The position numbers and the translations under genes were made by a program. Under the pieces are notes generated by a model that was given only the letters and a program-made list of their open reading frames with translations, did no database searches and was not told the DNA's origin. Of a stretch of DNA of 34,865 nt, positions 1 through 34,865 are shown in pieces. The stretch lies in the IMG/VR virus record IMGVR_UViG_3300017963_000162, positions 1-34,865 of that record. One strand, 5' to 3'. The number at the start of each line of letters is the position of its first letter. The first letter of the stretch is position 1. This stretch comes from a virus.

Positions 1-123
1 GAGGATCATACCTTAGCTAAAACAAAGAAGGTACCGGCCAAATATTATCCTCAAGTTCAGCAACAAATGGCGTGCACGGGCCTTGATCACATACATTATT
101 TTTCTTTTCATAAAGGAGAAGGA
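1..123. repeat. Terminal direct repeat, left copy (circular overlap)
   Basis: These 123 bases are identical to the last 123 bases of the window (34743-34865). The repeat lies inside the YqaJ exonuclease gene, and the reading frame continues unbroken from the right end into the left end. The simplest reading is a circular assembly, or a circularly permuted genome, with an overlap left by the assembler. A true short packaged terminal repeat is possible but less likely, because it would lie in the middle of a coding sequence. Confidence 0.95.
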
Positions 124-510
124 GTAATAGTGGAAGTGGAAAGAGATGATAAATATTTGGAAGAAATGTATGAAAAAGAAAAAGGATTTTGGGAATGCCT
201 TAAAAACTTTAAAGCTCCCGAATTAACCTCGGACGATTTCCATCAAAGGGATTCCAGGTGGTATACGAATGCCAAGCGTCTTTTAGACCTTAAAGAAAAA
301 ATGAAAGAACTAAAAGAAGAAGAAAAAACTCTAGAACACTTTTTAAGAGAACTTTCTTGCAATGAAAATTCTTACTTTAAAGACCTACGGTATGCGAGTA
401 GCAGGCGTAAAGGAAATGTGGATTATTCTAAAATTCCCGAGTTAAAAGGGGTGGATTTAGAAGCATTTCGAAAACCGAGCGCTGAAGTATGGAGGTTAGC
501 GCGCATCTAA
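1..510 (+). CDS. YqaJ-family exonuclease, C-terminal part (gene spans the window junction)
   Basis: This is the continuation of the gene that begins at 34386. Joined across the junction it encodes 288 residues; here are residues 120-288 and the TAA stop. The N-terminal part holds the catalytic D102 and E113-x-K115. This part begins with a glutamine-rich stretch (YYPQVQQQM) typical of the lambda-exonuclease/YqaJ core, then a charged, largely helical region (about residues 170-230) of unknown role. YqaJ enzymes resect one strand of double-stranded DNA and work with a single-strand annealing protein, which is encoded just upstream at 33420. The first ATG inside the window, at base 67, is internal and not the start. 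The stop lies at the base of a terminator serving the opposite strand. Confidence 0.93.
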   Translation, partial: EDHTLAKTKKVPAKYYPQVQQQMACTGLDHIHYFSFHKGEGVIVEVERDDKYLEEMYEKEKGFWECLKNFKAPELTSDDFHQRDSRWYTNAKRLLDLKEKMKELKEEEKTLEHFLRELSCNENSYFKDLRYASSRRKGNVDYSKIPELKGVDLEAFRKPSAEVWRLARI

Positions 511-573
511 AAAAAGGGGCCTCATTAAAAACAGAAGGTTATGCTAAAAAGGAGGTATGACATATGAGGCCCT
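509..573 (-). terminator. Terminator of the spike operon, with a long loop
   Basis: Read on the minus strand, a 9-bp perfect stem (arms 564-572 and 517-525, GGGCCTCAT with ATGAGGCCC) is followed by C and seven T (515-509). It closes the minus-strand tail-spike operon after the gene at 599. The 38-nt loop is much longer than usual. On the plus strand no T run follows the stem, so it probably acts in one direction only. On the plus strand the loop also contains two tiny ORFs, 541-567 (MLKRRYDI) and 564-581 (MRPYH), with Shine-Dalgarno-like bases before each; I do not call them genes. Confidence 0.7.
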
Positions 574-598
574 ACCATTAAATCCCATCCATCGTAAA

Positions 599-994
599 TC
601 ATTCTTTTTCCTGAGGATAGAAATGATAATATTCTTGTTGCGTTTTGCCATCCCATCTTTTTTGAGGAGGACGAGGGGATGGATAATTCATATCCCCGGG
701 AATGGTTTTCATTTTACCTTCTACGTCGTCGTAATAGTGCCAAAAAGGATCCTCTAATTTTCGATGCTCGATTAATTCTTCTTCTTGCCAACGGAGAAAT
801 TCTTGGTATTTTTCTAATTCGGAATCATGATGAAGCTGGGATTTTTTCATTTCTTTTTCATATTTTTTTTCGGCTTTTCGTCTTTCTTTCTGTTTATCAT
901 GATGGGTTTTCGTCCCAAAAAGAAACCCTCCCACTATAATGATAAGATAAAAAACTACTGATAGGCCTGATGCACCTTCATAAAGTCTCGCCAT
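599..994 (-). CDS. Small membrane-anchored coiled-coil protein
   Basis: This 131-residue protein is not recognised as a family. It has one N-terminal membrane segment (about residues 10-26, SVVFYLIIIVGGFLFG), then a highly charged Lys/Glu-rich helical region (about 30-80) and a Pro/Tyr/Trp-rich tail. The shape resembles an inner-membrane spanin or other phage envelope protein, and it matches the proteins at 7964 and 8352 in architecture but not in detail. AAGGAG lies 4 bases before the ATG. It is the last gene of the spike operon, 8 bp after the fibre gene at 1003, and is followed by the terminator at 509-573. A spanin role is inference only. Confidence 0.75.
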   Translation of the reverse strand: MARLYEGASGLSVVFYLIIIVGGFLFGTKTHHDKQKERRKAEKKYEKEMKKSQLHHDSELEKYQEFLRWQEEELIEHRKLEDPFWHYYDDVEGKMKTIPGDMNYPSPRPPQKRWDGKTQQEYYHFYPQEKE

Positions 995-1002
995 TTTTCT
1001 CC

Positions 1003-1776
1003 TTAATCCACATAAAACAAGAAAGTAGATAGAAATGAACTAGTGTTATTAAAATTTGCATCCGTAAGAAATGCAAAGGCTATATTATTTCCACACTGGT
1101 AACAATTAAATATCGACGTCCCCCCACTCGCATTAAACGACACTTGAGAGTGGGTAGATGTAAAATTTATAAGATTCCATAGAGAACACGTAGAGTTTTG
1201 GGTAAGCCCAGTACGCATAGTTAAAGGAAAACCTGTTATAGTAGCGTTCCCTGTAGCTGTTCCTTTGCTGGTTAAACTCATCGCCAGGCGAATAATTGCC
1301 ACGTTTCCCATCCGTACATAAGACCCATCTTGGAACGAATAAGTAATCCCAGTCGAAGCCCCACCAAATTCTAATGAGGGCGTCCAGCTCGTTATATCCA
1401 CATAGGTGTCTAAAACATTGGTACCATCATCAAAAGTTAACCCATCGGCATATACATTATCCCAAGAGTTAGTCGCAGACCCAAGGGAATCTGCTCTATC
1501 TGTAGAAGGAACTATCGGAGCCGCTGTAACCGAGACTGTTCCATCTCCATCAGGAGCAAGCACTACATTTCCATTGGTATCCGTAGAGGAAATAGTATTT
1601 CCATCTACCCGAATGTTATCCACGTCTAGTTGGGTGACTCCTGACACTGCATCCGCATCCGATATAACCACAGAACTGCCTTGAATTAGAGCTCCCGAAG
1701 TGAGATCAAAACGAGGAACAGTATTATCAGTCGCAGACGCAGGTCCGATGACTACTTGGGGTCCTTTATAAGCCAT
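1003..1776 (-). CDS. Tail fibre protein
   Basis: This 257-residue protein is rich in Ser, Thr, Asn and Asp. Residues about 45-125 carry the VDGNTISSTDTNG and SLGSATNSWDNVYAD type of sequence common in phage tail fibre shafts. The C-terminal about 110 residues look like a small beta domain (a YVRMGNVAIIRLAMS strand pattern followed by GNATITGFPLTM). A similar pattern ends the protein at 14461, so the two may share a fold. The ATG overlaps the stop of the gene at 1776 (TAATG), and GAGG lies just upstream, so translation is probably coupled. The role is probably receptor binding or fibre-tip formation; the exact function is unknown. Confidence 0.8.
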   Translation of the reverse strand: MAYKGPQVVIGPASATDNTVPRFDLTSGALIQGSSVVISDADAVSGVTQLDVDNIRVDGNTISSTDTNGNVVLAPDGDGTVSVTAAPIVPSTDRADSLGSATNSWDNVYADGLTFDDGTNVLDTYVDITSWTPSLEFGGASTGITYSFQDGSYVRMGNVAIIRLAMSLTSKGTATGNATITGFPLTMRTGLTQNSTCSLWNLINFTSTHSQVSFNASGGTSIFNCYQCGNNIAFAFLTDANFNNTSSFLSTFLFYVD

Positions 1777-3920
1777 TAAAATACCTCATAAGATGTGCCG
1801 TTAAAAACAAACTGAAGAGCTGCATAATCTGTAGAGATCACCCGAGCTGTCGCACCATCAATAGTCACTATTCCTCCCGAGGTGGTAACCGTGATATTGT
1901 TAGTATTTGCATCTCCGCCAGCGTCTTTAACAATATAAACTTTTCCAGTGGTTGGGGCATCGGGAAGATCAATCGTAAGCGTTCCTCCTGAAACATCACA
2001 GCTCATATAATAGTCGCTACTCAACACCGTATAGGGAGAATCGGTATTATCTAAGGAGGTAATGGTGATGACTTGTTCTCCAGAGCCGTCTATTGTGACG
2101 GTACTCCCAGAAGCCGACGTGGTAATTCCTCCTGAACCCGTAAGGGTAAACGCATTAGAGGCAGGAGTAGCTGTTCCCGAATCGGATACCACAGAACCAA
2201 CCACATTATCGTCGGCATTTACGGTAACCACATTGGTAGCACCCGATGTATTTAATAAAGTTCCTCCAGCGATATTTACTATTCCCGAAGAAGGAGTGGC
2301 CGTTCCCGAATCGGTTGTAAAAGAAACAGCCACTGCACTTCCTGTTGCCAAATCAATAGTGTTGGAACCTGGAGTGATAGTAATAGAGCTATCGGCGGAC
2401 GCTAATGAAGCAGCCGCAGGCGTCCCAGCGGTGGAACCAATAACTAATTGGCCATCGGTTAATCCTGCCGTCCATCCTAAAGCCGCTGCTGTACCCGCTC
2501 CATAGGGGATTCCATCTGACGTTTGAGTACCGAGTTTAGCCGCTAAAGAAGATGGAACAATAGTCCGGGAATTATCGGCTCCCGCAATCGCTTCGGCATC
2601 CGTGGCCAGTTCAGAAACTCCTTTTTGGGAAGTAGTCGCATCCGCAATCGTATAAGTCACAGTGTCTCCAGCACCGGAAGAAGAAATCCCTTGAGTGGCA
2701 TCTCCTACAAAATTGATGGTATTAGCAGCGGGAGTAGCGGATCCACTATCGGTATCGAAGGTTATGGCTACGGATCCACTCGCTTCTAAGTTTAGAGAAT
2801 TAGGGCCCGGAGTAAAAGTAACCGTTCCTCCAGTAGAAGTAAGAGAGGCAAAAGCCGGATCGATGGCGGTGCCTCCTATGAGAAGCTGCCCATCGGTACC
2901 TACATTCGTAGGCACGATATCTTCCGTAGTTCCCTGTCCTAATAAGACGGCATGATCGGTATAATCTGATTTAAAAATTCCGGAATAGGTCGTTCCTCCA
3001 TTCACAGTTAAGGAGGAAGAAATAGTTGAGGAATTACTAAAATCAATTCCTGCTAGGGTAAGAGTCCCACTACCCGTTCCATCGATGGCCGGATCATTAG
3101 TAGTATTAATAGATCCATCGGTCAGGATAAAATTTCCTGAGGAATTATAAACGATGGCGGCTGTAGAGAGAGGATCTCCATTCGTATCATGCCAACAGGT
3201 TTCTAAAGCAAAGCCTTCTAGGGAGCCTCCAATAGTAACGGTATTCCCAAATCTTACTCCATTTTGAAAAAGGACTTCTCCACTTCCACTCATATTCACA
3301 GGACAATTTACATTACAAGTATCAAACCTTAAAAATCCTGCGGGATCCCCATTAAGTTCCATAGTTTTAGAACCCGAGCCCATTTCCACATTAATGAGCT
3401 TGATAGTGGATCCCCCGGTAACATTATTGATCACTCCATCTTCGGTGCTCGCTTCTCCACAATTATCCATTAGGATTTCTCCGGTCCAATTGGGGAGGTT
3501 AAAGATATAACCATCAGTAATGATGATAAAAGAGTTATTGATATTAAAAACAGTGGTCCCAGCTGCCGAAGAATTTAAAATATCCGTGGGGCTTATTAAT
3601 AAACATCCATCAAAGGTAACTGCTCCAGAGGAGGGGGGAGTATGGACGCCCGTGATGGCCGCGACTCCGTCTATACTCATAAAGGTAATGCTGGAGGTAA
3701 TATTGAGATTTTCTGTATAAGAACCGGGTTGAATCCATATTACATTGGAGGATTCGCTAGACGCTGTTGCTGCATCGATGGCGGATTGGATAGTTTGATA
3801 ACCAGCTTGGCCAGATGGCCCCACCACATAAGGAGTAATGGGAAACCGATTTTCTGCCGGTTGTCCCGTGGTATCTACTCTATCGAGCTCTCCAGTAAAA
3901 GGATTATAACGATAGCCCAT
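1776..3920 (-). CDS. Tail spike/fibre, beta-helix type (copy 2)
   Basis: This 714-residue protein is a paralogue of the one at 4488. Residues about 28-75 (TPYVVGPSGQAGYQTIQSAI, then IWIQPGSYTENLNI) match the start of pectate-lyase-like right-handed beta-helices used in phage spikes. The helix region runs to about 315, followed by repeats of the TDSGTATP type and a fibre-like segment (TTSQKGVSELATDAEA) near 430. The last about 95 residues match the C-terminus of the 968-residue paralogue. GAGG precedes the ATG by 5 bases, and the stop overlaps the next gene. It probably binds or degrades surface polysaccharide. I could not identify catalytic residues, so enzyme activity is unproven. Confidence 0.85.
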   Translation of the reverse strand: MGYRYNPFTGELDRVDTTGQPAENRFPITPYVVGPSGQAGYQTIQSAIDAATASSESSNVIWIQPGSYTENLNITSSITFMSIDGVAAITGVHTPPSSGAVTFDGCLLISPTDILNSSAAGTTVFNINNSFIIITDGYIFNLPNWTGEILMDNCGEASTEDGVINNVTGGSTIKLINVEMGSGSKTMELNGDPAGFLRFDTCNVNCPVNMSGSGEVLFQNGVRFGNTVTIGGSLEGFALETCWHDTNGDPLSTAAIVYNSSGNFILTDGSINTTNDPAIDGTGSGTLTLAGIDFSNSSTISSSLTVNGGTTYSGIFKSDYTDHAVLLGQGTTEDIVPTNVGTDGQLLIGGTAIDPAFASLTSTGGTVTFTPGPNSLNLEASGSVAITFDTDSGSATPAANTINFVGDATQGISSSGAGDTVTYTIADATTSQKGVSELATDAEAIAGADNSRTIVPSSLAAKLGTQTSDGIPYGAGTAAALGWTAGLTDGQLVIGSTAGTPAAASLASADSSITITPGSNTIDLATGSAVAVSFTTDSGTATPSSGIVNIAGGTLLNTSGATNVVTVNADDNVVGSVVSDSGTATPASNAFTLTGSGGITTSASGSTVTIDGSGEQVITITSLDNTDSPYTVLSSDYYMSCDVSGGTLTIDLPDAPTTGKVYIVKDAGGDANTNNITVTTSGGIVTIDGATARVISTDYAALQFVFNGTSYEVF

Positions 3921-3926
3921 TTTTCC

Positions 3927-4475
3927 TCATGAATAGGTATAATTTACAACTTCACCATAGATAACGATTCCTCCCGCACTATAAGCAGTAAAAGAAGAGG
4001 TATCTATTCCTTGGAGTTCAAAATCATTGCCAGCAATATTGGCCACCGTATAAAGATTGCTTCCGGTAAAATTAACTTCCGTCATCCCTTGGACGTCTTG
4101 GATAACGATTTGATCTCCATTTTCTAAATTTCCAATATCAGAGACCGTAACTACTCCAGGATTGGCTTGAGAAATGTTAGTGATGGTTAAGTCTGAGACG
4201 GAACTCCAAATGAATTCATAATCAGTGGAAGCGTTTCCTTCATTATCTTCCGGCCAGGTTACCCTAGTTACTCCCTCGGCATCATCATAAGTAATATGAC
4301 GAAGCTGCCACTTATTATCTCCTAGGGGTTCTCCCGCTTTAGCTCTACCTAAAAATATTGGATTCCCATTGGTATCATTAATACAAATAAGGCTTACTTC
4401 GGAATCTTGAACTATTAGCTCACGCCGATCCCTTTCTCCAAATTTAAAAGGTCTATTTTGAGAGGCTTTGGCCAT
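3927..4475 (-). CDS. Virion protein with an FCCH-like beta domain
   Basis: This 182-residue protein carries in its C-terminal half (about 95-172) a beta module with the pattern ITNISQANPGVVTVSD, GDQIVIQDVQGMTEVN, YTVANI and FTAYSAGG. I recognise this as similar to the FCCH-like domain often annotated in phage structural proteins. The same module occurs in the tail hub at 15015 and the decoration-like protein at 19014. The N-terminal half (about 25-95) is a different beta-rich region of unknown role. GAGGAGG precedes the ATG. It sits between the two spike paralogues, so it may join or cap them, but that is inference. Confidence 0.75.
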   Translation of the reverse strand: MAKASQNRPFKFGERDRRELIVQDSEVSLICINDTNGNPIFLGRAKAGEPLGDNKWQLRHITYDDAEGVTRVTWPEDNEGNASTDYEFIWSSVSDLTITNISQANPGVVTVSDIGNLENGDQIVIQDVQGMTEVNFTGSNLYTVANIAGNDFELQGIDTSSFTAYSAGGIVIYGEVVNYTYS

Positions 4476-4487
4476 GATAACCTCCTC

Positions 4488-7394
4488 TTAGGCTACATCT
4501 TGAGCGTTCCAGATTGTCCCAGTAAAATATAAGGTCATTGTGCCATAATCGGAATCAATCACATCCGTGGCGGCGAGGGTCCCTCCCCCAGCTATGTTAT
4601 TACCATTGCCACTAACGGTGATATTTTGAGCGGCTGCATTTCCGGCAGCATCTACTACAACGATTTTCCTTCCTGTCGCGGGGGCTGCGGGAAGAGTAAT
4701 AGTGACAGCGCCCGCACTGGTGTCGGCAGCAATTACAAAGTCACTTCCCAACAAGGTATAAGGAGACGCAGCATTATTAACGGATGTAACGTTTACAGTT
4801 TGGCCTGAATCCATTACAACGCCGCCCGTTCCGGAATTAAGCTGAATAGCCCCTGCCGCTCCAGACGCATCTATCACAATGGAATCCGCAGCGCTTTCCC
4901 CCGCTGTAATATTAATAGAGCCTGCGGTACAAGTAATGTCTATATCTTCGGCAGCTCCTCCTGCAGCAGTCATATCAATACCCCCAGCAGAAGCACTGAT
5001 TACGATCGCATCCGCAGCGTTTTCAGAAGAAGCGATGTTAACTTGGAGTGCTCCATCAATATCCACACCCCCAGCAGAAGCACTAAGATTAATAGCATCG
5101 TCAGAAGCAAGGGCAGCACTAAGAGTGATACCACCCGCTGTAGAAGTGAGCCCAACTGAATCAACACCCGTGCCTTGAGCAGCCGTAATAGTAACTTTTT
5201 CACTTGTTCCCCCGTTAGCGGTGATAGCGATTGCGCCGGCATCATCTTCTCCAGCGGTAATATTTACCGATCCAGAAGTACAAGTAAGATCTAAATCTTC
5301 TCCGGCAGCTCCAGCTGCGGTGATATCTATCCCTCCAGCACTGGCGTTGATCACAATGGCATCGGCAGCATTTTGAGAGGAAGCTACATTAATTTGTAAG
5401 GCTGCATCCGCATCGATTCCTCCAGCTGTCGCAACCAAGTTAATCGCGTCCGCTGAAGCTAGACCAGTAGATTCAAAAGTTAATCCACCTGCATCCGACA
5501 GAAGGTAAATAGAAGAAGCCCCTGTTCCTTGATCCGCATGGAGCTGAATTGTTTCGGAGGTGCCTCCATTGGCATGAAGATAAATAGCTTGAGCACTATC
5601 CTCTGTAGCGGAGACATCTACTCTTCCTCCAGCTGAAGATAGAGTTAAATCTTGTCCCGCTCCTGTGACAGTAAAGTTGGAAGCTGTAGCCGCATCTAAA
5701 GAAATGCCAGCCGCGGTGTCCCAAGTGGCCGCACCTGCGCTTGCATTCCCAAGAGCTAAAGTATGGGCTCCAGTTCCATTAGCGATAGCAATTGCCCGAG
5801 CCGTAGTTCCTCCCCCAATATTTACGGCATTAGCCGCATTATCTTGGCCAACATTAAACGTTCCTGCTGTTTGAGCGAAGTTTCCAGCGACAGTTAAAGC
5901 GCTAAAAGTAAGGCCTCCGGTTGAATCCACCGTAAATACATCTGTCCCATCTAAAGCTTCTATAATAAAACTATTAGAACCAGCTGAATCTCCTAGGGTA
6001 ACTATAACATCCTGATTCGCAGCGGCAATAAGTTGAAGATCATCCCCGGTATTAGCCTCTAAGCCGCACCCATCTAGTAAAACATTTCCAGTCCCTTTGG
6101 CTGTTAAAGTAATATCAATATTAGTATCGGTGCCCGAGGCCGCAATGCTGGTCCCATTCATAATAAGTCCTGAAGCTGCATCCACCGTAGAAAAAGAATC
6201 ACATACTTGAGTTGACCCCGTAGTGACGGTTAATCCCGCCGCTAAAGAAGAATTATCTCCAAAGGTAACATTTTCTAAAGTAATTGTTCCTGTTCCATCA
6301 ATAGCAGGATTATTAGCAGTATTTATAACTGTTGTGGCTAAAACAATCGTCCCGCTTGACGTAGTATTAATGGCCTCTCCAGAAGCAGGAAAGAAATTTC
6401 CTAAAAAAATAGTTCCAGAAGCCGATCCCGAAATTGTCATCGTTTGGGAAAAATCAGCAAAATTATGGAAAATCGTACCCCCAGTAATATTACATGGACA
6501 ATCAAGAAAAGTTAAATCAAACCGAGTATCTCCATTGGCCGTAAACGCATTTGCAGTTCCTGCTCCAAATTGGCCATTATTAGTAAAGATGGATGCCCCT
6601 CCGGAGTTATTAAAAAAGCCATCATTGGTACCGGCGGATCCGCAGTCGTTACAATTAATGGTGCCTGTCCAGTTAGGGAGATTAAAGGTATAGCCATTCG
6701 TAACTGCAAACGTACATTCTTCTGCGGAAATATTAGTCGACCCCGCTACCGCACTATTAAAAATAGCCGTTGCATCGTTAAATCTAATACCTCTAACTGT
6801 AATCCATCCGGAATTGGGAGGAGTATGAGTTCCAGCAATCGTTACAGGAGCTGAGTCTTCATAGGGAATACTTACCAAATAAATTTGGTCATAGAAAGTT
6901 AAATCTTCAGTATAAGTACCAGGTTGAATATAAATCATTCCTCCTGTTCCAGCTGCATTAGCTGCATTGATCGCTGATTGAATAGTTGTATAACCTGCTT
7001 CTCCTGAGGGACCCACTACGTAAGGAGTAAGTGGATATCCTCCTGCAGCATCTCTATTAATAGTTAAAGTAGATCCTGATCCTGTAACGGTAAGACCATC
7101 CCCACCTAAAATATTAATATTTCCCCCACTTGGGCTTATAGGGCCTCCAGAATCTCCAGTTAAGGTATTAACATCGGTCGCTCCGGGACCAGCTAAAATC
7201 CAAACGGCATCTCCACTCGAATCCAAACCTCCATACATATAGGCTGTTCGGGTATCTCCATTTTCAAATATCCACACAAATCCATTAGGATAATTCTTAT
7301 CTGTGGTAGTAGGAGCTGATGTCTTTGTAATAGGATCCGGAAAAACCGAAACAAAAGGAGTTGTTAATCCATAAACGCGTTTGCTTGAGACCAT
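4488..7394 (-). CDS. Large tail spike/fibre, beta-helix type (copy 1)
   Basis: This 968-residue protein is the first gene of the spike operon. Its start ATG lies 6 bases after the GAGG of leader element 1. Order of parts: an N-terminal adaptor (1-110, including FVWIFENGDTR); a beta-helix opening (about 118-165, LTPYVVGPSGEAGYTTIQSA, then MIYIQPGTYTEDL); a helix region to about 400 that is homologous along its length to the 714-residue copy; a Gly/Ala/Ser-rich shaft; a tandem repeat of about 117 residues (592-709 and 710-826, then a partial third); and a C-terminal domain of about 95 residues shared with the 714-residue copy. It probably recognises the host surface. The repeat-rich shaft looks trimeric and fibrous; no catalytic site was identified. 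Confidence 0.87.
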   Translation of the reverse strand: MVSSKRVYGLTTPFVSVFPDPITKTSAPTTTDKNYPNGFVWIFENGDTRTAYMYGGLDSSGDAVWILAGPGATDVNTLTGDSGGPISPSGGNINILGGDGLTVTGSGSTLTINRDAAGGYPLTPYVVGPSGEAGYTTIQSAINAANAAGTGGMIYIQPGTYTEDLTFYDQIYLVSIPYEDSAPVTIAGTHTPPNSGWITVRGIRFNDATAIFNSAVAGSTNISAEECTFAVTNGYTFNLPNWTGTINCNDCGSAGTNDGFFNNSGGASIFTNNGQFGAGTANAFTANGDTRFDLTFLDCPCNITGGTIFHNFADFSQTMTISGSASGTIFLGNFFPASGEAINTTSSGTIVLATTVINTANNPAIDGTGTITLENVTFGDNSSLAAGLTVTTGSTQVCDSFSTVDAASGLIMNGTSIAASGTDTNIDITLTAKGTGNVLLDGCGLEANTGDDLQLIAAANQDVIVTLGDSAGSNSFIIEALDGTDVFTVDSTGGLTFSALTVAGNFAQTAGTFNVGQDNAANAVNIGGGTTARAIAIANGTGAHTLALGNASAGAATWDTAAGISLDAATASNFTVTGAGQDLTLSSAGGRVDVSATEDSAQAIYLHANGGTSETIQLHADQGTGASSIYLLSDAGGLTFESTGLASADAINLVATAGGIDADAALQINVASSQNAADAIVINASAGGIDITAAGAAGEDLDLTCTSGSVNITAGEDDAGAIAITANGGTSEKVTITAAQGTGVDSVGLTSTAGGITLSAALASDDAINLSASAGGVDIDGALQVNIASSENAADAIVISASAGGIDMTAAGGAAEDIDITCTAGSINITAGESAADSIVIDASGAAGAIQLNSGTGGVVMDSGQTVNVTSVNNAASPYTLLGSDFVIAADTSAGAVTITLPAAPATGRKIVVVDAAGNAAAQNITVSGNGNNIAGGGTLAATDVIDSDYGTMTLYFTGTIWNAQDVA
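4917..5621 (-). repeat. Two tandem ~117-residue repeats within the spike shaft
   Basis: Residues 592-709 and 710-826 of the 968-residue spike align throughout. Shared landmarks are ANGGTSE, QGTG, AGGI, NAADAIVI, SASAGGID and AAGEDLDLTCTSGS/AAEDIDITCTAGS. A partial third unit begins INITAGES at about residue 827. The DNA is clearly diverged between units, so the duplication is old or the units have been kept apart by selection. Confidence 0.8.
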
Positions 7395-7400
7395 GATGTA

Positions 7401-7433
7401 CCTCGTGTTGGAAGCCTTTTAGTGGTATGGCTT
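7401..7433 (-). promoter_or_regulatory. Leader RNA element 1 (before spike operon)
   Basis: Read on the minus strand: stem arm AAGCC (7433-7429), loop ATACCACTAAAA, arm GGCTT (7416-7412), then directly CCAACACGAGG (7411-7401), whose GAGG is the ribosome binding site 6 bases before the ATG at 7394. This is the short form of the element, without an inner stem. The pairing arms differ from the other copies but still pair perfectly. A weak -35 (TTGAAG) and an A-rich -10 lie upstream. Confidence 0.75.
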
Positions 7434-7515
7434 TTATTTTTTATTTTCTTTGGAAACATTTTTTCTTCAACAAAAAAGTTTAAATGTGGTAACTTTTTAC
7501 CTAAATGAGGATAAG

Positions 7516-7704
7516 ATGAGGTATCGTCCCCGCGAGGAAGCGAAGAAAACTAAAAAAATTGTTGTGAATATCACTCCCTCTGATCATCAATTTTTAAAGG
7601 TTATTGCTGCGGATCAAGGGGTGCCGATGGGCGAATTTGTTTTAAGAGCTCTTCGACATTATTTAGGCGACATAATGAAAGAAGATAAAAAATTAGAAAG
7701 CTAA
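7516..7704 (+). CDS. Ribbon-helix-helix DNA-binding protein
   Basis: This 62-residue protein has a basic N-terminus followed by a strand-helix-helix pattern (KKIVVNITPSDHQFLKVIA, then GVPMGEFVLRALRHYL). That is typical of Arc/CopG ribbon-helix-helix repressors, which dimerise and insert the paired strands into DNA. I chose the ATG at 7516 because GAGG (7507-7510) is at good spacing; an in-frame start at 7450 has no ribosome binding site and would overlap the promoter region. It is the first gene of the plus-strand accessory operon and faces the spike operon across a 121-bp gap, so it may regulate that divergent region. Confidence 0.75.
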   Translation: MRYRPREEAKKTKKIVVNITPSDHQFLKVIAADQGVPMGEFVLRALRHYLGDIMKEDKKLES

Positions 7705-7713
7705 AAGGTAACG

Positions 7714-7917
7714 ATGGAATCTCTGTGGTGGATAGGTGAAATTTTAAAACCCATTTTAGCTGTCACTTTTGGGCTATGCTTTTCCCAATGTTTTCTTCCT
7801 CTTAAGCAAGGGTTAGAAAAAGAGGATCAAAAATTAATTAACAAAGGAAGTCTTTATTTAATTATATCTTTAGCGTCTTTATTAATTATAATATTTATAT
7901 TCGCAAAAAATAGATAA
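7714..7917 (+). CDS. Small membrane protein, two segments (holin candidate)
   Basis: This 67-residue protein has two hydrophobic segments, about residues 11-29 (ILAVTFGLCFSQCFLPL) and 43-63 (NKGSLYLIISLASLLIIIFI), separated by a charged hairpin (KQGLEKEDQK), and ends in KNR. Size and topology fit a class II holin, but no family is recognised. AAAGG lies 6 bases before the ATG, 9 bp downstream of the RHH gene, so the two are probably cotranscribed. An alternative is a small envelope protein involved in exclusion. Confidence 0.6.
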   Translation: MESLWWIGEILKPILAVTFGLCFSQCFLPLKQGLEKEDQKLINKGSLYLIISLASLLIIIFIFAKNR

Positions 7918-7953
7918 ACTTGATATTATTTCTCCTAGAAGGAGGTAAACAAA

Positions 7954-8049
7954 ATGGTAAGTTATGAAGAAATTATTTCCCTTTTCGTTGTTTGCTCTAT
8001 TGTTTGGGCTACTATTCGGTGGAATCCTGAAAGTTTCGGGAGCATCTAA
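7954..8049 (+). CDS. 31-residue membrane peptide overlapping the next gene out of frame
   Basis: GGAGG at 7941-7945 is 8 bases before this ATG, an ideal distance. It is 18 bases before the next ATG at 7964, which opens a different frame. The peptide is MVSYEEIISLFVVCSIVWAT followed by a short polar tail (RWNPESFGSI), so it has one membrane segment. Either this is the real product and the 7964 frame begins by coupling or reinitiation, or the strong site serves a 7964 start with poor spacing. Nested small membrane peptides are common in phage lysis regions. Confidence 0.4.
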   Translation: MVSYEEIISLFVVCSIVWATIRWNPESFGSI

Positions 8050-8365
8050 TTCTCTATTTGCTTTTTCTCATAGTCTAGATATTCATGCCGATGAAGAAGC
8101 TATAAAAAAAGAAGCTGAAAGACGAATGAAGGAAGAAGCCCGCGCTCGAGAAGAAGCACGATATTGGAAAGAATATCATGAACGGCAGGCAAGAGAAAAA
8201 AAAGAAAAAGAGGAAAAAGAAAGAAAACGAGCAGAAGAAGAACGTCGCAGAAAAGAAGAGGAAAGAAAAGCCTTTGAAGAAGAAAAAGCTCGTCGCGTGA
8301 AAGCCGACCAAGAAAAAATGAAACGTCAGGAAGAAGAGGCAAAAAAAAGATTTGGAAATAAGTAA
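7964..8365 (+). CDS. Membrane-anchored, highly charged coiled-coil protein
   Basis: This 133-residue protein has an N-terminal signal/anchor (about 4-22, LFPFSLFALLFGLLFGGI). A long Glu/Lys/Arg-rich helix (about 43-130) follows, with no proline, as expected for an extended coiled coil. The layout resembles an i-spanin or another periplasm-spanning rod. The N-terminus resembles that of the next gene (KKLFPF versus KKIFPF, and both LLFGG/MLGG), suggesting duplication. The start is uncertain: the good ribosome binding site fits the ATG at 7954 in another frame better. Minus-strand Phe-rich frames here are shadows of the charged helix. Confidence 0.65.
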   Translation: MKKLFPFSLFALLFGLLFGGILKVSGASNSLFAFSHSLDIHADEEAIKKEAERRMKEEARAREEARYWKEYHERQAREKKEKEEKERKRAEEERRRKEEERKAFEEEKARRVKADQEKMKRQEEEAKKRFGNK

Positions 8366-8657
8366 AAAAATCTTTCCCTTCATCTTAATTTTTTTCCTCG
8401 GAATCATGTTAGGAGGAATATTTTATGATGCTCCAGTTAAAATTAAAGAAATTCACCCTGAATGCACATGCGCTTGTCATCGCCAACATGAGGAAGAATT
8501 GAGCCAAGAATTAGCCCAATTAAAAGCTCGAAGAGATGAAGAAAGAGAATGGAAAGGCGCCCAAAGTGAGCGGATGATGAAAGAACAAGAAGAATTTTGT
8601 TCGCGACCCTTTGTAAATTTTTTAGAAGAACTTCACAAAAAAGAACATAAGATTTAA
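8352..8657 (+). CDS. Small membrane-anchored protein, TTG start (spanin-like layout)
   Basis: This 101-residue protein has one membrane segment (about 7-25, IFPFILIFFLGIMLGGIF), then a CTCACH cysteine cluster (about 38-43) and a charged helix. It overlaps the upstream gene by 14 bp, which suggests coupled translation. The TTG start has no strong ribosome binding site; a later ATG at 8407 would cut the membrane segment. The cysteine cluster just outside the membrane could form disulphides or bind metal. Overlap plus shared architecture with the upstream gene recalls overlapping spanin pairs, but no lipobox is present, so this is not a classic Rz1. Confidence 0.55.
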   Translation: MEISKKIFPFILIFFLGIMLGGIFYDAPVKIKEIHPECTCACHRQHEEELSQELAQLKARRDEEREWKGAQSERMMKEQEEFCSRPFVNFLEELHKKEHKI

Positions 8658-8658
8658 T

Positions 8659-9018
8659 ATGTTAAGAAATTTTTTGATTGTAATTATTTCGTTTCCCTTT
8701 TTCTTGCAGGCGTCTGGGAAGGAAGAATTTCTTTCAGAAATATTTTCTGGACGTCCGCAAGGAGCTATTGAATCCTTAATAAAATGGGAAAAAAATGAAC
8801 CTTCAATTAAAAAATCACTTCCTTATCTTCTTCATATTGTATATCAGCTGAAGAAAAATATTCTTTTTGGAGACCCCGATTTTATAGAAGTTTTAGAAGT
8901 CATAGATTCAACTCATCCTAGTAAAAGTTTGATTGAAGAATTGCGTGAATCTCATAAGCAAATGTGGATTTATTATTGGGTCGAAGGAGAAGAATTATTT
9001 AGAGTGGAAGAAGAATGA
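8659..9018 (+). CDS. Secreted or periplasmic protein of unknown function
   Basis: This 119-residue protein opens with a signal peptide (MLRNFLIVIISFPFFLQASG, probable cleavage after the SG/KE region). A soluble, helix-rich acidic domain follows and ends in EELFRVEEE. No enzyme motif is visible; in particular I see no muramidase or amidase signature. It begins one base after the previous stop and is the last gene of this plus-strand run. Its 3' end overlaps the opposing gene at 8973 by 46 bp. Export together with three small membrane proteins upstream fits a lysis or envelope role, but that is inference. Confidence 0.6.
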   Translation: MLRNFLIVIISFPFFLQASGKEEFLSEIFSGRPQGAIESLIKWEKNEPSIKKSLPYLLHIVYQLKKNILFGDPDFIEVLEVIDSTHPSKSLIEELRESHKQMWIYYWVEGEELFRVEEE

Positions 9019-9164
9019 GAAGAAAAAAAAGCACTTTTGAGATCCAAAATTAATTCATTTTTTTTGTTTTTAGGGAGGGATTTAAGATAACGCTCGAGAA
9101 GAATAAGCGCCTCTGGGAAGGAGATCCTTTCATCGCTCAAAATGCGATCAATAATTTCAGTCAT
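8973..9164 (-). CDS. Small hypothetical protein
   Basis: This 63-residue protein is unrecognised. Residues 1-47 are a plausible helical domain (MTEIIDRILSDERIS, then ALILLERYLKSLPKNKK). The Ser/Thr-rich C-terminal 16 residues come from sequence antisense to the end of the gene at 8659 and may be of no functional value. GGAGG lies 6 bases before the ATG, and the gene overlaps the upstream gene at 9157 by 8 bp, so the two form a coupled pair. Confidence 0.55.
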   Translation of the reverse strand: MTEIIDRILSDERISFPEALILLERYLKSLPKNKKNELILDLKSAFFSSHSSSTLNNSSPSTQ

Positions 9165-9375
9165 TCACAACCTCCCCTTCTAATAATTGAAGTACCTGAG
9201 AAATGGAATTTGACAATCCTTGAATTTTTTCTTCTTGTTCCTTCCATCGTCGGAAAAGCCCCTTCCGAAGATTACTTTGCTGTTCTTCTAGCTTCCTAAT
9301 TTTTTCTCCATGAATCCATTCTACCGTAACGCATCCTTCAAAAAGATCCATTTGATTTGAAATATCTTTTTCCAT
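9157..9375 (-). CDS. Small coiled-coil protein
   Basis: This 72-residue protein is unrecognised. The central and C-terminal part (about 20-70, with KIRKLEEQQSNLR and GLSNSISQVLQLLEG) has the heptad pattern of a coiled coil. GAGGAG precedes the ATG at good spacing. A TATAAT on the minus strand (9419-9414), overlapping the end of the recombinase gene, could supply a private promoter. It overlaps the following small gene by 8 bp. Confidence 0.55.
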   Translation of the reverse strand: MEKDISNQMDLFEGCVTVEWIHGEKIRKLEEQQSNLRKGLFRRWKEQEEKIQGLSNSISQVLQLLEGEVVND

Positions 9376-9413
9376 TATCTCCTCAAATAAAATAAGTTAA
9401 CAATTTCATAATA

Positions 9414-9419
9414 ATTATA
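9414..9419 (-). promoter_or_regulatory. Candidate -10 box for the small gene pair at 9375
   Basis: The minus strand reads TATAAT here, a perfect -10 hexamer, about 40 bases upstream of the ATG at 9375. No good -35 lies at 17 bases, so support is limited to the -10 and the position just after the recombinase coding region. Confidence 0.35.
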
Positions 9420-9986
9420 CTATTCTGAGAGTTTTTTTTCATTCTTTATATAATTAAAAAGAGTGGTTTTCCCAATTCCATACATTAATCTTATTTCTTT
9501 AAGACTTAATCTTTTTTCATTATAGATTTGTATCATACGTTTCACTTGTAACTCACTGAGTTTTTTAGGCCGTCCTCCACATCTTCCTCTCGCTCGCGCT
9601 CCTTCTAATCCTTTTTTAGTTCTTTCACGAATAAGATTTCTTTCACATTCAGCCAAAGCAGCCATTATAGAATACATCAACTTCCCTGCCGAGGTAGAGG
9701 TATCCATTGCGAGAGAGAGGACATGAATATGAATTTTTTCTTTTTCCCATTCTTCTAGCAGTTGAAGTAAAAGTCTGCTAGTTCTGCCGAGGCGATCTAA
9801 AGAGGTTATAGTCACTATATCTCCATCTCTTAAATGGCTTCTCATTTCATTAAAACCCGGACGAAGAGCTTTATTACCCGAGGCTTTATCAGTAAAAATT
9901 TTTTTGCATCCAGCTTTTTCTAAATTAGCTATTTGATTTTCAAGTGATTGATCAGGAGTAGAAACGCGAGCATACCCAAATTTCAT
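9420..9986 (-). CDS. Serine recombinase, resolvase/invertase family
   Basis: This 188-residue protein has the length of Tn3-type resolvases and Hin/Gin invertases. The catalytic serine is S9 in GYARVSTPDQS. The arginine motif TSLDRLGRTSR is at 61-71, and a helix-turn-helix fills the C-terminus (about 148-183, SLKEIRLMYGIGKTTLFNYI). It cuts and rejoins two recombination sites through a phosphoserine intermediate, either resolving multimers or inverting a segment. I found no pair of inverted fibre segments, since both spike genes lie in the same orientation. About 280 bp upstream is a 27-bp palindrome with extra half-sites that could be its target. It may resolve dimers of a circular phage or phage-plasmid. 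The ribosome binding site is weak. Confidence 0.9.
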   Translation of the reverse strand: MKFGYARVSTPDQSLENQIANLEKAGCKKIFTDKASGNKALRPGFNEMRSHLRDGDIVTITSLDRLGRTSRLLLQLLEEWEKEKIHIHVLSLAMDTSTSAGKLMYSIMAALAECERNLIRERTKKGLEGARARGRCGGRPKKLSELQVKRMIQIYNEKRLSLKEIRLMYGIGKTTLFNYIKNEKKLSE

Positions 9987-10082
9987 TTTTATTTTTTCAA
10001 TGAGTTCTTATTCTTAAAGTATACCAATATAAGTGACCTTTGATTTTAAAACCAGTTTTTAAACTTCTATTCTTCCAACTGT

Positions 10083-10095
10083 CCGGAAATTCCGG
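10083..10095. promoter_or_regulatory. 13-bp palindrome (operator-like)
   Basis: CCGGAA, A, TTCCGG is a perfect dyad about 100 bp upstream of the serine recombinase start, in otherwise AT-rich DNA. The size and symmetry suit a dimeric regulator such as the RHH protein at 7516. No second copy was found. Confidence 0.35.
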
Positions 10096-10263
10096 CCACT
10101 TCTTTTAAAGAGTCCACAAATGGGCATTTTCGGGACCGAGTGAGTTAATAATTAGTAGAAAGAAAAATGGGGTGGAAATGGAGGGACCAATCTTTTCCAT
10201 AGGAATGGTAGTTTTTTGATGGTTAATCAAGACCCCAAACAAAGACGTATGCAAAAAAAGAAA

Positions 10264-10340
10264 AAATATGCTAGCCCCTTCAACATATTCCTAAAATATG
10301 TTGAAAAAAAGGTAAAAATGCAACATATCAATATTTTATT
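10264..10340. repeat. 27-bp palindrome with extra half-sites (candidate recombination site)
   Basis: Arms TTCAACATATT (10279-10289) and AATATGTTGAA (10295-10305) are perfect reverse complements around the 5-bp spacer CCTAA. A further CAACATAT starts at 10321, followed by AATATTTTA as an imperfect partner, and AATATGCTA lies at 10265. Neither strand has a T run after the stem that would suit a terminator. A 27-bp dyad plus a second, looser dyad near a serine recombinase gene resembles subsites of a resolvase res region, or a repressor operator array. Confidence 0.5.
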
Positions 10341-10392
10341 TTAAAAAAGACTCGCAGAAGGGACTTAGAATCGCGCCGTAAGGTGTCACCGG

Positions 10393-10398
10393 TATAAT
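10393..10398 (+). promoter_or_regulatory. Candidate -10 box for the gene at 10479
   Basis: TATAAT lies 81 bases upstream of the ATG at 10479, with no good -35 at 16-18 bases. It would give a leader of about 75 nt with a small AAAGA/TCTTT hairpin. Support is the hexamer and its position only. Confidence 0.3.
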
Positions 10399-10478
10399 GT
10401 GTCTAAAAACAAAGAAATCTCTTTGATGGCGCTTTATGCTCATCTATAGTAGAATGGAAGTATAAAAAAGGTAAAAGT

Positions 10479-10730
10479 ATGGAATGGACGCAAGTTATCG
10501 TCATTTTAGGAGTCTTTGTAGGAGCTTTTCTCTACTTAGCTAACAAAATAGACTCTAATTCGAGTAAGATGGATGATATTCGAAATGATCTTACCGGTAA
10601 AGTGGATGCTCTTAGGAATGATCTTTCAAAAGAGATTCAAAAAAACAGAGAAGAAATTCTTTGGATCAAATTCCGGTTAGATCCTCATGAACATCCACAA
10701 AAGAAAGAAGAAGAAGCGAAGGAGAATTAA
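10479..10730 (+). CDS. Small membrane protein with coiled-coil tail
   Basis: This 83-residue protein has one N-terminal membrane segment (about 5-20, QVIVILGVFVGAFLYLA). A coiled-coil (about 25-65) follows with the repeat DDIRNDLTGKVDALRNDLSK, and then an acidic/lysine tail. Proteins of this layout are common beside phage lysis genes and as membrane tethers, but I cannot assign a family. AAGG precedes the ATG. It is followed 1 bp after its stop by the 28-residue membrane peptide at 10732, so the two form a small plus-strand pair facing the end of the ejection-protein gene. Confidence 0.65.
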   Translation: MEWTQVIVILGVFVGAFLYLANKIDSNSSKMDDIRNDLTGKVDALRNDLSKEIQKNREEILWIKFRLDPHEHPQKKEEEAKEN

Positions 10731-10731
10731 C

Positions 10732-10818
10732 ATGATAATGGGAGCTTTCGCCATTCTTGCAGGCATATTGATCGCATTGAATTTAACTTCGAGAAGCAAT
10801 TCGGATCTTCCTTTCTAA
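10732..10818 (+). CDS. 28-residue membrane peptide
   Basis: The peptide begins MIMGAFAILAGILIALN and ends in a short polar tail (LTSRSNSDLPF), so it has one membrane segment. AAGGAG lies 7 bases before the ATG, and the gene follows directly on the previous stop. Its TAA overlaps the stop codon of the opposing ejection-protein gene at 10815 by a few bases. Single-span peptides of this size act as pinholin, antiholin or lysis-control peptides in some phages; the role here is unknown. Confidence 0.5.
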   Translation: MIMGAFAILAGILIALNLTSRSNSDLPF

Positions 10819-12206
10819 CTCTCGTCTAAATCAATATCGTCTTCTTTTTCTAACTCTTTGTTTAATAATTTAAGATTTCGTATCATTCCCGCTTTATTTT
10901 CTTTAAGAGAATCTCTAATGACATTTTCATAATGCTTTCTTAACACAGGATTAGTCGTCATTCGTTTGATCATTTGAGCTGATTTCGCAACTCCGATTCC
11001 TCCTCCAATCTTTGCTAATAAAGAAGGATTGTTGAGATGAAGCCCTAATAAAACTAAGGTTTCCGGCTTTAATCCATTTATATCGAAATTCTTAGAAATA
11101 TAGCGGGCCACTTTATTGCTTTGCTTGAAGCCAGAAATCGCTGTATTGGCATCCCTATACTGTTTTAAAAATGCAGGATTTTGTTTTCCGTATTCGAGCA
11201 GCTCTTTGTTAAGGACATCATCAAATCGATCAAGATAAAATCGCCCTTGATCGGTGAGGCCCGCTTCTCTATTAAAGCGAAAATCATTTATCGATTTCCG
11301 AAACGCAGGTAATTCGTCAGCTGGTATCTCTCCTCCTCCTTTGCGGAGCTTTTCTTGAAGATTTTTAGCTAAGCGATAAGCTGGGGTTTTTTGAGGAGAC
11401 ATTCCCCCTTTTTCTAGATTGGTAATGAATTTATCCACTTGAGTAATAAACCCTTTTCCTCCCACTCTAGCATCTTCCGGAATAGATTCTATCGCTTCCC
11501 GAAAAAGATTATTGGCATATTTACGGGCACTTCCTCTTCCGACACTTCCCAGGAGAAACATCATTCCTAATTTTCCCAATTGAGCTTGATTTTCCGTGGC
11601 TCCCATGGTTTTTAGGGATTCTTTCCCTAAATTACTCCCAATAGAAAGCCCTAAAGCTCGTGCAAAAGGAATTTTTCCTTTGATAGGAAGCATTAAGGTT
11701 GCTGCATCTCCTACAATTTCATCATAGAGTTCTTCTCCCCCCGAACGGGGCTCGAGATAATCTCCTGTTAACCCTTGAGTAACGCTTTCTCTAATCTCTT
11801 GAGAAGAAGGAACCTGTCCTAATGGACCCATAGCCAATTGAGCTAATTTCATCACTTCTTCAGGGGGAGAGGGAATTCCAATTTTTTCCGCTCCTTTCCC
11901 CACTAATGAAAACGCAAAGTCTCTTATATCTCCTGGAAGGCCAGCTAAGGCTTCTATTCCTCGAGCCAATGTCCTTCCTGATCCTCGCCGCACTTTTTCT
12001 TTAAAGGTTTCTTTCTGCTTCGGTAAAGGAAGTTCGGCAGCTTGTTTATAAAAAGAAGAGTGTTGTTGATACGCTTCTTGTTCCGGAGTGGCATTTTGTT
12101 GAGGTAGTCCGGGTGAATGAACATCTTCGATATTATTGGCATTGAGACCCATTTTCCCTTGATCTTGAGGATTCACTAAAGAATCTAAAAAAGTTCCTGT
12201 GCTCAT
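10815..12206 (-). CDS. Internal virion / DNA ejection protein (candidate)
   Basis: This 463-residue protein is Lys/Glu- and Gly-rich, with an alanine/glycine stretch (about 65-110) and a long helical C-terminal half. It is the last gene of the tail operon, after two other proteins with internal-virion character. Position and composition resemble the P22 gp7/gp16/gp20 or T7 internal core proteins, which leave the capsid before the DNA; this is by analogy, not family recognition. No transglycosylase or peptidase motif was seen. It starts ATG overlapping the previous stop (GAGAATGAGC), so translation is coupled. Confidence 0.65.
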   Translation of the reverse strand: MSTGTFLDSLVNPQDQGKMGLNANNIEDVHSPGLPQQNATPEQEAYQQHSSFYKQAAELPLPKQKETFKEKVRRGSGRTLARGIEALAGLPGDIRDFAFSLVGKGAEKIGIPSPPEEVMKLAQLAMGPLGQVPSSQEIRESVTQGLTGDYLEPRSGGEELYDEIVGDAATLMLPIKGKIPFARALGLSIGSNLGKESLKTMGATENQAQLGKLGMMFLLGSVGRGSARKYANNLFREAIESIPEDARVGGKGFITQVDKFITNLEKGGMSPQKTPAYRLAKNLQEKLRKGGGEIPADELPAFRKSINDFRFNREAGLTDQGRFYLDRFDDVLNKELLEYGKQNPAFLKQYRDANTAISGFKQSNKVARYISKNFDINGLKPETLVLLGLHLNNPSLLAKIGGGIGVAKSAQMIKRMTTNPVLRKHYENVIRDSLKENKAGMIRNLKLLNKELEKEDDIDLDES

Positions 12207-13492
12207 TCTCCTATCTCTCTAAATGATTGAGTATAAAAATTTAATTCTTCATCGGTAGGAATGTCATAGCCCAGTTTGGTAGCCACCCGATGAACCGTAT
12301 TAACATCCCCATATCTTTCTAGCATCAATCGCGCCATAGCGGGAGTAAGAGGAGTTCCTTTTGCCACTTTTTTTTGTAATTGATTGAGAGGAGGAAGACC
12401 TTCTTGTTGCTCTTGTATCTGCTTGATTCTAAACATTGTTCGATCAAAAATTTGTTGCTCTAAAGGTTTAATCGTTTGACGAGCTTTTCTATCTATTCCT
12501 CGCCGAATAAATCCAAATTCTTTTTCCTCTTGATGCGCAATTTTATCGTAGGCGTCTAAATAAGCTTTTTCGAGAGCTAATTCTCCTTCTAACATTTCTT
12601 GAGTGGTTAAATTGGCCTCTTCTGATTGGCCAATTTGAGGAAACATCGAATTAAGACGTTGTTCAAACCATTGGTTTTGGGCTCGGGCCGATACTCGAGA
12701 CATATTACTCAGTAAGTTCTCTTTTCCTGCCGTAACTAATTGAGCTCCTTGAGCAGTTTGAAAAAGTTTTCCTATCGCTCCCGGAAATATTTGAGCTAAA
12801 TTCGCTTTGCTTAATCGTCCAACATCTCCCGATTCCACCGCATTACGAGCAAGCGAGAGAGCACTTTCTTTACGGGGAAGAGCTTCTCGAAGTCCGCGTA
12901 CAGATTCTTCGGCTTTTTCGGTTCCCTTTCTATGGTATTCTCGATCCGATTCAAATCTTTTACGTTGTTGGGATTCTTTGGCTTCCAGAGCTTTTTGAGC
13001 GCCTTCTCCCCATCGACGCACTTGTTCATTAGGATTTGAAAGAGCTTGACTTATCATTTCTCTCGGAAATTTTCCAAAACCAGGAACGTCTACCACTTCC
13101 TCTTCTCCAAAACTTCCTTGAGGAGTTTGAATATATTCTCCTTCTTCGACCTCCATTTGAGGACGCATTTTGGCTATCTGTATCGGAGAAAAATCCTCTT
13201 TTGTTTGATCCTGAAATTGATTAAAAAAAGATTGAACACCCTGTTTTTTTGTTTCTTCTTTAAGAATCGGTCCGAGTACCCCAATGAGCTGTTGAGCGAC
13301 TTGGAGGCCTCGTGGCTGAGAAAGTAATTGTCCTAACGTGGAATTTTCCCCTACAGCCTGCATGGCACTTTGTCTCAGAGCTTCTTGGAGAGCATTTTGT
13401 TTACGTTGGTGAATCGCTTGTCCAAAACTGCTCCCTACCTGTTGGATGGCTTCTCCTAACCCTCCTAAATTATTTTGAGTAACTAAAACCAT
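12203..13492 (-). CDS. Internal virion / ejection protein (candidate)
   Basis: This 429-residue protein is Gln-, Glu- and Arg-rich and mostly helical. It has a Gln/Ala-rich N-terminal third (LGEAIQQVGSSFGQAIHQ) and long charged helices (about 165-215 and 310-370). No catalytic motif is visible. AGGAG lies 7 bases before the ATG; the stop overlaps the start of the next ejection-type gene. Its place directly after the tail hub genes and its composition suggest a protein ejected with the genome. The Gln-rich N-terminus is shared in style with the upstream 166-residue protein. Confidence 0.6.
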   Translation of the reverse strand: MVLVTQNNLGGLGEAIQQVGSSFGQAIHQRKQNALQEALRQSAMQAVGENSTLGQLLSQPRGLQVAQQLIGVLGPILKEETKKQGVQSFFNQFQDQTKEDFSPIQIAKMRPQMEVEEGEYIQTPQGSFGEEEVVDVPGFGKFPREMISQALSNPNEQVRRWGEGAQKALEAKESQQRKRFESDREYHRKGTEKAEESVRGLREALPRKESALSLARNAVESGDVGRLSKANLAQIFPGAIGKLFQTAQGAQLVTAGKENLLSNMSRVSARAQNQWFEQRLNSMFPQIGQSEEANLTTQEMLEGELALEKAYLDAYDKIAHQEEKEFGFIRRGIDRKARQTIKPLEQQIFDRTMFRIKQIQEQQEGLPPLNQLQKKVAKGTPLTPAMARLMLERYGDVNTVHRVATKLGYDIPTDEELNFYTQSFREIGE

Positions 13493-13501
13493 TTTTTTCT
13501 C

Positions 13502-14002
13502 CTAAATTAAAGCAGCGGCGCCCATTTGGCCTAAAGCGCTAATTAAAGGGCCCAAGATTCCTTGAGTTTGTTGAATATGGGGCTCAAAAGTTCTTTGGCC
13601 GGTAAGATTTCCCAACAGTCCCAGGGCGTTTAATCTATTACCTTGTTGCTGATTAAAAAAATTCATATATTGAGAACCTAATCCTGTAGCCACATCTGTC
13701 GCACTTTGGGCTAACGCTCGATTAAGAGAACCTGATCCACTTTCATCTACTCCTAAAAATTGTTCCTTAATTCCCGGAATGATCTGACGCTGTAATGCTT
13801 GTTGCGCGGGATCTATAAAAGACTTTTGAAATAAGTCTCCAAATTGTTCCGCATTATACGGCTGTAAAAAGTCACTGAAAGCCCCGCTAGCTAGCTGCTG
13901 CGATTGCGGGTTCAATGCGCTCGACAGGAAGCTGCTCTGCTGAGGAGTCAATAGATTGATGTTCCCCAGATGTTCGCTCCCCCCCATGAGTGTTTTTCCC
14001 AT
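13502..14002 (-). CDS. Small Gln-rich virion protein
   Basis: This 166-residue protein is Gln/Leu/Gly-rich (LTPQQSSFLSSALNPQSQQL; later FNQQQGNRLNALGLLGNLTG) with a hydrophobic C-terminus (ILGPLISALGQMGAAALI). It probably belongs with the two following ejection proteins. P22 gp7-like pilot proteins have similar size and composition, but I do not recognise a family. GAGG precedes the ATG at good distance. Its first 116 bp overlap the tail of the acetyltransferase-like gene in another frame, an unusually long same-strand overlap that passes through a run of seven G. Confidence 0.6.
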   Translation of the reverse strand: MGKTLMGGSEHLGNINLLTPQQSSFLSSALNPQSQQLASGAFSDFLQPYNAEQFGDLFQKSFIDPAQQALQRQIIPGIKEQFLGVDESGSGSLNRALAQSATDVATGLGSQYMNFFNQQQGNRLNALGLLGNLTGQRTFEPHIQQTQGILGPLISALGQMGAAALI

Positions 14003-14468
14003 TTTTCACCTCTTCAAGTTCATTATACTCCATCAGCACACTTTTTGACCTTTTAAATCCGTTGCGTTCGGAGTGTTTTGGATAATTAGTAACCCAATAA
14101 ATCTTATTAAGATTACCTTTCTTTCTTATAGTTTTAATATGATCCGATAATTTTTTAACAGCTATCCCTTGACACCAATATTCTTTGTCCATACTAAATG
14201 TCTGAATGATAATATCCTTTGAAAGGGGATCAATACTGAACCAAAGAGCTCCTTTCACTTCATTTTTATCATTCGCAAGGACATATAAATGTGTAAGTGG
14301 ATTAAGCTGTATGCGTCCTTGTTTGTCTTTTAGCGTACAATTAATTTCATGATATCTATAAAAATCTTCAACGCTGTAATCTCTATCTCTTACTTGTTCG
14401 ATCAAATATTTAGGGATATGAGAAGGCGTAAAGACACGAATCCATTTAAGGTCGTCAATTTTATTCAT
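13887..14468 (-). CDS. GNAT-like acetyltransferase (candidate)
   Basis: This is a 193-residue protein. The core (about 58-150) fits a GNAT fold: strands LYVLANDKNEVKGALWFSID and IIIQTFSMDKEYWCQGIAVK, where the xGIA turn is at the place of the acetyl-CoA loop, then IYWVTNYPKHSERNGFKRSK, resembling the late GNAT strand and helix. GNAT enzymes transfer an acetyl group from acetyl-CoA to an amine. The last about 38 residues (after YNELEEV) overlap the next gene and look unstructured. It lies within the tail operon, between a fibre-like protein and an ejection protein, so it may modify a virion protein or a host target during entry. GGAG precedes the ATG. Confidence 0.6.
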   Translation of the reverse strand: MNKIDDLKWIRVFTPSHIPKYLIEQVRDRDYSVEDFYRYHEINCTLKDKQGRIQLNPLTHLYVLANDKNEVKGALWFSIDPLSKDIIIQTFSMDKEYWCQGIAVKKLSDHIKTIRKKGNLNKIYWVTNYPKHSERNGFKRSKSVLMEYNELEEVKNGKNTHGGERTSGEHQSIDSSAEQLPVERIEPAIAAAS

Positions 14469-15015
14469 CTTCTACTCCTATGTAACGTAAATGACCTCCT
14501 ACAGCACCGCTTCCATAAACATTGATAGCACTTGTATCAATCCCGGAACCAAAGGCTTGAAAGGAGGCTTGATAACTGCCCGTAACACTTAGGACAACGG
14601 CTTGAGTTGCGCCGGCGGGGAAAGGGGCCTGATTCATATAGCATGTCCCTACAAAAAATAAATCTGAAATAGACGTTTGGCGATAGGGAAGATTTAACCG
14701 TAATTGCCCCGCAGCTCCTCCCGAAGAACTCCAGCGGACTTCAAACCAAACGTCTGTCATTAATCCCTGCCGCAAAACATAAGCTCCTTGGCGAGTGTAA
14801 GTGAAACTTCCCGCTGTAGTAGATCCTGCTAGTGTAGGAACATATTCTGATCCATCTACATCCAGATGATTTCTAAATACTCCATTCACATTCTGAACTG
14901 TTTGCTGATACATATTTTGAAGCTCAAAATTCAAATCTTGGAGATAGGAAGTTAGCTGTGCAGGATCTTTAGCTTCATTAAGCTCAGGAAGTTTGTAATT
15001 AATGGGAAGAGTCAT
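14461..15015 (-). CDS. Tail fibre-like / tail tip protein
   Basis: This 184-residue protein has a helical N-terminus (1-45, with YLQDLNFELQNMYQQTVQNV) that could trimerise or dock on the tail. A C-terminal beta domain follows (about 68-184, with TYTRQGAYVLRQGLMTDVWF and GQLRLNLPY). The second part resembles the end of the fibre protein at 1003 in strand pattern. ATG overlaps the stop of the tail hub gene (TAATG) and a GGAGGA lies upstream. The likely role is a short fibre or tip subunit attached to the tail hub. Confidence 0.65.
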   Translation of the reverse strand: MTLPINYKLPELNEAKDPAQLTSYLQDLNFELQNMYQQTVQNVNGVFRNHLDVDGSEYVPTLAGSTTAGSFTYTRQGAYVLRQGLMTDVWFEVRWSSSGGAAGQLRLNLPYRQTSISDLFFVGTCYMNQAPFPAGATQAVVLSVTGSYQASFQAFGSGIDTSAINVYGSGAVGGHLRYIGVEDE

Positions 15016-16940
15016 TAGTTGATCGTCCTCCTTCCGCGTGCTTTAAAATAAGGCTTAAAAGAATGAATTCTAAATGGAGATTGGGCTCCGGTAGAGTTGA
15101 AACCCACTCTATGTTGAAATCCAATTCCTCCCGCATAAGCTCTTTTCCACGTTTTAGTGCGATAAAAAGGTCTCCAATAAAAATTTCCCCCACTGGTATA
15201 CGCATTAAACGCCGAACTATCCACTCCGTCCAAAGTGACATTATTTTCATCTACCACAGTGACAGTATAGGCATTCCCTTCCTCTCCGCTATTTATTTCG
15301 GCCATACCTTCTACAAGATAAATATAAATTTGATCTCCCGTCTCTAGTCCATGTTGAGGAATATTGACATTGCAAGGATTGCTTTGGTCAATTGAAGCAA
15401 TAGAAGCAATAAAATTGAGATCGGGAAGAAAATCAATAACTTGGGAAGTATAGGGAGTTTCCATGGTATCTTTATAAAAAAAGAGAGTAGCAGTCGTAGT
15501 GGGAGAAGTTTCAATAAAAAAGTCCATATAAGGAAATAAACATTCTTTCCCCTCTTCTTTGAAGGGATTCCAAGCGGCAGAAAGAAAAGTAGCCTGAATG
15601 GGGGAAGTGAGATCGGCTGAAGTTGTTTCTAATTCATAAATATTTCCCGTGGTGTCTCCTCCGACGAAGACTTGAACATTAGTTTGAAAGTAATAAGATT
15701 CAAACGTTTCGTCTTCTCCAAAATCTTCAAAGGCAAAATCTTTATTATTAGCCGCGGTAAAATCTTGAAATTCATAATCGTATCCTGTGATTCCATATCC
15801 CAACGCATTAAGAGCAATATCATAAGTAGAAAATCCTCCTGAGTCGTCATCAAAAATAAGAGCTCTATCATTATTTGAAGTAGCCCCTGAAGTGAAAAGA
15901 GTCCACCATCTCCGATTATTATAATCCCGAGCACAAAATGTATTGGAAAAAGACTCTTGGGAAATTTCTTCGATAGTAAAATCAGATATACGCTGATCAA
16001 TGCGTGTCGTATTAATCCCATCGGTGGAAGTAATACCTCTTACTCCTAAAGCTCCGGTAAAACGATCATAGGCCACACTTGCCATTTTTCCGTCGCACGA
16101 TCTAAAATTATTTATTTTTTGCCATCTAAACGCTTTATTGGGATCGGATGTAGGGAGTAGAGTCCAGACTGAATTTGTGAAAAATACAATAATTTGGTTT
16201 TGAAGAAGCTGAGCTGAAATAATTTGATCAGAGGTGGCAGCATCGGCAAAATCTCCTCCGCCTGCTGTGGTATCATCCCAGTTAGAGGGGTCTTGTTTAG
16301 CACACCAGCGGGCTCTTTGAGGATAGCGGGTGGACGCAGCCCCGATACTTGAAGCCTCAAAAGTATAGAGAACGATAAGGCGTTGACCTAAGCTAAAGAC
16401 TAAGCGCCCTCCCACCAGAAAATTACTTCCTCCCGTAGTGGGCTGTAAAGGAGTAACAGTAGTACTTCCGTCAAAATAAAATATTCCATCCGTTTTATTG
16501 GTGTCATTCCATGTTTTCCCATTGGTAAAATAAAGACGGTTCACATTAGAAATAGCGGTGCTTTGCCAGTTGGCGGACCAAACAAAGTCGTTATTAGCAC
16601 TACTAAAAATAGTGGAAGATCCTCCTGTAGTATTGGTTAACTGCGTAAAGGATTGTGTCACCCCACTATAGGTATACGCACTGAGGGTATCAAAGACCAG
16701 CATCGTTTGGGCCCCCGTATCGGTTTCAATATAGGTTCCAAATCCTGTAACGGCTGTCCCATTGGTCAGTGTAGAGTCCCCTTGAGGAGCAAAATATTGA
16801 AATCCGTTTCTTTTTTCTAAAAATCCATGTTCTAAATGAAGATTATTTAGAGTCGAAAAAGAATCAACAGGAGCAAGCCACGGCTGAATATCGGTATCAA
16901 GTCCTGTTTTAAAGGGAGCAATTAATAAAGGTTGGGCCAT
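15015..16940 (-). CDS. Tail hub / nozzle or DNA-stabilisation protein
   Basis: This 641-residue protein begins MAQPLLIAPFKTGLDTDIQP. I chose this ATG because GGGAGAG lies 7 bases upstream and the codon overlaps the previous stop (TAATG); a start nine codons earlier has no ribosome binding site. The N-terminal two thirds are beta-rich and propeller-like (repeated TDGI, FVGG and LYTF-type strands), as in podovirus tail nozzle or P22 gp10-like proteins. The region about 535-605 is an FCCH-like module (IASIDQSNPCNVNIPQHG, GDQIYIYLVEGMAEIN, YTSGG). Position among neck and fibre genes agrees with a central tail component. Confidence 0.75.
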   Translation of the reverse strand: MAQPLLIAPFKTGLDTDIQPWLAPVDSFSTLNNLHLEHGFLEKRNGFQYFAPQGDSTLTNGTAVTGFGTYIETDTGAQTMLVFDTLSAYTYSGVTQSFTQLTNTTGGSSTIFSSANNDFVWSANWQSTAISNVNRLYFTNGKTWNDTNKTDGIFYFDGSTTVTPLQPTTGGSNFLVGGRLVFSLGQRLIVLYTFEASSIGAASTRYPQRARWCAKQDPSNWDDTTAGGGDFADAATSDQIISAQLLQNQIIVFFTNSVWTLLPTSDPNKAFRWQKINNFRSCDGKMASVAYDRFTGALGVRGITSTDGINTTRIDQRISDFTIEEISQESFSNTFCARDYNNRRWWTLFTSGATSNNDRALIFDDDSGGFSTYDIALNALGYGITGYDYEFQDFTAANNKDFAFEDFGEDETFESYYFQTNVQVFVGGDTTGNIYELETTSADLTSPIQATFLSAAWNPFKEEGKECLFPYMDFFIETSPTTTATLFFYKDTMETPYTSQVIDFLPDLNFIASIASIDQSNPCNVNIPQHGLETGDQIYIYLVEGMAEINSGEEGNAYTVTVVDENNVTLDGVDSSAFNAYTSGGNFYWRPFYRTKTWKRAYAGGIGFQHRVGFNSTGAQSPFRIHSFKPYFKARGRRTIN

Positions 16941-17497
16941 TAAGTTACTCTCCCTAAGGCTATCCAATTAATCGTGGCAGTTATTCCACTTCCTGAGGTA
17001 TCTAGGATGGAAGGAGTAAATTGAGAAGCAGTAGGAGTTCCTTGGATTCTTTGATAGACTCTATTATTAGGCGGGGAGCCTCCCACAATGAAATTTACAT
17101 AATAGGCCGGTTCAATAAAGGTGATACCAAAATTTACCGCACTTCCAGAAGTGGCCGAGACAGTATTCCACCGTAACAACATTCCTCCAGGCAAATAAAT
17201 TTGACCGGGTTTTCCATAAGTAGGAATTCCTCGAGTAAGTTGAGTAACTTGACTACTTTCATTTATTCCAAAAAGTTCGGGATTTCCGGCTGCATCATCT
17301 TTACTATAAACTAAATAGGCATTCGCAATCGCCACAGGATCATTGGGAACCGCTAACGGCGTTCTATTATTTAAGTTTACCGCATAGGGTTTAAACGAAG
17401 AATCGGCTTCTTCAATTGCTTCCCAATTGTCTTGAATGACTCCAGGAGCAAGCCTGAGCTTAGTAGAATCTGCCGGTAAACTGGGATCAAAAGCCAT
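16940..17497 (-). CDS. Tail fibre-like virion protein with gp53-like C-terminus
   Basis: This is a 185-residue protein. The N-terminal part (about 1-60, with SLPADSTKLRLAPGVIQDNW) probably attaches to the virion. From about 98 the pattern GGMLLRWNTVSATSGSAVNF, YYVNFIVG, ASQFTPSILDTSG and INWIALGRV matches the C-terminal domain found in many phage fibres. It starts 10 bp after the small lipoprotein gene, with GGAG 7 bases upstream, and is coupled to the tail hub by a TAATG overlap. Confidence 0.7.
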   Translation of the reverse strand: MAFDPSLPADSTKLRLAPGVIQDNWEAIEEADSSFKPYAVNLNNRTPLAVPNDPVAIANAYLVYSKDDAAGNPELFGINESSQVTQLTRGIPTYGKPGQIYLPGGMLLRWNTVSATSGSAVNFGITFIEPAYYVNFIVGGSPPNNRVYQRIQGTPTASQFTPSILDTSGSGITATINWIALGRVT

Positions 17498-17506
17498 TTT
17501 TTTCTC

Positions 17507-17656
17507 CTACTCTTTTCCAATCTTGGGACCAATGAAGAATTCTTTGTCTACAATGGTGTCATGATCATTTTTTTTGGTTTCACTTCGTAAGCTCACTGAG
17601 CAGGCACTCACTAAAAAAAGAACGCTAATAAGAGCCATAGGTTTTAAAACTTTCAT
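17507..17656 (-). CDS. Small lipoprotein (o-spanin or exclusion candidate)
   Basis: This 49-residue ORF fills the gap between two virion genes. It starts MKVLKPMALISVLFLVSACS: two basic residues, a hydrophobic stretch and a lipobox (LVSA-C19), so signal peptidase II cleavage before C19 and lipid attachment are expected. The mature 31-residue part is polar and charged. GAGG lies 5 bases before the ATG, with tight 7- and 9-bp spacing to its neighbours. Short lipoproteins of this kind serve as outer-membrane spanins (Rz1 type) or block superinfection by binding receptors (T5 Llp type). The lipobox implies that the host cell has a lipoprotein pathway. It is easily missed because of its size. Confidence 0.75.
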   Translation of the reverse strand: MKVLKPMALISVLFLVSACSVSLRSETKKNDHDTIVDKEFFIGPKIGKE

Positions 17657-17663
17657 AATTTCC

Positions 17664-18557
17664 TCAAAAGTTAGGTGTCGACCGGGTGTTTAAGAGGTCT
17701 TGACACGTTCGGGTTAATACATAATTTTTTTGTTCTTTATAGAGAGCTGTCGTTTCTGCATAAGCATCCAGTTCTCCATAATCAGAAAAAATATCTCGAG
17801 CGGTTCCATAGGCTATCATGGGTCCCCACTCACTTAAATCAGGAGTTTGAGTAGCCGATGTTAAATCTGCGACTATAGAATAAGCTTTCATCTCTATAAT
17901 ATAGGCTTGATCGGGGACCGGAAAAAGTTGGAATTGATTATTGTACATTAAAATAGCGCGGGGACGTCCGGGCTGAAAGATCACATAGTTTAAATTGATA
18001 TTTTCCCCGTTTACGGGAGCGGTAGCAAATGTTACGTCTACAGTTCCTTCATTATAATTTATAGTCGCTGTTCCCCCTTGATCTCCTGTAAGAGTGACGT
18101 CTTGATCGGTCCAATCTTCATTACTATCCTGAAAGAGTTCTACTCCATCATAAATGGTTAGGGTGCCGGGATAGATGGGAAATCCTGTTACAGTGGTGGT
18201 AAAATTAGTCGTAGTTCCATCCCCAGTCCACGGCGTAAGAAAAGTATATTGAAGAGTATTTTCCTGAAAAAAATCATTCGGATTTTGATACCACAGAAGT
18301 TGTAAATTATTTACGGTAGCTGGCGGTTCAAAATTAGTGAAAGTGGTCTCAGGCTGATCATAATAGGCTTGATTTTCACTAGTAGTGAATGAATAATACA
18401 CATGCTTTTGTTCTAATTTGACTTCTGCAGGAAAAGTCAGCGTATAATATTTATTAATGTAATCATCAAGCTGCGTAGTGGTCATTTCATTTTCGGTGAA
18501 ACGCCCAGTTACTTGCCTAACTTTTTGACGAATGTCAGCCAGAGTCCACGTGCTCAT
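17664..18557 (-). CDS. Head-tail connector / neck protein (candidate)
   Basis: This is a 297-residue protein. The N-terminal about 90 residues (MSTWTLADIRQKVRQVTGRF, then LDDYINKYYTLTFPAEV) and the C-terminal about 90 (WGPMIAYGTARDIFSDYGEL, then a helix) form the helical frame seen in podovirus adaptor proteins. Between them (about 100-205) sits a beta domain (GTTTNFTTTVTGFPIYPGTL and TINYNEGTVDVTFATAPV), probably an insertion exposed on the surface. GAGAGG precedes the ATG. It lies directly before the tail genes, fitting a connector that joins the portal to the tail. Confidence 0.7.
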   Translation of the reverse strand: MSTWTLADIRQKVRQVTGRFTENEMTTTQLDDYINKYYTLTFPAEVKLEQKHVYYSFTTSENQAYYDQPETTFTNFEPPATVNNLQLLWYQNPNDFFQENTLQYTFLTPWTGDGTTTNFTTTVTGFPIYPGTLTIYDGVELFQDSNEDWTDQDVTLTGDQGGTATINYNEGTVDVTFATAPVNGENINLNYVIFQPGRPRAILMYNNQFQLFPVPDQAYIIEMKAYSIVADLTSATQTPDLSEWGPMIAYGTARDIFSDYGELDAYAETTALYKEQKNYVLTRTCQDLLNTRSTPNF

Positions 18558-18566
18558 TTTACCTCT

Positions 18567-18926
18567 CTACGCTGCAAAGGTTTGTTTCATCTGAAAGCGA
18601 GACTTTTCTCCCACTTTTTTCTTATCCATTCTTCCAGATCCATCCGGTTTCCAATCCCAAATAGGGGTGGTGCATTGCTCTAAATGACGAGCCACAAAGC
18701 GGGGAACCGGGTATTTACCCCCGTGGAAAAAATGGAAAGTAAAATGGTTTTTTGTATCTCCCATCGTCCACTTATGAGAAAGACCAGGTTCTTCAAGGTT
18801 ATTGAATTCAAATTCGCATACCTCTCTCAGAAACTTCTCTTCCTTCTCATTCGCAGGTTGTTTTCCTGTAATGGGGAGCTGTTGAATTTTTTCTATATTT
18901 TCTTGTATTGAACCTCTTGAGCTCAT
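18567..18926 (-). CDS. Unknown head/neck-associated protein
   Basis: This 119-residue protein is not recognised. The N-terminus is helical and charged (SIQENIEKIQQL). The middle is rich in His, Phe and Trp (SHKWTMGDTKNHFTFHFFHG, then RFVARHLEQC), and the C-terminus is basic. It is the first gene of the tail operon, downstream of a strong terminator and of leader element 2, whose GAGG is its ribosome binding site 6 bases before the ATG. Position between the coat/decoration genes and the neck gene suggests a head-completion function, which is inference. Confidence 0.6.
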   Translation of the reverse strand: MSSRGSIQENIEKIQQLPITGKQPANEKEEKFLREVCEFEFNNLEEPGLSHKWTMGDTKNHFTFHFFHGGKYPVPRFVARHLEQCTTPIWDWKPDGSGRMDKKKVGEKSRFQMKQTFAA

Positions 18927-18932
18927 GTTTTA

Positions 18933-18976
18933 CCTCGTGTTGGTTTCTCTTCTGCCTAAGCAGGTGGTATTGAGAA
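18933..18976 (-). promoter_or_regulatory. Leader RNA element 2 (before tail operon)
   Basis: Minus strand: outer arm TTCTC (18976-18972), A, then ATACCAC, inner stem CTGC/GCAG around TTAG, AA, outer arm GAGAA, A, then CCAACACGAGG (18943-18933) with the gene start 6 bases later. The hairpin begins within the T tract of the terminator at 18975-19005, so no ordinary promoter fits between them. The RNA must come from read-through, processing or an unusual promoter. Confidence 0.8.
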
Positions 18977-19005
18977 AAAAGGGAGGGGATATTTAGTCCC
19001 CACCC
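18975..19005 (-). terminator. Strong intrinsic terminator after the coat operon
   Basis: Minus strand: GGGTGGGGA (19005-18997), loop CTAAATA, TCCCCTCCC (18989-18981), then six T. There is one T-T mismatch in an otherwise perfect GC-rich stem. It lies 8 bases after the stop of the decoration-like gene and separates the very highly expressed coat unit from the tail unit. Confidence 0.88.
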
Positions 19006-19013
19006 TATGTTTT

Positions 19014-19619
19014 TTATACTAGTGAGTTTTCTCCAAAAGCTACGTAAGTTACTACGTCACTATTGGCTCCAATAACTCCTGTGCCGAAAGTCAAACCACG
19101 AATGGCTTGGTTTTCGAGAGCAACAGGATCGCCGTTAGAATCGGAAACTCTAGTTACTACTCCTCCAGAAACATAGACGCTATAACCCGTAACCGATGTA
19201 TCGGTAGTGGTGGTAATAGTAGTCGCTGTTACAGAAGCAATGGTAAAGGTGCCATTCAAGCTGTTAGTTCCTGTGAGATCATCAGCAACTTCCGAAACTT
19301 CAATGGTATCTCCAGCAGCAAATCCAAATGTAGAAGTATCATTAACGGTGATAACTCCTGGATTTGCGTTAGTGAAGCCACTAATAGTCGCTCCTACTGC
19401 TGTACTTTGAGCTAGGGGAGTAAACCCATTAGATGCGGTATACGCTCCACTAGTCACTGTAAAATAAGAACCATCCGCCATAGAAGAGTTCCATGAAAAG
19501 ATGCTTCCAGCTGTTTGGTTATAGACGGTGATAGAATCCACATCGAAACCAAAACTAATATTGGTGGCTGCCGTTCCTGAAGAAGGATTGGTATAAGTGC
19601 CAGTTTTCATCTGTGCCAT
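19014..19619 (-). CDS. Decoration-like or head fibre protein with FCCH-like module
   Basis: This 201-residue, Thr/Ser/Ala-rich beta protein begins MAQMKTGTYTNPSSGTAATN. The middle and end (about 75-170: ISGFTNANPGVITVNDTST, GDTIEVSEVADD, FTIASVTATTITTTTD, YVSGG) form an FCCH-like module, as in the proteins at 3927 and 15015. It follows the coat gene by 12 bp with an AGGAGGAG ribosome binding site and is closed by a strong terminator. High expression next to the coat protein suggests a decoration protein or head fibre. The ending GVIGANSDVVTYVAFGE is typical of such small phage beta proteins. Confidence 0.72.
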   Translation of the reverse strand: MAQMKTGTYTNPSSGTAATNISFGFDVDSITVYNQTAGSIFSWNSSMADGSYFTVTSGAYTASNGFTPLAQSTAVGATISGFTNANPGVITVNDTSTFGFAAGDTIEVSEVADDLTGTNSLNGTFTIASVTATTITTTTDTSVTGYSVYVSGGVVTRVSDSNGDPVALENQAIRGLTFGTGVIGANSDVVTYVAFGENSLV

Positions 19620-19631
19620 ATCTTCTCCTCC

Positions 19632-20573
19632 TTATGAATGGGTTGACATTAGGTTCAACATAAAGGCATCATTCAAGATTCGAGCAACGAAAGGATGTTG
19701 CCATCCTACGGATCCTCTTTGATGAAGGGGATCGGCGGATCCTGCCGAACCAAGAGGTTCGATATAGAAATCGCCAGTTTCGCTGCGCAAATGAACGAGG
19801 GCGTATGCTTCTTTACCCACAATAAAATTGTTGTAGACCGCAGGAGTAGCGCTAGATACTGATCCCACCGATGTATAAAGCCATCGGACGTTTCCAGTAG
19901 AGCCCCATTCTGCATCTAAAACAGTTCCTTGTTGGGCATAATTACTTGTGTTCAAGAAGTTAGAAACAGCTTCTAGATCATCTAGAAGGTCCGTATCTAA
20001 GTATCCCCAGAACGCAGGGCGAACAGGAGAAGTACCAAGAGCATCACGTCCGGTTACTACTTCAGAAATCATTTCTGCGTCGTTTCCAAGAAGTGTTTTT
20101 ACTGCTGCATCAATATCTTCTTTAGTAAGTTCAGTCGGAGTATTTCCGTTTGAACCATTAGAACACTGAAGAACTGAGCTTGTAGAAGCCAGAACATCTC
20201 TAGTGACTTCATCCATAGTTTGAGCCATGTTTTGAGCCAATAGACGTGCGGATTCATTGAGAACCCTATCTTCTACAGTCAATTCAACTTGGTTAGTGAT
20301 AGTTACAAAGTTTCCATAGAAAGAAACTCTTGCTTTAATATCTGTCGCACTTAAAGGTGCTCCGGGAGGAGTCACCCCATCTGTAAGTGGGATAGGCACC
20401 GTGGCAAGACGTGAATATCTACGGAACACAATAGTGTCACCATTCTTTTCGGGAAGAACACGTTTCTGAGCAAACTTGTTGTAGATCAACGTTGGATACG
20501 CAGTCATCAACAGAAGTCTGTCATAGTATTCCCGAACAGCTGGAGGTAGGACACTTACGGTTGTAATAGTCAT
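19632..20573 (-). CDS. Major capsid protein, N4 gp56 family
   Basis: This 313-residue protein starts MTITTVSVLPPAVREYYDRL. The pattern YYDRLLLMTAYPTLIYNKFA, KNGDTIVFRRYSRL, VPIPLTDGVTPPG, YGNFVTITNQVEL and MAQTMDEVTRDVLAS is characteristic of N4 gp56-type coat proteins with the HK97 fold. Many copies build the icosahedral head. Codon use and the strong initiation signal agree with high expression. The scaffold gene is just upstream. Leader element 3, the best-formed copy, ends in the GAGG 5 bases before the ATG. Confidence 0.92.
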   Translation of the reverse strand: MTITTVSVLPPAVREYYDRLLLMTAYPTLIYNKFAQKRVLPEKNGDTIVFRRYSRLATVPIPLTDGVTPPGAPLSATDIKARVSFYGNFVTITNQVELTVEDRVLNESARLLAQNMAQTMDEVTRDVLASTSSVLQCSNGSNGNTPTELTKEDIDAAVKTLLGNDAEMISEVVTGRDALGTSPVRPAFWGYLDTDLLDDLEAVSNFLNTSNYAQQGTVLDAEWGSTGNVRWLYTSVGSVSSATPAVYNNFIVGKEAYALVHLRSETGDFYIEPLGSAGSADPLHQRGSVGWQHPFVARILNDAFMLNLMSTHS

Positions 20574-20578
20574 GTTTT

Positions 20579-20625
20579 CCTCGTGTTGGTTTGCTCATTC
20601 CCAGTTTCCTGGGGTGGTATTGAGC
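20579..20625 (-). promoter_or_regulatory. Leader RNA element 3 (before coat gene), best-formed copy
   Basis: Minus strand: outer arm GCTCA (20625-20621), internal-loop side ATACCAC, inner stem CCCAG/CTGGG capped by the tetraloop GAAA, opposite side AA, outer arm TGAGC (20597-20593), AAA, then CCAACACGAGG (20589-20579). The start codon follows after 5 bases. Only 10 bp separate the hairpin from the scaffold stop, leaving no clear promoter. The GNRA loop and asymmetric conserved internal loop look like a protein- or RNA-binding motif. Confidence 0.85.
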
Positions 20626-20635
20626 TGGTTTATTC

Positions 20636-21337
20636 CTAAACGACTCCTAAATTATGGTTCATCAATTGTCGAAATTCCTTGTCACTCATGTCCTTATATC
20701 TTTTAGCTTGAGAAACAGGAGTAGAAGCACCCATGCTGGATAAACTACCGGCCTGCCCGGCATTTTCAACTATGCGTTGTGCATCCATGTTTTTCTTCTC
20801 CTTTTTGGTAGCCGTTTTATAAGCATCTGAATTCTTAGCCAAATGATATGCAAGTTCATAATCAGGATTATTCTCCAATGACTTCCTTAACGCAGGATTC
20901 GTCTTTAAAACTTCCGGTAAATACTGGTGAAGTACCTGTTGATAATCAGGATACTTTTGAGTCATCCGGAGTTCCTCAATAGACATTTGGTATTGTTTTT
21001 CTCTACTAGAAAGAAGTTTTTTAAAATCTCCTAGAGTGAGCACATCGCCATCGTCCATTCCATCAAAATCATCTTTTGGTGGTGGAGCTGCTGACGTTTG
21101 TCTTTGAGTCTCCATCAAAGCCAAATGATCTTTGATCATCTTCAGTTCTTCTCGTAGAGCCTCATTTTCTCTATCTCGAGATTGCCGTTGTTCCCTTTCT
21201 GATTGAAGAGCCGTTAAAGGTACATTTTGATCTGTCCCTTCACTAACTCCCTCAGCCCCATGTTGACTAACGGTAGACTCTACAGGAGCGGCGGCCTCCC
21301 TATTGTGTTCGCCCGTTGGTGTGGTTTCTTCGCTCAT
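20636..21337 (-). CDS. Capsid scaffolding protein (candidate)
   Basis: This 233-residue protein has an acidic, Ser/Thr/Gln-rich N-terminus. A coiled-coil about 45-80 (LQSEREQRQSRDRENEAL, then ELKMIKDHLALMETQ) and a helical C-terminal half follow. Size, acidic and helical composition and location directly upstream of the coat gene are those of a scaffold, which guides coat assembly and leaves before DNA packaging. AAGGAG lies 9 bases before the ATG. It is the last gene of the portal unit. The C-terminal segment (SDKEFRQLMNHNLGVV) may be the coat-binding helix, by analogy with P22. Confidence 0.75.
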   Translation of the reverse strand: MSEETTPTGEHNREAAAPVESTVSQHGAEGVSEGTDQNVPLTALQSEREQRQSRDRENEALREELKMIKDHLALMETQRQTSAAPPPKDDFDGMDDGDVLTLGDFKKLLSSREKQYQMSIEELRMTQKYPDYQQVLHQYLPEVLKTNPALRKSLENNPDYELAYHLAKNSDAYKTATKKEKKNMDAQRIVENAGQAGSLSSMGASTPVSQAKRYKDMSDKEFRQLMNHNLGVV

Positions 21338-21376
21338 CGCGGTTTTCTCCTTACATTCGCCCTTAAGTTGGCGGCA

Positions 21377-21748
21377 CTATTGTGTTACGTAGGCATCTGC
21401 AATGGTCGTAGTTTCTACGACTACTTCATCACAGCGCTCGGCTCCATAAATTTGGAGAGCATCAAAGTCAAAAGGTTTTTGAGGCATATTTACCTCCCAG
21501 TCGACAGTCCCTTTAAGGTTGTCTACTTTTCCCGCGATCATTCCCACTTGAGAGGAAGGTTCAACGGGATAGGCTTTGATGTGTTTTACTAAGGTTGGCT
21601 TTCCGTCTACGCTAGTCTTGGATGGCTTGGCGAATACAACAATCCAATAGGGATCTCGGCGATTCTTATTGGCGTCTAGAATCTCTTGTATTCTTTTATT
21701 ATCATCTTCAATGATTGCGTCGCGGGTTTCTCCAGTCTCTTGTTTCAT
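21377..21748 (-). CDS. Unknown head-region protein
   Basis: This 123-residue protein is not recognised. It has an acidic helical start (ETRDAIIEDDNKRIQEILDA), then a beta-rich middle (DPYWIVVFAKPSK, ..., VKHIKAYPVEPSSQVGMIAG) and an acidic end. AAGGAG lies 5 bases before the ATG. It lies between the short basic protein at 21758 and the scaffold, inside the portal unit, so a head-assembly role is likely but unproven. Confidence 0.6.
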   Translation of the reverse strand: MKQETGETRDAIIEDDNKRIQEILDANKNRRDPYWIVVFAKPSKTSVDGKPTLVKHIKAYPVEPSSQVGMIAGKVDNLKGTVDWEVNMPQKPFDFDALQIYGAERCDEVVVETTTIADAYVTQ

Positions 21749-21757
21749 TTCTACTCC

Positions 21758-22060
21758 TTAATAGTCGTAGTTCCACGCTTCAGCAGGGTATCCCTTGCTT
21801 CCGCAGCTATATTCTTCAATACGACCCATGTCGTATTTTTCTGAGTCTGTTGGGACCTTTTTAACTTCACTCGCTTGAGTGTTATCTCTAAGATCGAAAG
21901 TAGACCCTCGTGATTCCCGGCGATCAGTTCCCCGTGAATCTTTTCGCCTCATTCCTCTGGACTCATCTCGACGATCCTTATAAGATTGTTTGAAATCTCT
22001 TTCGGGACCGCGTCGCATGCCCAGACTTTCATCAAGGCGATCGTTGTATCCTTGTGCCAT
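21758..22060 (-). CDS. Basic head-region protein with DESLGMRRG motif
   Basis: This 100-residue protein is rich in Arg, Asp, Ser and Gly. The first half is built from near-repeats of the form D-R-x-E-S-x-G-M-R-R (LDESLGMRRGPERDFKQSYK, then RRDESRGMRRKDSRG and DRRESRG). The same motif makes up most of the 47-residue protein at 24823. It looks like a disordered, nucleic-acid- or protein-binding tail. GGAGG precedes the ATG at 4-8 bases. It is coupled closely to the portal gene (2-bp gap). The function is unknown. Confidence 0.65.
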   Translation of the reverse strand: MAQGYNDRLDESLGMRRGPERDFKQSYKDRRDESRGMRRKDSRGTDRRESRGSTFDLRDNTQASEVKKVPTDSEKYDMGRIEEYSCGSKGYPAEAWNYDY

Positions 22061-22062
22061 TT

Positions 22063-24150
22063 TTAAACCTCCAAAGGGTTTGGCGTTTCTACTGTCTCTT
22101 CTTGAAGCACACCTTCAACAAGAGGATTTGCGTGAGGAGCCCCTTCGGGTTGACCTCGTGCGCTGATTAAGACATCGTCTTCTTTAATTTGTTCTTCTTT
22201 CACCCGATTCATTTCTTCCATCATTCGGACGATTCCCAGATATTTCACTAAGCGATCATCATCGAGGGAAGCCAGCTCTTTCATGGCTCTCGCTCTATCA
22301 AGAGAAGCGGAAGCGCGATCATCGACAGCCCGAGCCGCCCTCTCATCTTCTAATCCCATATTGGCAATAGCCCTAGTAAAGCGTTCTTTTGAAAGGGCAA
22401 TATCCGAAATCGCTTTGGCCTGTTTGGATTGGCGATCGGAATCAATAAGAGAAGCTTGTAATTGTTGGGCTTGCTGAGCTTGCTGGGCCTGTTGCTGCTC
22501 CTCTTCTTGGAGCTGCTGAAGATATTCGGTTTTTCCTTGAATAGGCGCTGCTTGGGCGAGCATTGCCCCGGAAACGGGAGCCCCCACTTGCTTGAGATCG
22601 AGAAGCTGGCGGAAGTACATTTGTTTTTGAGTACCCGTTAGCATTCCTTCTTGAATGCTAACGTCATACTTAATAAAATCTTTGGTATAGAATTGCTGAG
22701 ATGGGGCTCTATTCAGAATTCTTTGTATCTTTTGGGGTGTCCAGTTCTGCATCATTTTGATGCATTTTCGAGCTGCCTGTTTTTGTGCAAATCGCAGGTT
22801 TTCGAAAAGATCCTGTAAATTTACCAGGGATGCCCCTTGCCTGAGCATCATCATGATGCCCGACTCTTGATCGTTCTGAGTCATCCCAAAAGATGCATCG
22901 TTTATCCCCACAGACGAAAGAATATCTGCATCAAATTGACGTTGGAGCTCAAACATGCTAGGTGGAATTTGAGCAGGAGGAATCTTTTCGATAGCCCCAG
23001 GCTTCGCGTCTCTGTCTCTCCAGATGACTTTCCCTTGGCTCGTTTGAAAAAGAGAGCGTGGATTAATAACCGATTCTTCATCCGCAATCCATCCTGAGTT
23101 GATTTGAGAATCGAGAATATCTACCATTTGGGATCGGCGCCTATTCGATTCACGCTGGGGGTCTACTTGGGGGCGTACGAGGGACTGAACTTTGATTCCC
23201 CAATTTTCCGACTCTGGTTCAAAGATCCCTACAAAAGGAACGAACGGATATTCATTCAGACCAAATTGGTTAATCTCGGTCTTCATATAGTTATTATTTA
23301 GAATGATGTGGCATTCAATATATCGTTGAGGACGCATGACTTTTTTAAGCTGCGGATATTGCTGCATAAAAAATTTCATCCCCTCTTGCGTTCCTTCCCA
23401 TTCAACAAATTCCCCTGTTTCTTCATCGACAAGCATGGGAACTTGCTTCCATTTCTGCTGGTAGAATTCATCGTAAGCAATAAAATCTTGTCCATTAGGC
23501 TGAGTTTGGTAAGGAAGCCAAGTAAATTTGTCATCCCTAGACCATCCAAAGGAATGAATCTCAAAAACCTCTTTTTCCATGCCCGGAAGAAGGGAAGCAG
23601 CTTGCTCAGGACTGAGATACTTTCTTCTCATGACGTAGGAACAGTCAGAGAAATCTAATTGGGTGAAATAAGGATCGGTAATAAATCCACTGTAAGGCTC
23701 CCTTCCAAAACGAATATCTCCATTGACAGGATCATCTCTATAATCCATCCACATTGTAAGGAGATTAAATCCTGTTTTTAGCGCTCCTCCAAAGGAATTG
23801 CTAATATGACGATACCCTTCTCCCGTATCAAATGCATAAAGGAGTAAATCGGTGAGGTCATCTGCTGATTGTTGGTCCCCATTTTCCCTTGGCTGGACGA
23901 TAGGACTTAACTGATGCTGGATATGATAACCCAGGATCATGTTGATATTTTTGCGAATTAGATTGTAGGTGAATGCATTGCGATTTTCTTGGAATAGTTT
24001 TTGACGCTCCTTTTCATCCCATTGCTCTCCTAGATAGAATCTTAAATCTCTATCGGCTAAGGGATAGAAAGGATTCCAAGCATAATAGGCTTCTTGGTAG
24101 TAGTCGTTATATTCATTGACTATCGATAATCCGTTATAAACAGTCGACAT
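22063..24150 (-). CDS. Portal protein, P22-like
   Basis: This 695-residue protein forms the ring at the unique vertex through which DNA enters and leaves. The N-terminal half follows the P22-type portal pattern: RFYLGEQWDEKERQKL, NAFTYNLIRKNINMILGYHI, then LLLYAFDTGEGYRHISNSFG and GFNLLTMWMDYR. The last about 190 residues include a Gln-rich helix (about 525-560), like the barrel of P22 gp1, and a charged end. I chose the ATG at 24150 because GAGAG lies 5 bases upstream; a GTG two codons earlier at 24156 is possible. It heads the portal-scaffold unit, after a long structured leader. Confidence 0.88.
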   Translation of the reverse strand: MSTVYNGLSIVNEYNDYYQEAYYAWNPFYPLADRDLRFYLGEQWDEKERQKLFQENRNAFTYNLIRKNINMILGYHIQHQLSPIVQPRENGDQQSADDLTDLLLYAFDTGEGYRHISNSFGGALKTGFNLLTMWMDYRDDPVNGDIRFGREPYSGFITDPYFTQLDFSDCSYVMRRKYLSPEQAASLLPGMEKEVFEIHSFGWSRDDKFTWLPYQTQPNGQDFIAYDEFYQQKWKQVPMLVDEETGEFVEWEGTQEGMKFFMQQYPQLKKVMRPQRYIECHIILNNNYMKTEINQFGLNEYPFVPFVGIFEPESENWGIKVQSLVRPQVDPQRESNRRRSQMVDILDSQINSGWIADEESVINPRSLFQTSQGKVIWRDRDAKPGAIEKIPPAQIPPSMFELQRQFDADILSSVGINDASFGMTQNDQESGIMMMLRQGASLVNLQDLFENLRFAQKQAARKCIKMMQNWTPQKIQRILNRAPSQQFYTKDFIKYDVSIQEGMLTGTQKQMYFRQLLDLKQVGAPVSGAMLAQAAPIQGKTEYLQQLQEEEQQQAQQAQQAQQLQASLIDSDRQSKQAKAISDIALSKERFTRAIANMGLEDERAARAVDDRASASLDRARAMKELASLDDDRLVKYLGIVRMMEEMNRVKEEQIKEDDVLISARGQPEGAPHANPLVEGVLQEETVETPNPLEV

Positions 24151-24159
24151 TCGCACTCT

Positions 24160-24225
24160 CTAAGTTGGTTCTTTCACCGTATTGAAAGTGCGAGGCCGAT
24201 GATACGGCATCGAAGGAGGGATCAA
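24160..24225 (-). CDS. Possible 21-codon leader ORF upstream of portal
   Basis: In leader element 4, GCGAGG is followed 7 bases later by TTG, opening a 21-codon frame (LIPPSMPYHRPRTFNTVKEP, then T, TAG) that stops 9 bases before the portal ATG. If translated, it would couple the element to the portal start and disrupt the leader hairpins. The TTG start and lack of similarity make this a weak call. Confidence 0.22.
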   Translation of the reverse strand: MIPPSMPYHRPRTFNTVKEPT

Positions 24226-24238
24226 CTCCAAGCCTCGC
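24190..24238 (-). promoter_or_regulatory. Leader stem downstream of element 4
   Basis: Minus strand: GCGAGGC (24238-24232) can pair perfectly with GCCTCGC (24196-24190). Inside lies a second hairpin, CGATG/CATCG (arms 24212-24208 and 24201-24197). The first arm contains the GAGG that in elements 1-3 is the ribosome binding site, so in the portal leader that site would be buried. Confidence 0.5.
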
Positions 24239-24279
24239 GTGTTGGTTTTAAGTGGCTCCCTCAAGGGGTGGTATAGCCA
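24238..24279 (-). promoter_or_regulatory. Leader RNA element 4 (before portal unit)
   Basis: Minus strand: outer arm TGGCT (24279-24275), ATACCAC, inner stem CCC/GGG around TTGA, outer arm AGCCA (24257-24253), CTTAAAA, then CCAACACG (24245-24238) and CGAGG. Unlike elements 1-3, the start codon is about 80 nt downstream. The 94 bp between this element and the gene at 24374 show no convincing promoter; on the plus strand they hold a weak ACTGG/CCAGT hairpin followed by T. Confidence 0.78.
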
Positions 24280-24373
24280 AAATGCCCATCCTCAATTTAT
24301 CGACGGATCTTGAAGGGCTACCGTCTTTAACTGGGGTGACTCCAGTCTCTTTTTTACGTCCGAGGTCACGACG

Positions 24374-24658
24374 TTACTTTTTCTTTCCTGGGCGCAGATC
24401 AGGATACTTAGCATACACTGCTCGTTTAATTCCAGCAGGACGAGGAGCATTATGCGCTAATTTTAACGCGCTCTTTGCTCGAGCTTTAGTATTAATTGGA
24501 TAAGAACCAGCTGGAGCCCCACCAGAAGGACCTGCAAAATCTTTTTTTGGGACGTTTTTATATTCTCCCACATTAGAACCTCCGGCTCTTTTTTGCATTT
24601 TAGATTCTTTCCCGCGACGTACCTTCATTCCTTTTCCAATTGTAACCTTCTTAGCCAC
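24374..24658 (-). CDS. Small Lys-rich protein, GTG start
   Basis: This 94-residue, very basic protein begins MAKKVTIGKGMKVRRGKESK. The C-terminal part (about 55-90, SYPINTKARAKSALKLAHNA, then PAGIKRAVYAKYPDLRPGK) is a pattern I associate with small phage proteins encoded near terminase or portal genes, function unknown. It starts with GTG, overlapping the upstream gene by 8 bp, with AGGAAGG 7 bases before. It is the last gene of the terminase unit. Confidence 0.65.
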   Translation of the reverse strand: MAKKVTIGKGMKVRRGKESKMQKRAGGSNVGEYKNVPKKDFAGPSGGAPAGSYPINTKARAKSALKLAHNAPRPAGIKRAVYAKYPDLRPGKKK

Positions 24659-24821
24659 GTTTTACCTTCCTTTGCTCTAACGCCTCTCGGGTGAGCTCTT
24701 CCGCTTCGCTTAAAGGCTGTTGAAAAGAAGGAGACCGAGCCACAATTGGAACCTCGTCAAGATCGGCATTAATCTCTCTTTTCATGGGAATATCTCTTCC
24801 ATCAAAATTTTTTCTTTCCAT
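24651..24821 (-). CDS. 56-residue hypothetical protein
   Basis: This short ORF fills the gap between two supported genes and is coupled on the downstream side by an 8-bp overlap. The protein begins MERKNFDGRDIPMKREINAD and has an acidic, helical C-terminal half (LSEAEELTREALEQRKVKRG). The upstream gene's stop is 1 bp away from its ATG, with lysine codons giving a GAAGAAA-type weak ribosome binding site. No family is recognised. Confidence 0.55.
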   Translation of the reverse strand: MERKNFDGRDIPMKREINADLDEVPIVARSPSFQQPLSEAEELTREALEQRKVKRG

Positions 24822-24822
24822 T

Positions 24823-24966
24823 TTATTTCTTCTTTTTGCGCATTGCTTTTTTCATTCCGGTCGACTCATGCCGGCGGCTCTTATAAGATTGCTTTTTAGT
24901 GGATTCCTTTCCTCGACGCATTCCGAGGCTCTCATCCATTTTATCTTTTCTTCCTTGTTTCTTCAT
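24823..24966 (-). CDS. 47-residue basic protein with DESLGMRRG motif
   Basis: This Lys/Arg-rich protein (MKKQGRKDKMDESLGMRRGK, then KKQSYKSRRHESTGMKK) matches the N-terminal repeats of the 100-residue protein at 21758 (DESLGMRRG, KQSYK.RR.ES.GM). ATG overlaps the upstream stop (ATGA), and AGAGG lies 7 bases before. Paralogy between the terminase and portal units suggests a shared partner, perhaps DNA or coat. The function is unknown. Confidence 0.65.
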   Translation of the reverse strand: MKKQGRKDKMDESLGMRRGKESTKKQSYKSRRHESTGMKKAMRKKKK

Positions 24967-25217
24967 GCTATTTCCTCTTGGTTAAATTCAATATCTTCAG
25001 GTACATAAGGGAGATACATCCAATGCGTCGCATTCGTGTCCACTGCATGATCTTCCATTTTTAAAAAAGAGATTTCTCCATTCTCTTTCCATTTATCACT
25101 TCTAAAAGTTCCTATATAAATTAGAGCCGGAATAAGAGGAGTGGGAGAAGGGGTACAAATTAAGAGGTCTCGCGCTCCATCGGGTAAACTTTCATCAACT
25201 CGGGTCCATTTATCCAT
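24963..25217 (-). CDS. DUF551-like small protein
   Basis: This 84-residue protein resembles the DUF551 family common in phages: W-x-R-V-D-E-x-L-P near the start (KWTRVDESLPDGARDLLICT), a central beta part, and an ending THWMYLPYVPE in place of the usual TH-W-M-P-L-P-E-P-P. The biochemical function of DUF551 is unknown. GGAGG is 6 bases before the ATG. The gene begins inside the end of the terminase gene (8-bp overlap) and its stop overlaps the next ATG. Confidence 0.7.
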   Translation of the reverse strand: MDKWTRVDESLPDGARDLLICTPSPTPLIPALIYIGTFRSDKWKENGEISFLKMEDHAVDTNATHWMYLPYVPEDIEFNQEEIA

Positions 25218-26457
25218 ACATTTCCTCCATTCTTAAGGCGTCTTCTTCCGACATACCAGGCCGAAGCTTTTTGTTAAAAAAGTGCGTAAAGAGCGCGTAA
25301 CGCTGCGCATCCATCGCATGATCATTAATTTTAAGCGGCTTATCCTCCCCTCTTTGGGACGCCTTCGAATCCCAGAGATAGTTGCTGAACTCTTTAAGTG
25401 TGTTTGTGCAGTTCGCACAGATCTTGTACGTCCCATTAGTCAGCAGTTGCCCCACAAATCGAATTCCAGGAATGACATCATTAACAGCGTCTGCAACGTT
25501 AAAAACTCCATTTCGTCGTAATTCTTGCCTGAAAGAAGCAGCACTTGGATCAATAAAGATCCTTTTTACATTGTATCCGTCAACAAATTCTTGTAAATCT
25601 TTTGCGTATTCATAATCACTTTTTTGTCTTAATTCTTTTTTAGAATCATAATAATACTCTTTTTCAAGCCACATATTCGGATAACCCCCTGGACAATACC
25701 CAATAAGAGTAAAAACACAAGGATTAGTAGTCCCATAGTCAACCCCAACAATATAATAATCAGCCACAGACTGAGGCATTTGAATAATATGAATATTTTC
25801 ATCAAAAAAGTCATAAACAGCTCCATCCGCAAGAACCCATTCCCCTTTTATATATCGTTTATACCAAAGACCTTGATACTCTTTGGATAGTTCTTCAATG
25901 TAGGTCTCACTTAACGAAGGATTGTCTCGAATATCAAACGAAAAAACTTTTAAGTTGAGATCTTTTTCGCGATCGATGTACTCTGCTTTCAGCCAATGAT
26001 ATGGTGAATCAGGGTTTGTAGAAGCAAACAATTGAGCTCCCTCGACTGATAATCGAGATAATAACATTTTAAAAAAACTTTCAGGGATCAATGTTGCTTC
26101 ATCTATTAGCGCGCCGGCGAACTCGGAACCGCGTATCTTACCTTCTGCCCTTTCGTCATTCGCACCCACTACATACATAAGTCTATTAAATAAAGTGACT
26201 TCTCCTTTACCAATAGAATAATTAAGAGCATTTCCCACGAGTTCTTGAAGCGGTAAAATAATATTCCTTTTTATGGTTTTATCAGTGCGTCCACAAATTA
26301 AAAGAGCGCCAGGAGGTCCACTCCGACAGAACTCTAACCACCTCAACAAGGAAATAAAAGACTTCCCAGCTCTAACGGGGCCTTCAAAAATATTAATCCG
26401 GGCATCCGACTTCTGAAAGGAATCGAGCTGGGTTTGACTGAGTTGCTCAATGAACAT
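25210..26457 (-). CDS. Terminase large subunit
   Basis: This 415-residue protein powers DNA packaging and cuts the concatemer. ATPase part: Walker A GPVRAGKS (26-33), Walker B ALIDE (116-120) with the catalytic E120, and coupling motif FASTNPD (144-150). Nuclease part (RNase H-like): D240 in VGVDYGT, D303 in IFIDPSA, and D379/D383 in INDHAMDAQRYA. Length and motif spacing fit PBSX/Terminase_3-6-type enzymes. The N-terminus overlaps the preceding DNA-binding gene by 11 bp, suggesting coupled translation and that the upstream protein is its partner. Confidence 0.93.
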   Translation of the reverse strand: MFIEQLSQTQLDSFQKSDARINIFEGPVRAGKSFISLLRWLEFCRSGPPGALLICGRTDKTIKRNIILPLQELVGNALNYSIGKGEVTLFNRLMYVVGANDERAEGKIRGSEFAGALIDEATLIPESFFKMLLSRLSVEGAQLFASTNPDSPYHWLKAEYIDREKDLNLKVFSFDIRDNPSLSETYIEELSKEYQGLWYKRYIKGEWVLADGAVYDFFDENIHIIQMPQSVADYYIVGVDYGTTNPCVFTLIGYCPGGYPNMWLEKEYYYDSKKELRQKSDYEYAKDLQEFVDGYNVKRIFIDPSAASFRQELRRNGVFNVADAVNDVIPGIRFVGQLLTNGTYKICANCTNTLKEFSNYLWDSKASQRGEDKPLKINDHAMDAQRYALFTHFFNKKLRPGMSEEDALRMEEMYG

Positions 26458-26917
26458 AGTGCTTCTGGAGCCACTCCGCTAAATATTGAGAACGAGACAT
26501 CATCATATTGGTATTGACCCTGTCTAATTCTATTTTTTTAAAAAGCTCCTCCGGAAGAGCAGTGGTCATGGAATAAGTTTTTTTGGATGTTCCTTTGTAG
26601 GTATTAGGAGGAGGAAGAGAAACTTCTTTTTGGGGCTCCGTCTCTGGAAGTAAAGAAAGAGGGACCACTTTTGTTTCTCTTGAAACTGTTTCAGTCTCTT
26701 GGGGTTTTTCCTCCGATAAATTAAACTTTCTCTGCACAAATTTTATAAATTCATCCCGCGGAATTCTCCATTTCCCACCTTTTTTATCACCTAATTTAAA
26801 GGCACTTACTTCTTCATTCTTACACATATGGCAAGCATAGGAACGGGAAATGTTAAGGAATTCGGCCAATTCATCAGTAGTGATAAAGGCCTTATCATAT
26901 TTTTCTGGTAGTTTCAT
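26447..26917 (-). CDS. DNA-binding protein with two domains (small terminase or regulator candidate)
   Basis: This is a 156-residue protein. Residues about 10-62 form an excisionase/MerR-like winged helix (FITTDELAEFLNISRSYACH, then GGKWRIPRDEFIKFV). A Pro/Glu-rich linker (about 72-108) is followed by a ribbon-helix-helix-like end (about 112-154: TYSMTTALPEELFKKIELD, then SRSQYLAEWLQKHY). Two different DNA-binding modules in one chain are unusual. It is coupled to the large terminase by an 11-bp overlap, so it may be the small terminase that marks the packaging site, or a regulator. GAGG precedes the ATG. Confidence 0.65.
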   Translation of the reverse strand: MKLPEKYDKAFITTDELAEFLNISRSYACHMCKNEEVSAFKLGDKKGGKWRIPRDEFIKFVQRKFNLSEEKPQETETVSRETKVVPLSLLPETEPQKEVSLPPPNTYKGTSKKTYSMTTALPEELFKKIELDRVNTNMMMSRSQYLAEWLQKHYVH

Positions 26918-26948
26918 GTCATAACCTCACTTTTAAAGGGGATTTCCC

Positions 26949-27140
26949 TCATACATTTTCTTTCTTCCTCCAACTTGAATAGCTTAAATTTGGATCGGGT
27001 TTGTACCATTTCTTTTTGCGATTCTTTGTGCACTGTTTGCATTTTTTATTATGGGTTCCTCGCGAGGGAGAAAATCCAAATTCATGAAGATTGAGATGCT
27101 CATGGCATTCGTTACATTCTTGAGTAGGCACTTCATACAT
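26949..27140 (-). CDS. Small zinc-ribbon protein
   Basis: This 63-residue protein has two CxxC pairs, C9-x-x-C12 (QECNECHEHL) and C34-x-x-C37 (KKCKQCTKNR), typical of a zinc ribbon. A basic Trp/Tyr-rich tail (KKKWYKPDPN) follows. Proteins of this type often bind DNA or RNA or act as HNH-like remnants; no catalytic HNH residues are seen. AAGGAG lies 7 bases before the ATG. Confidence 0.7.
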   Translation of the reverse strand: MYEVPTQECNECHEHLNLHEFGFSPSRGTHNKKCKQCTKNRKKKWYKPDPNLSYSSWRKKENV

Positions 27141-27142
27141 CT

Positions 27143-27379
27143 CTATCTCCTTGCGTAATATTTAATAATCCATTCTCCATATTCATCCGAAGTAGGACCG
27201 GGATAAGAGATCCCTACAGAGTGGGAAAGGTCTTTGAATTCATCCTCGGGCATTCCAAGAATGGCCGAATAAACCTGAAGAAGGGCAATTAATGCGGTTA
27301 ACTTTTTAGAGGGATCACATTCATTTTGAAGGAGATTACCCCACATCTCAAACATCAATTCTTGTAAATCGTTTTCCAC
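27143..27379 (-). CDS. Small hypothetical protein, GTG start
   Basis: This 78-residue protein is helical in the first 55 residues (ENDLQELMFEMWGNLLQNEC, then LTALIALLQVYSAILGM). A Pro/Gly turn region follows and then YGEWIIKYYARR. It starts with GTG after a weak ribosome binding site and lies 3 bp from both neighbours, inside the terminase unit. No family is recognised. Confidence 0.55.
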   Translation of the reverse strand: MENDLQELMFEMWGNLLQNECDPSKKLTALIALLQVYSAILGMPEDEFKDLSHSVGISYPGPTSDEYGEWIIKYYARR

Positions 27380-27382
27380 TTC

Positions 27383-27835
27383 TTAAATCCTATGATGACT
27401 TTTTCGTCCCCAATAAAGAGAGCTCTCTGAATATTTTCCAAATACCCTATTCCGTTCTGCTCGACGGTTGATTTCCTCATAAGACATTTTCTTTTTGGGA
27501 CCCTTAGGTTTGGCATTTAGCCATCGTCGAGCTTCCTCAGTAAGGCCATCTTTTTCAGCTTCTTTTTGTAGGTCCTCATTACGTCTTTTATTTTGATTTT
27601 GGCGCGTGGCTTCTTGTCGACACTGAATAGAACAGGTCCCTTCCCCAAACCGTGGGGTAAAAAAGGCGTTGCAAACAAGGCACTTCTTCTTTTTGGGGTC
27701 TTTTTTACCGTATACTCCATGCTTCTTGTAATTAGCTTCGGTAAGGCATCCAAAGCAATAGACTTGAGTCTCGGTGTCACGGACAAAAGTCAAGTGGCAT
27801 TGTTTGCAAATGCTGCGTCGTTTAAGATGATTCAT
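27383..27835 (-). CDS. Two-zinc-ribbon protein with basic tail
   Basis: This 150-residue protein has an N-terminal CxxC pair set (C10/C13 in ICKQCHL; C27/C30 in VYCFGCL). A second set follows at about 52-72 (KKCLVCNAFFTPRFGEGTCS, then IQCR). The rest is basic and helical (QNKRRNEDLQKEAEKDG; KPKGPKKKMSYEEINRRAER). Zinc binding and positive charge suggest nucleic-acid binding. The start overlaps the stop of the 31-residue membrane peptide (ATGA). The function is unknown. Confidence 0.65.
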   Translation of the reverse strand: MNHLKRRSICKQCHLTFVRDTETQVYCFGCLTEANYKKHGVYGKKDPKKKKCLVCNAFFTPRFGEGTCSIQCRQEATRQNQNKRRNEDLQKEAEKDGLTEEARRWLNAKPKGPKKKMSYEEINRRAERNRVFGKYSESSLYWGRKSHHRI

Positions 27836-27927
27836 TTATTAAGTTTTCCTATCATCCATACGATGACTCCTCCTACAATTGCCGCTAAAGAGCAACAGAT
27901 AAAGTACATAAATTTGGGGTCATTCAT
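27832..27927 (-). CDS. 31-residue membrane peptide
   Basis: The peptide starts MNDPKFMYFICCSLAAIVGG and has one membrane segment (about 7-26) and a short basic end (IGKLNK). Overlap on both sides (8 bp with the gene at 27920; ATGA with the gene at 27835) and GAAGG before the ATG support a real, translationally coupled gene in an otherwise soluble-protein operon. No family is recognised; small single-span peptides can act in lysis timing or exclusion. Confidence 0.55.
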   Translation of the reverse strand: MNDPKFMYFICCSLAAIVGGVIVWMIGKLNK

Positions 27928-28318
27928 TACTTCCTTCATTTTTTTTCTCCATGGCTTTGAAGTGTTCCGGGCTTACAATCCCTTTTAAAATTTCTAAAAG
28001 GGTTGCTAAGCTTCCATCGAATTCTTTTTCCTCTTTAGGTTCATCTCTTTGTCCTAACCAGTTTTTACCGAGCCAAACTTGCATTGTGGTGTTACCTTCG
28101 AGAGCATTTTTAAATTGAGCTAAGCGGAGGTTGTTTTCCCCTTTTCTTTTCTTTTGTGAGCAATACTCGGTAAAACCCATTCCAAATTCTTTCTCCACGC
28201 GGTTATAAAAAGTGTCGGGATGCATATCAAAACTTGCAGCAATTTCTGTACCGGGGGTGTGAGCTTGAAGAAGCTTATCTACCATATTCCAATCTATGGG
28301 TTTGAGAGGACGGCTCAT
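27920..28318 (-). CDS. Helix-turn-helix protein (small terminase candidate)
   Basis: This 132-residue protein has an N-terminal helix-turn-helix (about 10-45, DWNMVDKLLQAHTPGTEIAA, then HPDTFYNRVEKEFG). A middle (about 55-92) with GENNLRLAQFKNALEGN and TTMQVWLGKNWLGQRDEP follows. The latter pattern, WLGK-x-WLGQ-x-D, is familiar in phage DNA-binding proteins encoded near terminase and often annotated as small terminase-like. It may recognise the packaging site; the protein at 26447 is the rival candidate. ATG overlaps the upstream stop (TAATG). Confidence 0.65.
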   Translation of the reverse strand: MSRPLKPIDWNMVDKLLQAHTPGTEIAASFDMHPDTFYNRVEKEFGMGFTEYCSQKKRKGENNLRLAQFKNALEGNTTMQVWLGKNWLGQRDEPKEEKEFDGSLATLLEILKGIVSPEHFKAMEKKNEGSNE

Positions 28319-28587
28319 TAAAATTTTACCCTCCTTTCTTCTCGATCTCTTTCTAGAGTGATTTTAGTATCTGTCTCAATACAAGAAGGAGTAGCGCAGA
28401 ACCACACCTTATGCTCATAATCTCGGCAGGTATACCCTTCCGTATTGCCGCAATCCTGACAGGTCATCTCATCAGAGCTCACTTTGACTGGGTAAACCGT
28501 TTTTCTTCCTCTGCGCAATAGACCATCCACTAACATAGGCTCGTGTTGAGGAGAAAGTGGTTTTAAAATTTCTGTTATCTGTCTCAC
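28318..28587 (-). CDS. Small zinc-ribbon protein, GTG start
   Basis: This 89-residue protein has C43/C46 (MTCQDCGNTEGYTCRDYEHK, with another Cys at 54) and C64/C69 (VWFCATPSCIET), consistent with a zinc ribbon. The rest is basic. GTG start overlaps the stop of the ParB-like gene (GTGA). Three zinc-ribbon genes occur in this operon (also 27383 and 26949). The function is unknown. Confidence 0.6.
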   Translation of the reverse strand: MRQITEILKPLSPQHEPMLVDGLLRRGRKTVYPVKVSSDEMTCQDCGNTEGYTCRDYEHKVWFCATPSCIETDTKITLERDREERRVKF

Positions 28588-29102
28588 TTTATTTTAACCT
28601 TGTAACTCGCAGTGTTGTACTTAGATATCACCGCGGCAATATCCACTTCTGCTTCCCGAAGATCGTCTTCATTTTCAAACTTTGCATTGAGAGAAAAACT
28701 TTTGGGTTTATTTTCTTCTTCAATTACATCCAAATGAAGCTCTTCAGGAGTAAAACCACTTTCGAGTAAAAGATCGACTTCCCAGAGATTGGCCAACATA
28801 TCGTCATCCCAACTTCCCTGGTTTTTGTTAAGGCGGATTGTGAGCTCTTTAGCCTCTGATTCTGACAAAGGCTCTTGGGGTACGTAAACGTCGATACGTT
28901 TTTGTCCCATTTTTTTGAGTACTCTAACCCTTTGATGACCCCCGATAATCGTTCCATCCGGCTGGATAACGACGGGCTCACACTGCCCAAACTTACGAAG
29001 CGACTTTTTAAGCTCTTCGCCCTGTTTCTTTGATAGGCGTCTGGGGTTATCGGGATTTTCATGGAGATTACGGATCTCCCAAACTTCGTGTTGCCAGTTC
29101 AT
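28584..29102 (-). CDS. ParB/sulfiredoxin-fold nuclease-like protein
   Basis: This is a 172-residue protein. Residues about 10-68 show the ParB N-terminal fold: NPDNPRRLS (17-24), LKKSLRKFGQCEPVVIQ (31-47) and the nucleotide-binding GGHQR (54-58). In phages such domains, often called ParB-like nucleases, occur alone or fused to DNA methyltransferases; here no methylase follows. The middle (about 80-125) resembles the helical linker of those fusions, and the last 45 residues are acidic and then basic. It is the first gene of the terminase unit. Its ribosome binding site (AGGG) lies inside the 3' arm of leader element 5, so folding could hide it. Confidence 0.8.
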   Translation of the reverse strand: MNWQHEVWEIRNLHENPDNPRRLSKKQGEELKKSLRKFGQCEPVVIQPDGTIIGGHQRVRVLKKMGQKRIDVYVPQEPLSESEAKELTIRLNKNQGSWDDDMLANLWEVDLLLESGFTPEELHLDVIEEENKPKSFSLNAKFENEDDLREAEVDIAAVISKYNTASYKVKIK

Positions 29103-29104
29103 TT

Positions 29105-29125
29105 AACCCTAAAGTGGTATGGGTT
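29105..29125 (-). promoter_or_regulatory. Leader RNA element 5 (before ParB-like gene), short form
   Basis: Minus strand: arm AACCC (29125-29121), loop ATACCACTTTA, arm GGGTT (29109-29105), then AAATG. The only possible ribosome binding site (AGGG) is in the 3' arm. The conserved CAACACGA follows at 29093-29086, inside codons 4-6 of the gene. The transcript predicted from the promoter at 29133-29141 starts at about 29126, so the hairpin would be the exact 5' end of the mRNA. Confidence 0.75.
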
Positions 29126-29132
29126 TATCTTA

Positions 29133-29141
29133 ACTATAACA
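29133..29141 (-). promoter_or_regulatory. Extended -10 promoter for the ParB/terminase unit
   Basis: The minus strand reads TGT TATAGT (29141-29133), an extended -10. No strong -35 is present; upstream is A-rich. Start of transcription would be near 29126, one base before leader element 5. The same ATGTTATA core occurs in the promoter before element 7 on the other strand. Confidence 0.55.
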
Positions 29142-29154
29142 TATAAGAGTTTTT

Positions 29155-29376
29155 TTATTTTGGAGGCTCTTTCTCCTCCTCTTTGACTGCTTCTTTTTGA
29201 AGAAAATAGCAGTTAACATTTTCCATATTGGCCCAAAATATGCCCGGACCATCGGCATCTTCGTAAGGTTTTCCTTCTCGGATGCACTCGAGCAGGCGCT
29301 CCTTTTCATCAGCAGGGATTCTTACATCAATGGGGTTTTGCATTTCTTTAAAACAAAAACGAGCAATCAGACTCAT
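29155..29376 (-). CDS. Small hypothetical protein
   Basis: This 73-residue protein is unrecognised. It starts MSLIARFCFKEMQNPIDVRI, has a middle DEKERLLECIREGKPYED and an acidic/lysine tail. It overlaps the gene at 29348 by 29 bp, and GGAG/AAGGAG precedes the ATG. It is the last gene of the replication unit, before the promoter of the ParB unit. Confidence 0.55.
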   Translation of the reverse strand: MSLIARFCFKEMQNPIDVRIPADEKERLLECIREGKPYEDADGPGIFWANMENVNCYFLQKEAVKEEEKEPPK

Positions 29377-29662
29377 TGTTTTCTTCTCCTTGAGTTACTT
29401 GGATTTTTTTGTTTATTGCTTCTTTGACTTGCTCCACAAAATGTTTTTCGTGGTCACGGTTTTCAAATCTAAAGTAAGGAAGCCACTCCTTTTTTCCTTC
29501 TTTCTCATAGCTTTTAGAAGGGAAGTTGATCCATCTCTTTCCCTCTTTTTCATGAAGGGAGAGTGAATAAAAGACCATTCCAAACTTGGGGACTCGGACA
29601 TCAGCAAATCCTCTTAAGGTTCCTTTTTCGTAGGGAGTAAATTTAATGCATTCGACTGTCAT
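29348..29662 (-). CDS. SpoVG-like small protein
   Basis: This is a 104-residue protein. The pattern GTLRGFADVRVPKFGMVFYS, EKEGKRWINFPSKSYEKEGK and FVEQVKEAINKK follows the SpoVG-like fold common in small phage proteins close to recombination and replication genes: strand, LRGFADV, an xGKRWxxxPSK block and a C-terminal helix. SpoVG proteins bind nucleic acid. ATG overlaps the upstream gene's stop by 4 bp. The assignment rests on pattern only. Confidence 0.55.
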   Translation of the reverse strand: MTVECIKFTPYEKGTLRGFADVRVPKFGMVFYSLSLHEKEGKRWINFPSKSYEKEGKKEWLPYFRFENRDHEKHFVEQVKEAINKKIQVTQGEENNESDCSFLF

Positions 29663-29910
29663 TTTTTCTTTCCTTTCCCCATTTGTTTAAGTACTGGATG
29701 CTCTCCTCGAATCAAGAGGCTTACCAGTTCAATCACTTCGTCTTCTTTTTTCTTTAAATCCTCTTTTCCTTCTACAGGAACCATCGACTTCACCAGTAAA
29801 TGAAGAAGCATTCCTAGTGCTGTCGCCGCATCGCCGGGTTGATCTTTTCCCACTCTTTTTTCAAATACTTTCATCATTTCGTCTAAAATCTCACTTACAT
29901 TATTCATCAT
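29659..29910 (-). CDS. Small helical protein
   Basis: This is an 83-residue protein. I chose the ATG at 29910 because it overlaps the upstream stop (ATGATGA); the frame can be extended to a TTG at 29955, which has no ribosome binding site. Helices cover about 1-35 (NNVSEILDEMMKVFEKRVGK) and 36-75 (AATALGMLLHLLVKSMV), with a Lys-rich end. It is similar in size and style to the upstream gene at 29907, so the two may be diverged duplicates. The function is unknown. Confidence 0.55.
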   Translation of the reverse strand: MMNNVSEILDEMMKVFEKRVGKDQPGDAATALGMLLHLLVKSMVPVEGKEDLKKKEDEVIELVSLLIRGEHPVLKQMGKGKKK

Positions 29911-30128
29911 CCATCCGCCGGGCTTGGTCCAAAATGGATTTCTTCTCTTTCCCAAGCTTCCTCCATAGTCCGATTTATCATTTCCATGAATTGATTTTTC
30001 TCCAACTCAAAATGAGTGAGGCCAATATTCACCGCCACATTCATAAGTCCAGTAAACATTTGATGTGGAGGAACTTTTTCTTTAAAAGTTTCCACTAACC
30101 TAATAATTGTTTTTTCAAATTCAGTCAT
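29907..30128 (-). CDS. Small helical protein
   Basis: This is a 73-residue protein: helices about 3-20 (EFEKTIIRLVETFKEKV), 22-40 (HQMFTGLMNVAVNIGLTH) and 43-60 (EKNQFMEMINRTMEEAWE). It lies between the zinc-ribbon gene at 30150 and the gene at 29659, with which its stop overlaps. The ribosome binding site is weak (GGAAAAAG). No family is recognised. Confidence 0.55.
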   Translation of the reverse strand: MTEFEKTIIRLVETFKEKVPPHQMFTGLMNVAVNIGLTHFELEKNQFMEMINRTMEEAWEREEIHFGPSPADG

Positions 30129-30149
30129 TTCTTTTTCCTTTTGACCTTC

Positions 30150-30431
30150 TTAACTTTTTTTGGCAACTTTTTTCCTTTTGGCGTGTGGCGTTCGAACTCC
30201 TTGGCGACTTCCGGATCCTTTGCGTAGAGAAACTTCCTCTGAGCTTGACTCTTGAAGGGCATTTTCAATCTCCTTTTTACTTTCCATCAATTTTATTTTT
30301 TTTCGATCCTCAGAATTTACCCACGCATCTTCTTGGGGTAGGTTGATAAATCCCCGTTGACATCCTAAGCAAATCCCTGTCGAATTAACCTGACACAGCC
30401 CTGAGCAACTACCGCAATTCATGAACTTCAT
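30150..30431 (-). CDS. Zinc-ribbon protein with basic tail
   Basis: This 93-residue protein has a Cys cluster at the start (C6, C9, C13 in MNCGSCSGLC and C21/C24 in GICLGCQRG), typical of a treble-clef or ribbon zinc site. A charged helix (EDRKKIKLMESKKEIENALQ) and a Lys/Arg-rich end follow. ATG overlaps the upstream stop by 4 bp. Probably binds nucleic acid; the function is unknown. Confidence 0.6.
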   Translation of the reverse strand: MKFMNCGSCSGLCQVNSTGICLGCQRGFINLPQEDAWVNSEDRKKIKLMESKKEIENALQESSSEEVSLRKGSGSRQGVRTPHAKRKKVAKKS

Positions 30432-30640
30432 GCTACTTTTCTTCCTCTCAAGTCATCCATAAAAAGAATGTCGAGAAAATGGAACGCTGGAACACGGACC
30501 CTTTCTCCATTTTCATAAAAAGAAAGAGTCCACCCCCATTCGGGACATTCATATAGCCTTCCTAATTTTCCATTGAAATAGGCCATGGGGCGCTCAGTTT
30601 TGGGCATTTCTTTGCCAAATCTTCTCCATCCTAAGAACAT
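30428..30640 (-). CDS. Small hypothetical protein
   Basis: This is a 70-residue protein, aromatic and beta-rich in the middle (MAYFNGKLGRLYECPEWGWT, then FYENGERVRVPAFHFLDILF). It overlaps the RusA gene by 10 bp and the next gene by 4 bp. No ribosome binding site of note is seen; it probably depends on coupling. No family is recognised. Confidence 0.5.
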   Translation of the reverse strand: MFLGWRRFGKEMPKTERPMAYFNGKLGRLYECPEWGWTLSFYENGERVRVPAFHFLDILFMDDLRGRKVA

Positions 30641-31227
30641 TTTTCTCCATATATTTCATGCAATCCAGCGTCTAAACAAATATCTTGAATAGTGGACGCT
30701 AAATAAGCGGTTTCGTGGGCATCAAAGTTTTTTTCATACTTTACAGCTACCTCATAAATTTCACATAGACCCTGATGGAAATTAACCGCAGCACTTCCGA
30801 GCATTTCTATTTCATCCAGAAGCGACATATTGTGAGGGATAATTCCGATTTCAACGCGCCCTTCATAGTCCCATACTTTTTCGAAATACCCTTGAGAGAC
30901 GTATCGATCGTCTTTATACGCTATCCCATTCAGGACATCCATGTACCACTTAATGTAGTTGTCAATATCTGGTTTGGAAGTAACGGGAGTACCTAAAAGC
31001 TCTTTTTTGCGCTTCTGAGACCATGATTTAGGCATAGGTACATAAACTCTCATTGAAAAGCAAATAGGCGATTCTAGGCCTATTTCTGGGCTTTGCGAGC
31101 GCTTCTGAGCGGCTGCTTCCCATTTATAAGCGAGTGATTGAGTCTTTTGAGGGTTGTGAACTTTCCCTTTGGCTCCAAAACGAGGCCGTTGCTTAGCTTC
31201 GGGTTTGTAGTTAAAAACAAATTTCAT
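30631..31227 (-). CDS. rusA: RusA-like Holliday junction resolvase with C-terminal extension
   Basis: This is a 198-residue protein. Residues 1-130 follow RusA: KPEAKQRPRFGAKGKVHNP at the start, VYVPMPKSWSQKRKKELLG, then the acidic core KPDIDNYIKWYMDVLNGIAY (catalytic D87/D89 and K93) and KDDRYV (D106, D107). RusA cuts four-way junctions symmetrically and removes branches before packaging. Known RusA proteins are about 120 residues. The extra about 68 residues here (from SLLDEIEML to the end) are helical and unlike the family, possibly a fused partner. It follows the initiator gene in the replication unit. Confidence 0.88.
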   Translation of the reverse strand: MKFVFNYKPEAKQRPRFGAKGKVHNPQKTQSLAYKWEAAAQKRSQSPEIGLESPICFSMRVYVPMPKSWSQKRKKELLGTPVTSKPDIDNYIKWYMDVLNGIAYKDDRYVSQGYFEKVWDYEGRVEIGIIPHNMSLLDEIEMLGSAAVNFHQGLCEIYEVAVKYEKNFDAHETAYLASTIQDICLDAGLHEIYGEKCS

Positions 31228-31268
31228 TTCAATATCCGGTTTTATTTTTCTTTACCCATAAAAATTTT

Positions 31269-32192
31269 TTAAGTCAAATATTGAAACATATTCATTTTAC
31301 GGAGCTTATGCTCGAGGAGGCTTTGAAATCCCTTTTCTTCATACTTAATGACCTCCTTATTGGGATGATCTGAATGACCTATTTCGACATATTTCGAACA
31401 GCAATCCATTCGAAAGGTCCTAGGAATAGATTTGGAAAAAAGAATGGTGCGAAGCTTCTCGGCTCCTTCTTTGTGTTTTTTGAAAACGTCTTCTTTAGCG
31501 ATAGTGGGATTAAAATTTTTCTCCCGACGAGCCCAGTTCAATATGGTGGCTTTGTAATTCTTTTTGGATTTCCCGTTTTCCTCCAGCCATGCATCCACCG
31601 CGTTCACCAGGTCCGTGAGACGATCTTTACCGAGCCTTTTCTCTAAATCGTCGTAATCTTCTTGAGAAAGCTTCACTCTTTGAAATTCTCCAAAAGAAAT
31701 TTTTTGTGGGGAAGGAGCGACAGCGACTGACTTCTGAGAGGGTGCCGGCATCTTTTGTATCTCTTTAGAGATCTTTTTATTCATATTTCTATTATTAGTA
31801 TTTCTATTATTAGATTGCTCACTGGTGACTATTCCGACTTCTCGCTGGTGAGTATTCGGACTACTCACTGATGAGTATTCGTAAACTTTTTTTGAAAAGG
31901 CATTCGTCACATAGATATGACGTACCTTTTTCATTCCATTGAGGAATGTTTTTCTAACGATGTATTCTTCTTTTTCCAGAAATACTAAATCCCTCTGAAG
32001 GGTGGGAACAGAGCAACCTAATTTTTCTGATAGGAACTTGTCCGTTCCCCAACAATATCCTTCTTTGTGAGACAGACCAATAAGATTGATCATTAATATT
32101 TTTTGGGAATTAGAAAGATTCTTATCTTCGAGAAGAGCTGCAGGGATTCCAATGGTGTAGGAAAAAATTGGAGTTTCGTTTTCTTTACTCAT
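31269..32192 (-). CDS. Replication initiator / replisome organiser (O-like, DnaD-like)
   Basis: This is a 307-residue protein. N-terminal winged helix (about 20-95: NLSNSQKILMINLIGLSHKE, LSEKLGCSVPTLQRDLVFLE), a linker (100-165), then a DnaD-like C-terminal motif (about 175-223: LSQEDYDDLEKRLG, and NYKATILNWARRE with Y213, I217, W220), as in Firmicute and proteobacterial phage replisome organisers. Such proteins bind the origin and load the host helicase. The linker is where the DNA iterons and AT-rich repeats lie (31785-31886), as in lambda O. No helicase or loader is encoded nearby, so host factors must be recruited. ATG overlaps the upstream stop. Confidence 0.85.
   Translation of the reverse strand: MSKENETPIFSYTIGIPAALLEDKNLSNSQKILMINLIGLSHKEGYCWGTDKFLSEKLGCSVPTLQRDLVFLEKEEYIVRKTFLNGMKKVRHIYVTNAFSKKVYEYSSVSSPNTHQREVGIVTSEQSNNRNTNNRNMNKKISKEIQKMPAPSQKSVAVAPSPQKISFGEFQRVKLSQEDYDDLEKRLGKDRLTDLVNAVDAWLEENGKSKKNYKATILNWARREKNFNPTIAKEDVFKKHKEGAEKLRTILFSKSIPRTFRMDCCSKYVEIGHSDHPNKEVIKYEEKGFQSLLEHKLRKMNMFQYLT
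31785..31886. other. Replication origin: iterons and AT-rich repeats inside the initiator gene
   Basis: Three direct repeats of 23 bp lie head to tail (31818-31840, 31841-31863, 31864-31886), each with the core CTCxCTGxTGAxTATTC. Next to them are two perfect 14-of-15-bp AT-rich repeats (31785-31799 and 31800-31814, ATTTCTATTATTAG). The 23-bp period is not a multiple of three, so the copies encode different peptides and selection must act on the DNA. The arrangement of initiator-binding iterons beside an unwinding region within the initiator gene is that of lambda ori. Confidence 0.85.
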
Positions 32193-32419
32193 TCTATTAC
32201 CCCCACATCTGCAAGTTCTGCAAGAAGGTGTGATAATTTTTCTGAGGAAAGGTCAAGAAGATTCATTAAAAAATGAAAGTCCCCTTCTCCTTCATCCAAG
32301 GATTCGAGTACTCCATATAGCCCCCGAGCCGAAAGAGATAGGTTTGAACAAAGGAAAATTTCTTTTTTTAATAGGATGCAGGGGTTGTTTTTATTGTGAC
32401 AGGTGCGTATAATAGCCAT
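32189..32419 (-). CDS. Winged-helix protein, replication-associated
   Basis: This is a 76-residue protein. The pattern NLSLSARGLYGVLESLDEGE, then LDLSSEKLSHLLAELADVGV, fits a small winged helix of the type found at the N-terminus of phage replication proteins. I chose the ATG at 32419 (GCGAG upstream) over an in-frame TTG at 32431. Its stop overlaps the initiator start. It may help the initiator bind, or regulate the unit. The upstream 290 bp are non-coding and hold leader element 6. Confidence 0.65.
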   Translation of the reverse strand: MAIIRTCHNKNNPCILLKKEIFLCSNLSLSARGLYGVLESLDEGEGDFHFLMNLLDLSSEKLSHLLAELADVGVIE

Positions 32420-32712
32420 ATTAACTCGCAAATTTGTAAATGGCTACCTCCACTTCCCCAAGCTTCTGTGGCCATTTTTTTGTTTATATTCTTTTTACCT
32501 CTTCCCTAATTTTTGAGGGTTTGGTATGGTTCCAATCATCTCATCTGAGGACGCGGCTGCGAAATCGGGAACCCTCATTCTGAAGGAAAGGGGATTTTTT
32601 TGATTTTCCTTCCGCACGCCCTGAGGTGGGTCTCCAAACCGAGTGTTGGAAGGAGAGTCTGCTGTGGTATGTGGGCTCTCCACTTTGTCAATACAAAAAT
32701 TTTGCATAAAAG
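32420..32712 (-). other. Long structured leader of the replication unit
   Basis: I see no gene here. From the minus strand it contains leader element 6 (32681-32643), the sequence TTGGAGACCCA shared with element 7, and a hairpin of 8 bp (arms GAAGGAAA 32612-32605 and TTTCCTTC 32589-32582, 15-nt loop). A 70-codon open frame across it (32707-32495) runs through the element and has no ribosome binding site, so I do not call it. Confidence 0.6.
32643..32681 (-). promoter_or_regulatory. Leader RNA element 6 (before replication unit)
   Basis: Minus strand: arm GGAGAG (32681-32676), CCCAC, ATACCAC, AGCAGA, arm CTCTCC (32657-32652), TT, then CCAACAC (32649-32643). The stem is 6 bp; no inner stem is obvious. 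A possible -35 TTAACT and -10 TATTGA 17 bp apart would start the RNA at the base of the stem. After the element, CCAACACTC, three bases and TTGGAGACCCA are repeated near element 7. Confidence 0.75.
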
Positions 32713-32961
32713 TTAATCTTTATTTTGAAGTTTGTGCTTATATTTTTGGCGCCGTCTATGGGTTCGCTGGTCATAATCTACTGCGGCTTTCCCCTTTAAA
32801 TAAAAAATGTGTTCCCATTTATCACAGAATTTTTCTGCATCTTCTTTGGAATGAAAAGAGGCACAAAATCTTTCTTTACCATCATCAGTTACTCGACAAA
32901 ATTGGACTATCCAAATTTCTTTTCCGGTTGCGGGGTATTTTTTTTTACCAATCCAAGCCAT
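32713..32961 (-). CDS. Stand-alone integrase arm-binding (AP2-like) domain protein
   Basis: This is an 82-residue protein. The pattern MAWIGKKKYPATGKEIWIVQ, FCRVTDDGKERFCASFHSKE and DAEKFCDKW is that of the three-stranded AP2-like N-terminal domain that tyrosine integrases use to bind arm sites. A basic helix (about 58-80, DYDQRTHRRRQKYKHK) follows and no catalytic domain. It could be a small DNA-binding regulator or a remnant of an integrase. AAAGGAG lies 4 bases before the ATG. It stands between leader elements 6 and 7, which share an inverted sequence, so it is well placed to control both units. Confidence 0.6.
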   Translation of the reverse strand: MAWIGKKKYPATGKEIWIVQFCRVTDDGKERFCASFHSKEDAEKFCDKWEHIFYLKGKAAVDYDQRTHRRRQKYKHKLQNKD

Positions 32962-33009
32962 TTTGCTCCTTTAAATGAAAAAAGTATGGAATTAAATTAC
33001 GCTCCCATG

Positions 33010-33028
33010 TTATATTCTGGAATTATAA
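33010..33028. promoter_or_regulatory. Dyad-symmetric promoter/operator of the recombination operon
   Basis: The plus strand reads TGT TATATT at 33008-33016, an extended -10 like that at 29133-29141. The surrounding TTATATTC, TG, GAATTATAA (33010-33028) is a near-perfect dyad, so a dimeric regulator could cover the -10 and the start. Transcription would begin near 33023, just before leader element 7. Confidence 0.5.
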
Positions 33029-33063
33029 ATCTCAACATGGAAATGTAGAGATAGAACCAACAC
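33029..33063 (+). promoter_or_regulatory. Leader RNA element 7 (variant, before recombination operon)
   Basis: Plus strand: outer arm ATCTC (33029-33033), A, inner stem ACAT/ATGT capped by GGAA (a GNRA-type loop), A, outer arm GAGAT (33048-33052), AGAA, then CCAACAC (33057-33063). The internal loop lacks ATACCAC; this heptamer instead occurs at 33087-33093, just after the start codon of the gene at 33082. After CCAACAC comes TC, AAA, TTGGAGACCCA as near element 6; its GGAG is the ribosome binding site 7 bases before the ATG. Confidence 0.65.
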
Positions 33064-33081
33064 TCAAATTGGAGACCCAAA

Positions 33082-33408
33082 ATGCAATACCACGAAGCAT
33101 GGGTTGACGAACCTTATGACGTCGAATCTGAATATGTTCATGTCTCTGAGTTAGAAGAGCTTGAAACAAAAATTGAATATGCTAAGGATTTTCTTTCGGA
33201 AGCTCTGGAAGGACTTTATGGAGAAAAATCATTAGATCAAATGGAGCGCGCTTTGGAAGAAGTTTGCGCCTATCTAGATGTCCCCTTTCCTATTCAGGAA
33301 TTGAAAGTGACGAAAACGAAACCACACTTGAGCAATCCTTATTTTAAATTTGGAGCACTGCTTTCTCAAAAGCAAGCTCAAGTCGTTAGCCGAACCCAAC
33401 ACCAATAA
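33082..33408 (+). CDS. Early protein of the recombination operon, unknown function
   Basis: This is a 108-residue, acidic protein: MQYHEAWVDEPYDVESEYVH, then a helical region (ELEELETKIEYAKDFLSEAL, ..., QMERALEEVCAYLDVPF), then a basic, disordered tail (SQKQAQVVSRTQHQ). It is first in the operon with the annealing protein and exonuclease. GGAG lies 7 bases before the ATG, within the shared leader sequence. The function is unknown; small acidic proteins in such operons can inhibit host RecBCD (Gam type), but no similarity is seen. Confidence 0.65.
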   Translation: MQYHEAWVDEPYDVESEYVHVSELEELETKIEYAKDFLSEALEGLYGEKSLDQMERALEEVCAYLDVPFPIQELKVTKTKPHLSNPYFKFGALLSQKQAQVVSRTQHQ

Positions 33409-33419
33409 GGAGAAAAAGA

Positions 33420-34211
33420 ATGCACGTAGAACATAGTGTAGCTTTAAAACCACACAAACAGATTCCCACTCATTTAGAGGAATTTGAAAATACTAAGGCT
33501 TTGTGCCTACAACTTCTTAAAACCAAGCATTATCAAGCCATTGGCGAAGCCGGAGTCTTTGCCATCGTGGAGACATGTAAAAGTTTAGGTATCGATCCTC
33601 GCTTAGGATTAAATAAAGGCATGTATTACGTCCGAGGGGCTGTAGAGATGTCCTCTAGACTGATGAATTCCTTGATAAGAAGCAAAAAACATAGCATTAC
33701 CAAAGATAAAAAAAGTGATGACACCATTTGTATTCTTCATGGGAAAAGGGTAGATAACCAAGATACTTGGTGCGTTAGTTACTCTTTAAAAGAAGCAGAG
33801 CGCGCAGGGTTAACGAAGAATCCCACGTGGAGAAGTTGTCCGGCAGATATGCTTTTTGCGCGAGCTCTTTCTAGACTTGCACGTCAGCTTTTCCCCGATG
33901 TAATTGGGAATTGCTATGTCCAAGGAGAAATTAGTGAACTTCCGGATCTTGAAAATTCTCAGGAACCGAGTTCTGAAACTTCTTCTCTTCCTCTTATCTC
34001 TTCCACCTCACCTTCTTTAAATGAAGAAGAAGTTAATGAAATTGAGGAGTTAATTGGAGATGATGAAGAAAGAAGAAAATCCGTTCTTTATTTTATTGAG
34101 GAACGATTTAACGTAACCCAATTTAATCAATTGGATTCTACTGAAAAAATGTGGCTCTGTGATCGATTGAGACAATCCAATGAAAAAGCCACCCCGCAGG
34201 AGGTAACTTGA
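33420..34211 (+). CDS. Single-strand annealing protein, RecT-type (candidate)
   Basis: This is a 263-residue protein. The stretch EAGVFAIVETCKSLGIDPRL, then GLNKGMYYVRGAVEMSSRLM, DTICILHGKRVDNQDTW and MLFARALSRLARQLFPDVIG follows a conserved phage family of the RecT/Redbeta type: a 'G-x-D-P' core, a hydrophobic strand and an Arg-rich C-terminal core. The acidic Ser/Glu tail (about 185-263) is a likely partner-binding region. Annealing proteins pair complementary single strands exposed by the exonuclease encoded two genes downstream. AAGGAG lies 7 bases before the ATG. The family call is by pattern and by context. Confidence 0.75.
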   Translation: MHVEHSVALKPHKQIPTHLEEFENTKALCLQLLKTKHYQAIGEAGVFAIVETCKSLGIDPRLGLNKGMYYVRGAVEMSSRLMNSLIRSKKHSITKDKKSDDTICILHGKRVDNQDTWCVSYSLKEAERAGLTKNPTWRSCPADMLFARALSRLARQLFPDVIGNCYVQGEISELPDLENSQEPSSETSSLPLISSTSPSLNEEEVNEIEELIGDDEERRKSVLYFIEERFNVTQFNQLDSTEKMWLCDRLRQSNEKATPQEVT

Positions 34212-34411
34212 AAATATATAGGTTTAATTGGAAAACGGTGCGGCCTAATCGCTCCCTCCAATTTAATGGAAAAGTAACCGTAGTAGCTTCTTCTTTTGAG
34301 GAAGCTATAGATAAAGCAGAAACTAAGGTGAGAGGCCTACATCCCTATTATGAGGATCTCCCTTTAACATTTATTCAGGAGAAAAATGACAATGAAACAA
34401 CAAACAAATGA
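34208..34411 (+). CDS. Small protein between annealing protein and exonuclease, TTG start
   Basis: This is a 67-residue protein: MKIYRFNWKTVRPNRSLQFN, then GKVTVVASSFEEAIDKAETK. A strand-helix pattern (VTVVASSFEEAIDKAE) is typical of many small phage proteins. TTG start overlaps the previous stop, GGAGG lies 5 bases upstream, and its 3' end overlaps the exonuclease start by 26 bp. The function is unknown; conserved position would suggest a recombination accessory role. Confidence 0.6.
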   Translation: MKIYRFNWKTVRPNRSLQFNGKVTVVASSFEEAIDKAETKVRGLHPYYEDLPLTFIQEKNDNETTNK

Positions 34412-34865
34412 ATGGTTGGAGTTACGCAAAAAATATATTGGGGCATCAGATGCCCCTATTATAATGGGTGTATCCCCTTATAAACGCTCCGATGGAAGAA
34501 AAAAAACCCCTTATATTCTGTGGATGGAGAAACTAGATCTTCTTCCCCGGGATGCCGAAACACCAGCAATGCGTTTTGGAAAAGAAAATGAAAGCATCGC
34601 GCGCGCTGAATATGAGAAAAAAATAGGAGATTACGTGACTCCTAAAGTATGTTTTCACAAAGAGATCCCCTATTTGCTCGCAAGTTTAGATGGAATTTCT
34701 CTAGATGGAAAGTTAGCAGTAGAAATTAAGAGTGCTAACTATGAGGATCATACCTTAGCTAAAACAAAGAAGGTACCGGCCAAATATTATCCTCAAGTTC
34801 AGCAACAAATGGCGTGCACGGGCCTTGATCACATACATTATTTTTCTTTTCATAAAGGAGAAGGA
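34386..34865 (+). CDS. YqaJ-family exonuclease, N-terminal part (continues at base 1)
   Basis: Residues 1-160 of a 288-residue protein. The opening NEWLELRKKYIGASDAPIIM and GVSPYKR are the YqaJ signature, with E69 in FGKENE, D102 in ASLDGIS and E113-x-K115 in AVEIKS as the two-metal nuclease site. It digests double-stranded DNA ends to leave single strands for the annealing protein. AGGAG lies 4 bases before this ATG; a second ATG two codons on is possible. It overlaps the previous gene by 26 bp. The frame runs off the window end and continues in frame at base 1 because of the circular overlap. Confidence 0.93.
   Translation, partial: MTMKQQTNEWLELRKKYIGASDAPIIMGVSPYKRSDGRKKTPYILWMEKLDLLPRDAETPAMRFGKENESIARAEYEKKIGDYVTPKVCFHKEIPYLLASLDGISLDGKLAVEIKSANYEDHTLAKTKKVPAKYYPQVQQQMACTGLDHIHYFSFHKGEG
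34743..34865. repeat. Terminal direct repeat, right copy (circular overlap)
   Basis: These bases are identical to bases 1-123. See the left copy for interpretation. Confidence 0.95.

Follow-up and report, generated by a model that had tools for sequence, protein, structure and literature searches.

A recurrent hairpin and sequence motif at gene starts of an uncultivated phage family: a possible bipartite translational operator

Seven short hairpins with different stems recur near the starts of genes on both strands of an uncultivated tailed phage, which raises the question of what this repeated RNA structure does and what would read it. The window, that is, the whole stretch of DNA analysed here, is a phage record of 34.9 kb from IMG/VR. 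It encodes a P22-like portal protein, a phrog_1357 major capsid protein, a terminase, RecT and a RecE-like protein, together with RusA, a ParB-like protein and tail-fibre genes. Comparison of the capsid protein with INPHARED gave nothing at 33% identity or above, leaving no annotated relative to lean on. About 150 relatives are present in IMG/VR. A scan of GTDB genomes turned up a single relative, a 36-kb contig of a Chlamydiae MAG, and a capsid homologue occurs in 3 of 116 Chlamydiota genomes; together, these occurrences make Chlamydiota a possible host of the family.

A sequence-only reading of this DNA had reported perfectly paired hairpins with differing stems at seven sites, some with tetraloops, and all of these positions, stems and loops were confirmed (Table 1). 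ATACCAC and CCAACAC occur 13 and 8 times in the window, with expected counts of 1.7 and 1.65, respectively; neither observed count was reached in 100 shuffles. A descriptor that requires ATACCAC in a hairpin of 5 Watson-Crick bp, and CAACAC no more than 20 nt from ATACCAC, matched six times in the window and never in 500 dinucleotide shuffles, in agreement with the claim that six copies carry ATACCAC in the hairpin. Element 7, the seventh site, does have the hairpin and the tail, but its hairpin lacks ACCAC. Instead, CCAACAC, GGAG and ATG follow the hairpin, and ATACCAC (at 33087) comes after the tail, an arrangement termed the linear form; the ortholog in G001 reads ACAACACGAAATCGGAGAACCACGATG. 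The (C)CAACAC tail reported to follow each hairpin was found at the listed sites, except that at element 5 CAACAC lies 12 nt past the stem and falls, as CAACACG, within the ORF. The ATG of this gene is located 2 nt past the stem and is not preceded by a Shine-Dalgarno sequence (SD).

The proposal that all seven copies begin transcription units stood only in part. A -10-like TGTTATAGT lies just upstream of the stem in element 5 and its relatives, whereas element 3 begins roughly 11 nt past the end of the preceding ORF, and element 2 directly follows a terminator-like hairpin (19001-18985). A scan for consensus promoters gave no excess over shuffles. Inner stems are present in element 2 (CTGC-TTAG-GCAG), element 3 (CCCAG-GAAA-CTGGG) and element 4 (CCC-TTGA-GGG), and elements 1 and 4 score 27.8 and 30.3 bits, respectively, with the covariance model. 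In the early leftward leader, a second hairpin follows the tail of element 6, a feature absent from the other sites; counterparts of element 6 are found in G004, G006, G010, G019, G030, G032 and G036.

Table 1. Element copies, the second portal-leader RNA and candidate factor genes in the window
Feature	Position	Strand	Context and sequence
Element 1	7401..7433	-	Leader of tail-fibre gene 4488-7394; stem AAGCC/GGCTT; ATACCAC; tail CCAACACGAGG (SD)
Element 2	18933..18976	-	Leader of 119-aa gene 18567-18926; stem TTCTC/GAGAA; tail CCAACACGAGG
Element 3	20579..20625	-	Leader of major capsid gene 19632-20573, within operon; stem GCTCA/TGAGC
Element 4	24233..24279	-	Leader of portal gene 22063-24156; stem TGGCT/AGCCA; tail CCAACACGCGAGG
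Second structured RNA	24171..24238	-	Portal leader, adjacent to element 4; listed separately
Element 5	29088..29125	-	ParB-like gene 28584-29102; stem AACCC/GGGTT with ATACCAC
SpoVG-fold protein, 104 aa	29348..29662	-	Candidate nucleic-acid-binding factor
Zn-finger protein, basic tail	30150-30431		Candidate factor only
Element 6	32643..32681	-	Early leftward leader; stem GGAGAG/CTCTCC; ATACCAC; tail CCAACAC
Element 7	33029..33093	+	Leader of first rightward early gene 33082-33408; rearranged (linear) form

The closest relatives retain the element with altered letters. G001 (L084/L085) and G003 (L086/L087), whose capsid protein is 97% identical to that of the window phage, carry it at the same genes with GAACCAC replacing ATACCAC and, mostly, ACAACAC where the window phage has CCAACAC; G002 displays the variants AAACCAC and AAAACAC. 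In G001 and G003, the stem of element 1 becomes AGCCT/AGGCT and that of element 2 TTCTCC/GGAGAA, the latter with a covarying inner stem. The inner stems of element 3 are wholly different in G001, G003 and G002, and many relatives have other, still paired stems at the position of element 4. L004 (97% identity) lacks the element at the capsid gene and has it at a neighbouring gene. In more distant members, the genes preceded by the element are mainly portal, fibre and early genes and those at the scaffold position, and the tail reads (C)TACACG(C/T)GAGG.

Selection on the RNA structure, as previously proposed, is supported by stems that covary with pairing kept across these relatives. A descriptor search gave 41 hits against 3 in reversed genomes. 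Among 49 sites picked by sequence only, 35 have a stem scoring at least 5, while permutation of the 5' flanks gave 11.7 such sites on average and never more than 19. Because a MAFFT alignment of all copies misplaced the 3' arm, owing to inner stems of different lengths, a gap-free subset and permutation were used to count covariation. In that alignment of ten copies, all 50 of 50 cells are paired (100%) and 16 show double changes against 4.6 after shuffling, a value that none of 500 shuffles reached. A curated list of 36 copies contains all four Watson-Crick pairs at each stem position; since pairing was a selection criterion for this list, only the diversity of pairs counts. The conserved parts are AACCAC, displayed by a freely varying stem, and ACACG directly 5' of the SD. 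Both are mostly unpaired in predicted ensembles. A switch that sequesters the SD was rejected on the same models, in which ACCAC and CAACAC are mostly unpaired and SD exposure varies, with no consistent sequestration. No match to Rfam (release 15) was found in the window at the gathering threshold, and in the window and L077 nothing relevant appeared even at E values as high as 1, in keeping with the earlier impression that no described family has this combination.

The element is largely confined to one phage family. A scan of 2.9 million viral contigs with the pattern GAACCACN{8,30}TACACGCGAGG, in which no stem was required, returned 12 matches, 11 of them in the family of the window phage. 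By inspection, all 11 carry the hairpin, including the new stems AGCGTT/AACGCT, AGTGCT/AGCACT and CTGTG/CACAG. In the element-bearing clade, the covariance-model search suggested for related phages matched 57 times up to E 5, over 37 sources; 16 sources of other family members gave 4 matches, one of them strong. The split between element-bearing and element-poor phages is our own and was drawn from the scans. Orientation is biased, as GAACCAC occurs in transcript sense in 43 of 649 gene-upstream regions against 3 in antisense and 1 in reversed sequence. The pattern shows no excess over control in 116 Chlamydiota genomes. On this result, an element of the host was rejected and a phage-encoded factor is probable.

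Early genes display a second layout besides that of a hairpin with AACCAC followed by ACACG and the SD, namely ACACG-SD-AACCAC-N-ATG. AACCAC was found 12 times by an SD-preceded ATG, compared with a mean of 2.4 over all A3C3 hexamers, and not once in seven family members that we classed as lacking the hairpin element. This linear form is also present at operon-internal genes. As a family signature across IMG/VR the linear string was discarded; the pattern is generic there, and the claim is valid only inside the family.

The sites of each phage tend to have one variant of the motif in common: ATACCAC in the window phage (6/6), TACCAC in G036 (3/3) and AACCAA in G030 (6/6, two of them linear and the rest in hairpins). 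When 68 sites from 16 genomes were listed by hand, 129 of the 146 pairs within a genome proved identical, and the maximum in 20,000 shuffles was 115. Paralogous sites match within a genome, and orthologous sites differ between genomes, a pattern expected of a trans-acting factor with changing specificity. This concerted variation unites the hairpin and linear forms as one system and points to a single trans-acting, probably phage-encoded factor. Hence, the suggestion that the hairpins bind a phage regulator gains support from a family-specific element whose motif changes in concert within each genome. The sequence-only reading overlooked the make-up of the tail (ACACG plus the SD), the dispensability of the hairpin and the differences in the motif between phages.

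The portal leader contains a second structured RNA adjacent to element 4. Its P1 helix encloses P2 and P3 and is followed by P4, with a kissing contact between the loops of P3 and P4. These two loops form six base pairs in 18 of 19 phages, with helices parsed by hand; the P3 loop has 10 distinct sequences, and this pairing was reached in none of 5000 shuffles. The P2 loop always contains a palindrome of 4-8 bases. RNAalifold supports P1-P3, with double changes in 11 of 13 pairs. This kissing-loop RNA, apparently undescribed so far, is also present in phages without the AACCAC element and merits separate study.

We give an even chance to the reading that the element is a bipartite translational operator common to many genes of one phage family. 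One half-site (A) would be single-stranded AACCAC, ATACCAC in the window phage, and the other (B) ACACG immediately upstream of the SD. Where a hairpin is present, its variable stem would fold away the intervening RNA, so that a bulge or loop exposes A close to B and the SD; early genes with the linear form would have A between the SD and AUG. Both A and B would be read by one trans-acting factor, which is probably an RNA-binding protein encoded by the phage and would govern how ribosomes reach some operon-internal genes and the first genes of early and late transcripts. The sequences compared show the two motifs, selection on the pairing, a distribution across the family, concerted change within genomes and a location at the SD; that the factor is a protein and binds both halves simultaneously, we infer. 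Control would probably act on translation, which is favoured because of the position at SD and AUG, the operon-internal copies (one precedes the capsid gene) and the ParB-like ATG that directly follows a hairpin without SD. Activation seems slightly more likely than repression, given that the ParB-like gene has the element without an SD and that the element is shared by early, replication and late structural genes. Several observations run counter to this operator model. No gene matches the distribution of the element exactly, and across IMG/VR the linear pattern is not confined to the family. Many relatives have portal leaders in which the tail GCGAGG pairs within P1, about 85 nt from the start codon, so B is not always the neighbour of the SD; the early leftward copy lies about 250 nt ahead of the replication genes.

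The main rival is antitermination of the put or nut type, in which the nascent hairpin and ACACG would bind RNA polymerase close to where each transcript begins, alone or with a phage factor, and suppress termination. Several copies lie just downstream of -10-like sequences, copies occur in both early leaders and late transcripts, and the second hairpin after the tail in the early leftward leader recalls the two-stem HK022 put (PMC9378689). HK022 put and lambda nut are, like the element, hairpins in phage leaders that occur early and more than once in the genome. Unlike them, the element adjoins the SD or start codon, is present within operons and in front of late genes, and can do without the hairpin; AACCAC between SD and ATG of operon-internal genes would be needless for a transcription element. 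We therefore regard antitermination, put forward at the outset, as unlikely. The other early suggestion, a role in 5'-end stability or processing in which the hairpin protects the end or marks a cleavage site separating transcripts, agrees with hairpins at or near likely 5' ends and with element 2 after its terminator-like hairpin. It is less favoured as well, and we hold it to be quite improbable: hairpin protection needs neither invariant ACCAC and ACACG nor their concerted change, and it does not account for a form without hairpin.

Base pairing of the half-sites with 16S rRNA or a phage small RNA is very unlikely. AACCAC and CAACACGAG would be short complements of conserved 16S stretches; that match would be lost with the variants ATACCAC and AACCAA and with the tail TACACGCGAGG, and pairing with 16S rRNA was set aside on this ground. 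For a small-RNA partner, a conserved non-coding complement of each phage's motif was looked for, and none was seen besides the antisense of the elements themselves. Recurrence on both strands would suit a DNA-level site (protein-binding, recombination or a single-stranded hairpin promoter) or a mobile repeat. Such readings are highly improbable, given the bias to transcript sense, the proximity to SD and ATG and stems that vary freely with pairing kept and hence are not repeat copies.

Returning to the translational operator, the SpoVG-fold protein is a lead as to the possible factor. Pfam SpoVG matched 2 of 14 homologues (best E 6.4e-8), the AlphaFold model has a pLDDT of 86.6, and its top eight PDB matches are all SpoVG. 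The protein resembles the SpoVG family in fold, and its acidic, SSB-like C-terminus of the PF type hints at an SSB or DNA role. It is encoded in 22 of 26 genomes, including genomes without the element, and no gene has exactly the element's distribution. Listeria SpoVG has been reported as an RNA-binding protein (PMC4959528). T4 gp32, also an SSB, is described as a translational repressor (PMC535899), and the SpoVG-fold protein therefore stays a lead, though only a candidate.

To our knowledge, multi-gene RNA-level regulons are rare in phages. The best-known is that of T4 RegA, one phage factor acting on about 30 mRNAs at the initiation region (PMC3014915). The linear form resembles this arrangement, in that one motif recurs where translation starts in several phage genes. 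RegA sites, however, lack a clear consensus and structure, whereas the element has a sharp motif, usually on a covarying hairpin; no RegA homologue was found. The T4/RB69 gene 43 operator likewise combines an upstream hairpin with an RBS-overlapping sequence, read jointly by a phage protein (PMC3014915), and here too a hairpin and an RBS-adjacent sequence are both conserved across phages. That operator serves one autoregulated gene, whereas the element occurs at many genes per genome (capsid, portal, fibre, ParB-like, replication and genes of unassigned function), in interchangeable hairpin and linear layouts with ACCAC and ACACG. Autoregulation by DNA polymerase was not seen, as no searched protein matched DNA polymerase. 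We favour as the closest parallel a gene 43 operator architecture that would be spread over a RegA-like regulon.

A bolder and rather doubtful extension is that the family tags early and late mRNAs with a bipartite RNA address, to which a phage-encoded factor directs ribosomes, and that the codes (ATACCAC, AACCAC, AACCAA) are phage-specific. If so, related phages in one co-infected cell would each recognise their own messages and no others. The system offers a sharp motif, many genomes, hairpin and linear forms and natural specificity switches, and through these switches the factor and the direction of control become testable by swapping variants between phages. It would be a regulatory system of a widespread phage family found without an isolate, with Chlamydiota as a possible host.

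The portal leaders of most relatives, like that of the window phage, carry a structured RNA (helices P1 to P4) in addition to the recurrent element, a hairpin showing AACCAC (ATACCAC in this phage) and then ACACG next to the SD. The predicted fold of this portal-leader RNA, derived from the sequence, is a three-way junction P1(P2,P3) followed by P4. P3 and P4 are joined by a six-base kissing loop with covariation over 10 distinct loop pairs, and the P2 loop holds a palindrome (TGATCA, TAGCTA, TAATTA). An Rfam search of the window and L077 returned no relevant match up to E = 1. Loop design and position beside the packaging genes recall the phi29 pRNA; however, the phages bearing the portal-leader RNA have an ordinary terminase.

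Other leader stretches are also conserved. In five relatives (L080, L095, L120, L123 and L127), the portal leader 5' of the hairpin contains GAGGGAATCT ... TGTAGG ... GCTAGC ... CCGCCCCTC, which looks, from its sequence, like another structured RNA. Many relatives also have, 5' of the scaffold-position gene, an AACCAC hairpin enclosed by a strongly conserved outer stem, TAGTGCCGCCGAC ... CGGGCG.

Features of the window phage and of related contigs
Feature	Location	Strand	Remark
Structured RNA, portal leader	window 24238-24171	-	directly 3' of element 4, the portal-leader hairpin
SpoVG-fold phage protein	window 29348-29662	-	
Small Zn-finger protein	window 30150-30431	-	CxxC...CxxC
First gene of rightward early operon	window 33082-33408	+	acidic, 108-aa product
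Outer-stem example	L045 9271		upstream of scaffold-position gene
Outer-stem example	L096 9269		upstream of scaffold-position gene

Among the small proteins, the SpoVG-fold protein occurs in 22 of 26 genomes and has an acidic, SSB-like C-terminus with PF. The Zn-finger protein, found in many relatives, carries a basic tail. The first rightward early gene is kept in most relatives and bears the linear form of the element, which reads ACACG-SD-AACCAC-ATG at early genes and is rearranged in the window, with ATACCAC after the ATG.

The contig L096 (JAAKFB010000001.1), 36 kb long and assigned to the bin of a Chlamydiae MAG, has the capsid gene of the window phage at 85% identity; it probably represents another phage of the same family.
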